In this document: one piece after another, positions 1 to 64,000 of the stretch
Layout: every line of letters starts with the position of its first letter
Numbering within the stretch: position 1 is the stretch's first letter
Origin: Mytilus galloprovincialis
Taxonomy: Eukaryota; Mollusca; Bivalvia; Mytilida; Mytilidae
Assembly (NCBI RefSeq): GCF_965363235.1
Contig: NC_134844.1
Location: forward strand, 77,717,244 to 77,781,243
Direction of reading: 5' to 3'
Length of the DNA stretch: 64,000 nucleotides
Position numbers and translations under genes: made by a program
The notes under the pieces: model-generated
Told to the model about the DNA's origin: nothing
The model's input: the letters and a program-made list of their open reading frames with translations, nothing else
The model's database searches: none

Positions 1-60
1 ATAACACCTACCTTAACCATGTTAACGTAACTTGTACTCAATATTTTGACAAATGTGTTA

Positions 61-955
61 CTAAATTGAACAAGAGGCTCTGAAGAACATGTGTCGCTCA
101 CCTATGTCTATGTACCTCTTCAACAATAGACAGTCTCCGACATTAGGGACTAGAATAGAAATCAAGAAAAAAATTCGTGTCTTGCTGATCATTTTTGCAA
201 TATATCATAGATTTCAGATATTAGGCAAAACCGCAAGATATTGGTAAACATCGTCATTAAAGGGCAATAACTCCGGAAAGAAGTCGTTTGATGATTTCGA
301 CTATGCAGACTTATTTGTAGATCTTGTCTTGCTGATCATGTTTTGCTATTTAAAGTATCTTTTTTTTATTTATTTTTCAAGATAACGGGCACACATTTTT
401 AAAGATGGTAAAATTTGTCATTTAAAGGCAAAAAGTCCGAAAAGAAGTCGTCTGATAATTTCGACTATGCAGACTTATTTGTAGATCTTGTCTTGCTGAT
501 CATGTTTTGCTATTTAAAGTATCTCTTTATCTTTATTTATATTTTTTCAAGATACCGGACACACATTTTTTAAAAGATGGTAAAATTTGTCATTTAAAGG
601 CAATAATTCTTATGAAAAGTCATCTGACGATTTTGATGTAAATAGACAATTATAGGGAGATCAACTTATTCTGAACATTTCTGCCAAAGTCAGATTTACT
701 CTTTTTATAGCGGTTTCAAGTTAAGAGACAAAACATGCATTTTACTCCTATATTCTATTGTTAGCCGTGGCGGCCATGTTGGATGACAAGCGGAGTCTTC
801 GGACACATTATAAATCTAGATGCCATACTGATGATTGTGGACAAAATTGGTTAAATATGGCCAGGTAGTTTCAGAGGATACGATTTTTTAAAAGTTAACG
901 ACGGACGACGGACGCCAAGTGACTAGAAAAGCTCATTTGGCCCTTTTGGTATTTT
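61..955 (+). repeat. Dispersed repeat family R1, full-length-like copy
   Basis: The copy opens with a gaggctctgaagaac block followed by gtgtcgctcacct and closes near acgacggacgacggacgcc and agctcatttggccc. Related copies lie at 15598-16785 (reverse), 20925-21410 and 27460-30900 (split), which supports a mobile or formerly mobile family. Internally a unit of about 170 bases (starting near 250, 415 and 590; key words cttgtcttgctgatcatg and gtcgtctgacgatttc) is repeated in tandem. I see no coding capacity. The family is common in bivalve DNA as far as I recall, but I cannot name its class from this copy. Confidence 0.7.
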
Positions 956-2333
956 GTCTGTCAACTAACTACACTCAAACTAGCGAACATTCAAGCTAGC
1001 GACTGATTAAAATTACAATAAAAAACTAGGCTAGCGAGCTGTAAGGGAAAACCACAAATTTGATACTATATAAATTATCAGAACATTTTAAGCGACCAAT
1101 ATGATATGTATCGATTTTTAACGTTAGGCCACTGATGTATACATAAAGTTAATAGGTTGGTTAATCGATATATAATGGTCTGGCAAATATTTGATGCATA
1201 TTCAAGATGAGACAAAATTAACATTTTGTTTAATACGCTAGGTTGTCCTCCAAGAAAGGTAGCCTGGAAAGAAGATTGTAAAATTTGACAATGTGCTGTG
1301 CAATCAAACTACGTACAGTGATCGTTTCCGTTCCGGAACTAGAGTAGTATGCGGACCCGTATGCGGATCGAAGCTGGAACTGACGGGGAGTTTACTGTGC
1401 AATGGGTCTCATACAGACCCCTTAACGAATTATAGGAATGACCATATTTCTTTATCCGGGTCAACGCATTTAGGTCAGGTTAGATACGGAAAGTGCATTA
1501 CGAGGACTTCTAAGATAAACAAATAGATTAATTTTTCAATGAACTAAAACTCAGTAATATAGTTTAGTTTATTGAATAAATGCACATTTATACCCCAATG
1601 GGGTTGAAGGCATACATAAATCAACACAATACACCATACAAAAAGAACAACAAAAGAACAAAACATTATACATATATGTATCTATCATGCAGTTGTTGAG
1701 TCCACCCTCCTCAGTGGCAATGACTTTTTAACAAAATATATCTTTCACACAAGAAAAAACATCAATCTGGTGTTTGTTATTTATATTTTGCAAAAGATTT
1801 ATTTGCTATTTGATTTATATAATTATCAACCTAAATCGTTCAGCATTTTTGGAAGTAGATCAACAATAACAGTCAATAGTAGGTCACTGTGACTTACATG
1901 TCTAGCTTCATTTACATTGATGACTTACTCGAGTTCTATCTCAGGAACTATAAGTTAAAGAATTAACTAAACTTGAGTAATACATTAAAAAGAACATAAC
2001 ACGCTTAAGACTTACACAAAACATTAGACAGTATAAAAGACCACACCAACAAACACCTTCCCAAAGACATTGAGTGAGAATAACACATCCTGGTCTAGAC
2101 AGCATTAATAAGCTCGTTAAATGAACGAAACATTGGGTTAAATTTTGCCAGTTGTATGTGCGCACAAACCCTCCCTTACCTTTGATATATGCAGTGTAAA
2201 GAGAAGTTTTGCAACCAGATAAAATTTGGTCACTGATCTACTGTTCATGTTTTATTTACTTTAGTTAAAGAAACGTCCATGTTAATATCTACACGATTTC
2301 TGGTAAACGTCTATTACAAGGTATGTTCCAAAT
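956..2333. other. No gene recognised; one GC-richer patch
   Basis: This stretch is mostly AT-rich. A patch at about 1290-1530 has clearly more G, C and CpG than its surroundings and holds a 77-codon open frame with no family resemblance I can recognise. Around 975-1060 the word ctagcga recurs three times. Nothing here supports a gene. Confidence 0.4.
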
Positions 2334-2545
2334 ATGCTGATACATCATAATAATGAGGGTCTTTATTTGGGACCTTTTATTTCTTTATTCTTTAATTGTT
2401 CTATCCATTTCTATCTATCCTTTATCTATTTTGCCAATCATTCTCTATTCTGTATATTTCAGGATTTTTTTATTTGTCTTTTTTTCTCGATTCTTTTTGT
2501 GTCTTTTATTCTCTCTTCTGTAAACGCCATCCAGACCCGTATTCA
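2334..2545 (+). repeat. Pyrimidine-rich dispersed repeat (tattctttattc type)
   Basis: The strand is a long run of t/c-rich words such as ttctctattctgtatat. It resembles the reverse complement of 63460-63710, including a shared order of gagggtct, ccattctctattctg and a closing cattca block. A short piece of the same repeat lies at 8330-8396 and, reversed, at 39632-39700. The open frames here are artefacts of the biased composition. Confidence 0.5.
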
Positions 2546-3094
2546 TTTACAAACAAACATGCTCGTTGTGTGTCGCTTTACTTCCCTGTGTAGTTTATCC
2601 ATAAATAAAACCAATAAAAATGGTGATGAATTAAAAAAATATTTTTTTCTATTTTCATACATTGTAATTTTCTCTATTATAACTTTTCGTGGGGACTGCC
2701 TATTGCAACAAAACCCGATATGACCTTTCTTTAGTTTCATCAATTATATATTTTCTTCATTATATTTTTTTACAGACTGAAATAAAAAAAACATTTAAAA
2801 AATGCAGTAAACGTACGAGACTAACCCTATGACTTACATGTTGTTTTATATAACAAAAAAAATAAATGCATGGTCATAAACAAAAAAAAAAGTAATTTTT
2901 AAAAGAGCATGGAACATTTGTTTAATCTCACGAAACTATTACTGCGAACAACTTTTAACGAAAAAGCAACAACCTATGTCAGATTGTTTGGACTGTTTAA
3001 CGTTTTCTTATGCAATTTAAAGTTCATATTAATTTATAACAATTTCAAAGTTACTTTGCGTGTTGTTCCACTTTTGTACATGAGTGGTAATCCC
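2546..3094. other. AT-rich stretch, nothing recognised
   Basis: Several A and T homopolymer runs, no repeat family recognised and no convincing coding signal. The 84-codon open frame at 2909-3163 has no recognisable motif. Confidence 0.4.
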
Positions 3095-3194
3095 CACCTC
3101 TTCCGCATGTTCAAGTTACCGATTATTGTCGGTTCAAAATATTTACACATACAAAAAAAATAAAAATGTAGTTTTTTAACGAACGCAATCTATG
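3095..3194 (+). pseudogene. Probable left stump of the retroelement split by transposon copy 1
   Basis: The last 17 bases before the transposon (aacgaacgcaatctatg) read N-E-R-N-L-C, the same words that stand at the corresponding place in the reverse transcriptase relic at 29229-29247. The sequence on the far side of the transposon (19663 on) carries on from the same point of that gene. Weaker similarity reaches back to about 3095, where it fades, so this retroelement copy is very short on its 5' side. The match is short and diverged, and chance similarity cannot be fully excluded; the 4-bp duplication TATG at 3191-3194 and 19663-19666 supports it. Confidence 0.45.
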
Positions 3195-3662
3195 AACACT
3201 GGACACTTTTAATTTGCAAAACACTCATTTGCAAATCCGCCGCCGCCTCAAACAAGAGCTACAATATCATGTATATAACCAAAATATGCAGAATTACATG
3301 GGATTCAATAATTTCATTGGTTTTCTACAGTTACTTTCATATTTATTTTGCAATTTGAATTATAAAAACATGGGATTTTCAATATCCCATGGGACAGGGC
3401 AAAATCCCATGGGATTTACCATTATCCCATGGGATTTTGGTTAAATCCCATGGGATTTTTTTTTGTCCCATGGGATTATTGTAGTCCCATGGGATATTTG
3501 TTGTCCCATGGGACAAAAAAAATCCCATGGGATTTTTATTATCCCATGGGATTTTTAATATCCCATGGGACAAATTAAAATCCTATGGGATTCTAATTGT
3601 AAATATATAGATATAAATAAACAGTAATGTGTATGTTACAATGTATTCTATTTGGTAGTAAA
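3195..3662 (+). repeat. Left TIR of copy 1, with palindrome array
   Basis: The outer 100 bases hold ATTTGCAAA twice and a CpG-containing block (ccgccgccgcctc) that stands out in this AT-rich DNA. The array follows at 3371-3595: ten perfect CCCATGGG cores and one CCTATGGG, starting at 3386, 3406, 3426, 3447, 3467, 3486, 3505, 3524, 3543, 3562 and 3582. Most are part of a 12-mer ATCCCATGGGAT or the variant TGTCCCATGGGACA. Spacers are A/T-rich and vary. The TIR ends near tttggtagtaaa, after which the two ends of the element diverge. The open frames that cross it (residues PMG, SHG, PWD repeating) are products of the array and not proteins. Confidence 0.85.
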
Positions 3663-6220
3663 TTATTATAAGATGAATCTTTTTAATTGAATATCTTTTT
3701 TTCTTGGGAAATGTTAATTTAGCATATTGTTCTTTAACTGTTCAAAACTAAACTTTTAAACAACAAAGCAGATAATGTAAGTACATGTATCAATATATGT
3801 TTATTCATGAATTATAGAATACTTTCTTGAAACACAATTATTTGCCATTTGAAATAAAAAAAAAAAACTCTATTGTTAGGCTTAACATACTAGTAGCTAT
3901 TTAAAGTAAATCTATTTTTTTCACAATATCCCTCAACACAAAACATTAATAGTTTCTTATCATCCAGCATTGTTTGATGGTATAGTCCACTTTTTGGACA
4001 TTCAGCACAGAACTTTGACATTATTGTGGTTTCAATATTTTTTTGAATTTAAAAGAACTTCAAATCATTGACTGAGTGATGAAAATAATAACTGATCCAA
4101 CTTTTTTCTTTGAATTTATTCTGGTCTTGTTTCTATGTTTTCTCCATTTATTTTAGGTGGTGAATTTCAATCCTTCTGAAAAAGAACCAATAAAATCTAA
4201 AGTAATGGATTATACAAAATTGTTTTCATACATGTAGCAATAATATGATTTTCAATAAAAATAGCTATGCGGTATGGATTTTACTGATTGTTAAAGGTTG
4301 TCCAGTGTCATCAGTTGCTAACGGCCTACATCCTTTTGTCTCTGATGGAGGGTTGTCAAATTAGCAATATACCACATCTTCCTATTCTAATACCATATAA
4401 CAATCAATTAATTTATTCTTTATAAAATTTGGGTATTTTCCCAAGTTATATACATAATATATATATATATACTGTAAATTCGGAATTAATGCAAGTTTTT
4501 TTTTATTGCGAAAAATGCAACGGAGTTGTAAACGCAATAATTTAAACTCGTATTATGAAATATTTTATATGGATTAACCAGGATTTTTCAAAATCGTAAA
4601 ATTTAAAATCGCATTTAAGTCTAAAATGACAGAATCGCAATAATAAATGCACGCAATAATTTATGAATTTTACAGTATAAAGATCAATGTTAAAACTTTA
4701 GACAACTATAATAACATTCCATTATTCACAAGAATTTGCAATATATTATACAAAATGCAGACAACAGAAACAATATTTCTTTAAGCTTTTGAAGTTCAGA
4801 CAGATTTCAATTTGTGTTTTATTTCAATGAAAAAATACCTTGAACATATTGGAAATTATAACATTGATACAAACAAAATATGTATGTTTTATCCTTTTTT
4901 TTTTGTGTTGTTGGCTTGCTGTCTCATTTTAATATACATTTAAACATACATCAATAATCTTCTTCTTTATTAAAAGTAAAAATGGGATATTTTTGATTTT
5001 GATATCCCAAAACATTATAGTTCTATCACATAACTTATTACCAAGTTCAAAAACACCAATGTGTTTGATATTAATTCTAAGACATGTATAAATGTTCCAG
5101 ACCATATCAGTATTCGGATCTTACTTTTATGGTCCAGAACTTACAGTCCCACCATATGTGTACAGTCAGACCATTTAAGTATACTTGTACTGTCTGGTAC
5201 CAGCTCAACCAAACCTGTGTTTTTATTTTAACTGCAATTAAACTTTTTGTATTAATCTATTAAAGATTTCAGTTATGTTGATCTGTACTGTACATTTGTT
5301 TGTAATAAACTTGACCAACTTCTTAAAATTTGGCAGACTGTATGCGTACAGTCCAAATACTTGTTTGTTCTGGAACATAAACATGATTAACAAGCATTTG
5401 GCAGGATGTCATGCTAAAATCCCATTAATATTAGTACTAAATTTTGAGTATATACATGTAAATCCACAAGTTACTTACTGAAATTCATGGTGAACACTCA
5501 CCAAAAACTTACAATTTAGAGGAAAAACTGGAAAGATGAATGCACTAACACTATCAAAACAGAGCATAAAACTTACCGAAAAACAAGATGTTTTACATTT
5601 ATCCAGGAGCAGGATAATTGAAAATTTGTTTTTTTCTTTCTCTGCTGTCCATCATATAACCTTTGAATTCATTCATGCAAAATATGAAAATCTGCAAAGG
5701 TAAGACCTAGAACCTCAACTTATCCACATTTTGAATTTTGAACTGCATACTTGTCCTTTTCATCTTGCTGACAACCTAAACATAAAAAAATGATAAAAAC
5801 ATAATTCTAGATTGAATTTGTGTTTTTATTTTTGTTGGTACATGTACAAACAATTTTCCCAACTTTAAAACGAAAACATCATCACCAAAGAGGAGGTCAT
5901 ACTAACCTCCGAAATATTTAAACAAACCGAAATTATTACTTGATTAAGATCTTGTCGTAAATTAATGGCATAGATACTCTTATTTTTGAAAACTTGATGT
6001 CTATTGCATACTTATATTCCTTTGTACGAGAGTATGCATATTAAGATGGACTCCATGGACTTTAATGTAAGCATGATTAATTTTACAGTCACTGACAGTT
6101 TTTCAGCTCTATGTGTACATTTTGAGAGAATCTTGCAATACTGTATATTCTGATATTCCGAACTTATTGTGAGGTTTTTATTAATACAACTGAAAGCTGT
6201 ATCTCGTTTTCATTTCTGAT
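3663..6220. other. Left arm body of copy 1, non-coding
   Basis: This stretch aligns in inverse order with 41720-44264 of copy 2. In the part I compared base by base (4681-4842) I count about seven differences in about 160 bases. It contains a diverged beta-tail repeat at about 4255-4395 (tatgcggtatgg to ataccacatcttc), a dinucleotide run at 4455-4470, and no credible gene. The absence of conserved reading frames shared by both copies argues that this arm never coded for a long single-exon protein. Confidence 0.6.
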
Positions 6221-6224
6221 ACAT

Positions 6225-6360
6225 ATTTATGAGCTGAAGACCAGTGCCGAATTTTTCTCACTGCATTGAAGACCCATAGGTGACCTTCGGCCGTTGTCTG
6301 CTCTTTGATTGGGTTGTTGTCTCTTTGTCAAATTCCCAGTTTCCACTTCCCATTTTATAT
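6225..6360 (+). repeat. SINE-like gamma tail
   Basis: The block runs from gagctgaagaccagtgcc through cattgaagacccatagg and ggttgttgtctctttg to a final ttccacttcccattttat. The same block ends the retroelement at 30560-30690 and recurs at 63176-63250; its copy in transposon copy 2 is 41565-41710 (reverse). It was therefore in the element before the two copies separated. Confidence 0.6.
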
Positions 6361-6564
6361 CATGTATGCTGATTTTTATTAAATTACAATATTCATTCAT
6401 GCAATTTTGTCTATTATTGAAAATACGATAAGCAAAAATAAATGCACAAAAAATTTAACATTGTTATATATATGTAAAAGACTTTTTTTTAAATTCAAAA
6501 CAGTTGCCTACACTGTTAATTTCCTTGTTTGATTTCATATTTTTAAAGCCTTTATAGCTAGCTA

Positions 6565-7480
6565 GATGGTATGCCGGGGCGGATCCAGCCATTTTAAAAA
6601 GGGGGGTTCCCAACCCAAGACAAAGGGGATGATCCTATATTCATTTGATTTGTTTTATTGTCTCATACAAGAATGTATATGGTTTGACGGTGGGGATCAG
6701 GGATCCTGAAATTTTTTCACCTAACCACTGGATGACAGGGGATCTCAACTATTTAAAAAGTTTCTCAAACATGTGGGGGTGGGGGTGAACCCCATGGACT
6801 CTCCCTATATTTCCTTTGATTTGTTTTATTGTTCTATACAAGAATATATAAATATGGTTTAGGGGTGGGGATCTTGACCGTTTACAAGTTTTCAAACTAG
6901 AGGGGGTGGGACTTCACTTTTATTTTATTTCATTATTAATTTTATTGTCCCCGACAAGAATATATATGGTTTAGGGGTGGGGATCTGGATCGTTCACAAG
7001 ATAATAGCACATTCTCAAATTGAACAGAGTGGGGTAACCCCCAAAGACCTCCTTTTAATTTCATTTGATTTGTTTTATCGCCCCATTCAAGAATATATAT
7101 TGTTTAGGGATGGGGATCTGGACCGTTTACAAGATAATAGCATATTCTCCAATTGAAAGGGGTGGGGATTACCTCCCATGGACTCACCCTCCCTTCTTTC
7201 TTCCCCCCGAAATACCTTTTAATAAGCCCCAATGCACAGATAGTTCACAGTATTTTTCCTTGATTTACACTAAAGAATATACACTATACAGGTGTAATTT
7301 TTTTTTTAAAAGATAATACAACTGAAGACCACCATGACCACAGTGGTGGATCCAGAATTTTTCATAAGCGGGGCCCACCGACTGCCTAAGAGGGGCCTGC
7401 TCCTGCCATGACTTAGTGATTCCATTATCCATATATAATCAACCAATTCTTTTCCCAAACAGGGGGCCCTGAACTCTTGA
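6565..7480 (+). mobile_element. GGCGGATCC-type MITE with an internal minisatellite
   Basis: It opens ccggggcggatccagcc, the terminal word of the short MITEs at 8781, 11911, 39104 and 39500. Inside, a unit with the words tacaagaatatatatgg and ttaggggtggggatc occurs about four times (near 6666, 6836, 6953, 7087) at a pitch of about 115-170 bases. A second MITE start (ggtggatccagaattt) lies at 7346. The equivalent region in copy 2 (40330-41385) has about six units, so the array changed length after the copies separated. Confidence 0.6.
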
Positions 7481-8013
7481 TTCCCCCTTTTTTATCCTCA
7501 TTTCAATCACCCTGATATAAATTTAGTTTTATCACTTACAATAGGAATGGTTTGAATTCCCCAATAATTCTTATATACCATTAATATCAACATATTTCAT
7601 TTTTGATAAATGAAAGGCAAAAGTTTTCTATGGGTAGAAATGGATAGTGGGAAGCTTTCAGATTCACACCATGCCGGTGGCTGTGTTCAAAGTGCTGGGT
7701 TTTTATGACCCTCGTTGTTTGCGGACTAACTATTTAGGCCAGTGGTGGATAATAGTGTGCGTGCATTAATCTTCTATACCTTCTTAATCAATATATTCAA
7801 ATACTGACGGCAAGTGTTGTAATGATGTATCAATGTCTTTTTGAAATCACCGTGCTATTTACATGTGGGATCGAGAATGCAGGGGAAGGAAACTTGTCAA
7901 TTATGTTTATTTCTAAGCCAAAATAAAATGAGCCGCCGTAAAATTAACCTTGGGTAATAACAGTGCATGTAAGGCTCGTCTCGGAGGGGTGTCTTTTTTT
8001 CTGTCTTCTTTTT
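7481..8013. other. Left arm body of copy 1, continued
   Basis: This aligns inversely with 39700-40330, including gaatgcaggggaaggaaac and ccttgggtaataacagtg type words. No gene signal. Confidence 0.5.
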
Positions 8014-8296
8014 ATGCCCCACCTACGATAGTAGAGGGGCATTATGTTTTCTGGTCTGTGCCTCCGTTCGTTCGTCCGTTCGTTCGTCCTGTTTCAGGTT
8101 AAAGTTTTTGGTCGAGGTAGTTTTTGATGAAGTTGAAGTCCAATCAACCTGAAACTTAGTATATATGTTCCTTATGGTATGATCTTTCTAATTTTAATGT
8201 CAAATTAGAGTTCTTACCCCAATTTCACGGTCCACTGAACATAGAAAATGATAGTGCGAGTGGGGCATCCGTGTACTGGGGACACATTCTTGTTTT
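8014..8296 (+). mobile_element. R2 hairpin-ended repeat, insertion specific to copy 1
   Basis: It starts atgccccacctacgatagta and ends gacacattcttg. The first 30 bases fold back (ATGCCCC, then GGGGCAT). It includes a gttcgttcgtcc run and the words gaagtccaatcaacc and gaacatagaaaatgatag found in all four copies (also 35204-35506, 35581-36040, 46869-47385). Copy 2 has an empty site here (about 39714, a plain A/T run between agaagacag-side and agctatat-side words). I see no clear target duplication. No coding capacity. Confidence 0.75.
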
Positions 8297-8625
8297 AGTT
8301 ATATTTTTAATAACTTACACTTTTTTCCATTATTCTCTTTCTTTCACTATTCTTTATTCCTTTTTTTTCTTTGTCCTTTGTTCTCTATTCTGTTAATTTT
8401 TTTGAAAATTTGAGTTGTAAATTTTCCTAAAAAGTACTTATTTCCGTTCATCTATTATGGGTATAAACTAAACTGAACAAGAAAAGTATTAGTAAACAGA
8501 CAGAAAGTCCGACGTTGAATTAATTATTTTACAATTAATTGTTTAAATATATATATGAGAGAATGTTTTAGGCGAATTTTCTTTAATTACAGATAAATGT
8601 ATGTTCAGGAAATGATTTATTCTTC

Positions 8626-10483
8626 GGGTACGTCTAAACAACCGCTCAGGACCTCCTGAGTGCACTCAGGACATACAAAGTGCACTCAGGACCCATTACC
8701 GTAATCATATCTGCACACATGATGGATGTTTATAATACGCTTCTTATTTTAGAGTTAAATTTTGATAGAAGTTGAAATCGCAGGGGCGGATCCAGCCATT
8801 TTAAAAGGGGGGGGGGGTCCTAACCAAGGGCAAAAAAAGGGGGGTTCAACTACATGTCCCCATTCAAATGCATTGATCGGCCAAAAAAAGGGGGGGTCCA
8901 ACCCCCCCGGAACCCCCCTCCCCCCTCTGGATCCGCGCCTGAATCGAACTTACAAATGGAAGTTTTTAACGACCTTGACTGGCTATACAGCCCTTGCACG
9001 GTCGGTTGAATCGAACTTAGATAGATATGTTAATTCTTATAAAATAATGAGGGCACGTGTCACTGATTACACAACTACTGAGCCATGAATTATCCAATCA
9101 ACAAAATTGATTGGATTATCTTTATTGTTTTTTAGGAATTGTATTGTTTAGTTCAGTTTTACCTTTAACATGAATTTGCATATAGAAAAAATAAAACATA
9201 TATCTCATTCGATGTGCTTTTTCAGTTTATTTTTCATGATGACGGGTAAATTAATTTGTTGTGTTTTGCAGTTCACGAATAAAGAAAATTATTTTATAGT
9301 TGCGTTTTTTTTTCTGTAACAAGTTCGATTTTTGTTTTTCAGTGTGATTCTTTTCTCTATCTCTCTCTCTAAATCAAGTTTTTAAACAAACACAATGTTG
9401 ACTGAATATCAAATTTTATTACATTTGATTTCTTTATTCTCAACAAACCATTATACAAGAGAAGACAATTATGTACAATATTCAGTTTAACCTTAACGGA
9501 AATCTGTGCACGAAGACTTAGTCGTGGTTTGAACGGATTTCGTGTCAATAAACTGTCTTCGAAATAGTCTTTCTTTGTTAATGTTTGTGTCATTTTGGTC
9601 TTTTGTGGATAGTTGTCTCATTAGCAATCATACCACATCTTCTTTTTTAAAATTTCTCGCTACTACAATCTAACTTACATATTTTTTAGAAATAATTATA
9701 CCCAAAATATCATAATTTTCATAAAAACGGAGACGAAAACGGAGACAAGTTCATTTTCAGAATTTATTTTCGCATTGAAATTCGTTTCAGGCTTGTGAAA
9801 CTGGACAAAACGACTTTAATTGGAGAAAAAAAACTTAATAAAAACGGATTTCTTAAAATATTCGTATAACTCAAAAATAAAATTCCTGGACAAGTTCGAT
9901 AAAAATGAGAAATAACATCTAACTACATGTATATGAGTTTGATTGTTTGAAAAGTACGGCTTTTACCGTTTAGAACGGATTCCATATACAAAACTTTAAT
10001 TAATATAAATTCTTTTAAAGTATGAACATTTATAATTATTTCCCTTTTCAAACTCGTGCAAAGAATTAATTACTGGTCCAGGACATGATAATAAAATTAA
10101 GAATAAAACTTAAAAATTTATGGAACGAAATTTTAATAAAAGACGAAAATCTTAAAACATCGTGATATTCATTCTAGACGTCACAATATTACTTCCCGCA
10201 TGGTCACACTGTACTAACAACACAATGTATAAAACAACAATAAAGATAATTCAATTAATTTTGTTGATTGGATAATTCATGGCTCAGTAGTTGTGTAATC
10301 AGTGACACGTGCCCTTATTATTTTCTAAGAATTACAAATTCTACCAAATTTAACTCTAAAATAAGAAGCGTATAAAGAATATATGCATCCATCCTGTGTG
10401 CGATGACTATAAAGGGTCCTGAGTGCACTTCGTATGTCATGAGTGCAATCAGGAGGTCCTTCAAGCGGTGTTTAGACGTACCG
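8626..10483 (+). mobile_element. 1.86-kb TIR element with 9-bp target duplication
   Basis: Ends are GGGTACGTCTAAACA at 8626 and its inverse at 10483 (tttagacgtaccg). The nine bases TTATTCTTC stand directly outside both ends (8617-8625 and 10484-10492). The TIRs extend inwards for about 250 bases: 8626-8780 pairs with about 10335-10483 and 9030-9125 pairs with 10240-10330. A MITE (8781-8941) splits the left TIR. Nine-base duplications fit Mutator-like or Merlin-like elements; there is no transposase to decide. It holds a short beta-tail piece at 9586-9650. The family has further ends at 11810-11852, 13404-13569 and possibly 61669. Confidence 0.8.
8781..8941 (+). mobile_element. 161-bp GGCGGATCC MITE nested in the TIR element
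   Basis: It opens CAGGGGCGGATCCAG and closes CTGGATCCGCGCCTG, an imperfect inverted pair, and is flanked by AATCG on both sides (8776-8780 and 8942-8946). The inside is rich in G runs and then C runs, so the whole unit can fold back on itself. The 108-codon frame that crosses it is a by-product. Confidence 0.8.
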
Positions 10484-10492
10484 TTATTCTTC

Positions 10493-11904
10493 TGGAAGCT
10501 TCAATTTTTTCTTATCAATAACTTTTACACAAGGAGACATTTTTTTTTGACAGCATGAACCCCAGTTAATGAGCAAACACAAATTAAGAAAAAAAATCGT
10601 TTACAATTAAATTTTATAGAAGGAAAAAAGGGGGAGGGGGTAATAAACAAATTTTATTTACGCACACATACTTTTAAACAGATTTGCATATGTAAGCTCT
10701 CTATAGTTAATGTTAAATTATTTCAGGAGTTTTGAAAAAAAGAATATTATATACAGTTTAATTTCGACTAAAATAGTGATTCTTTTTATAGATTTGGTAC
10801 CTCAGTTTCGACTCAACATTTCATTTTGAATTGTTAGATGGCAAACTCTTTAGGCGAATATTGTATCTGTTCTTTATTTAATTATGGTGATATTGGCGAT
10901 AATATTCATTATAACAAGGCCTTGTACAAATCCTTGATTATAGAATGTTTGGTAATATAAAAAGACGAAAGTAGACAAACCCTAATTATGCAGGGTTTCA
11001 CAAGTTGATCTCCAAGCGGCCCACATTTAACATATAATAAGATCTATATTTTTCAACGTTTTCAAAATGAAATAACTTGAATTGAAAATTTCCCAACTGT
11101 GAAAATTTGTTATTTCTAAACGTCTTTTATTATTATTTCGGAAAAAAAAATTATTTAGCATATTCATATATTTTCATAATTTTTTCCGCAAAACCTTTTT
11201 TTTTGCAAAGTTTACTTCTATATGTTTTTAACCATCACCAGCGACTTATTCTCTGCCATCACCAATTAGTCCTAATTATTAAAGATCAATTGCCCAAATT
11301 CAAATGATGATTGGTATATCGTATTGAATATGACCATCGGTCATCCGTGACGTATCCCAAATAACGACGCATGCCGATAGATAGATCATAGTTTATTAAT
11401 TAGCGTCTCGCAATTTAAATTTCATCAAGGGGACTTAATTAAACCAGTTACTATACAAATCTTGAAAAAACGATGTACATGTACTTTTTAATATTTTTAA
11501 AACAAATTACGAAAACGTTTAGTGTAAAAATCACCGAATATAAATGTTTCTTTCTTGCAGGTTTTGGCATTTGTAAATAACATTAACGTTTTGGAATTCT
11601 GATGCAAAAGACAGTCGATTCAAACTGAAATAACTTCTTTAAAGATGGTTTGATTTTTTCAGAGACACATATATTATATATGTCTCAATACATGTATTAT
11701 ATGTCTCTGATTTTATCAAAACAAAAATTACAAAATTATAAAATATGTTAGTTATCGAATGTATACCCTGAACTCTTACTATTATATATACATGTCCTAA
11801 GTTACTTAATGTCCTGTGTGCAACCAGGAGATCCTGAACGGTTTTTAAACGTACCATTATTTTATATGCATATATTCAAAGCTGTTCTTAATTATATGCA
11901 TACT
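10493..11904. other. AT-rich interior of copy 1, one transposon-end remnant
   Basis: No gene. At about 11810-11852 the words gtcctgtgtgcaaccaggag and aaacgtacc match the right end of the element at 8626-10483, so this is a stranded end. An inverted pair of agagacatat and atatgtctct words lies at 11660-11710. Confidence 0.45.
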
Positions 11905-11910
11905 AGGTAT

Positions 11911-12067
11911 CAGTGGCGGATCCAGGGGGAGGGTTTCGGGGGTTGGAACCACCCCTTTTTTTGAACGATCAATGTATTTGAATGGGGACATATGGTTGGA
12001 ACCACCCCCTCCCCCTTTTGTCCTGGGTTGAGACCCCCTTCTTTTCAAATGGCTGGCTCCGCCGCAG
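11911..12067 (-). mobile_element. GGCGGATCC MITE
   Basis: It begins cagtggcggatcc and ends ggctggctccgccgcag, the same family as 8781-8941 but reversed. AGGTAT stands on both sides (11905-11910 and 12068-12073). Confidence 0.75.
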
Positions 12068-12084
12068 AGGTATATTTATATATA

Positions 12085-12232
12085 TATGTGTGTACCAGCC
12101 CCCCTCCTAAATCTTGGGAAACAAATGGTAGATTATATAGGGAATCACGGAAGCATGACTGGACGTGACCCCTCTAAGGCAGTCAATGAGTCCCCACTTA
12201 TGAAAATTTCTGGATCAACCATTGCTTAGTTC
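12085..12232 (-). repeat. Diverged MITE of the ggggcccc type
   Basis: It contains tatatagggaatcacgg, catgactgg, gtcccc-acttatgaaaattt and ctggatcaaccattgc, words shared with the MITEs at 39104-39262 and 39500-39631. Ends are worn and no target duplication is clear. Confidence 0.5.
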
Positions 12233-13403
12233 TAGTTATCTTAGGTCCTAGTGTGAAATAATGCCAATAGGTCTTTTAAAACACATCTTTATTCATACAT
12301 GTATATATACGTTTTCTCACGGATTTGTTCATGCAATATTGGAATTATGTTTACTCAATGCGCAATTACTGAAGTTTATATTTGCTACTTTTCTTCTTAA
12401 TTTCATATAATTTTCTTTTTTATTTTTTTCTTCGAAAAATTAGTGGTGTTGAAATAGGGAATGGACACAGATACCTTATCACATTTAACCAAAGAAATGT
12501 TGTATAATGTCATCAATCTGTATTACACGTAGACAGGATGTTCTCTAGAAAACTATACGTTATACACACACGAGAATACACGCACTGTCGTAATGGAAAA
12601 TTACTGTATGTTATAGTTACCTGTAATCAGCTTTGCAACACCATGTCATGACAGTTCAAAAAGATTTTCTTCAAATCAAATTGGAATATTCATTTTTTCT
12701 GTAAAATTTAAAACTTTAAAAAGTAAGACTTTGACAAAATTATGAAATAGAAAGAATTGAACAATTTAAAATCGTATTTTAACAAAGATTTAGATATAAT
12801 TTTACAACGATCCTTAAAAAATAACCAAACAAACGTTGAATCAAACGATATGAACCTACGCAGTTTTATATTAAAATACTGACACACACCAGTTTGCCAT
12901 CTCAGTATGCAAGGCAAGGGTGCTTGGTGAGGTGCTGGAACTTGATGTACATGTATCATTAAGTTAATACAGTTCTGTTAGTATTGACTGCCTTTTTACA
13001 GAGACTTTCTATTCTTACTGTTATCAGTTAGTATAGACGGTTCCTGGCTTAGAATGATTCTCTGCTCAGCAAATAGTGCGTAATTAGCATTTGAATCAAA
13101 TTTCTTGTAGAAGTAAAAAACACAAATTAATGTATTTGACAACTTTATTCAGGAGCACAGTCTATATTATCCGGCGTAAATAACTTCGAGATTTATGTGG
13201 AAGTGTACTCTGCTGCTCGATCTATGCTAATCGATGTTCCAGTATATTTCATATTTATATTTATTCGTGAGGCCTCGTCATCGTTTATATTCACTAAAAG
13301 CACAGTCGCCTAAATATTTTATATGGCGAAAAAATTGCGAAAATTGGGGGAATAATATATTTTTAGTAGCATTATTATTTTAGAATCTTAAGAGGTTGCT
13401 TGC
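12233..13403. other. AT-rich interior of copy 1, nothing recognised
   Basis: No repeat family or gene could be supported. Short open frames only. Confidence 0.4.
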
Positions 13404-13569
13404 AAATTTAACTCTAAAATGAGAAGTGTATGACGATCTATAACGAATATATACATCCATCATGTGTGCAGATACGACGGCGACTATATAGGGTCTGCCA
13501 TGAGTGCACTTTGTATGCCCTGCATGTGTGCACCCAGGAGGTCCTCCTGAGCGGTGTTTAGACGTACCG
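13404..13569 (-). repeat. Stranded end of the GGTACGTCTAAACA element family
   Basis: The order aaatttaactctaaaatgag, catccatcatgtgtgcag, aggaggtcctcctgagcgg and tttagacgtaccg repeats the right TIR of the element at 8626-10483. There is no partner left end nearby, so it is a fragment or a recombined copy. Confidence 0.6.
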
Positions 13570-13734
13570 GGAAAATCTGATCTGATTCAGGATCAATTCA
13601 TCGGTTACACTCCCCTGTCACCAGTGATTCTTTTTTGCTGACATTCTGAAAAAGTATTGTGTAGTCCCTGTGTAAGTGTTGACTCTCAACTTGCACATGT
13701 GATTTTTTAACACTCCCTGGACTTCTGCAAAAAC

Positions 13735-14515
13735 AGAAAGTCACAGGACATTCCGACAAAAAGTCACAGGACAAAAAGTCAAACACATGTCAAACTCAGG
13801 CATAAAGTAACAATTAAAGTTAATAGGACAAAAAGTCACAAACAATTTGTTGACAATTGATTGAATATAAATGAAAAAAGATTTTGAAATATCTTCTTTT
13901 TATTACATATATTCATTTTTAATTTTAGGAAATTGTTCATAATATAAAAAAGAAGATGTGGTATGATTGCCAATGAGACAACTGTCCACAAGAGACCAAA
14001 ATGACACAGACATTAACAACTAGAGGTCTTTACGGCCTTCAACCATAAGCCAATATAAAGAAGGTATGGTATGATTGCCAATGAGACAACTGTCCACAAG
14101 AGACCAAAATGACACAGACATTAACAACCATAGGTCACCAAACAGCCTTCAACAATGAGCAAAGCCCGAGGTAAAGCCCATACCGCATAGTCAGCTGTAA
14201 AAGGCAATCATACTATATCTTTTTTTTTATATTTACATGTTAAAAAATGCATGCAAATGTAATCAAAAGCTGCACACAAACGTAATGATTTTTGTGCGCA
14301 AATGTAATGGTAATGTGCGCAAACCTAATGCACTGATTTATTTGTTTTTAATAAATTTTAATTTAAAGTTGCTACATCATGTTCATGTATAAAACTTCAA
14401 GAAAAATACAAAAAGAGTGTTTTCTTGTTCAAAGAAAAATAATCTCAAAACTAAATTGTGACTTTTTGTCCTGTGACAGTGTGTGACTTTTTGACTGTGA
14501 CTTTCTGTCCTGCAT
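13735..14515. mobile_element. Foldback element with agtcacaggac ends carrying two beta tails
   Basis: The words agtcacaggac and ggacaaaaagtcac recur at 13735-13850, and their inverse (gactttttgtcctgtgac) recurs at 14457-14512, so the unit is bounded by inverted repeats. Between them lie two tandem minus-strand beta tails (13950-14040 and 14060-14215, opening gaagatgtggtatgattgcc) and a run of four related gtgcgcaaatgtaatg words at about 14250-14330. No gene. Confidence 0.55.
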
Positions 14516-14754
14516 TCAGATTGAATAGGGGAGTTTGGTTGACCCCGCCTCCCTCTATCTGAGACTACTATCTCAGTGATGAGCTTTATGTTTCATGTAC
14601 AAATGTATTGTGCTTGTCATATATATGTATGTCGGATAAAAGCTCTACAGACCTTTAATATGTTGTATTGTTATATGTATAACCGACAATAAATAAATAG
14701 CCCCTAACAAGTAAGAATTAGGTTACTTCTTTTTGTTTTGACATCTTGCATGGG

Positions 14755-15035
14755 TTTTTATAGCCCCGTATTAAAATTATGCCCCCACTTTAAAAAAGGG
14801 GGGGTATACTGTTTTACCCCTGTCTGTCCATCCATCCTTGCGTCAGTCAGTCCGTCATGTCCGTCCGATGAATATTTTTCTTCCCATTTTCCTTAGGAAC
14901 TACAATAGAAGGATTTCTGAAATTTGGTTTCAGGGTTAAATAAGTCAGCTATACCGTGTGATGCATTTTCAGATTCATCACTCGACAACTTCCTGTTTTC
15001 CCAACACTTGTATGATTTTACACATGATAGCCAAG
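14755..15035 (+). repeat. Dispersed repeat end (gggggtatactgttttaccc type)
   Basis: It starts at a gccccacttt-aaaaagggggggtatactg word, followed by a gtctgtccatccatccttg tract. I recall this as the edge of a bivalve repeat, but only one copy lies here. It is absent from the same place in copy 2. Confidence 0.35.
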
Positions 15036-15163
15036 TTGAAAGTTGAAAACTAACAACCTAATTTATGTACAAAAAAATTGAAAAACAGATATGTTACACA
15101 TAAACAAACGACAATCACTGAATTATCCGATCCTGACTTGGAACAGGCACAACCATAACAAAT
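15036..15163 (-). repeat. Alpha tail module of the retroelement family
   Basis: On the minus strand it reads gtgcctgttccaagtcagga, then aattcagtgattgtcgtttg and a ttaggttgttag end. The same module lies in both retroelement tails (20415-20500 and 30425-30470). It aligns with 38203-38320 of copy 2, where it continues into a beta tail; here the sequence diverges at about 15036. Confidence 0.6.
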
Positions 15164-15521
15164 TGGCAGGGTATAAGGAACTTTGAAAATATTTAGTTTT
15201 TGTGGTTTGGTCAATTTTTCGGATACTGTAAGCAATAAGGCCCCTTTATTTAGTGAATGAAATAATTGTAAGATGCACTTAGCTGTCTGTCATATTTTAT
15301 ATGAACTTGACCTCATTTTCATGCATGGTTCATTGGTCAATGAAACACTGCATTGTTTTGTCAGTTTATCATATGTTTAAAGTTACAGGTAGATTATATT
15401 TGGTAGATATGAAACAATTGTAAGGTGTGCATGTCTGAATGGCAGATTCATATATAAACCATGACCGCATTTTATTGTTCTTTGGTCAATGATAAGTTTT
15501 CTTGGTTTTGTCATTTTATCA
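15164..15521 (-). repeat. Tandem repeat of about 150-bp period
   Basis: The words gacctcattttcatg, ggttcattggtcaatg and caattgtaaggtgtgcatgt recur two to three times. The counterpart in copy 2 is 37130-37490 and a further set in the same orientation as that lies at 38540-38990. Confidence 0.6.
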
Positions 15522-17049
15522 GGCCACATTTAAAAGAATGTCTGTTTCCCCTCCCCGGGTCTACCCTTTGTAAACAGACCAGGAAGGCAGGTTTTTTTTA
15601 GCTCACCTGACCTGACAAAAATCTTCTCCTCTGAAACTACTTGGCCAAATTCTACCAAACTTGGCCACAATCATCCTTGGGGTATCTAGTATAAAAAATG
15701 TGTGGCCTGACCTGTCAAACCAACCAAGATGGCCGCCATGGCTAAAAATAGAACATAGGGGTAAAATGCAGTTTTTGGCTTATAACTCAAAAACCAAAGC
15801 ATTTAGAGCAAATCTGACATGGGGTAAAATTGTTGATCAGGTCAAGATCTATCTGCCCTGAAATTTTCAGACGAATCGGACAACCTGTTGATGGGTTGCT
15901 GCCTGTGAAATGGTTATTTTAAGGAAATTTTGCAGTTTTTGGTTATTATCTTGAATACTATTATAGATAGAGATAAACTGTAAAAGCAATAATGTTCAGC
16001 AAAGTAAGACCTACAAATAAGTCAACATGATCAAAATTGTCAGTCGACCCCTTAAGGAGTTATTGCCCTTTATAGTCAATTTTTAACAACTTTTCATAAT
16101 TTTTTGTAACTTTTTTAAAAATCTTCTTCTCTTTGCCAAATTTAACCAAACTTGGCCACAATTATCATTGTGGTTTGTAGTTTAAAATATGTGTCCGATG
16201 ACTCAGCCTACCAAACAAAATGGCCGACATGGCTAAAATTAGAACATAGTGGTAAAATGCAGGTTTTGCTTTATATCTTTGAAACTAAGACATTTAGGGC
16301 AAATCTTTCAAGATTTAAATGTTCATCAGAATAAGATATATCCCCTCACAAATTTTCAGTTGAATTGGACAACCTGTTGTTGGGTTGCTGCCCTAAAATT
16401 GGTGATTTTAAGGTAATTTTGCAGTTTTTGGTTATTATCTTGAATACTATTATAGATAGAGATAAACTGTAGACAGCAATAATGTTCAGCAAAGTAAGAT
16501 CTACAAATAAGTCAGCATGATCAAAATTGTTAGAGGACCCCTTAAGGAGTTATTGCCCCTTATAGTCCATATTGAACAACTTTTCGTCATTTTTGTAACT
16601 TGTATAAAAATCATTTCTAAAACTACTTGGCCAAATTTAACCAAACTTGGCCACAATCATAATACTAGGGTATCTATTTAAAAAAAAGTGTCTAATGACC
16701 CCGCCTACCAATGAAGATGGCCGACATCAGTAAACACATTAACAGGTGAGCGACACAGGCTCTTGAGAGCCTCTAGTTTTTTTTAACTGGATGTGATTGT
16801 CATAGCATGGTCACATGAATGGTTTGACTTGTCCAGTCCAGGCCACTTATCAGTTGTTTGTGCTCAATTTGAGTGTATTTATTTAGATTATCAATCCTTC
16901 TGCTTTCAAGCACTTTCCAAAAATGGAAACAAATTATTTTCAGGAAAAAAATAATTTCGATTTTTTTGTGGAAAATAATTTTTTGACCCGGGCGCTTATT
17001 TTTGACCCGTGTGGGGGGAGGGGAAACAAACATATTTTTAATTTTGGCC
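15522..17049 (+). mobile_element. GGCC-ended TIR element with R1 nested inside
   Basis: The left end ggccacatttaaaagaatgt runs on into ctgtttcccctcccc; the right end is the inverse of ggccaaaattaaaaatatgt followed by ttgtttcccctcccc, giving TIRs of about 40 bases. Copy 2 lacks the whole block (empty site near 37135-37150), which fixes it as a later insertion. The flanking triplets are tca and tta, which might be a worn 3-bp duplication as in PIF/Harbinger elements. No transposase is visible; most of the interior is the R1 copy at 15598-16785. Confidence 0.65.
15598..16785 (-). repeat. R1 copy with an internal tandem unit of about 490 bp
   Basis: The minus strand starts with the R1 edge (gaggctctcaagagcc, gtgtcgctcacct). 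The word acttggccacaatcat recurs at about 15661, 16151 and 16650, and ggagttattgccc recurs at about 16055 and 16545, which gives a unit of about 490-500 bases. The short frames at 15661 and 16152 are two copies of the same non-genic unit. Confidence 0.65.
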
Positions 17050-19218
17050 TTAGATTTTTTAAGCATAGGTCTACTTGTTGTATGGAATGACTACAAGGTA
17101 TCATATAAAAAAAGATGTCTGCCTGCCAAGGTTAATTTTACTGTGACCTCATATTCATAGAATAATGATAATATTCATGATATTGAACAGCAAGAATGAT
17201 GAGTAAGTTGATGTTATATACAAATAAGACAAAATTTTCAGTTGCCTACTAATTATGTAATACATGTAGTAGTTATTTTTGTCATTAAATGATGTTTACC
17301 CTTTTATGTGTAGGGCAAGAACATGAAAGATAAAGGGGGAAACTATAAACAGAAGAAATTATCAACAAAATAAGATTTACAGAGGTCAACAAAGCCTAAA
17401 TGGTAAGTCCACTGTTATAAATTTTTTTGTCCTTGAATAATAATTAAATATTTATTAAAATAAGATGTGGTATGATGAAAGAGAAAACTATCCATCAGAG
17501 TTCAATTTAGTGGATGTAAGCATTGTAATTACTTATTAGAGGCCATTGATGACCTGTAAGTAATGAGAAAACCCATACCCTATACATGTTATAGTAATCT
17601 ATAAAAGTCAACACTAACCAAATTTGAAACAGAGCATCAATTCAAACGTCAAATATACCAGACTAATTTATAAAAACAAAAAATTATGAAAAATAAAAAT
17701 GACGGGTATGAACCAACATCAACCACTGAACTATGTACAAGCTCCTGATATTAGACAGGTATAATATGGCTGGGTTGATATAAAAATAAGAAACACTTAG
17801 CAGTCTGATTTCCAATGAGACATTTCTCCAATAGAGATCAAATGACATTTAAGGAGGCTCTAGGGTATAACAATTTCAGAAAAATGTTTTAATACTTTTT
17901 TTTCATAACTCAATTTATTTATATCTTTATCATTATACATTATATGGTACACCAAATCATCCAAAACAATCAATTCGGTTTGGCCCCAGATGACTTTTAA
18001 AATGCATATATCATTGAAAAAGCTCCAAATTATCTCCCTTTGGTGCAAAAAAGCCATTTTTTGGCATTAAAAATGTAATATCTTATTTAACTCATCGGTG
18101 GCCTATATTTTTTATTATAATTTTAAATAAGCTGTACTTTAACTAAACTATTATAAAATTTAAGCGATTTCTGTAATTTAGTACTTGAATATTTAAATGA
18201 AAGTTTATCATATTAATCATAAACATGATAAAATAGCCATTTTATTGATCTCTTCACTGATAATATTTGAGTTTGTGTATTTGTAGGTCAGAAATCTGGA
18301 TTTTCATGGTCATCATTCACAGATCAATACTGAACGGAAAACTTAAAGCTGATATTTTTCTCCATAGTGCGACTTTTTTATTAATTTGAAATGGAACATG
18401 TTTTTTCCTACATTTATTTGAAAGAGGAAATTTCAACATGATGACTATAAACAAAAAGGAGTCATATCATCACGATCATTGATGCACAAGAACTTGATCA
18501 TATAAATACAACAATGTAATTATCAATTGAAAGATGGAACGAATGAACAAGATATTAGAATGTTGTTGTCCAAATAAACTTGCTTTGTCTTCTCATTTGA
18601 ATCTCTCCATTCAATAAAGATGTACAGAGGAAGATCTTTGAAGAACAGATTGAAAAAATGTTTTGTCTAAGAATTGCAGGAATATTCTAGTGAATGAAAT
18701 TATTTATTGACTTCACTCTTATATAGTGGACTGAATAATTGTACATAGCAAGCTGTGAATAAAGAAAGCAAAAACTTTAACAAAAAGTGTTTATATTATA
18801 AATTTGCAATTATAAGCATACTATTATGTACACCACAAAGTTATATATAATTCAAATTGTTTGCCTATACAAGTATTGCAATGAACCTATAACAAAGAAA
18901 ATCTTACCTCATGAAAAGAGTGAACTATTCAGTCAGAATATGAAATATTTTTTCAGTTCTATTTTTCATAATAGAATAAACAAGACAAAGATTTCAAAAC
19001 AATATTTCTTTATTTATTTAGAAATTTCATCATTTTGTTTCAGTGAAAGGACTTTATTCTTTGACTGTAAAATATTATTATTATACATTCCAAAATAAGA
19101 ATAATATTTATTGTCATTAAAACAAATAAAAAACATGTTTGTGACAAAATTTAAAAAAAATTATATATATGTATATATAAAAAATATAAAAAAAACTCGT
19201 ATACATTTAAAACATTTT
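17050..19218. other. Right arm body of copy 1, non-coding
   Basis: This aligns inversely with about 33735-37130 of copy 2, minus the two blocks that copy 2 gained (34770-35508 and 35581-36040). It holds a diverged minus-strand beta tail at 17460-17640. No gene signal; the frames of 60-95 codons differ between the two copies. Confidence 0.6.
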
Positions 19219-19662
19219 ACTACCAAACAGCATTCATTGTAACATACACATAACTTTATATTTATATATATATATTTATAATTTTAATCCCATAGGATTT
19301 TATTTTGTCCCATGGGATATTAAAAATCCCATGGGATAATTATAGTCCCATGGGATTTTTTTTGTCCCATGGGACAACAAATATCCCATGGGACTACAAT
19401 AATCCCATGGGACCAAAAAAAATCCCATGGGATAATGGTAAATCCCATGGGATTTTGCCCTGTCCCATGGGATATTGAAAATCCCATGTTTTTATAATTC
19501 AAATTGCAAAATAAATATGAAAGTAACAGTATAAAACCAATGAAATTATTGAATCCCATGTAATTCCGTACATTTTGGTTATATACATGATATTGTAGCT
19601 CTTGTTTGAGGCGGCGGCGGATTTGCAAATGAGTGTTTTGCAAATTAAAAGTGTCCAGTGTT
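19219..19662 (-). repeat. Right TIR of copy 1, with palindrome array
   Basis: Inverse of 3195-3662. CCCATGGG cores start at 19309, 19328, 19347, 19366, 19385, 19404, 19424, 19444 and 19464, with CCCATAGG at 19289 and a half-site at 19483. The pitch is 19-20 bases throughout and the order of the two flank types (AT..AT or TG..CA) is close to that of the left TIR. Confidence 0.85.
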
Positions 19663-20690
19663 TATGTATTACTGGTAAATTATTAAACAAGGGATATCGT
19701 TACCATAAATTACTTAAAACCTTTACTAAATTTTTCCATAGATATAAAGATTTGGTTAAAGATTTCAAATGGGATAGCACATCCTCATTTTTACGGAAAT
19801 GTTGTTAACCGTGCCCGGAAATTTAGAAATGATCCATGTAAACTTGTCGCTCCTTTAAATAAACTTATTCTAAAAGGTTACCTATTCAACACTGTAATAA
19901 GATCATTGAATATTGTTTTTATTGGTATAAATATTGATTTTGTTATCAGTAAATTAAAAGGTAACTAAATATTACTAACATGTTATATACATATACACAT
20001 TTATGGATCTACAATCTGTCGATACCTGTAACTTGGCATTACACAAGGTCCTGTTTTTCTCTGGCTGTTTATGACGTCTTTACACCAAATCCATTGGATG
20101 TTGGATGTGTACGGATTGATAGTTTAGTCTTAGATGCATGATTTTTTTTTGTTAGCTGTTAGTGGCTTTGAAATAGCTGTCAGATAACTGCGAGTACCCT
20201 CAGATCTGTTCATAAATTGTGTCTTTTTGTGTCGGGATGTATAAGTACCCGGCCACGTCCACTTGTATTTTTGTCCATCTGATGAGTTAAGCCTTTTTCA
20301 ACTGATTTTTATAGTTCGTTCTTATGTTGTACTGTTATACCACTGTACCAGGTTAGGGGAGGGTTGGGATCCCGCTAACATGTTTAAACCCGCCACATTA
20401 TTTATGTATGTGCCTGTCCCAAGTCAGGAGCCTGTAATTCAGTGGTTGTCGTTTGTTTATGTGTTACATATTTGTTTTTTTTTCCATTTTTTTTTTAGAT
20501 AAATAAGGCCGTTAGTTTTCTCGTTTGAATTGTTTTACATTGTCTTATCGGGGCCTTTTATAGCTGACTATGCGGTATGGGCTTTGCTCATTGTTGAAGG
20601 CCGTACGGTGACCTATAGTTGTTAATGTCTGTGTCATTTTGGTCTCTTGTGGACAGTTGTCTCATTGGAAATCATACCACATCTTTTTTT
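19663..20690 (+). mobile_element. 3' end of a Penelope-like retroelement, split by copy 1
   Basis: The first 310 bases code for a piece that matches the end of the reverse transcriptase relic at 29230-29571 (shared words LCIT, KLL, YRHYK-like RYHKL, KTFTKF, HRYKD). It is followed by a long 3' untranslated part with the alpha module (20380-20460, catgtttaaacccgccac and cctgtcccaagtcaggagcc) and a terminal beta tail (20490-20690, ending cataccacatc-ttttt). The transposon at 3195-19662 sits at its 5' side. Confidence 0.7.
19667..19970 (+). pseudogene. C-terminal relic of a Penelope-like reverse transcriptase protein
   Basis: Only the part after the polymerase core is present, about 100 codons, ending at a taa near 19968. 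It is broken (about one break) and has no start of its own. Similarity to 29230-29571 is clear at the protein level and moderate at the DNA level, so these are two distinct insertions of the same family. Confidence 0.65.
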
Positions 20691-20924
20691 TTTTTATATT
20701 ATATACAATATATAGAGAAAAATCTCAAGTGACGAATGGCCACATTCTGTTTTGTACATGTAATAAATATAAAGTTTAATTAAAAAAAAAAAATAAGTGA
20801 ATAAGCAGAACAAATAGTTGATCTTATCTATTTTCAGATAATTTACTTCCAGTGGTATATTTAAATTGGATGTAACTGTGAAATGAGTATCAATATTAAT
20901 CAAATGTCCGAAAATATCAAAATT
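20691..20924. other. AT-rich spacer
   Basis: Poly-T and poly-A runs follow the beta tail. No feature recognised. Confidence 0.4.
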
Positions 20925-21410
20925 TTGACACGAGGCTTAGAACCTTACGAGACTTAGGGCGAGGTCCTTCTTCGTGCCTATGTCACTCACCTAAGTAAAC
21001 GGGCATCTTCCACAATGGACATTCCCCAACGACAGAAATACAGTATATTTAGTTGTATTGCTGATCATTTTTTCTGTTAAAGTCTCCCTCTACTTTCTTT
21101 AATGTTTGCTCAAAATACATAAAAATGTTTAAAAAAAATAGTCATTAAAAGACAAACACTCCAACAAGTTTTACTTTAAGGTAGATTTTGTCTTGTTGAT
21201 CATATTTGCTTATTTTAACTAACTATTTTATAATTTTTAAGATATATTAACGCCAAAAACAAACAAAAATTGTAAAAAAAATCGTAGATAGGGCAAACAC
21301 TCCATAAAGAATCGTTTGACAATTTCAGCAGTTTTACTTCAAAGGTAGATCTGGGTAAGGAGTCGACTGACAATTTTGGCCTTTGATTTATATTAAACCT
21401 TTTCAACAAC
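20925..21410 (+). repeat. Worn R1 copy
   Basis: It has gcctatgtcactcacct, gttgtattgctgatcatttt, two copies of gttttactt-aaggtag words and gacaatttcagcag, in the order seen in 61-955. It is diverged and its far end fades near 21410. Confidence 0.55.
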
Positions 21411-22488
21411 TTTCGACACCGACTATTGACACCTATTTAGATTAAAAAACGTATTTCAAACACATATGAATATCTCTCTCTTTCATATATAATATTCTTA
21501 TTACATGTATTTAGACGACATTTCACCAAGTTGAATTTATAAATTTCACATCGTGATCTGCTTTATTTCTTTTTAAAATATATGATTGTGAATATTTAGA
21601 TATGCGAGTCTGTCAACGATGATTGTTCCACATGCCAATAGCGATTAATTCGTTTTTGTAATGCTATTTATCAAATTTGCTGAAGGAACATTGTAATAGA
21701 ACTGTCCATTCGTCCGGTATAATTTGTGTTTCTCAACCGATCGTCACGTCACGTGGAGTGCACATTCAAGGAAGGAGTAAAAGGCTATCAATTTCAAAGG
21801 TCAAAGGAACAGGCCACATCGAAATATTTAGTTCCGCTTCAAAATATGTGTACCCAAACTCCGAAACAGCGGTTACGTCCTCTTTACTACGCTACGTTTA
21901 TAGTTTTACTGTTTCGGAGTTTGCTGTGTACCACGTCAAAGTTGAGGTATCCCCCTAATGAATTGGAAATATTAACGGTTAGTATCATTTTTTTCTTCGC
22001 CAGATGCGAGTTTTGACAATCGATGTCTCATCAGTGATGCTCGAGGCCAAAATATTTGAAAATATAGAAAAATATTCCATCAGTGCCTTATATCTCACCA
22101 GAGCTTGTTGTCATTGCAGATTCTTTTTGGACAGTGTCGCACTTCTGACTCAAACAGGGCTTACTTACTGTTGCCGTGTTGGTCATTGGTACATCTTTGT
22201 CACAACATAATTTTATATTTACAATTTGGTATTTTGACATTATGGTTCGCCATCATATTTGATTCCTTTTTAGTCGATCAAAGATCGCTATTTTTTTTTC
22301 TTTTTTAGTGGGTGTGGTGGGGTTAAGATGAGGGTCTTTAACCAAATGCAGATCATCATCTACAGCATTTAGTTGCTGGGCAACAGGTCAAGCGATTACG
22401 CCGTTAGACGAAAATATGAAAATACAGATTCGAAAATTGAATTGCTTTGTCACTGAATATCGAATTCAAGTTGAACATCAAACTTCTA
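21411..22488. other. No gene recognised; GC-richer patch with a stem
   Basis: At about 21700-21960 the composition is richer in CpG. The words aactccgaaacag (near 21859) and ctgtttcggagtt (near 21911) form an inverted pair with a spacer of about 40 bases. The 93- and 96-codon open frames here overlap each other and carry no motif I recognise. Confidence 0.4.
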
Positions 22489-22612
22489 AATCCTAAGGGA
22501 TTATAAATCCCATAGGATATTAAAATCATATAGGATATTATAAATATCCTACGGGATTATGACTTTTTCCTATAGGATTTCCTAAGGGAAAAAAATATCC
22601 TATTGGATATTG
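22489..22612. repeat. Diverged palindrome array outside the transposons
   Basis: About seven 12-base near-palindromes follow one another at about 13-22-base steps: atcctaagggat, atcccataggat, atcatataggat, atcctacgggat, tcctataggat, tcctaaggga and atcctattggat. The outer ATCC..GGAT frame is kept while the centre varies. The flanks do not match the TIRs of copies 1 and 2, so it is not simply a stranded TIR of the same element. Confidence 0.6.
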
Positions 22613-22794
22613 ACACTAATTTCACTCGTACTGCCGAACGGGGAGAGACATATCAATTTTTATTTAAATTGCTTTACCTATGGGTATGGGTATATTATTG
22701 CCAAGTTTGATAATTCTACCTTAAAAAAAAATTGTGGTTCCAATTTTTCACTTACGAGAAGTGCAAATTAATCCGAGAACATGTTTTTATAAAT

Positions 22795-22858
22795 TGTGAC
22801 TTGGATGGTGTGTTGTATCATTGGCACTCATACATGTACCACATCTTCCTATATCTAT
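22795..22858 (+). repeat. Beta-tail fragment
   Basis: The words gttgtatcattggcactcat and accacatcttcctat match the last 60 bases of the beta tail. Confidence 0.5.
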
Positions 22859-23574
22859 TAAGAAGCTAAGCGGGCATCATTTCCATAGAAATGCCCAAAC
22901 GAGGACATAGCTCATAAGAGCACTGGCGGTAAGGTGAAGTAATTGTTCTTCTTTTAATGTACCCTTGACATTTTCAGACACACCTTGGTATAATTCTGAA
23001 AGTCATAACATAGACTTTAATTTTCCTGCAGCAGATATGGCATTCCCTATATTGAGTTCAGAGCTAAACTCTATATTTCATATACCTTGGCCCCACTGTG
23101 TCTGAATTGTAAGGTGTCACAATATCTAGTTAGTTCTGGAGTTTAGCAGTTTGGTAAGCATCAGAGACAATCTTGGGTAAAAGTGATCGGTATATGTAGA
23201 GGGTGTGCTACATGAGGAAGGCTTTTTCTTATGGAAGAACAGATCATCACTAACAATCGTTATCAATGAACTGACAGCAAGTTCAAATTCTAATTTTTCA
23301 GTTACTGTTTTACCTAATTGCACAGGTGTTGACTTCAATAAGTACTTGGTAACGCATGGATAAATGATTACTCACATTAATTAGCACAACTTAAAACACT
23401 GTCAACACTGTAGTTTTCTGTTTTTTTTTTAAATGTTTTTCTTTTACACAAAAAAACTGTTTTCACATCCAAACTACAAGGAAGAAACTGAGAGCGAAAT
23501 CGTATAAAAGTGTCAGGTTGTGAGTATACATGTCGATCAGTTTGATCACATATATGGATTTCTGTTGTTTCTAA
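22859..23574. other. Spacer with no recognised feature
   Basis: Moderately GC compared with the rest. The small minus-strand frames at 23126-23589 have no family resemblance. Confidence 0.35.
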
Positions 23575-23905
23575 TTTAAATTTCCCCAAGGGTGATTGGG
23601 GAAACGAAATGTGGTCACTTGGTTAAATCCGATGCCTCGTGTAAAGAGAGTGCCACGTTCTTTGCACGTTAAGAACCCTTGCAACAACTCTTTGTTGCAA
23701 TGGAAAATTTCTGTCCAAATCCAACATACCATCAGTTTCCAGTGACAGTCCAAAATTTCCCGACCATCATCCCGAGTGGCCTCTATTATGACAAGACATA
23801 CCTATTGTTTTTATTGTTAACTTGTTCTCGTCCTGAACATGCATGAAATATTTGCCACTGGACGTTAAGCAACCAACAATCAATCAATCAATCTAATTTA
23901 AAGAC
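23575..23905 (+). repeat. LINE or SINE 3' end with an aatc tail
   Basis: It carries gtaaagagagtgccacgttc, cccgaccatcatcccgagtgg and gccactggacgttaagcaac, and ends in caatcaatcaatcaatc. A simple-repeat end of this type is typical of non-LTR retrotransposons and the SINEs they mobilise. A second copy, interrupted by a MITE, lies at 39065-39340. Confidence 0.6.
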
Positions 23906-24919
23906 GCAACAATTTTGCCTTCTGGTGCAAGTCTCATAACATCACTGATGATTCTCCCAAGGAAAGCAGAATATCAAGAGAAGTTGGTTGTAGCATCACC
24001 TTGTCACACACCAAATTTCTGCGAAACTTCAAAAGTTCGTTTTCCCCGACCCCTTGCATGCATATTAATTGCTCTGAGGTTAAACATTGACATACAATGT
24101 ATTTTAACAAAATATCAACTATAGTCATTATATCCGGAAAAACCTCTTATCCGAAGGATAAAGAAAAAATTGTATAAACAAAAATATAACTTATTCACAG
24201 AAAATACACGATAGAACTACTATATATATTCAAATTACTAAAAAATAAATTAACTTCTACAAAATCTACATAATCACATCGAAACGATCAAATTCATTGT
24301 GAAGGAAAAAATAAATGGTGGAGCTGATTGACGGATGGGAAATTTCCGTAATCAAAAAAGGTACAAATTATTTTTGAGTTTTTGACAAAATTGTTTGGAA
24401 TTTGCCCAACAAAGTTTGCATGCAGTATCGCAATAATACGTTTTGTCCTCTTAAATTTCAAATACTGTTTTTGAATCATATGTTTTCTCGTTTTCAAAGA
24501 AAAATGCGTTAAATTTCTATCCAAAAAACAGCCAACTTTAAGTTTGAAAGTTTTACTTGGAGATGATATTATATTTATGTCTTCATCATTCCGATGATCC
24601 TTGATGATATGTGCATAGAAAATATTTACGAAAATAGCTGGAAATTTGACCAAAAAATATATTTTCGGATTTTAAGGTAACTACCCAAAACCGTAAATTG
24701 AGGGGAACCTCCATTAAAGGGATAAAATACAAAAATGTGACCATAGAAACTTTTTATGACCAGACGGAAATTAAAATATAGATATTATTTTATCTTTCAA
24801 AACAATTTGCAGCCGTGTGTTATTCCGGACCATCAAACTCGTTAACTAAGCGTCTTTTCGATGTCAGTTGCAGTACTAAAACTATAGCAGTTATATTAGA
24901 AAAGTATCGCATTCCTAAA
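23906..24919. other. Spacer with one long minus-strand open frame of unknown value
   Basis: The frame at 24294-24653 (minus, 119 codons) is the longest in this part, lysine- and phenylalanine-rich, with no motif I recognise. In DNA this AT-rich such a frame can arise by chance. Confidence 0.25.
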
Positions 24920-25110
24920 TTTTTGATATTAAAAAATCATCACTATGATATTATCAGATTATTACATGGCATTTTTCATATCGCATGTATTATCAGCCCT
25001 AGGTTCAAAATCAGCCCAAGAGCTGCATGGGTCGAGGGCTGATATTGACCGAGGGCTGATAATACATGCGATATGAAAAATGACATGTTATGATCTTTTT
25101 ATCATATGCT
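24920..25110. mobile_element. Foldback element with 37-bp arms
   Basis: The left arm at 24964-25000 (catggcatttttcatatcgc, then atgtattatcagccct) is repeated in inverse at 25052-25089 with about one mismatch. Related words (ggcatgtgataac, cttttcatatcagcccg) recur at 25560-25645, and tatcgcattgatataa at 25745, so several members or one larger foldback unit may be present. Confidence 0.6.
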
Positions 25111-27459
25111 TCAACAGTAGAGAAAAATAACAGATTCATATATTGATCCTTCTACGTGGTTCCCGAAAATATGTTGAAAGAGTAAAAAGTTCACGGACGT
25201 CGGACCCAAAATTTGATACATTCAATATGAAATCTTTCTAGCATATGCCTCAACAGAGAAAAAAAAACCACACATTTTAATATGGACGAATCGACAAAAA
25301 AATAATTCAACAATATACATAATGAAAACTGTTTGGAAAAGTCAACTTTTTAAAGTAACTTTCTAAATTATGTTTAAGAAAAACTTAAAAAATGCATTTA
25401 TTTAATATTTTTTTGTTTTTTTGTTTGTTTTTTAAAATTTAATTTAATCAATTTTCACAATATATTTTCCAGTACTCAAAAAATTGTTTTGTACACTACT
25501 TTGTAATGTTTTTCACTGAAACGTAGCATTGGGGTGTATTTTCCGGAATTTGCCGAGTATCACCGGAATGCCATGTGATAACGTTACGGAAAGGCATGTG
25601 ATAACAATCGAAGCATGTGATAAACTTTTCATATCAGCCCGCTAAGCAACAATTCGAAAAATATGGAAAATACTTTAATTTAATGCTATTATCATACGGT
25701 AAAAATCATATGTTATTTAGTCTAAGTATATGATAAAAGACAAATATCGCATTGATATAATAAAACATAGCAGTATCTTTGACTTATAGGTGATTTTGGC
25801 TTAGCAAACAACTGAATTCATCTCAATTGCATTTATTCAACAATTCAATTTTCTCGTTTAAATACACCTTGCTTGTTATTACATAAAATAATTCATGGAA
25901 ATTATACAAGTATGTCGTGTTAAATGTCACCCTGTTTTAAGAAAGAGTCATAACTTTATACCGAGAAATCTGCCTTTCTTCGTACAAATGCTAACATTCG
26001 TCTGAAATTTCCCACAATGCAACTCGTTGATATAAGACAATATCGCACGTTGATATAAGAAAAGTTTTTTATCGAATCGCTTCTTTCATAGACTGAGTTA
26101 TATCTCACCTGTCGTAGTCGTTCTCAACTGTAGGTATAGACAATTGCTGAAAAGGTCTATTAAGGAGATCTTGTTCAGTGGTGTAGTTGGTTCATTTTTA
26201 CGTGTACGCCCGAACTTTGGCGAGGGATATGAGGGGTGCCAACCGCTCAATGTCAAAGCACCTGTTGGTAGTGGTTTCGAAAGGGACGAAGCCCCCGAAA
26301 GCTATCGAGAATGAGATACCATAATGATTCCTGTCAGTAAAAAATCATTGATAACAACATACTTTTGAATCTAAATGTTTTTTTTTTGTTTTTTTTGGTT
26401 AAATTTTGTAATATGTTAACTTATTCATCGTGTTAAACTGGAAGCTAGCCTAATGGTCATTGGTTTTAGAGAAAACGTCCAAACCAATATTACTTTTAAA
26501 TAAGTTTAAATGGTGTCGTGAGTGAACATATAATCAACAAAAGCACCTTTTAATGAACACGAAAAAAAAAATATTTCTAAGAGGTGCAATATAAAAAAAT
26601 TCTGGAACATCTAGGATTTCTTCCACAAAAATTGAATCAATGTATCATTCCTTTAAAGGGATTTAAAAAAAAATGTTCTTTTGATATTTTTTTCTTGATC
26701 TGAAATATTTCACGACAATCTATGAAGGTTTATAAATTGATCCTGTAAAACAATAGAGTCCGGCTATCTGTCTATCAGAAAAGAACCGAAAAATGAACGA
26801 AAACAAATGCTTTTAAAATTTTAGCTTTAGACATTAGTTATAGAAAAAGCTTCTTCGACATTTTCATAAATTTCGATGAAGGTTCGACAAGTAGAAGAAA
26901 TAACAAAATGCAAGCCCAAACTGCGACCACTTATAAAATTGCAGAAAGAAATACATGTTATCCTTAAAATGCGGGAAAATTAAAGATATAATTGTATTAT
27001 TATATTGCTCTGAATACTCTTTTGATCATAAACAGTTTATGTACAACTTTCGTAAAATTTCACAGAGAGTCATTTAAAAGAATTTATCCACATTCGGAAC
27101 CTAAATATTGACGCCGCTTTGTCTCGCTTTTGGGACATAAATCACAGGCTCGACAAAAATACAAACAGCATATCGAATTTGAGCAGATAGTGAATTGCTT
27201 TAAATATAAGAAAAGAAGGTCGAATTCATAGTGGATTCAGACTTTTACAAAAGATTCGAACAAATATGTTAAATGATCTATTTGAGTAAATTTAGTCCCT
27301 TTTTATTCAAAATTACAATCCATTAAAAAAAGAAGCACAAGGCTGATGTGCTTTTGATCAGATTTTCATATTCTATGTCGATTATTTGTTTTATTTTCAA
27401 AATTCAAGTGTACGCCCGGGCGTTTTGACGTAAACGTAGCTACGCGCATGTTGTTTTGT
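25111..27459. other. Central spacer, no gene recognised
   Basis: AT-rich with scattered repeats of the foldback words. The word gtgtacgcccg occurs at 26202 and 27411. No coding signal. Confidence 0.4.
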
Positions 27460-28159
27460 TGATCATCATTGCTTTTTTAAGTTTCTATATATCTATATAT
27501 TGAATTTTGAAGATATAAGGTAAAACGCAAAAAAATAAAATTGGTAAGACTCGGCATTAAAAGACAACAACTCGAATAAAGAGTTTTATCGGTCGTCCCA
27601 CTGTCTATATCACTCTGTTCAGCTCTTAATATTATTCCGTATCATGTCTTTGTGACGTCAAATACGTTGACCCGGCCTTAATAACTTTGACCCGGACATA
27701 TCAGCGACGTCATAATGTTTGAACCGACGTTAATAACTTTGACCCGAACTTATCAAGTCATCTTTTGTGTGCTGGTGAAACAAAGAAAACACTTCTGAAA
27801 CACGCAAATATAGCCCGATAAATCGATTATCAGATTATCTGCATATTGATATTGTAAAATATCAGCTGCTTGACATTATATGAAGGCTTTTTGATCTCGT
27901 TCGCTACGCTCACTCGACAAAAAGCTTCATATTATGTCTCGCAACTGATATTTTACGATATCAACATGCATATAACCTGATAATCGGTACGTATGACGAT
28001 TTCAGCAGTTTTACTTGAAGGTACATATTGTCTTGCCGATCGATCCTTTTTGCGGTTTAAATATTTTCTCTATCTATCGCGTTTTCAAGGAAAAAATCGT
28101 CATTTAAGGGCGATAACTTCTATGTGAAGTCGTCTGACATTTTTCATGAAAATAGACAT
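27460..28159 (+). repeat. R1 copy, 5' part, with an inserted hairpin
   Basis: R1 words are cattaaaagacaacaactcg, gacgatttcagcagttttac and gaagtcgtctgac. The repeat is interrupted by a retroelement at about 28160 and resumes at about 30690-30900 with the R1 closing words (catggcggcgatgttg, ggttaacggatgacgacg). Confidence 0.6.
27820..27988. mobile_element. Foldback hairpin of about 165 bp
   Basis: cgattatcagattatctgca with gatattgtaaaatatcag on the left pairs with ctgatattttacgatatc and cctgataatcgg on the right. The loop side holds ctcgttcgctacgctcactc, a CpG-containing word. It sits inside the R1 copy and is therefore younger than it. Confidence 0.6.
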
Positions 28160-29571
28160 TAATCAATTCACCAACATTCCAACTGACTCCATTTTCAGAA
28201 AACGAAATCTGTAACAAACATAAACTTTTAGCCACCGCTTTACAAGCAGAGCCAAACACAATGAAAGTCCCAACTATGTATTGGCTTCCGAAGCTACACA
28301 AAACCCCTTACAAATATAGATTTATTTCGTCTTCAAGCCATTGTTCAACTACTAAATTGTCTATTCTTCTTACCAGCACACTTGGTACAATTAAAAACCT
28401 GATAATAAATTGTTCAAATAAGGCCTTCGAAAATAGTGGAATAAATTACTTTTGGAGGGTCAAGAACTCGTTGGAAGTACTTGATAAATTGCATGCTTAT
28501 ATTGGTGATTTTGAATCTGTTCAAAGTTTTGATTTTTCTACCCTGTATACCACATTGCCTCACATTCTCATTAAGAAAAAATTCACACACCTAATTAAAT
28601 GGGCATTCAAAAAATCAGAATGTGAATATATATGTTCAAACTCTTTTAGGTCATTTTTTAGTAGCAATAAACAAAAAAACAACTATGTTAATTGGACATG
28701 CTTTGATACTATATATGCCCTTGAATTTTTACTAGATAACATTTTTGTTCGCTTTGGGGATTCCGTATATCGTCAGATAATCGGAATTCCAATGGGGACT
28801 AACTGTGCACCACTTATTGCGGACCTGTTTTTGTATTGTTACAAGTTACAATTTATAAGAAGAATAAGCAAAGACCCATCGAAACAACATCTGATAAACA
28901 AATTTAATAATACTTTTAGATATTTGGATGATATTTTGGCTCTCAATAATGACGACTTCAGTATGTATAGTAATGAAATTTATCCTGTTGAACTTACTTT
29001 AAATAAAGCTAATACTAACAATGACCACTGCCCTTTTCTCAATCTTGATATCTATATCACTAATGGAAAGCTGAATACTAAAATTTATGATAAAAGGGAT
29101 GATTTTTCATTTCCTATCGTTAATTATCCGTTTTAAGATGGTGACGTTCCGTTGTCACCATCTTACGGTGTTTATATATCTCAACTTGTACGATTCGCTC
29201 GTGTATGTAACAATGTTTTAGATTTTAACGAGAGAAATTTATGTATTACTGAAAAATTATTACACCAGGGTTTTCGATATCACAAACTAGTCAAAACATT
29301 TACTAAATTTTATCATCGGTATAAAGACATCATTCGTAAAGATAGCTCAACATGCAGACTTCTAATACGTTCAGGTATTTCACATCCAATTTTTTATGGA
29401 AATATTCTTTATAAAGCACAAAGGTGTCAGTATTCACCTCAGAAACTTACAAAACCTTTGAATAGACTTATTAAGAAGGGATATAATTACGATACTGTTG
29501 TCAAGTCATTAAAGATTGCATATTTTGGCGTTAATATTGAGTCACTGATAAGGTCTTTGCATCGGAACTAA
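28160..29571 (+). pseudogene. Reverse transcriptase relic, Penelope-like type
   Basis: Numbering from the ATG at 28261, the frame shows PKLHK (10-14), RFIS (20-23), motif A DFSTLYTTLP (91-100), GIPMGTNCAP (175-184), the catalytic YLDD (221-224) and FLNLDI (259-264). Further on come YGVYISQL and RYHKL-KTFTKF, a C-terminal region shared with 19667-19970. The frame is open upstream of 28261 back to about 28160, so that ATG is internal and the protein lacks its N-terminus. The family is Penelope-like by its PKLHK and MGTNCAP words; no GIY-YIG endonuclease is visible here. The readable part carries about one break, so this copy is not active. Both catalytic aspartate motifs are still present, so it is not very old. 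Confidence 0.75.
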
Positions 29572-30688
29572 ACACATTTATTCTAAAAACAGTTGTTGGC
29601 ATGACACGGGTTATGTTCTTCTCATATATGTTATAATGGTATGATACTAAACCCCTAACGGGAAGGATTGTGCCTGATGTTCATATGGGACAACATCCCT
29701 AATGCGCCTCGAAATGAGGAACTAATGCGCCTCGAAATGAGGAACTCAAAAGTCACGTGTAAAGAAAAAATCTCTGTGTAGTGATATTGGACATGTTTCT
29801 ATTTTTAACAAATGACTGAACTTAATTATTTGTGGTGATTAGGAAAGTAGAGGAACATAGAATAAATGTGTAAAAACTATGGAGCTATTGAATGTGTTCA
29901 AAGTATTAAATTTTCAAAGAACTTATTGTGTTAAAAAGGGGATATTTTACCACAAGGAGCCGCATCACAAAAGGATGTTCGGGGTTTGCTAATTTACGGA
30001 AAAAGTAATCTCACTTCGTACCCCGAAAATTTAACCACATATGTGAAAATGTCACAGCTTCGAAACGAGCTATCATACATATCCAAGTTTACGATATGGA
30101 CTGAGCTACAGGAAAAAACGTTACCATTACCGCCTATGTAAAAACAATTAAAGATATTGAGCCATATGATGAAATCATAATCTTTCAGTCAGTTTAATTG
30201 AAGTCTGGAGCTGGCATGTCAGTTAACTGCTGGTAGTCTGTTGTTATTTATGTATTATTGTCATTTTGTTTATTTTCTTTGGTTACATCTTCTGACATCA
30301 GACTCGAACTTCTCTTGAACTGAATTTTAATGTGCGTATTGTTATGCGTTTACTTTTCTACATTGGTTAGAGGTATAGGGGGAGGGTTGAGATCTCACAA
30401 ACATGTTTAACCCCGCCGCATTTTTGCGCCTGTCCCAAGTCAGGAGCCTCTGGCCTTTGTTAGTCTTGTATTATTTTAATTTTAGTTTCTTGTGTACAAT
30501 TTGGAAATTAGTATGGCGTTCATTATCACTGGACTAGTATATATTTGTTCAGGGGCCAGCTGAAGGACGCCTCCGGGTGCGGGAATTTCTCGCTACATTG
30601 AAGACCTGTTGGTGACCCTCTGCTGTTGTTTTTTATTTGGTCGGGTTGTTGTCTCTTTGACACATTCCCCATTTCCATTCTCAATTTT
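28160..30688 (+). mobile_element. Penelope-like retroelement, 5'-truncated, inside R1
   Basis: It starts abruptly inside the coding region, carries the reverse transcriptase relic to 29571, then about 1.1 kb of 3' untranslated DNA with the alpha module (30395-30470, catgtttaaccccgccgcat and cctgtcccaagtcaggagcc) and a gamma tail (30560-30688). A missing 5' end is usual for elements that copy themselves at the target site (LINEs, Penelope-like elements). The surrounding R1 repeat is cut at 28159 and resumes at about 30690. Confidence 0.7.
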
Positions 30689-30689
30689 A

Positions 30690-30905
30690 TTAGGTAGATC
30701 TCATGGCGGCGATGTTGATTTGCAAGTGGAGTCAATGGACAAATTAAAAAAAATATATATACTCAAATTATGATTGTGACCAAGTTTGATTTAATTTAAT
30801 TTTACCTAGTACTTTCAGAGGAGGAAATGTTTCTAAAGGTTAACGGATGACGACGACGATTGACGTAAGGATTCACTTTGTCCTTTGGGTCTGATGAGCA
30901 AAAAA
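30690..30905 (+). repeat. R1 copy, 3' part
   Basis: The words catggcggcgatgttg, agtggagtcaatggac, ctttcagaggagg and ggttaacggatgacgacg follow the order at 770-920 of the first R1 copy. Confidence 0.6.
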
Positions 30906-31343
30906 TATAGTTTTTTTTCTGAGAACATTGTTTTGAAAACGAGCACTGCAATGACCTGGAAAATGGCAACACAAATGTATTACTTACTTTTAGTCACTTC
31001 ATGTAAATGAACTCTTGATTCCTTGATTCTAAAAAAAGATGATTTGACATAAACTTGAAATTATACAAACTATTTCTATATTTAAGAAATAAGTACAGCA
31101 GGAAGCCTTCCAGATCAAATATCATAAATAAATTTTGAACTATTTAAAAAATATTCATTGTGATCGTTTGCACATTTAACAATTGATCAAATGATTTTCA
31201 CCTTTTTTAAACGGATCAATTTGTCGATATTACAAATATTCAGTAATATGATCGTTTATTTTTATTTTTGTATAACATTGATTTCCATTATAGTATTGGG
31301 TTTATCAAGCAAGCTAGAGAACTTCTGAATCATATCCAAAAAT
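30906..31343. other. AT-rich spacer
   Basis: No repeat or gene recognised. Confidence 0.35.
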
Positions 31344-33172
31344 TAAATAGTTGGTTTAATTTAAGATTTAAATTATTTAATTAGCAAAACAGTGAAATTT
31401 ATATTTTACACCTCAGTTATCACACTGGTTCAAACTAGATTTTCGTTAGTATAAACTCTTGCATTAAATTTACTCACTATATTATTTTTCGCTCTTTTTA
31501 TTGGATATAAACTTTTCCTTTGTTGTTAATTGTTTATTTATACTATTGCAAAGTGTTTTCTTTACATATTTGAATTTGATATTACGTTGAAATTCAATTG
31601 TACGGAGATTGGAAAAGCGATGCTTACAAGAGATATTTAAAATTTTCATTAGATGATAAGATTTCAGTAGCAGAAAAGAAGACGGTACATATTGCAGATG
31701 TTTTATTATAAATTTTTACAGGGAATTTCTTTGAAAAAAGGGCGACCATTGTGTCAGCGTCTGTACCTAAATATGTTAGTGGAATAGATGGGTGTACAAC
31801 TCAGACCTATCCTGGTGCCACTATTGGTCGTCTTACTGAGTTAATTTCATCTGGAAAAGTAGATTTAATTTCATTAGATTTCGTTATAGTTAATGTTGGT
31901 ACTAATAATATTTCTTCGTCTCAATCCGTAGATACTATTATGTCATATTTCGGAGATTTAATTCACAAGTTAAAAAAGATGACATTTGCTAAGTTGATAT
32001 TTACTTCTATTCTTCCTAGACCAGTTGATCACATGAAAACTGGAGCTAAAGTTAATAAAGTTAATACTGAGTTAAAAAGATTGTGTAAAAGAAATAATTT
32101 ATTATATTGTAATTTGTATAGGAGTTTCTTACTCGACAATATTCCAGATTCTTCCTTATTTGCTCCAAGAGATGGGCTTCTGAAGCCTTCATTTAAATTT
32201 TGCTGGTACAGAACTTTTCAGAAAAAAGAAAATCAATATTATTACAAAATGTAAGCATCAGAGTATAAATTGTAATGTGTTACAATTGTGTTTTTTATTT
32301 ACTTTATAAATGTATATTGTTTACTATAATTATTCTTTTTTCTCTTTTCAGAGAACTTGCATCCTGAATATGATGCTGGTTTTCCTCTAACTACTCAAGA
32401 TCTACATATATTTTGAGTTGGTTTGCTGTTTTGTCCTTTCGTTATCTATACACATTTTGAAAGGATGGAGCTTATTTGAAGTGAGAAAAAAGAGTGATGA
32501 TAGTATATCTTTAATTTTTTTTTAGCGGCCTTGCAGGCTTGGCGGATGTTTGCCAAAAAATTTGGTTATATATCTATGTTTATGTATTTTCATTTGTGTA
32601 TTTAACTATTTATGATATATTGAATTTTGTAATATATTGAAAAAATATTTATATCAGGCAATACAAATTATACCTATTGACTTCCTTTTATTTCACCCAC
32701 TTGATAATTGGTTTAATTTAAGATTTAAATTATTTAATTAGCAAAACAGTGAAATTTATATTTTACACCTCAGTTATCACACTGGTTCAAACTAGATTTT
32801 CGTTAGTATAAACTCTTGCATTAAATTTACTCACTATATTATTTTTCGCTCTTTTTATTGGATATAAACTTTTCCTTTGTTGTTAATTGTTTATCTATAC
32901 TATTGCAAAGTGTTTTCTTTACAATTTTGAATTTGATATTACGCTGAAATTACACACCCTCCCTCCCTCTTAATTTTTTTTTCCTTTTATAAATTTATAG
33001 CGGCGGATGTTTGCCAAAAAGTTTGGTTATATATCTATGTTTATGTATTTTCATTTGTGTATTAAATTATTTATGATATATTGTATTTTGTATATATTGA
33101 AAAAATATTTATATCAGGCAATACAAATTATACCTATTGACTTCCTTTTATTTCACCCACTTGATAATTGAT
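31344..33172 (+). mobile_element. Ngaro/DIRS-type tyrosine-recombinase retroelement fossil with split direct repeats
   Basis: Two repeats are laid out as A1 (31344-31590), coding part, B1 (about 32525-32706), A2 (32707-32950), B2 (about 32995-33172). This A1-B1A2B2 order is the split direct repeat structure of Ngaro and PAT elements, and Ngaro elements are known to carry an SGNH-hydrolase reading frame, which is present here. A1 and A2 differ at only about four places in about 235 bases by eye, so the insertion looks fairly recent. It is broken or reduced: only the SGNH part of the coding region is recognisable, and polymerase and recombinase parts are not seen. Confidence 0.7.
31751..32254 (+). 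pseudogene. SGNH/GDSL-type hydrolase piece of the Ngaro-like fossil
   Basis: About 168 codons include YPGATIGRLTE, VIVNVGTNNI (a GTNxI block III word) and FTSILPRPVDH, typical of the SGNH hydrolase module carried by retroelements in invertebrates. The role of this module in the element's life cycle is not settled. The piece lies between A1 and B1 of the split repeats. It is treated as a fossil part and not as a host gene. Confidence 0.6.
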
Positions 33173-33285
33173 TTAGTATTTTGACAAAAATGTACCTGCA
33201 CCAGAACTGTCAATTCCAAAACACAGTTTGATTTTAACATATTTTTGTTTTCATCCTGAATTCCGCATGTTTATTTCAGTGGTAA
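33173..33285. other. Flank between the Ngaro-like fossil and copy 2
   Basis: About 110 bases of unrecognised sequence, ending in GTAA (33282-33285), the left target duplication of copy 2. Confidence 0.5.
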
Positions 33286-33732
33286 AACACTGGACACTTT
33301 AAATTTGCAAAACACTCATTTGCAAATCCGCCGCCGCCTCAAACAAGAGCTACAATGTCATGAATATAACCAAAATGTGCGGAATTACATGGGATTCAAT
33401 AATTTCATTGGTTTTCTACTGTTACTATTATATTTATTTTGCTATTTGATTTATAAAAACATGGGATTTTCAATATCCCATGGGATTGACCATTATCCCA
33501 TGGGATTTTGGTAAAATCCCATGGGATTTTTTTTTATCCCATGGGATAATTGTAGTCCCATGGGATATTTGTTGTCCCATGGGACAAAAAAAATCCCATG
33601 GGACTTTAATTATTCAATGGGATTTTTTATATCCCATGGGACAAAATAAAATCCTATGGGATTAAATTATAAATATATAGATATAAATATACAGTAATGT
33701 AAATGTAACAATGAATGCTGTTTGGTAGTAAA
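33286..33732 (+). repeat. TIR of copy 2 (inner end), palindrome array
   Basis: CCCATGGG cores start at 33477, 33497, 33518, 33538, 33557, 33576, 33595 and 33633; a changed site (tcaatggg) sits in register near 33614 and CCTATGGG at 33653. Even the changed site keeps the 19-base step. Confidence 0.85.
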
Positions 33733-34769
33733 ATGTTTTAAAAGTATGCAAGGTTTTTATATTTATTAAATATACATGTACATATATTTATTTTTTTTTT
33801 CATTTTGTCACAAACATGTTTTTAATTTGTTTATATGACAATAAAGATAATTCTTATTTTGGAATGTATAATAATATTTACAGTCAAAGAGTAAAGTCCT
33901 TTAACTGAAACAAAATGATGAAATGTCTAAATAAATGAAAAAATATTGTTTTGAAATCTTTGTCTTGTTTATTCTACTATGAAAAATAGAACTGAAAAAA
34001 ATATTCCATATTCTGACTGAATTGTTTACTCTTTTCACGAGGTGAGGTTTTCTTTGTTATAGTTTCATTGCAATACATGAATATGCAAACAATTTGAATT
34101 ATATACATTTGAGGTGTACATAATGGTATGCTTATATTTGCAAATTTATAATATAAACACTTTCTGTAAAAGTTTTTTTTTCCCCAACTTGCTATGTACA
34201 ATTATTCAGTCCACTATATAAGAGTCAAGTCAATAAATTATTTCATCCACCAGAATATTCCTGCAATTCTTAGACAAAACATTTTTTCAATCTGTTCTTC
34301 AAAGATCTTCCTCGTACATCTTTATTGGGTGGAGCAATTCAAATGAGAAGACAAAGCAAGTTTATTTGGACAACATACTAATATTTTGTTCATTCGTTCC
34401 TTCTTTCAATTGATAATTACATTGTTGCATTTATATGATCAAGTTCTTGTGCATCTATGATCGTGATGATATGACTCCTATTTGTTTATAGTCATTATGT
34501 TGAAATTTCCCTTTTCTAATAAATGTAGGAAAAAACACGTTCCATTTCAAATTAATAAAAAAAGTTGCACTATGAAGAAAAATATCAACTTTAAGTTTTC
34601 TGTTCAGTATTGATCTGTTGTATGATGACCATGAAAACCGAGATGTCTGACCTACAAATACACAAAACTCAAAAATTATCAGTGAAGAGAGCAATACAAT
34701 GGCTATGTTATCATGTTTATGAACATTATGATAAACTTTCATTTGAATATATATTCATTGTTAGTACTT
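33733..34769. other. Right arm body of copy 2
   Basis: Inverse counterpart of about 18190-19218 in copy 1, for example gacaaagcaagtttatttgg at about 34352 against its inverse at 18570. No gene. Confidence 0.6.
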
Positions 34770-35508
34770 TTATTTCAGTAATTTGTGTCTATGATTTACA
34801 TATTATTGGTTGTTGTTTGGTTCCGTGTTGCAGTCTTTTGAATTAAGCCCATTGCAACAAATGTTTACAATTTGTTCAAATGCTGTGCTGTTATTAAAAC
34901 CACTGTCCGGTATAGGGTTTGCTCATTGTCAAAGGCTGTACAATGAACTATTTTTGTTAAATAAAGGCAGCTTGCAGGTCTAAATCAAATTTTTTTCTTA
35001 ATATATGATTTCGCTATATTTTTCTATAAATGAACTTTATCTTATACTTAATAGAAAAATAAAAAAAATTAAAATGGGGTCACCGTTCATTTACGCTCTC
35101 AATCTGCCTTCGAAAGAAACATACATTTTTGTAAACTTAAGGTACTTTTTTTTCTGTTGAACTAATACATGTAATAGGAGAAATAGAGGTAATATCGAAA
35201 ATAAAACAAGAATGTGTCCTCAGTACACGAATGCCCCACTCGCACTATCATTTTCTATGTTCAGTGGACCGTGAAATTGGGGTAAAATCTCTAATTTGGC
35301 ATTAAAATTAGAAAGATCATATCATAGGGAACATGTGTACCAAGTTTGAAGTCGATTGGACTTCAACTTCATCAAAAACTACCTCGACCAAAAACTTTAA
35401 CCTGAAGCGGGACAGACGGACGAACGAACGAACGGACGAACGAACGAACGGACGCACAGACCAGAAAACATAATGCCTCTCTACTATCGTAGTTGGGGCA
35501 TAAAAAGA
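34770..35508 (-). mobile_element. Block specific to copy 2, ending in an R2 copy
   Basis: Copy 1 passes directly from the gtact word to ctaaattacagaaat (18175-18195), while copy 2 has about 740 bases between them. The right part (35204-35506) is an R2 copy on the minus strand, opening acaagaatgtgtcc and ending gtagttggggcat. The left part includes a worn beta-tail word at about 34905-34965 (ccggtatagggtttgctcat). Confidence 0.6.
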
Positions 35509-35580
35509 ACTAAATTACAGAAATTGCTTATATTTTATAATAGTTTAGTTTAAGTACAGCTTATTTGAAAATGATAATAA

Positions 35581-36040
35581 ACAAGAATGTGTCCAAAGAA
35601 CACTGATGCCCCACTCGCACTATCATTTTCCATGTTCAATGAACTGTAAATTTGGTAAAAAATCTAATTTGGAATTAAATTTAGAAAGATCATACCATAG
35701 GGAACATGTGATCTAAGTTTCAAGTGGATTGGACTACAACTTCATCAAAAACTACCTTGACCAAAAACTTTAACCTGAAACTCCCACTTTCATTTTCTAT
35801 GTTCAGTGGACCGTGAAATTGGGGTCAAAAGTCTAATTTGGCTTTAAAATTAGAAAGATCATATCATAAGCAACATGTGTACTAAGTTTTGAAGTTGATT
35901 GAACTTCAGCTTCATCATAAACTACCTTGACCAAAAACTTTAACCTGAAGCGGGACAGACGGACGGACGAACGGACGGTTGAACGAACAAACAGACCAGA
36001 AAACCTAATGCTCCTTTACTATCGTAGGTGGGGCATAAAA
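35581..36040 (-). mobile_element. R2 hairpin-ended repeat, insertion specific to copy 2
   Basis: It opens acaagaatgtgtcc and closes cgtaggtggggcat. Inside, about 190 bases are duplicated (words actttcattttctatgttca and gaccaaaaactttaacctga occur twice). Copy 1 has an empty site at about 18112-18120. No clear target duplication. Confidence 0.75.
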
Positions 36041-37130
36041 ACATAGGTCACCAATGAGTTAAAAAAGATATTACAATTCTAATGCCAAAAAATGGCATTT
36101 TTGCACCAAAGGGAGATAATTTTGAGCTTTTTCAATGATATATATATATACATTTTAAAAGTCATCTTGGGCCAAAACGAATTGATTGTTTTGAATGCTT
36201 TGTGTACCATATGATAACATGGATAAAGTAACAACTAATAAAGTTATAAATAAAATGAGTTATGAAAAAAAAAATATTTTAAATATTTTTCTGAAATTTG
36301 TATACCCTAGAGCCTCCTTAAATGTCATTTGATCTCTATTGGAGAAAAGTCTCATTGGAAATCAGACTGCTAAGTGCTTCTTACTTTTATATCAACACAG
36401 CCATATTATACCTGTCCAATATCAGGAGCTTGTACATAGTTCAGTGGTTGAAGTTGGTTCATATCGGTCATTTTTGTTTTTCATAATTTTTTGTTTTTAT
36501 AAATTAGTCTGGTATATTTGAAGTTTGAATTGATGCTTTGTTTCAAATTTTGTCAGTGTTGTCTTTTATAGATTACTATCACATGTATAGGGTATGGGTT
36601 TTCTCATTACTTACAGGTCATCAATGGCCTCTAATAAGTAATTACAATGCTTACATCCACTAAATTGAATTCTGTTGGCTAGTTTTCTCATTCATCATAC
36701 ATTGTCATACCACATCTTATTTTAATAAATATTTGATCATTATGACCAAAACTTTTATAACAGTGGACATACCATTTAGGCTTTGTTGACCTCTGTAAAT
36801 CTATGTTTGTTGATAATTTCTTCTGTTTAAAGTTTCCCTTTATCTTTAATGTTCTTGCCCTACACATAAAAGGGTAAACATTATCATTTAATAAACTAAA
36901 AACAAAAATAACTACTTTTACATAATTAGTAGGCAACTGAAAATTTTGCCTCATTTGTATATACCGTACCATCAACTTGCTCATCATTCTTGCTGTTTAA
37001 TATTATCATTATTCTATGAAAATGAGGTCACAGTAAAATTAACCTTGGCAGACATACATCTTATTTTTATATGATACCTTGTAGTCATTCCGTACAACAA
37101 CAAGTAGACCTATGCTTATGCATGTTATAA
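36041..37130. other. Right arm body of copy 2, continued
   Basis: Inverse counterpart of 17066-18110, with the worn beta tail at about 36545-36725 ending catcttattttaataa. No gene. Confidence 0.55.
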
Positions 37131-37491
37131 TATCTGATAAAATGACAAAACCAAGAAAACTTATCATTAACCAAAGAACCATAAAATGCAGTCATGGTTA
37201 TATAAATCTGCCAGACAGACATGCACACCTTACAATTGTTATATATCCACCAAATTTAATCTACCTGTAACTTTAAACATATGATAAACTGACAAAACTA
37301 TGCAGTGTTTCATTGACCAATGAACCATGAAAATGAGGTCAAGGTCATATAAAATATGGCAGACAGACATGTGCATCTTACAATCATTCCATTCACTAAA
37401 TAAAGGGGCCTTATTACTTACAGTATCCGGAAAATAGACCAAACCACAAAAAATAAACATTTTCAAAGTTCCTTATACCCTGCCCAATTAA
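37131..37491 (+). repeat. Tandem repeat of about 150-bp period
   Basis: The words accatgaaaatgaggtcaag, cattgaccaatgaacc and cttacaatcattccattcac recur. Counterpart of 15164-15521. Confidence 0.6.
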
Positions 37492-38202
37492 GAGATAACT
37501 GTATTGTATTTGAAGCTTTGCGGACGTCCATCGGTAGTTTTACTGTCGCAAATTTAGTTTACCTGGCGACGCGTAGCGGAGACAGGTAAACGGGTATTTG
37601 CGACAGTAAAACTACAGAGTTCGCGAAATATTTTTAGCCATGGTGGTCCTTGAAGAAAATCTGCTGGTCCTCACTATTAATCTATTGAAAAATACTAAAA
37701 TTGTGTCAGTCCTATGCAAGATTTTGGAGGTGAAATCCTGAGGACTGACACTTTTCGCAAACTCTGAAACTACCGATGGACGTCCGCAAAGCTTCAAATA
37801 CAATACAGTTATCTCTATTCTAATGCAAAAAAAGTTTATAATTAAATTTTGATCATTATTTCAGTGTAAAATCTTCAATATAGAAATTTCCGCGAAAAGA
37901 AGTTATCTTCTTTGGTCCCTACACTAGGTGACGTCATAGGTATGCTTCCGTCGTGCAATGTGTCGTGCAAACATAAACACCAGGCGTTTTCGGGCTTCTG
38001 TGCCGCTTCAAAATGTAATAAAATTTGATAAAAAGAAGATTTTTATGTGCAACATGTGAGTATTTTGGCTAATTATTGTAGAAATTACATGTCAATACAT
38101 TCAGCAATTCAAAATGTCGGCTTCCTTAGTTACAGACAAGGAGATAGAGAATTTTACGCTTACTGTCATCCAATCAGAACCATTGATACAAAATAATTGC
38201 AT
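37492..38202. mobile_element. Nested foldback insertion specific to copy 2
   Basis: Copy 1 is continuous across this point (15163). The block has an outer inverted pair (agataactgtattgtatttg at 37494 with its inverse ending near 37815, and gacgtccatcggtag in both) and an inner one (tagttttactgtcgcaaat at 37540 with its inverse at 37592-37610, around cctggcgacgcgtagcgg). The right half is less AT-rich and contains a perfect TGACGTCA at 37929-37936. A frame starts at 38114 (MSASLVTDKEIENF) and runs into the alpha module, so only its first 35 or so codons are specific to this block. I do not recognise it. Confidence 0.55.
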
Positions 38203-38455
38203 TAGAATTTGTCATGGATGTGCCTGTTCCAAGTCAGGATCCTATAATTCAGTGATTGTCGTTTGTTTATGTTTAACATATCTGTTTTTCCATTTTTTGC
38301 ACATTAATTAGGTTGTCAGTTTTCTCGTTTGAATTGTCATTACTGGACCTTTTATAGCTGACTAGGCAGTATGGGTTTTGTTCATTGTTGAAGGCTGTAT
38401 GGTGACCTTGTGTTGTTAATTTCTGTTTCATTTGGTCCATTTTTTATATTGTCCA
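38203..38455 (+). repeat. Alpha plus beta tail module
   Basis: gtgcctgttccaagtcagga and attcagtgattgtcgtttg (alpha) are followed by gttttctcgtttgaattgtc and ttgttcattgttgaaggctg (beta). The same order ends the retroelement at 20415-20690, so this is a stranded tail of that family. Confidence 0.6.
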
Positions 38456-39060
38456 ATGTACATGATGTATTATGAAAATAAAGTAAGATGACATATGCAC
38501 CTAGTTGACCTTTTGCTAATTTGAAAATAAGACAGTAGAAAAACTGGCAAAAAAAAAAGTAACATTAAGCAATGAACCATAAAAATGAGGTCAAAATTGA
38601 ATAAAAGTAAAAACATGCCAGACTAACATGTACATCCCTAAAAATGTTCATACAACAAATATACTTGACATGTTGCATACAATATTAGAAAACCTGACCA
38701 AAACACAAAAAATTAACAATAACCACTGAACCATGAAAACAAGGTCCAGGTCAAATGAAACTTGCCAGTTGGACATGTATGCATACCTTACAATCATTCC
38801 ATACCATTATTAAAAGTAAATAAAGTAGACACATTGTTTATGGTATCTGAGATATGGTTGTGACCACAAAAGCTTAACTTGTTCACTGATCCTTGAAAAA
38901 AGGTCAAACCAAGTGAAAACTGTCTGGCAAACATGAAGACTTTGCAAGGTCTGACATATCAAATATAGTTATCCTTAAATTTTTTAGTATTCTTGATTTC
39001 TCTTATAATCCTATTACTCATAATAATCATAATAGAAATGAGGATTCTGAAAAACCTTAA
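38456..39060 (+). repeat. Diverged units of the 150-bp tandem repeat
   Basis: Three to four units marked by aaccatgaaaa-aggtc, gccagttggacatgtatgc and cttacaatcattccatacc lie at 38540-38990. Not seen at this position in copy 1. Confidence 0.5.
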
Positions 39061-39064
39061 CTTT

Positions 39065-39340
39065 TTTTCAATGTCAGTCCAAATTTCCCCGACCATCACC
39101 CCGCAGAGGCGGATTTAAGGGGGCCCAAGGGGCCCGGCCCCCCCCCTTTTTGGGAAAAAATTTGGTTGCTTATATAGGGAATCACTGAAGCGTGACTGGA
39201 GCGGGCCCCTCTTAGGTCAGTCAGTGGGCCCCCACTTATGAAAATTCCTGGATCCGCCACTGCCCCGGGTGGCTTCTATTATAACAAGACCTTCCTGTTA
39301 TTATATATAGTGTTGAATTGGTTATTAAAATTTCACGCAC
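39065..39340 (+). repeat. LINE/SINE 3' piece interrupted by a MITE
   Basis: cagtccaaatttccccgacc and, after the MITE, gggtggcttctattataac follow the uninterrupted copy at 23745-23800. The latter acts as an empty-site reference for the MITE. Confidence 0.65.
39104..39262 (+). mobile_element. GGCGGAT MITE with 5-bp target duplication
   Basis: It opens CAGAGGCGGATTTAAG and closes CTGGATCCGCCACTG. CCCCG lies on both sides (39099-39103 and 39263-39267). The related sequence at 23770 has the unoccupied site (tcatcccgagtgg). Confidence 0.85.
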
Positions 39341-39499
39341 AATCTTGGCTGATATGCATGAAACCATTATTTCATGAAACTGCATGAGAAAGACTAATCG
39401 CGTAATACCGAATATATATATTGTATCTTATGTCTCTGCCAGAACTAAAAAATAAACCACCTTAAGTCCACATAAGAGGGTATGGATGTGAATTAACAG

Positions 39500-39631
39500 C
39501 AGAGGCGGATTTAGGGGGGGAGGGGGCCCGGGCCCCCCTTTTTTTTGAAAAAATTGGTTGCTTATATAGGGAATCACTGAAGCGTGACTGAAGCGGGCCC
39601 CCACTAATGAAAATTTCTGGATCCACCACTG
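39500..39631 (+). mobile_element. GGCGGAT MITE with 5-bp target duplication, at the arm boundary
   Basis: It opens CAGAGGCGGATTTAGG and closes CTGGATCCACCACTG. AACAG lies on both sides (39495-39499 and 39632-39636). It sits where similarity between copies 1 and 2 ends (8396 in copy 1). Confidence 0.8.
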
Positions 39632-39636
39632 AACAG

Positions 39637-41564
39637 AATAGAGAATAACGGACAAAAAAAGCTTTAAGAGAATAATGGGGAAAAGTGTAAGTTATTAAAA
39701 ATATAGCTAAAAAAAAGAAGACAGAAAAAAAGACCCCCCCCCCCCCCGAGACGATCCTTACCCCTCAACTGTTATTTGACGCTGCCGAGTTAGTTTGAGA
39801 CAAAGACAGCCCGTAACCCTTTTGAATCAATTTGAGGATTACCCAAGGTTAATTTTACGGCAACTTATTTTATTTTGGGTTAAAGATAAACATAGTCATA
39901 ATTGACAAGTTTCCTTCCCCTGCATTCTCGATCGCACATGTAAATAGCACGTTGGTCTCAAATAAGACATTGATACATTACAACACTTGCCGTCAGTATA
40001 TGAAAATATTGATTAAGAAGGTATAGAAAAATAATGCACGCACACTATTATCCACCACAGGCCTAAATCGTTAGTCCACAAACAACGAGGGTGATAAAAC
40101 CTAGCACTTTGAACACAGACACCGGCATGTTGTGAATTTGAAAGCTTCCCAAATTAGTACTGTGACTATCCATTTCTACCCATAGAAAACTTTTGCCCTT
40201 CATTTATCAGATTTAAAAATGAAATATGTTGATATTAATGGTATATTAAAATTATTGGGGAATTCAAACCATTCCTATTGTAAGTGAAAAAAAACTAAAT
40301 TTATATCAGGGTGATTGAAATGAGGAAAAAAAGGGGGGGTGTCAGTTCAGGGCCCCCTTTTTGGAAAATATATACAAGCCCCTCTAAGGCAGTTGGTGGG
40401 CGTGGTCTTCAGTTGTATTATCTTAAAAGCTTTACACCTGTAATATTCTAAAGTGTAAATCAAGGGAAGTTAATGTAAATTATCTTTGCATTGGGGTCTA
40501 TTAAAGGGTATTTTTGGGGGAAGAAAGAAGGGAGGGTGAGTCCATGGAAGGTAATCCCAACCCCCTCAATTTAAGAATATGCTATTATCTTGTAAACGGT
40601 CCAGATCCCCACCCCTAAACCATATATATTCTTGAATGGGACGATAAAATAAATCAAATGAAATGAAATGAAAGGGAGGTCCCTTGGGGTTACCCCACCC
40701 TGTTCAATTTGAGAATGTGATATTATCTTGTAAACGATCCAGATCCCCACCCCTCAACCATATATATTCCTGTAGGGAACAATAAAATTAATGAAATGAA
40801 ATAAAAGGGAAGGTCCCTGGGGATCACCCCACCCCTATACCATATATTCTTATGTGGGACAATAAAACTAATCAAATGTAATTAAAGGGAAGTCCCTGGG
40901 GGTTACCCCACCCTGTTCAATTTGAGAATGTGCTATTATCTTGTGCTGGTGAATGATCCAGATCCCCATCCCTAAACCATATATATTCTTGTAGGGGACA
41001 ATAAAATAAATGAAATAAAATAAAAGGGAAGTCCCTAGGGGGTCACCCCACCCCCTCTAGTTTGAAAACTTGTAAACGGTCAAGATCCCCACCCCTAAAC
41101 GGTTCCATATATATATATTCTTGTATGGAACAAAATACATCAAATGAAATATAGGGAGAGTCCATGGGGGTCACCCCCACCCCCTATGTTTGAAAAACTT
41201 TTAAATGGTTGAGATCCCCAGTGGTTAGTTGAAAAAATTTCGGGATCCCTGATCTCCACCCTTAAACCGTATATATTCTTGTATGAGACAATAAAACAAA
41301 TCAAATGAATATGGGATCATCCCCTTTGTCTTGGGTTGGGAACCCCCCTTTTTATAATGGATGGATCCGCCCGGCATACCATCTAGCTAGTTATAAAGGC
41401 TTTATAAATATGAAATAAATCAAACAAGGAAATTAACAGTGCAGGCAACTGTTTTGAATTTTAAAAAAGCCTTTAATAACAATGTTAAATTTTTTGTGCA
41501 TTTATTTTTTGCTTATTTTCAATAATTGCATGATTGAAAATTGTATGATAAGAAAAATCTGCAT
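39637..41564. other. Left arm body of copy 2 with the expanded minisatellite
   Basis: Inverse counterpart of 6360-8395. From about 40330 to 41385 lies the MITE with internal minisatellite: about six units marked by gatccccacccctaaacc and tatatattcttg, against about four in copy 1. A C homopolymer stands at 39734-39748. No gene. Confidence 0.6.
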
Positions 41565-41710
41565 ACATGTTATAGAGACGAAACTGGGAATTTGACAAAG
41601 AGAAAACAACCCAACCAAAGAGCAGACAACGGCCAAAGGTCACCTATGGGTCTTCAATGCAATGAGAAAATCTCGGCACTGGTCTTCAGCTCATTAATAT
41701 ATGTATCCCA
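41565..41710 (-). repeat. SINE-like gamma tail
   Basis: Inverse counterpart of 6225-6360, with gggaatttgacaaagag and caatgcaatgagaaaatctc words. Confidence 0.6.
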
Positions 41711-42741
41711 AATGAGACTGAGATACAGCTCTCAGTTGCAGTAATAAAAACCTCACAATAAGTTCTGAATATCAGAATTAACAGTATTGCAAGATTCTCT
41801 CAAAATGTACACATAGAGCTGAGAAACTGTAAAACTAATCATGCTTATTTAACATTAAAGTCCTTGGAATCAATCTTAATATGCATACTCTTGTACAAAG
41901 GAATATAAGTATGCAAAAGACATATATGGTCTTCAAAAATAAGAGTATCAATGCTATTAATTTATGACAAGATCTTAATCAAGCAATAATTTCGGTTTGT
42001 TTAAATATTTCGGAGGTTATTATGACCTCCTTTTTTGTGATGATGTTTTTGTTTTTAAGTTGGGATAATTGTTTGTACCAACAAAAATAAAAACACAAAG
42101 TTAATCTAGAATTATGTTTTTATCATTTTTTTATGTTTAGGTTGTCAGCAAGATGAAAAGGACAAATATTACAGTTCAAAATTCAAAATGTGGATAAGCT
42201 GAGGTTCTTGAAAGGTCATACCTTTGCAGATTTTCATATTTTGCATGAATGAATTTAAAGTTTATATGATGGATGGCAGAGAAAGAAAAAAAAACTTTTC
42301 AATTATCCTGCTCCTGAAGGATAAATGTAAAACATCTTGTTTTCGGTAAGTTTTATGCTCCTGTTTATTAAATAGTGTTAGTGCATTCATCTGTCCAGTC
42401 TTTCCTCTAAATTGTATCCTCTTTAAGTTTTTGGTGAGTGTTCACGATGAATTTCAGTAAGTAACTTGTGGATTTACATGTTTATACTCAAAATTTAGTA
42501 CTAATATTAATGAGATTTTAGCATGACATCCTCGAAAATGCTTGTTAATCATGTTTATGTTCCAGAACATATGAGTATTTGGACTGTACGCATACAGTCT
42601 GCCCAATTTTAAGAAGTTGGTCAAGTTTATTAGAAACAAATGTACAGTACAGATCAACATAACTGAAATCTTTAATAGATTAATACAAAAAGTTTGCAGT
42701 TGAAATAAAAACACATGTTTGGTTGAGCTGGTACTAGACAC
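41711..42741. other. Left arm body of copy 2, non-coding
   Basis: Inverse counterpart of about 5200-6220. The minus-strand frame at 42454-42741 has a counterpart in copy 1 (5275-5481), but it is shorter there and has no motif I recognise, so I do not call a gene. Confidence 0.55.
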
Positions 42742-42946
42742 TTTTTTTTACATAAATAAGGCCTTTAGTTTTCTCGTTTGAATTTTTTTCCATTGTCTTA
42801 TCGGGGCCTATTATAGCTGACTATGCGGTATGGGCTTTGCTCATTGTTGAAGGCCGTACAGTGACCTATAGTTGTTAATGTCTATGTCATTTTGGTCTTT
42901 TGTGGATAGTTGTCTCATTGGCAATCATACCACATCTTCTTTTTTA
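42742..42946 (+). mobile_element. Solo beta-tail SINE, insertion specific to copy 2
   Basis: About 200 bases from tacataaataaggcctttag through gactatgcggtatgggcttt to accacatcttctttttt. Copy 1 has no such block at about 5185-5200 (gtactgtctggtacc region). This shows the beta tail moves on its own. The target duplication is not clear. Confidence 0.75.
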
Positions 42947-44264
42947 TACTACAAGTATACTCAAATGGTCTGACTGTATGCATATGGTGGGACTGTAAGT
43001 GTATACTTTTATGTTCTGGGCCATAAACGTATGGTCCAAAAACTGATATGATCTGGAACATTTATACATGTCTTAAAATTAATATCAAACACATTGGTTT
43101 TTTTTAACTTGATAATAAGTTATTCGATAGAACTATAATGTTTTGATATTATCAAAATAAAAAATATCCCATTTTTACATTTGATAAAAAAGAAGATTAT
43201 TAATGTATGTATAAATGTATATTAAAATGAGACGGCAAGCCAACAACACATAAAATAAGGATAAAACAATATAATTTTTTGTATCAATGTTATAATTTCC
43301 AATATATCCAAAGGTATTTTTTGATTGAAATAAAACACAAGTTGAAATCTGTCAGAACTTTAAAAGCGTAAAGAAATATTGTTTCTGTTGTCTGCATTTT
43401 GTATAATATATTACAAATTCTTGTGAATAATGGAATGTTATTATAGTTGACTAAAGTTTTAACATTGATCTTTATATATATATTATATATACAACTTGGG
43501 AAAATACCCAAATGTTATAAAGAAGAATAAATTAATTGATTGTTGTATAATATAAGAATAGGAAGATGTGGTATATTGCTAATTTGACAACTCTCCATCA
43601 GAAACCAAAGGATGTAGGAGGTTAGCAACTGATGACACTGGACAACCTTTAACATTCAGTTAAATCCATACCGCATAGCTATTTTTACTGAAAATCATAT
43701 TATTGCTACATGTATCCAAACAATTTTGTATAATACATAACTTCTCTTTTTCAGAAGGATTGAAATTCATCACCTAGAATAAATGGAGAAAACATAGATA
43801 CAAGACCAGAATAAATTCAAAGACAAAAGTTGGATCAGTTAGTATTTTCATCACTCAGTCAAGGATTTGAAGTCCTTTTAAATACCAAAAGATATTGAAA
43901 CCACAACAATGTCAAAGTTCTGTGCTGAATGACCAAAAAGTGGACTATATAGATACCATCAAACAATGCTGGATGATAAGAAACTATTAATGTTTTGTGT
44001 GGAGGGATATTGTGAAAAAAATAGACTTACTTAAATAGCTATTAGTATGTTAACCCTAAAAATAGAGCTTTTCATTGATTTCAAATGGTAAATAATTGTG
44101 TTTCAAGAAAGTATTCTATAATTCATGAATAAACATATATTGATACTTACATTATCTGCTTTGTTGTTTAAAAGTTTAGTTTTGAACAGTTATAGAGCAA
44201 TAAGTTGAATTAACATTTCCAAAGAAAAAAAGATATTCAATTAAAAAGATTCATCTTATAACAA
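42947..44264. other. Left arm body of copy 2, outer part
   Basis: Inverse counterpart of about 3663-5185, with the diverged beta tail at 43560-43690. No gene. Confidence 0.6.
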
Positions 44265-44723
44265 TTTACCACCAAATAGAATACATTGTAACATACACAT
44301 TACTGTATATTTATATCTATATATTTAAAACTTGAATCCCATAGGATTTTAATTTGTCCCATGGGATATTAAAAATCCCATGGGATAAATACAGTCCCAT
44401 GGGATTTTTTTTGTCCCATGGGACAACAAATATCCCATGGGACTACAATTATCCCATGGGACAAAAAAAAAATCCCATGGGAATCCCATGGGATAATGGT
44501 CAATCCCATGGGATTTTGCCCTGTCCCATGGGATATTGAAAATCCCATGTTTTTATAAATTAAATAGCAAAATAAATATAATAGTAACAGTAGAAAACCA
44601 ATGAAATTATTGAATCCCATGTAATTCCGCACAATTTGGTTATATTCATGACATTGTAGCTCTTGTTTGAGGCGGCGGCGGATTTGCAAATGAGTGTTTT
44701 GCAAATTTAAAGTGTCCAGTGTT
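44265..44723 (-). repeat. TIR of copy 2 (outer end), palindrome array
   Basis: CCCATGGG cores start at 44358, 44377, 44396, 44415, 44434, 44453, 44474, 44485, 44505 and 44525, with CCCATAGG at 44338. The pair 44474/44485 is only 11 bases apart, an extra site or a local slip; all other steps are 19-21. Confidence 0.85.
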
Positions 44724-45539
44724 GTAAACTTACTTTAACATACACTTTACCGTTTTTAAGCATTAAATATACACCCAAGGGCGTTAGTCCGATGATGAAT
44801 GTTCAACATGCATCATAATACTACGGTCACGCCAAAAAAAATCGATAAAGCTTTCAATAATCAATAGGTGAGGGGTCTTTGGTAGCACTCCACAGTTAGA
44901 AAATAAAATTAAAAATGAGCCACAAAATGTTTTATCATCTCCTATTCCTGGATTTCTAATACATTAACCTAACTGTCTGTGTTGTATATGTGCATATGGT
45001 ATGTAATCAGTATATTCCAAAGATTTGATTTTCAAAAGTTAAAAGAGTGAAAATTAATTCTTTTTATGTGTATCCATGGCAACATTCTGCATTTATTTAC
45101 CATAAAATATTGCAAAAAGGGGGGTGGACATGTCACATATCCCCCCAAAATTTGGATCAAACTTGAATTTCAATGCCTTTGAGTGATACCTTTTTAGAAA
45201 CTGTTTTCATAAATCTTCCTAATGATCAAATAAAAAATGAATGTCCTTTGCCTCATTTTTTCGTAAAATCCAATCACAAAGTTCGTGGATAAAAAGTTGT
45301 AAAAAAAACATTACAATAATTGCCGGACCAATGTATGGTAGGGACATGCAAATACGGACTGTCATACAGAAAACAGCCTATATTACATACATTACATAAT
45401 CTTGATGTTCATATAAACCCAATACAAAGGCTATTTTAATACTCAGCTATCCAAAAATGAATTTTATTGCACACTAGCTCTCATATTTGAAAAATCCACA
45501 GGGGCCAAAATGCGAAACTAAACACCTAACTGTGGAGTG
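44724..45539. other. Flank right of copy 2, nothing recognised
   Basis: AT-rich, starting with the right target duplication GTAA. No gene signal. Confidence 0.4.
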
Positions 45540-45720
45540 CTACCTTTAGTGTAGTGATACGAAGTAAGTACGGAACGGATGTGAGCTCTGCGCCGGAGAT
45601 TGGCCTACCTGATGCATTGCGTTTCTTTGTTAACATTGAACATGACGTCATAACTTAAATAACGTCACAAGTAAAATCCCTAACAACAGAACCAAAATCG
45701 GAAACTTTACGGTATTTCCG
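45540..45720. promoter_or_regulatory. CpG-richer patch with a perfect cAMP-response element word
   Basis: The patch contains gcgccggagattggcc, a perfect TGACGTCA at 45643-45650 and a half-site aacgtcac at 45661-45668. Such sites bind CREB/ATF factors in animals. No gene start is identified next to it, so a promoter role is inference. Confidence 0.3.
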
Positions 45721-45769
45721 TATCTTTTTTTTAACAAATATTTAAATACAACAAAAAATAATTTAAACA

Positions 45770-45830
45770 AACTTCGTCCCCATTCACAGGTAATGCCTGC
45801 CTCATATTATGGGGACGAAGTCCCCTATTA
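45770..45830. repeat. Short inverted repeat (acttcgtccccat)
   Basis: acttcgtccccat at about 45771 is repeated in inverse as atggggacgaagt at about 45809, with a 25-base loop (caggtaatgcctgcc). Likely a repeat end. Confidence 0.45.
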
Positions 45831-46389
45831 CAGTAGAAAATTCAATAAAAAAAAAAAAATCGGGAAAATTTCCCGAATTTTTCATTGTACTAATGAACTA
45901 AAAATCGTTCAATTTTTTTTTTTGTCTTATTCTTGTAAATTTAGATTTATTGAAACCTGCATGCATACAACAAAAGAACAAACAAATTAAAAAAAATCAA
46001 ACAGAAAGACTTGAAAGAAAATTAATACTTAAAACAGTATTGAGATTCTTCAGGAAGTTTATTTTATTATTACATTGTAAATGTACCTTTAAAAATACAA
46101 GCATTTGGAATAGACTTCTTGAGTACTGCAGAAAAAATGTCCAAGTTGTCTTTACTTTCAGGTATGGGCTGGTACTGTGACTTGGACTGGGAAACTAATT
46201 ATAAAAGGTCTTTTACTATCTGAAATAAAACCAAAACAATTAATTACTTATCTCCCTTTGATCAATAGACATGAATTAAGAATATTTTCAATCATATGCT
46301 GATGTTGTTTTCAATACTGAAATATGGATAAAAGAGTGTATACATGTATCAAAACACAAAGTAAAACACATGACATATATTGGCTAATA

Positions 46390-46505
46390 CATGTTGCAGT
46401 TATCAATTATGTGATTGACTTATTAATTTACATGTTAATGTTTGTGTCATTTGGTTTCTTGTTGAGTTGTCTGATTGCCAATCTTACCTTATCTTATTTT
46501 TATAA
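46390..46505 (+). repeat. Worn beta tail in the intron
   Basis: atgttaatgtttgtgtcat, ttgagttgtctgattgcc and accttatctta follow the beta tail's last 110 bases. It lies between exon 2 and the tentative exon 3. Confidence 0.5.
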
Positions 46506-46868
46506 TAAATCTCGTTACATGCCTTATTAGTTTGAAGATAGTTTCCATGGTAAAATCAATGACATAAGAAAAGGATTGGTATAGCAGTATGGAAATAAAA
46601 ACATAGTGTGGCTAATAAAATATTAAAAATTATAAATGATATTTAATGACTTTTTTATACTAAATTCTATTTAAAGTCATATAAAATGTACACAACCTTT
46701 AAAATACTTGATCAGATGTACATGTATAGTAGTTATTACAGAAACTGTAGCCAAATTATATAGCACTTTTCTCATGCTTGGTAATAAAAAAACATACCTG
46801 ATTGTCCATGTCTTGACTTGATAATTCTTAAGTCTTTAATTTTGGTTGGCTTCACTCCCTTTATTTCT

Positions 46869-47385
46869 ATGCCCCACCTACGATAGTAGAGCATTATGTT
46901 TTCTGGTCTGTGCGTCCGTTCGTCCGTCCGTCTGTTCGTTCGTCCGTCCGTTCGTTCGTCCGTCTGTCCCGCTTCAGGTTAAAGGTTTTGGTTAAGGTAG
47001 TTTTTGATGAAGTTGAAGTCCAATCAACTTGAAACTTAGTATACATGTTCCCTATGATATGATTTTTTTAATTTAAATGCCAAATTAGAGTTTTGACCCC
47101 AATTTTACTGTTCACTGAACCAGGGACGTATATTATATGTTAGTTATACGTCCTTGACTGAACATAGAAAATGATAGTGCAAATTTCAGGTTAAAGTTTT
47201 TGGTCAAGGTAGTTTTTGATAAAGTAGAAGTCCAATCAACTTGAAACTTAGTATACATGTTCCCTTTGATAAGATCATTCTAATTTTAATGCCAAATTAG
47301 AGAATTTATTCCAATTTCACGGTCCACTAAACATAGAAAATAATAGTGCGAGTGGGGCATCCGTGTACTGTGGACACATTCTTGT
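46869..47385 (+). mobile_element. R2 hairpin-ended repeat inside exon 2
   Basis: It opens atgccccacctacgatagta and closes gacacattcttgtt. An internal stretch (aagtttttggtcaaggtag to gaacatagaaaat) is present twice. A small hairpin (ggacgtatat, atacgtcc) is inserted near 47124-47153. The exon reading frame is continuous on both sides (KVPS, then IKGVKP), so the site gives a coding-frame record of where the repeat ends, with at most one or two bases of target duplication. Confidence 0.75.
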
Positions 47386-47497
47386 TGATGGTACTTTCCA
47401 TGTGCAGGGAAGGGAAGTACATGCAGATGCGCCTAGTTTGTTTGCAGCCTCAACTCGGAAAAGGAGTCCAGCCACATGATTACATGTTCCACCCAAA
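47386..47497 (-). CDS. Exon 2, SWIM half (right of the R2 insertion)
   Basis: It codes for GGTCNHVAGLLFRVEAA and CTSLPCTWKVPS in the phase set by exon 1 (last codon split after gg). The cysteine and histidine of the SWIM pattern (CNH) pair with CTC at the end of exon 1. SWIM domains bind DNA or proteins through zinc. The R2 repeat starts directly after the serine codon. Confidence 0.7.
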
Positions 47498-48599
47498 CTG
47501 AAAAAAAACCACTAATAAATGATCTTGTTCAATACCCAGTATACTATAGCAAATTATGCAAGTCAATCATGTCAATCAACAAGATAACTGTTATTGACAA
47601 AACAGTAATTAGTTTTAAATTTATAAAAAAAAAGAAAGATACAGGTTGAATTTAGTAATATTTTTTTAAATATTTTCCCAACCCTTTTGTCTTCATCTTT
47701 AATTTATAAATAATGGTTATTCTGTATTATTACATTTATTACATGTGTTACTTGATAACTGTTTTTTGGACTTTATTTTTTTGTAAGCGTTATATTTTTT
47801 TTTGTAATGAATTTTCTCCTTTATATTTTGTACTAATATGTTAAACCCTTCCACACCGTTTTCTATGCATTTAATTCAAGGAACTTGACTGTGCATTATA
47901 TAGTGATTAACATGAGTATGCCAAGTCTTACCCTGCTGTGCATGTGCAGTATGAGGATCCAATTTCTCCTCTTGCTTTCTCAACACACACCCAGACATCA
48001 TGTTCTTCATCTTTTATTTTTTGTGAAGGCACACATTTGGCTCTAAGAAAACAGTACTTGGATCTTGCATCAATGTCATGATAGAATATTTCTTGCAAGA
48101 ATCCATTCTTAAAATATTCATAAGCATGCCAATTTTATAGTCTTGGAGAATCTCTTTCATTTTACCAGATGTATTTTTTTCACTCAAGTACCACTTGATA
48201 ATGTCAGATATATAGACTGGTGGGAATTTCTTCATGCCATTTTTCTCATCTAACCAGTTATCATGGATCTGAAGTGGATCTGGTAAAATTTGACCGTTTC
48301 TTTTTAGCAAGTTCTGATAATCTAGTTTGTTGTTTTTTATAATTTCAAAAGAAGATGGAACGACTTCAATTTTTAAAACGGAGGCCGAATAGCAAAGAGC
48401 TGCCAATTCACTTTTTGTACCGTCTTTCGTCATACCTCTCTTGGTCAGGTAGTCGCGCAAAGCACTCACTTTCCAGGTTAAAAAATCATCTAAAGAAGTG
48501 TTTTGATCAGTAGTATCCATTATAAAAGGTACAATTGTATCAAAGGTCAAATATATAAAAGGTAATGTATAATAAAATCGTGTAAAACTGTATCAAAAT

Positions 48600-48730
48600 A
48601 AGTTCAGAACTTCACATCTTTCTTCGACGTTATGACGGCGGCCATATTGTTTACACTGGATACGGAACTCGGACGTTTTCCCCTACGACCTTTTGACCTG
48701 CGCCGCCAATTTGAAAATGACGTTACGTGT
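48600..48730 (-). promoter_or_regulatory. Probable promoter of the SAP/SWIM gene
   Basis: Directly upstream of the minus-strand start lies a CpG-richer patch. On the minus strand it reads caatatggccgccgtc (48634-48649), a YY1-like word often found near the start of broadly expressed animal genes, and TAACGTCA (48718-48725), a CRE-like word. Both the position and the composition fit a TATA-less promoter; this is inference. Confidence 0.4.
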
Positions 48731-49620
48731 TGATACAAGTATTATTTTCAAAGGTACACCAAAGCGTCGTGATTGGTTAAAAACATCATTAACAATTGAA
48801 ATTCAACCAAGGACTTGATGTTATTTTCGATTTGGGGTACGAAATATAAAATTACCCATAGTCCTTTAGATTCTGAAACGGCATATTTCAACTATGATAT
48901 TGAACGTTTGTCGTTAAGGCGAAGTGTACGTAATTGTACGCCTCTAGCGGAATACAGGATTACAAACGTTTAGCGTTAGTTACGCAAGTTATCTCCCTTA
49001 CTCCAAGAAAGGACACATGAAAGAGAAACTACTTTCTGCGGTCTATAATGAATCCAACAAGCACACCTTTGCTGTCTTAAACCTCATAGAAATTATCTAA
49101 ATAACTCCAATTAGAAATCACAGCATTATGTACGTTGTTCTGTGTGCAGCCTGACTTAAAAACATTGTTTTTGTTTTTTTTTGTTTTAGACGCGTAGGAG
49201 AAGGCATTTCGTGTTTATGATATCATCAGAAAGAAAAAACGCCTCACAACAAAATTATAAACAAATAAACATGTAACAATTTTTTTTTCTATTGATATGA
49301 AATTAATTAAAATGAAACCTGAATTGACTCAACAATATCGTTTTAAAAAGCCGTAGTCTTGAACGAAAAACACAGTATTCAACGTAAAGTTTTATAATAG
49401 GTTACAAATAATTGATGAAATACGTGTGAATTTAATTGTTTAATTAAAAAGACGTTGAAATGTTCGTATTTTGTGCAATTGAAAAATTTAAGGACGTGAT
49501 TTATATTCATATAAGAAATCAGACGATACCAAGATAATAATTTGACACACACTGACTAGTGCAAAACTTACAGGTTAGAAGAACAAAGACGGAAAACAAA
49601 CAAAAAATAAACAAATTAAA
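48731..49620. other. Gene-poor flank
   Basis: It holds scattered CpG words (aattgtacgcctctagcgg, gttatctccctta). No gene or repeat family is supported. Confidence 0.35.
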
Positions 49621-49621
49621 A

Positions 49622-51100
49622 ACCAATTGTTCAGAGAACAATTGAAGGTCTTTCCACCAGTAAATATCTATTTTGATATTAAAATATTAAAAATCAGTCT
49701 AAAATGTCAATTCCTATGGCTTTATGATGTATAGATATGAATTTTAAGCAAAGGTCATAATCTAGAACGTCAAATTTATCTATGACCTTGACCTCAATTT
49801 CAAGGTCACAAACTGAGGATTTCAAATCAGAAGACCCTAGGTCTCTAATATGTATGGTAAATAAGTTATATCACTTTACGCATAATTTTAGATATGGTAG
49901 GGGCTAAAACTCCCGTTTATTGACTACGCACCCTTTCAACCAAAATTATTAAGTTACGACATGTCGCAACTAACAATTTAGTAAAAATAATTTGTCGATA
50001 TCTTATAAGGTTAATGAAAATGAGTGAAAATAAGCCAAAACCAAAAATTTAGAATATGACCTTGACCTTTGACCTTAACCTCAATTTCAAGGTCACAAAC
50101 TGAGGATCTCAAATCAAAAGACCCTAGGTCTTTAATTTGTATGGTAAATAAGTTATATCACTTTACGCATAATTTTAGATATGATAGGGGCTAAAACTCC
50201 CATTTATTGTCTACGCACCCTTTCAACCAAAATTATTATGTATATATGTCGCAACTAACAATTTATTAAAAAATAATTTGTCGATATCTTATAAGGTTAA
50301 TGAAAATGAGTGAAAATAAGCCAAAATCAAAAAATTTAGAATATGACCTTGACCTCAATTTCAAGGTCACAAACTGAGGATCTCAAATCAAAAGACCCTA
50401 GGTCTCTAATATGTATGGTAAATAAGTTATATCACTTAACGCATAATTTTAGATATGATAGGGCTAAAACTCCCATTTATTGTCTACGCACCCTTTCAAC
50501 CAAAATTATTATGTTACGACATGTCGCAACTAACAATTTAGTAACATAATTTGTCGATATCTTATAAGGTTAATGAAAATGAGTGAAAATAAGACAAATT
50601 CAAAAATTAGAATATGACCTTGACCTTTGACCTTGACCTAATTTTCATTTTTTTGGACCAAGGACCTCAAATCAAAAGATCCTAGGTCTCTATCACTCAT
50701 GGTGTTCCAGTTTAAAATCGATTCAAAATTTCAAATACAAAAAGGGAAATAACTCTCATATGGAGCGTTCATATTGCTTCGGTCGAAATTGGACAAATCA
50801 TGCGAAGGATATAAAGAGCAATTTTATAAAATAAATTTGTCGTAATCTTTTACGGTTGCGAAGGAGTTGTGATCACAAGGAAAACAGTGTTTGGGGAGAT
50901 AACTCCTACAAAGAAAAGTATTCGGTTACGCAGGGTAAATTTCAAAAGCGCATAAACTGTTCGATATCATATACCAAATATCTAAGCGCCATATTGCGAA
51001 ACAAATGTTTATCGCAAGAACAAAATTTGGCGGAAGAAAAAAAAAAAATAATCAGAAGAAAAACAATAGGTCTTTCCACAGAAAAGTGGAAAGACCTAAT
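49622..51100. repeat. Repeat element with terminal hairpins and a 275-290-bp tandem unit
   Basis: The left edge has a hairpin (caattgttcagagaacaattg split as caattgttc and gaacaattg, 49624-49644) followed by aaggtctttccacc. The right edge has aggtctttccac paired with gtggaaagacct (51068-51097). Inside, three full units and a partial one begin near 49781, 50055, 50341 and 50612; steps are about 275-287 bases and differ by a 12-base gacctttgacct block. Each unit carries tgaccttgacct and ttcaaggtcac facing each other. The last unit passes into ggacctcaaatcaaaagatc and ends. Confidence 0.65.
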
Positions 51101-51473
51101 TATGCCCCAAAAATTACTCAGTAACTTAAAAATTGTCTCACTCTAACATTTATCTTAAAATAAGTAAAAATTATGTCATTCAACTCCCAGTTTTCAACTT
51201 TTTCTACATGTGCAGAAAATAAAAATGTTTCTTCTATTCCGTCCGCAATTTATTGGAAAACTAAATCTAAATTTAGAACCATATTGAAATTGAAAGTACA
51301 CATGCAAGATAAAATATAACATGTCATTTCTTCTTTCACAAATTTCAATTTCGAAGAGATATAGCGAAATCTGTTTTCTTTTATTGTGCCTGTCTGCATC
51401 ATTCAAAATTAGAGAATGTAATTTTGAAGTATCAAGTCTCAATTCAAGATTATGAATGAATAGAATATAGAAT
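51101..51473. other. AT-rich spacer
   Basis: Nothing recognised; the 82-codon minus-strand frame has no motif. Confidence 0.35.
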
Positions 51474-51690
51474 TACGGGGGAGGGGGTAGGACCTTTATC
51501 GGAACTCCGGGATCGGGTGTTTTTAAATTCGGGATTTCGGGATTGACCCTTTCGGGATCCGGAAATTCTATTCCCGATTCGGGTAGTCGGGATTTAATTT
51601 TTTTTTTAATTCGGGACCTCGCCGGATTTCGTTGTTTTTAAGCCCGGGATTTCGGGATCTGGATCCCTCCTTCCCTCCTCCCTCTATTAT
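51474..51690. repeat. cgggatttcgggat-rich repeat with inverted edges
   Basis: The word cgggatttcgggat and variants (cgggatcgggt, gggatccgg, cccgattcggg) recur about eight times. It starts acgggggagggggtagg and ends with ctccttccctcctccctc, an inverted G-rich/C-rich pair, so it may be a MITE-like unit. GC content is far above the surroundings. Confidence 0.5.
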
Positions 51691-54600
51691 GGTTAAAGAA
51701 AAGAGGTCAGGGAAGTTTTGTGATACTTGTAACTGCAATTTAATATTTAGTGGAATGAGAGGTGAAATGTGTTCAGACTATTTCATTTCGATTTTTTTTT
51801 TAAATTTAACCAAAGTTTACTGCAAGGGGTGTTTAACGTCCTCGATGATTATCCATGAGGATCTCGCGCTCGGTCAGCTCTAGGTTTTCACCTAGTTCAT
51901 GATCATACAAGAATTGAGAAGCCTGTGGTTTACTAGGAATATAATATGAGACTTTGGAGTTCATATAATTTACATTCATCGTTTTTTTATCGAATATTTC
52001 AAGGCTTTTTGACTATCAATGTTAGCCCCCCCCTTCCAATTGATTGGATAAAATGAATGGACTGCCGCCTCTATTTCAAACTGAAGTCCTATAAACTGAC
52101 TGGTATTCGAATTTGTTAAAAGAAATAATTGGTATCTCTATTGATTCAATACTGTAATGCCGAAAAACAATTATTTGTTTCCGGGAATTCCGAACAGCTA
52201 GAAATATATTCCCGAGTTTCAATTTGAATAACTCGAATAATTTAAGCCCTTTCCATGTCCGATTTTCTCCCACACGAGAAATGTAGCATTCGTACATCAG
52301 CTGAATAATACGACTGAATTATTCGGGTTACAATTAGTGTAAATCTCGAATGCATATAAAAGTAAAGGTCCAGCCCGACTTTCGGAAATGGACTGTGGTA
52401 GATTTCAGATTGATTTCCAGAAATAAAATCATACAAAAAATTTTTCACGCAAATATTCGTCTTCAGACGTGTAAAGTTATACAACGGTTACTAGCCGGTC
52501 TGGATTTTAATAAAAAGAAGCGCATGCAATGCATAAAATATATAATGTCGTGGGTCAGGGATGTGTTGAATTATAGAGATGCTTATGCGGCACAAAGATA
52601 GGATTAATTTACCCAAATGTTTTTACCACACAACTTAAATTTTACTTAAATATTGATTTGTTATCCTGTGCCAGACAGATGGCTGATATTCTGAGAAGAA
52701 ACCTTGATGAAATGAAGTTTTATGGGAACAAAGATTTTGAAAACACGTCGCAGTGTTTAGATTTTAACAAAAAATAAGGCACCAAGGTCGAAAATAGTTC
52801 TAGTTTATAATGAAGAAAGTGTCAACCGTTTTCTAGCTTGGCGATCTCCGCACGCATCCGATTATAATCATATGAGACAAATACAATACAATAGTACACA
52901 AAACGTAACGTAAAGAAATAAAGACCGAGCAACACGAACTCCAACAAAACGTATATATTTCATTCAAGTATAGGACTATATGAAGCGTCGTAACTGTTGC
53001 GGCGACGTCAATAAAGTTGTCGTTGTTTTTTGTTTTTTTTTACACTCAAGATTCAACTTTAACAGGGTATAGCTTGAAAAGTAGCACGGTTGCTAAGGAC
53101 TTTCTTTGCACCAATCGATTCCTCAAACATTTTAGAATCGTCTAATAAATTAAAAAAAAAATCGATTGTCTAATATAATAGAAAATCTTGGAAATGTAAC
53201 AATTCCTGCCGAATTTCACGATTTTCCCTATATATCCTTTGTAATTTTGGTGTATGATAATCTAAAAGTAACATGACACTAAACAAATGCAATATGTCAG
53301 ACATGTTTTCAGCAATTTTCAATAAATAAACAAGGAAATCAGTCTCTCTATTGATACAACAAATCAATAGATATATGAAGAATGCTATTTGTAGAACACT
53401 TATCGATTGATTGTATAAACAGTGCATTACACGATGAGCTGTTTCATGAGGAAGATCAGAATATAAAAGTATGTATCTTTTAACAATGAATAATTCATTT
53501 TCTCCATTAAAAGTGATCTATTTCATAAATTGTTATTTTTTTCTTCAAAGTATTTAAAAAAATAAGGTTTTTTTTCCGTCTGTTTAATTGATTATTATAT
53601 ACATGTTTGTTACCACACTGTAACATCCCCACCGGATGTAGGTACCCGCAAAGCGGTAGGGAAAAAACCAAATGTGAAGTCAGGTATATGTCAAGTTCTT
53701 ATATTCATTATATTCTACGTTTTGCTGACAAGTACAGCTTTTGTGATACTAATTTCTAATAATTACATTTGATGTATGTTTCATTATAATACGTTATTCT
53801 GATTGGCTAACTGCACAACACGTGTGTCATACACTTATCCAGGAATTACTCTTAACCCGGAAATTTACCTTTATCCAACTACCCTTAACCAGGGAAGAAA
53901 CATATTCTGTGATATTTTTTGAACAAAGCAAAATTTGTTAAGTATTTCTTTTTAATTAGATTTACAGTTAATTAATAAGTATTTATTGGTATAGAGTATT
54001 TCGATTATTTTGAATAATGCACTAATATTTAAGTAATTCTTCTTTGCAAAGGGAGAATATATTAAAAATTTAATTTCATGGAATGGGAGACAACTGCAAC
54101 TTATTACTCTTAAACGGAAACGCGTCATACGCAACTATTATCAGCACCCGCAGTGCGCATGCGCTAAATTTGATCGCAATCGATATCGATAAATTTACTA
54201 TAGATTATTAAAGGAAATATTGAATTTTGGTTAGCTGACAGTAAACAAAAATAAATATCTTTTTCATTGGCATCACATTAGAAAATACATTTTCTTAGCT
54301 TTCTAATGACATATTTTATAATTGAATCGGGATAGCAGAAGTTACGGCCATTTTCATTTTTAAAAAAGTGGTTCATTCCCTATTACTTCATACAATTCAA
54401 AATCAAAAACGTTTGCAAAGGAGTTTTCATATATAATTACATCTTTCACTATTTTTAGAAATAAATTCATTGGCATAAATATATATTCTTTGCTTTATAA
54501 TCTTTCCAATGATATATATTTGATATTTTAGAAAATTTAATGAATCGGGGCCTTTTTTATCCAAAACTGGAGTTATTGTCATTGTTTGAAGATTGCGAGA
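51691..54600. other. Gene-poor stretch, two weak coding-like patches
   Basis: A frame at 52350-52601 ends NYRDAYAAQR and another opens at 52680 after a cag word (MADILRRNLDEMKFYGN, 36 codons). Both have fairly natural amino acid use, but I recognise no family and see no linked exon. The rest is AT-rich with short homopolymers. Confidence 0.25.
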
Positions 54601-54612
54601 AAAATTCTAAGT

Positions 54613-54650
54613 CCATGGAAGATTTATATTGATATAGTACTTCCATGGTC
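54613..54650. repeat. Short hairpin (ccatggaag)
   Basis: ccatggaag and cttccatgg face each other across 20 bases. A related hairpin lies at 55622-55670. Confidence 0.45.
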
Positions 54651-56530
54651 CGACCAAGTAAATCGCTCGATCACAAGTCACAAAACAAAGTTTAATCTAT
54701 TTGCACATAAAATATTTATACATTTAATACAATGTTTTATATCAGGAATTTAAAAATTCAGTAAATAAAGTAAAACAAGTGTAACTTTTAAAATAAAAGA
54801 ATTTTTTTGTCCAGCCGTCAGTTTTCTTTATTTTTGATAATATAAAATCTTTCGCTACTACATTAACTCAGACTTTCGGATGTTTTTCGTGAAGCGTTTT
54901 AAAAAAATTGAAATCCCATCTAAAATGATTTTTTTTTTGGCAATTTTCTTACATATCTTTTTAAAAGTTTTTTTTTTAAATAATTAGGCGGCCGTAACTA
55001 AACAATTTTGATACTTAAACATGCTCATCTGATTTACATAGAAGTAATAGATACATATTTTATATATATTATTTTCATGTTCTAAAAAGACCAATTAGTT
55101 TTGATGAAACAGGAAAAGTATCATTATCTTAAATTTTTCAGATGCAGTAACACTTTCAGAAGATCTTTTGTAGTAGATGGATTTGGAATGAAATCTTATA
55201 CGTCAAATTTTCTTTCATCAATTTTATACCTTTTCACTGCTTTTGATTGGCAATATGAATCGCTGTACTATTTTACATGTACATGTGATGTATACTAGTC
55301 TATTGCTTGTTTGATGTACATTTTCCTTTTATCATTTTAACTGTTACTGAGAAAAATAAATCGCATAGGACAAAATAAAATTAATTTTAATTTGTCTCTC
55401 TCCTTTCAGAAGTTTCTATCGGGAAATATATTTAATTTTATACTTGAACATTTATGTAAAATTTGTATTAAAAAGGAAACTTATTTTAATTATTGTTCTG
55501 TTAATGTAAAGTTTACGGAAAGCTGTCTCATTCAATTTGGAACTCATACCAACTCATCCCCGGAAATCTTCTTGCATTTATATTGTACATGTATTTGCAG
55601 AATTTTTTATTTTTTTATTTATCGAATCATGGAAGTATTATATATGTCAATTTAATACTTCCATGATCGAATGAATGAGATAGTTGGAATCGTTAAAATT
55701 TAATATTATACATGCAAACAGATGCCTGCGACCCCTGTTGTTTCGATTGGCATGTTTTCTAAAGATATCCTTGTGAAGTTCACAAATTTCATCATTCATT
55801 TGATCACCTGTTGTGAATTTCAGATAACACTGTCAAGTTCAGTCAAATCCGTGGTTTAAAATTTCCTATACATATCAGTAATATTATTTTCCGGGTAGGG
55901 TATCCCCCCTTTTTTTTTATATATTATACTCGGAACATTATTGTAAACACTTTTTCTGTGGGACTTTCTTTACGGTTTTAGGAAAATTTGAGAATATCAG
56001 TATATAAATTCATTAGTATGTGCTTCGATTGGCTTATATCTATATAAAAAAAAGTAATCTAAGACTATCTCATTATTGTAAGTGAGAGACCTTTCCATCC
56101 ATCAACGAACATGTGAAGCGTGTATAAATATTGTTGAAACTGAGAAATATGTATTGATATAGTGTCCATTCTAAGATCACCTGCAAACTGATCTTTTATA
56201 GAAAAACTTTGTCACTTCGGAACATCCAAACTTTTCAAAAACAATCCAATTTGAAAAATTGTCTATTGTTTTATAGGTAGCCAGTGAATGTGATAGAAGT
56301 GCCAAAATCTGCAATGTTATTTTACATAGAAGACGCTGCTTTTCAAATCGTTAAACAGTTTGTCTTAACTGAAGACATTTTTAAAGAAATTTGAAAATTT
56401 AGCTGTACATTTATACGTATTCATTATTAATACGACATTTGTCTTTCTTTCACATAGCAAAATTAAAGCTATTTAAAGAACAATACGTTGATGTACTGTA
56501 GCGTGTTTTCCATTGTGATTTATAAACAAA
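54651..56530. other. AT-rich stretch with one hairpin
   Basis: The hairpin at 55622-55670 (tcatggaagtatta with taatacttccatga) resembles 54613-54650; together they could mark the two ends of a 1.06-kb unit, which I cannot confirm. No gene. Confidence 0.35.
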
Positions 56531-56531
56531 T

Positions 56532-56593
56532 TGCATCGTCGCGGGCAAAAGTACTATTAATCTGCATCGTCGCGGACAAACGTACTATTAAGC
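56532..56593 (+). repeat. Two tandem copies of a 31-bp CpG-containing unit
   Basis: tgcatcgtcgcgg followed by caaa-gtactattaa occurs at 56532 and again at 56563, with about two differences. Confidence 0.65.
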
Positions 56594-56629
56594 ATTTAGT
56601 GTTGAAGGCCAATTTTTCTCTCAGAAATC

Positions 56630-56842
56630 ATGGCTGAAAAGTTAGAGCAAATATTGATAAACAAACAATTCTGGGAGGTAACTGAAAATAAGAGTAAAAT
56701 TAGAGACCGAATTTATTCTTTTAATAAAAAAGCAAAATGTTGCAATGAGTTTGTGTTTGTGTATGTATATTCAAATTCTACGCTGTCTCATATTCGGGTT
56801 TACGTCGAAAGATATATATATATATATATATATGTTTGGTAA
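56630..56842 (+). other. Small open frame with possible splice borders, uncertain
   Basis: The frame begins MAEKLEQILINKQFWEVTEN just after ttttctctcagaaatc, a good acceptor-like word, and a possible donor gaggtaactg follows codon 16. It runs on into a ta dinucleotide array. No family recognised and no partner exon found. Confidence 0.2.
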
Positions 56843-57540
56843 TCATGATCTCATATTTGTCCTTTTTCGACTTTTTATTTTGTATGCATGGTTTGATATT
56901 CGGTAAAATCGAATTGTATATCTTTCGGGAAATAAAGTCAGTTTATAATCTTTATACAACTCGTATTCATGCCGCGGAACCTAGCATGCTACAGTGTCAT
57001 ATATTTATAATATTGTTTACTTAGGGTAGTCAAATTATTTACGAGTGTCAACATTGTCTTTACAAACTCAGCATGTTGTCTTGATAAGATATCACACACA
57101 GAAAAGACTGATGAGACGGATAAGAAATCAAAATCATGCGCGATAACTCGTACTGGCTTACACTGAGGACAATAGTTGGCCATGTTACTCTTATCCAGAA
57201 AATGTAATGTTATATTATTGACTTATTGTTAGCACAGGACGGAATTTCCAATATTTAATCAACTAAAAATTAATAGAGATAAATGAACAGTCAAATCAAA
57301 AGTAATTTTATTTTCTCAATAGACTTATAGCTTAAAAGTCGAAGTAATTTTTTTTGTCATTTTCATCTATAATGAGACAATCATTTGAGTTCTTCTTTTT
57401 TTTTGGGGGGGGGGGGGACGTGGGTGCAAAAAGATTTAGAAAAATATACCCTTGCCTGGCCAAAACAAGCATAGTGCAGGAAACAGTTGTGGTCAAAAGT
57501 GGATTTTTTTTTCGGCCAACAAATGTAAGCCTGCATAACT
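56843..57540. other. AT-rich stretch, nothing recognised
   Basis: Contains a G homopolymer at 57404-57417. The minus-strand frame at 56989-57183 has no motif. Confidence 0.35.
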
Positions 57541-57544
57541 TTAT

Positions 57545-57566
57545 TATCGACTCCTAGGAGTCGATA
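57545..57566. repeat. Perfect 22-bp palindrome
   Basis: The arms are tatcgactcct and aggagtcgata with no loop. Its surroundings show no partner element. Confidence 0.6.
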
Positions 57567-58210
57567 TTAAGAATTAAACGATGCACAGTTAGTGCGTGAA
57601 TTTGTCTTGCTACCTGATTGGAAGATATTACGAGACGTGAATAATCAAAGTTTATTGATTGGTTAGGACAATCCAAACCTTGTTAATGTCATTCAATCCC
57701 GTAGAGTATCGGATTTGTCCTCTCTATTTTATATATATATATATATAGCAATTAGATTTTGCCTGGTCAATAATCATGCATATTCATGATATTGGTACAC
57801 AAGTAACTTTTATCTATAAATAGTCGAATCTTCTGGAGTTTTGTAAACAACAACGTTAAACGATATATACTACTGCATAACGTGTGACCTCACGTGTGTG
57901 GTAAAATTTGTTGATTGATGCACGTGGCTATTCTAGTAAATGACTTAATCTACAAAGCGAGAGCACTTTCCATTTTCATCAGCTAAGAGTCGACTAGCCC
58001 TTTTTGAAAGGCTAATGCTTGTGATAGATTACAATGAATAGCCAATCTGCAAATATGACCACCTAATTTGAACTTTAGAAGATGGCTGTCTCAATTGGTA
58101 TTCATACCCATGGTCAGAATACCAATTTCGAAAATTAAAACGAAATAGCGACGAAACAGACTGAGTGCTATTCTTTTTTTTAATTTCATCATTTTCCATA
58201 TCAGTCTCAA
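57567..58210. other. Spacer with a ta dinucleotide run
   Basis: A ta run stands at about 57728-57749. No gene. Confidence 0.35.
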
Positions 58211-58212
58211 AA

Positions 58213-58390
58213 ATTAAGTCTGTAATTTTATATCATATGTTGGTACTCTTATCCCGGAAATATGAACATGAAGGGAAAATATGAAATGCAGGGAAAAGTG
58301 TCTAGTAACAGCAATGCTTTAATGTTATTGTAACATGTTTCCGGGATAAGAGTACCGACATAAAATATAAAATTACGGGCTTAATTTCGC
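58213..58390. mobile_element. Foldback element with tactcttatcccggaaa arms
   Basis: aaattaagtctgtaatttta and ggtactcttatcccggaaa on the left pair with tttccgggataagagtacc and taaaattacgggcttaattt on the right. A third arm (gtcgatacccttatcccgg) lies at 58545-58563, so a longer unit or a second element extends there. Confidence 0.6.
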
Positions 58391-58734
58391 GGACAGTATA
58401 ACTTTAATATAAAAATCATTTCACTTTCAAGTCATATACATAAAGCGACGATGTGTATGCTTATATCTAAATAAAAATCATACAATTCTATATTTTTTTA
58501 AAAAGATTAAATTTAGATAGAAATGCAAACATTTTACATTATGTGTCGATACCCTTATCCCGGAAACATGTTAAAAAGAGAAAATATGTATTAATATGCT
58601 GCTATTTTATTTTTTTATTATGCCAGTCCAAATTCAGTCGACATGCCATGCAAAACGTGCCTACTCTGTATTGTATATAGTTTCTCTCCTGAATATTTAT
58701 AATAGATTGCAATTGGAATTCGGTGTGAGTCAAT

Positions 58735-58845
58735 GTTCCGTGTTGAAGGCCGAACTTTTACCTATAATTGTTCACTTTAAACACAGTGTGACTTGAATGG
58801 CAATTTGTCTCATTCGCACTTCGTGCCACATCTTCTTTTTTTTTT
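58735..58845 (+). repeat. Worn beta tail
   Basis: tgttgaaggccgaac, caatttgtctcattcgcac and gtgccacatcttcttttttt follow the beta tail order. Confidence 0.55.
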
Positions 58846-59784
58846 GTTATTTAATCAAACAACAACCAATTGGTCATCGAATTTGAATTATTGTTACTTT
58901 TTTTATTCTATGTATTTCATACAAAATGATCAAACCAAAAAATTACCCCACTTGTATCATTGAATAAATCTATTTCATAATCATGGATTCAGTTAAAAAA
59001 GCTATATACAACATTTAGAAAACGAAGCTTCGAAACCTCTTCAATTATATTTTTTTCAATGATCAAACTGCATCCAAACCAAACAATGTCTGAAACAATC
59101 TCTTTAATACAAGTATACCTTGTTTGATATTACTGCTGTTGTACGAATTAAGATGAGACAATATGAATGTTTAGATAAAATTGTAACAACCTATCATGAC
59201 ATGCTAAAATCTAATAACCTACAAAAACGTACATATTTATCATTATAAAAGATATTTGTTCAATACAATGCAACTCAAAATACCAAAGATAGGAAACTAT
59301 AACACTGTTTGTCTGTATTTGTAATCTCAAGACGCCGACGAAGCTAAGATGATTGTAAATATTGCGTTACATTTAATTTAGGTACAAAACATCTATTTGA
59401 CATCTCCTAATTACCCCTCTATTTTACATCGTTTATTGATTAACATCTATTCCTCTGGTTCATCTGAATTGTAGTCTTCTTCTTGTTCATGATTTCTTAT
59501 CCTAAGTAGATATTGAACAAGATCATAATTACTGTCCTCATTCATTTCAATAAATCGTTGTCAAAGCCTATCCCAGCACCCCAACTCCATAAATCATAAG
59601 GTGTTTCGAACATCTATTTAGACCAATTAGAATTAACTAATTGACCATGGCCATGTCCATCGTCAGGAGCCCAAGCCATTGCATAGTGACACTTATTATA
59701 AAAATACTGTAATTTTTATTAGGGGCTCGACACCTCATGATCTGTCTGACTTATATTTTTCTATACTCTTACAGACCTTCTAAA
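58846..59784. other. AT-rich stretch, nothing recognised
   Basis: No gene or repeat family supported. Confidence 0.35.
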
Positions 59785-60130
59785 ATTCAAACTGACCATT
59801 ATTCCGTGCGTTCATCGTGTATCGTGCGTGTTGCGTGCGTGCATCGTGCGTGTATCGTGCGTGTACCAATCGTGCGTTCATCATTCATCGTTCCGTGTAT
59901 TTTCCGTGTAACGTGCGTGCATCGTGTATTCTTAATCGTGTATCGTGCGTGTATCGTGCGTGTATCGTGCGCTCATCAAACATTCATTCTTAACCGTGTA
60001 TCGTGCGTTCATCAATCATTCATTTTTAACCGTGTATCGTGCGTTCGTCAATCGTGTATAATTGTGTAGATCAGATAACGTGCATTTGTGAAACGTTTAT
60101 CTCTAATTGTGTAACGTTCATACATTGCGG
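59785..60130 (+). repeat. tcgtgcgtgta minisatellite
   Basis: An 11-base unit (tcgtgcgtgta and variants) is repeated, and at 59960-60060 it merges into a larger unit of about 43 bases (cgtgcgttcatcaatcattc, then a t-run and aaccgtgta) repeated about three times. CpG is frequent here and rare around it. The 110-codon frame is a by-product. Confidence 0.7.
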
Positions 60131-60529
60131 TTTTTATATGATAGTCGGTTATAGAGCGGTTAAAGTATATGTATATATATATATAATATATATGTATGTT
60201 CCGACTTTAAATAAAATTTACAGTCATACTTACTTTCTTGTAGACTCTTAATTAACTTCATCGTACATAACGTTCATACAGATTCATGACTTTTTGTGTA
60301 AATATTTTATCGTCTGTAAAGATTTTGTGGTTATTCGGTGAATCTTGGCTGGGACTGACACATTTTGATATAATGATACATGTTGTACGTACAAACAATA
60401 ACATGATATTGACATTTCTACGACAGAAGAGTTAAAATTGGAATTTCTATTCAACTGAGCAAAAATGGACTTAAAAATATACTGTTGGCCAACTGGTATT
60501 TGTTAAACATATTCTGTCAATTAAAAACA

Positions 60530-60840
60530 AATGTGTTTTTGCAAAATTTAAATGTGGGGTAGCTCCACTAAAAAAATAGAAACTGGAAAGTATGAAAGAA
60601 AAGAAGTCCACGAGATGACATGTGTTGTAGCTCTACTATTGAAGATGAACTTCATGCCATTCTAAAATGCCCATTATAGTATAATATTATACATTTTAAT
60701 GAACATTTTAACCCGCGGCTATAATTATCAGATAGCGAAAATTTAATATTTTTATTTAATAACGGCAATGTTGCTGCTATAGTCGCCAAAAACACCAACA
60801 CTATTTTATTGAAAAGAAACTATACAAATCCTTGGTTGTA
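60530..60840 (+). pseudogene. LINE reverse transcriptase C-terminal relic
   Basis: In pieces the translation reads FAKFKCGVAPL, KIETGKYERKEVHEMTC, then CSSTIEDELHAILKCPL and FNNGNVAAIVAKNT. This is the cysteine-containing C-terminal part typical of LINE proteins, in the order seen in bivalve non-LTR elements (RIETGRY, C..C, EDE.H.LL.CPLY). One frame change lies between the EMTC and CSST pieces (about 60630), and there are stops at about 60676 and 60720. The polymerase core upstream is not recognisable. It is an old, 5'-truncated insertion. Confidence 0.6.
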
Positions 60841-61660
60841 AATCCTAGGTAGATTATAATTCTTCGCTTATTTGGCAAATTCCTATGCTACTAAGATATT
60901 TCGAAATATTTAAGTTTTGATAAATACCATTTTAAATATCATTTTTGTCTTAGTTTCTGATGGTCACATGCACGTTATGTTATTTCATTGAGAAAATACA
61001 ATATACAAGATTGTCGGGTAAATGTGGATTGCGGATTAAAATGTTAAATGTCAAACATGAATTAACAAATTATACTGAGGCGAATTAACACGAATATGTA
61101 TATTCTCTTCAACAGTGTTTGAATTCTCTGTTCTGAATTTCATTTAAACTAAGCTAAAATGTTTTGTGAAAAATTGAATAAAAATAAACATTACATGTAT
61201 TTGAAGGCATTATTTTAATTAAACAAATATAAGATCACGCAAATATATCATGTATTATTTTAAATTGAGGAACTTGGATTTACAAGTTTTAGATATAATC
61301 TTGGTTTTTTTTGTGTTTTTTTTTGTTTTTTATAAATTAGTTAAATATATGGTATTATCATAACATGTCTTTACTTGAATGGAATAAGCATGGAACACTT
61401 TCACGGATTCATTTTTCATTGTGTTCATGGTTGCCTATCAATGACACCGTTTTATAATGTATGTCTAAAAGATTATTATCCGAAAAATAATTCACAATAG
61501 TACGTTGTTACTGACTAGGTTGGTCCCCTCCGCAAAACATTCAGTATGCCTTCGGAACATACAAATATTAAGGCATTGTCAAGAATTTCAATAACGGCCG
61601 GGAAACAAACTAGTTGTTAACCTTCTATGATTATTAAAGAATGACGGATGTTGGTTTTTT
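60841..61660. other. AT-rich stretch, nothing recognised
   Basis: No gene or repeat family supported. Confidence 0.35.
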
Positions 61661-61664
61661 TCGG

Positions 61665-61740
61665 TACGTCTTAACACTGCTAAGGAATCCTTAGTGCACT
61701 AAGGCTTTGACTATACAATGCCACTAAGGAATAGAAGGAG
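61665..61740 (+). repeat. End of a cggtacgtcttaacact element
   Basis: cggtacgtcttaacactgc followed by ccttagtgcactaagg has the layout of the left end at 8626 (ggtacgtctaaaca, gtgcactcagg) with many differences; probably a relative of that family. No right end found. Confidence 0.4.
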
Positions 61741-62339
61741 TGCTGTTATATGTATTATTTTTATCTATCATGTTAGAGATTGATATTTAATGCATAAATT
61801 TCAAATTTTACAGAAAAATAATCATAAATAAACGAGATATTCAACATTATTTAGACACGTGCCGGTTTTTCTTTGATATGCCGAAAATCAATGAACCCTT
61901 TGACATGTGCCAAATAACATATATATCTATAGAAACTGATTAAACAATGATGATCTTTTTTATTTTAAGTGATTTAAAACAATTGTATCGAAAAGATTTA
62001 TGCTTCAAATATTTAATTAATGTGTTGTTCTTATTTAAAATGATGAAAAGGACAAATAATTTTGCTGTTGTTTAATTTCTTTTGCAACAAAATTGCTTGC
62101 CATAGGAGCACGACTTTGATGTGCGCCAACTTATAAATAAGAGTGTGGTCAGCTTGTTAAAATGTTTATGTAAGATATACAGAGACAAAAGGAATATATA
62201 TATTTATAAGTGTTTTGTTTTTATTTTAATTCCGACAAAGATGCGTGTAAATACAAATGGTTTCACTAAAAATATGAGTAAATTCCGAAAACCATCATAA
62301 GAAACAACTATGTTAAGTTTCATGAAATGGATAAGCGGT
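61741..62339. other. AT-rich stretch, nothing recognised
   Basis: No gene or repeat family supported. Confidence 0.35.
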
Positions 62340-62720
62340 TCTCAAGTCAAGTGCGACATGCGGACGGACGGACGCCGGACATTTGTATACCATAAAACGT
62401 CCCGTCAAAATGCGTAGTGCGCCCGTATGTCAGAAAGAAATCTGATTTGTATGTTTTTTGTCGAGTCTTCGACTTTAGTCGAAAAAGCGAGACTAAGCGA
62501 TCCTACATTCCGTCGGCGTCTTTGAAATTTTAATGACCGTTTCTTAAACTATCCTGGATTTCTATTAAACTTGGACAGAAGCTTGTTAATAATCATAAGA
62601 TAGTATCAAGAAGTTTTAAAACACTTATTAGATTGATAAACTGTCCTGGGTTTTATCAAACTTGGACAGAAGCTTTTTTCAATCAGAAGATAGTATCAAC
62701 AGGAATATTTTATAGATTTA
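62340..62720 (+). repeat. Two abutting dispersed-repeat edges
   Basis: 62340-62405 holds gcggacggacggacgccgg and accataaaacgtcccgtc, an edge of one repeat. 62458-62720 opens ttgtcgagtcttcgactttag and tcgaaaaagcgagac, then carries two copies of a unit of about 90-100 bases (aaacttggacagaagctt, agatagtatcaa). Both look like bivalve repeats I have seen before, but single copies here limit what can be said. Confidence 0.45.
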
Positions 62721-63175
62721 TTTCCTCATTTTTTTTTAACAAATTGTCTGTTTATCATATTGTATGAGATAATTTATGAAATAAATAAATAATAGTTGCA
62801 CCTTTTCATTTAAGATATATTTCCGTGACGTAACCTCGAAAGATTAGTCACATCACTAAAAACAATAAGGGAAATGAAACTTCTTCTCGCATGTTGCACT
62901 TTGGGTAATATTCTGTTCGACAAAATACTGAAACTCAATTTTGGTATAAATATAAAGAAGCCAAAATTTGGTTCTGAAATGTATATTTTTGTAAACTCTA
63001 AAAGCTAGGTAGCATATCCCTTACTTGATATAGGCTCTTAAATTCGACAATGTTTAGAGACAGTGCTAGGGCTGTTAGCAAGTCAAGGTCGCTAAACTCT
63101 CATTACCCGTTTAGAGATTTTCTAAAATACAATGGCTTTTGCCTTATTCGAAACAAAAACATCAGCAAATATAAC
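62721..63175. other. AT-rich stretch, nothing recognised
   Basis: No gene supported. Confidence 0.35.
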
Positions 63176-63255
63176 TGGTGGCCTTCGGCTGTCAATTGTT
63201 CTTTTCGGGTTGTTGTCTCTTTGACACATTCCCGATTTTCATTCTTAGTTTTAAA
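63176..63255 (+). repeat. Gamma-tail fragment
   Basis: ggtggccttcggctgtcaat and gggttgttgtctctttgaca, then cattcccgattttcattctt, match the last 80 bases of the gamma tail at 30600-30688. Confidence 0.6.
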
Positions 63256-63459
63256 ATAACTAAAAATACTATTTACAATTGTCAGTTCAAAATACATTTA
63301 AGAAGTCAGTGCGTTGATACATGTTATATTCTACTGAATTTACTATATCCGTTATCATTACGTAATATATATATTATATAAGTCCTGTGTCAAGGTGGAA
63401 ATAACGGGCCGTAATAACAAAATGTGATTTGTATGTCAGGTGAAAGTGACAACGGGTGG
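63256..63459. other. Spacer
   Basis: Nothing recognised. Confidence 0.35.
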
Positions 63460-63710
63460 TATGTATACTAAAATGTTTATCGTCTTCCATTATACACGAG
63501 GGTGTGAATGGGGGTTTATAGAAGGAAATTATAGACAAAAAAATAAAGAATACAAAAAATAGAAAAGAAAATGATGCTGTACTAGAATATATGGAATAAA
63601 GAATGATCGGCAAAAGGTAAAACGAATTATTAAACAAATTGCCTAAAAATATAGAATACAGAAATACTGAATCCCCATTCAGACCCTCATGATCTGACAT
63701 TTAAAGCTTT
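63460..63710 (-). repeat. Pyrimidine-rich dispersed repeat (tattctttattc type)
   Basis: The minus strand reads gagggtctgaatggggattc, cgatcattctttattcc and a long ttcttt-rich run, ending in acccccattcacaccctcg. It pairs with 2334-2545. The 108-codon minus-strand frame is a by-product. Confidence 0.5.
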
Positions 63711-64000
63711 AGGACATTTATGGGCATGCGATACAGTTTTAGACCGACAGTGATTTTTTTTCAAATTCAATTTGTACATGTGTATATGTGCTAAAAATTA
63801 TATCTTCATGTGCTAAATTTAAAAGACAAATGGGTTTGAATTATTCGACATTTCCCTAATATTTCGGTTTCTTGGACATTTCTGTCCTTTGAACAGACAC
63901 CCTTAACATTTTATGTTTCAAAATATAAAGATATGCAGATAAGGAATATCTTCGTTACAAAATTGGGTTCTTCCTACATTTGTGTAACAATTCTATTTTT
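63711..64000. other. Window edge, nothing recognised
   Basis: AT-rich with no gene or repeat family supported. Confidence 0.35.

Follow-up and report, generated by a model that had tools for sequence, protein, structure and literature searches.

The analysed window, a 64-kb stretch of Mytilus galloprovincialis DNA, contains two inverted copies of a real element, which seems to work like known kinds. The element is probably a large foldback-like non-autonomous class II (TIR) DNA transposon with composite ends, which would be moved in trans and whose palindrome arrays may act as a multi-site protein platform; this reading rests on the two copies in the 64-kb window. The copies, their terminal inverted repeats (TIRs) and their target site duplications (TSDs) are the following:

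3195–19662, forward strand: copy 1, 16,468 bp, TSD TATG
33286–44723, reverse strand: copy 2, inverted relative to copy 1, 11,438 bp, TSD GTAA
3191–3194: TSD TATG, left side of copy 1 (flank comparison and empty-site alignment)
19663–19666: TSD TATG, right side of copy 1 (flank comparison)
33282–33285: TSD GTAA, left side of copy 2 (flank comparison)
44724–44727: TSD GTAA, right side of copy 2 (flank comparison)
3195–3666, forward strand: TIR L1 of copy 1 (TIR alignment)
19201–19662, reverse strand: TIR R1 of copy 1 (TIR alignment)
44256–44723, reverse strand: TIR L2 of copy 2 (TIR alignment)
33286–33741, forward strand: TIR R2 of copy 2 (TIR alignment)
29223–29327, forward strand: paralogous empty site of copy 1, within an RT-like ORF (80% over 105 bp across the junction)

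The exact sequence AACACTGGACAC occurs at four places in the window, all of them element ends (3195 and 33286, and on the reverse strand 19662 and 44723). When up to two mismatches are allowed, nine matches are obtained, including the four ends, against 3.86 expected. The TIR pairs align at 90.7% in copy 1 (3195–3678/19662–19201) and at 90.8% in copy 2 (33286–33741/44723–44256). The initial annotation had described common ends in opposite orientation, TIRs of about 440–470 bases and perfect 4-bp duplications; AACACTGGACAC at the four ends and the inverted block matches agree with this, as do TIRs measured at about 455–475 bp and the TATG and GTAA found in the flanks of both copies. Copy 1 is preceded by ...CTATG and followed by TATGTATT..., copy 2 by ...GGTAA and GTAAACTT..., and a perfect 4-mer at one given offset has a chance probability of 0.0063, or of 4e-5 for both copies. 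The element thus carries both the terminal inverted repeats and the fixed-length insertion TSD of class II, the latter being 4 bp in two of two copies, with an empty site for copy 1 only.

In the empty-site alignment, the joined flanks of copy 1 carry an open reading frame across the junction. The paralogous empty site shows that copy 1 was inserted with a 4-bp TSD, and it assigns the terminal AA/TT to the element rather than to the target. The 2-kb flanks of copy 1 and copy 2 give no BLAST match to each other at E 1e-3, and such unrelated flanks point to two insertions rather than one local duplication. The separate insertions claimed earlier are supported by the differing TSDs, the flanks and the empty site of copy 1.

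The inverted match between the copies consists of eight main blocks, which sum to around 7.2 kb of copy 1 with the TIRs included; the shared body had been put at about 8 kb, which is too high. Much of the remainder is copy-specific, with short matches only between the centres (7959–15160 in copy 1 and 39837–37490 in copy 2). Nested repeats are present in both copies and account for part of the element length, for example:

4468–4675: nested insertion of around 208 bp in copy 1, MITE-like, at a TA-rich site, absent from copy 2 (junction 43473–43476)
42741–42949: nested insertion of around 205 bp in copy 2, a SINE-like repeat, absent from copy 1 and also found at 20489–20692

A length of 11–16 kb, partly due to nested repeats, is large for the proposed element and speaks against the preferred reading. 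The longest curated autonomous groups reported from bivalves, Sola1 and Academ, average around 5.5 kb (PMC10294476).

The shared blocks look non-coding, in line with the initial annotation, which had described a large, non-autonomous-looking element that apparently codes for nothing. The differences between the copies show no codon periodicity in any of nine blocks (chi2 0.18–3.85, 2 d.f.; tabulated without a 79-bp block and without the tandem repeats that follow 6600 in copy 1), and of 70 indels, 50 have lengths that are not divisible by 3. With the TIRs excluded, ORFs at least as long as the longest ones arise in 59 and in 72 out of 100 random sequences of a Markov-1 model. Six-frame Pfam scans with X placed at stops gave a best E of 0.092 over all of copy 2 and 7000–16200 of copy 1, the ends of copy 1 (3195–7000 and 16200–19662) being covered only via their copy 2 homologues. 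The sensitivity of these scans is limited, as the RT-like ORF in the window was missed and the control matches in neighbouring frames, GDSL-like (E 3e-6) and SAP (E 3.5e-4), lie below the curated cut-offs; a diverged transposase remnant could therefore escape them. The Rfam scan at gathering thresholds and the tRNA scan of the window gave no matches. An open frame of 121 aa across a TIR array (44369–44734) was judged not to be coding, because it traverses the repeated unit. Since no transposase or autonomous copy was seen, we infer movement in trans.

The palindrome arrays reported earlier in the TIRs are present in all four, each with 10–11 TCCCATGGGA sites (8–10 exact), spaced mostly 19–21 bp apart:

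3385–3590: array of L1, 11 sites, 10 exact TCCCATGGGA and one TCCTATGGGA, spacing 19–21 bp
19288–19472: array of R1, 10 sites, 9 exact, spacing 19–20 bp
33476–33661: array of R2, 10 sites, 8 exact, one with 1 mismatch and one with 2
44337–44533: array of L2, 11 sites, 10 exact, two of them just 11 bp apart
3195–3264, forward strand: TIR tip of copy 1, with AACACTGGACAC, two TTTGCAAA dyads (positions 19 and 34) and CCGCCGCCGCC

Between the units of an array, identity of the core is 0.98 in L1, R1 and L2 and 0.94 in R2, and that of the spacer edge is 0.43 in L1, 0.41 in R1, 0.39 in L2 and 0.46 in R2 (one L2 unit with a 1-bp spacer being left aside). Such a contrast between core and spacer suggests that the array is selected. 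The comparison among the four TIRs was anchored on the 7 array units that are in register in all, excluding the outer 3 or 4 units per TIR. Here, the tip varies in one of 70 columns, and the tip (columns 1–70) together with the shared cores in 3 of 140, compared with 36 of 250 in the rest of the TIR (Fisher p 3.5e-5, with the 70-bp boundary chosen after inspection of the alignment); core against spacer by itself gives p 0.04. The A/T-rich spacers may mutate faster, which is a caveat on the contrast. The two TIRs of a copy are grouped together by all 7 informative sites of the outer 190 bp and by none of the 4 at the inner edge (p 0.003); the array itself has one informative column for homogenisation and one against, both outside the Fisher test. 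The best reading of these sites is that the TIRs have probably been homogenised from the tip inward within each copy. This within-copy likeness of the outer TIRs, the core/spacer contrast and the COE/EBF-type consensus considered below are new beyond the initial annotation.

In the proposed mechanism, a transposase, of the DDE type by analogy, would be supplied by an autonomous relative elsewhere, bind and cut at the AACACTGG tip and join the ends to the two target strands with a 4-bp stagger. The roughly ten dyad sites, around two helical turns apart, may form a platform for co-operative binding. The protein bound there could be the transposase, using secondary sites like those described for Galileo, or a dimeric factor with a site that would fit the COE/EBF consensus. 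Over the life of a lineage, the outer TIRs may have been copied onto each other by gene conversion or end repair.

The closest parallels come from Drosophila. Galileo, of the P superfamily, likewise has long TIRs, some with internal tandem repeats, and copies consisting of two TIRs without transposase, and for one Galileo, tandem repeats have been reported with secondary transposase binding sites (PMC4168063, PMC3573991). In contrast to the 4-bp TSDs and 10-bp palindromes found here, its TSDs are 7–8 bp and its repeat units around 140–210 bp, and the portions of these descriptions drawn on make no mention of a 10-bp palindrome array. The foldback element Tetris of Drosophila virilis is also non-autonomous, without conserved ORFs and with a transposase source that was not found; its TIRs are built of an outer domain, a tandem array and an inner domain, and its tandem repeats are possibly homogenised within copies (PMC4079207), whereas its TSDs are 8–10 bp and its repeats around 220 bp. 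The element thus shares with the Foldback/Galileo/Tetris group the long TIRs with internal tandem repeats, but has a TSD of 4 bp instead of 7–10 bp.

Published terminus and TSD rules, as given in the parts of the sources used, were compared for Chapaev/EnSpm, Ginger, RAGL/Transib, Polinton, Galileo/Tetris and piggyBac, and the element departs from each of these families in at least one rule. The earlier description of the element as unclassified holds only with respect to the families compared; a literature search with sequence strings, which is weak evidence, turned up one paper, an unrelated one. The 4-bp TSD agrees with the 2–5 bp of Chapaev/EnSpm (CMC), but Chapaev termini are invariably 5'-CAC..GTG-3' (PMC4079192) and EnSpm termini CAC..GTG (PMC12730594), and the ends here are AACAC..GTGTT, with AA/TT absent from the empty site. 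Ginger1 and Ginger2 share the 4-bp TSD and differ in their TGTNR ends, which the element lacks, in the CCGG or CCGT TSD of Ginger1 and in TIRs of up to around 300 bp in the table rows used (PMC2836005). The element also differs from RAGL/Transib, with a 5-bp TSD and a CAC end (PMC7204232), from piggyBac, with TTAA in place of TATG and GTAA (PMC5199201), from Academ, with a 3-bp TSD as one paper gives it (PMC5199201), and from Polinton/Maverick, with a 6-bp TSD (PMC10045372).

Membership in a known short-TSD superfamily (Sola1, Sola2, Academ or an atypical lineage related to CMC), with a terminal rule that lies outside those compared or tolerates exceptions, has a chance not far below even. Sola2-type elements give 4-bp TSDs (PMC3627910), bivalves are among the reported hosts of Academ and Sola (PMC10294476), and Chapaev combines a 3–4 bp TSD with CAC ends (PMC4079192), while the element has CACTG near its end, with CAC two bases inside. 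In the wider CMCT clade, CA..TG ends occur only in most cases, so that exceptions are allowed (PMC12730594). Such an assignment is opposed by the empty site, which gives AA/TT to the element and leaves CAC non-terminal, by the Academ TSD of 3 bp in one paper (PMC5199201) and by the lack of a transposase seen in the copies.

It is rather unlikely that the arrays are sites of the host factor COE/EBF (Collier/Olf/EBF), through which the element would recruit a developmental factor for cell-specific transcription or transposition. The in vitro EBF/Col consensus is reported as TCCCNNGGGA, and EBF binds ATTCCCNNGGGAAT as a dimer (PMC4512700). Of 38 TCCCNNGGGA matches in the window, 37 fall in the four TIRs, whereas the mean of 30 Markov-1 sequences gives an expectation of 0.3 for the window as a whole, and these 37 would be candidate COE/EBF sites by sequence match. 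The middle two bases are free in the COE consensus, yet all 37 TIR sites have AT there, which suggests that these bases matter to the binding protein. Beside most of the sites listed, the AT/AT that the full consensus has on its outside is absent. An example of a non-autonomous DNA transposon with host sites is EnSpmN6_DR of zebrafish, which bears p53 sites (PMC3485254), but it is 346 bp long and has two overlapping sites rather than arrays within long TIRs. In other collections, exact searches of IMG/VR with a 22-mer and a 44-mer of the TIR tip, and a search for the three-site array pattern, gave 0 contigs, and phage records searched with 3195–4460 gave no match. The array pattern was found in 5 contigs of the GTDB set, all titled bacterial MAGs, which are taken to be unrelated: in the one inspected in context (L001), the sites are 18 bp apart at a G+C of 0.53, and in the other four, for which positions and G+C were considered, they mostly lie at distances of 18 or 23 bp or multiples of these, at 0.52–0.59.

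A new cut-and-paste superfamily, defined by 4-bp TSDs, AACACTGG ends and COE/EBF-type arrays, in which a host factor or an element-borne relative would assemble the transposition complex and spread COE-responsive DNA, is improbable. Still less credit is given to a remnant of a Polinton-like element, or of another one that replicates itself, with the array as an iteron-like origin and the TIRs kept alike by replication through joined ends: the 11–16 kb length, the long TIRs and their tip-inward homogenisation within each copy would fit, but gene conversion explains the last equally well, the TSD is 4 bp against 6 bp for Polinton (PMC10045372), and the polymerase (including polymerase B), integrase and capsid families were not found in the Pfam scans of copy 2 and 7000–16200 of copy 1, with their limited sensitivity. 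That a single element was duplicated locally as an inverted segment, or that the assembly is at fault, is hardly credible. The copies are inverted and 13.6 kb apart, as such a duplication would have it, but differ in TSDs, by 6–9% across nine blocks and in nested insertions whose sites are empty in the opposite copy; a duplication taking in the flanks is already refuted by the dissimilar 2-kb flanks, and an artefact is excluded only indirectly.

For the foldback-like transposon favoured here, the array, if selected, would illustrate clearly how the ends of an animal DNA transposon can be recognised through multiple sites. Possibly, it would also be an example of a transposon that takes along, wherever it inserts, around ten consensus sites of a developmental transcription factor per end. 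That the outer TIRs resemble each other within a copy is relevant to how elements with long TIRs maintain two functional ends.

Two copies of one large transposon-like element occupy the window in opposite orientation, and self-BLAST recovers the terminal inverted repeats (TIRs) of both, L1 and R1 in copy 1 and L2 and R2 in copy 2. The common ends, TIRs and opposite orientation claimed in the initial annotation are borne out; its shared body of about 8 kb is not, as the eight main collinear inverted blocks linking the copies amount to ~7.2 kb of copy 1, a figure that counts the TIRs. All four element ends carry the terminal sequence AACACTGGACAC. Each copy also has its own perfect 4-bp target site duplication (TSD), as first proposed (TATG/TATG for copy 1, GTAA/GTAA for copy 2).

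Features of the window
3195-19662, copy 1
33286-44723, copy 2, inverted relative to copy 1
28156-29571, forward strand, RT-like ORF (IGIPMGTNCAPLIADLFLY, FRYLDDIL; one in-frame stop), presumably Penelope-like; Pfam and PDB matches at chance level only (PDB query 28156-29133)
31712-32254, forward strand, GDSL-like lipase/acylhydrolase ORF (E 3e-6, below Pfam cut-off)
31347-31594 and 32704-32951, direct repeats, 98% alike
32541-32715 and 33002-33175, direct repeats, 97% alike, interlocked with the preceding pair immediately left of copy 2
48014-48592, reverse strand, ORF with weak SAP domain (E 3.5e-4, below cut-off)
49783-50692, 287-bp unit repeated ~3.2 times in tandem and containing TGACCTTGACCT and AAGGTCA motifs, which resemble nuclear-receptor half-sites
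20489-20692 and 42742-42945 (nested in copy 2), SINE-like family; fragments at 14057-14167, 13946-14050, 38327-38437, 9575-9648 and elsewhere
8006-8300, 35199-36041 and 46861-47386, members of a repeat family that carries ACGA/CGTC simple arrays and is present within each copy as well as beyond them
59816-60053, CGTGTATCGTG units in tandem, then a 36-bp unit

The insertion of copy 1 is demonstrated by its flanks: fused with a single TATG, they give the reading frame FNERNLCITGKLLNKGYRYHKLLKTFTKFFHRYKDL, and the joined DNA aligns with the RT-like ORF at 29223-29327 (80% over 105 bp) through the junction. A relative of this ORF served as the target. Since the match starts only ~20 bp left of the junction, the target itself was probably a truncated retroelement copy. 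The empty site also assigns the terminal AA/TT to the element. Copy 2, for which no empty site was found within the window, is recognised as an insertion by its TSD and ends. The flanks of the two copies share no similarity; therefore, they are separate insertions and not a single local duplication, a finding that would have counted against the initial annotation.

From the outside, each TIR consists of a ~70-bp tip (AACACTGGACAC, two TTTGCAAA dyads and CCGCCGCCGCC), a spacer with CATGGGA half-sites, a palindrome array and an AT-rich inner edge. The array holds 11 sites in L1 and in L2 (10 exact TCCCATGGGA in each) and 10 in R1 and R2 (9 and 8 exact), spaced mostly 19-21 bp apart. Within TIRs, the palindromic cores are 94-98% identical between units versus 39-46% for the four bases at either spacer edge (raw values, spacer composition not factored in). 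Among the four TIRs, variable columns are fewer in shared cores (2/70, both in one R2 unit) than in spacers (7/55; p 0.04). With a tip boundary picked at 70 once the alignment had been seen, the tip has 1/70 variable columns versus 13/120 in positions 71-190 (p 0.02), and tip and shared cores pooled have 3/140 versus 36/250 (p 3.5e-5). Single-strand folding is far stronger than in shuffles (z -11), as should be expected of any palindrome array. Three TCCCATGGGA sites 18 bp apart occur at 7264-7309 of L001, a contig whose title marks it as a bacterial MAG, and similar sites occur in L002-L005.

The array motif TCCCNNGGGA equals the in vitro consensus of the developmental factor COE/EBF in a passage of PMC4512700, and 37 of its 38 matches in the window lie inside TIRs (0.3 expected for the whole window), so that host COE/EBF is retained as a rival putative binder. 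That consensus, in the same passage, leaves the middle bases unconstrained, whereas they are AT in 37/37 TIR sites. Such fixation, beyond what COE demands, favours an element-borne or other dimeric protein as the putative binder.

The shared body seems non-coding, as the initial annotation had suggested. The differences between the copies (6.2-8.8%) lack codon periodicity in 9/9 blocks, and the length of 50/70 indels is not divisible by three. Between the TIRs, the longest ORFs (109 and 102 aa) are matched by 59/100 and 72/100 Markov-1 random sequences; those of two compared regions outside the copies beat 100/100. The best E in the element was 0.092 in a Pfam scan of six X-marked frames, whose power is limited, since two nearby controls were recovered but scored below curated cut-offs, and one RT-like ORF was missed.

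The element works like a foldback-type non-autonomous element, but its TSD length contradicts Galileo and Tetris as described in the published excerpts. On similarly partial accounts, the termini contradict Chapaev/EnSpm, Ginger and RAGL/Transib, and the TSD contradicts Polinton and piggyBac. A known short-TSD superfamily (Sola1, Sola2, Academ or an atypical CMC-related one) has somewhat under an even chance of including the element: the end rule of the wider CMCT clade admits exceptions in a passage of PMC12730594, and the odds are lowered by a passage of PMC5199201, on whose rule the TSD contradicts Academ. In Repbase, TSD length together with the first 11 bases decides where non-autonomous families are placed (PMC4455052, in part). 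No published description of the element was found in searches of an open-access library.

The TIRs differ in their history along their length. In the outer 190 bp, 7/7 informative columns pair L1-R1 and L2-R2, and at the inner edge 4/4 pair L-L and R-R (Fisher p 0.003, omitting two informative columns of the seven shared array units, one within-copy and one between-copy (L-L/R-R), the within-copy column further out). The outer 190 bp differ at 5 positions between L1 and R1, 2 between L2 and R2, and 9-12 between copies. In part of PMC4079207, homogenisation of TIR repeats is considered possible for Tetris; one Galileo paper places secondary transposase sites within TIR repeats, and the terms gene conversion and homogenisation do not occur in that paper. 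The within-copy likeness suggests that, once the two lineages had separated, the outer ends were probably copied onto one another in each of them. Inter-copy divergence may thus be in large part older than both insertions, and selection for mobility would have preserved tips and cores over that pre-insertion period.
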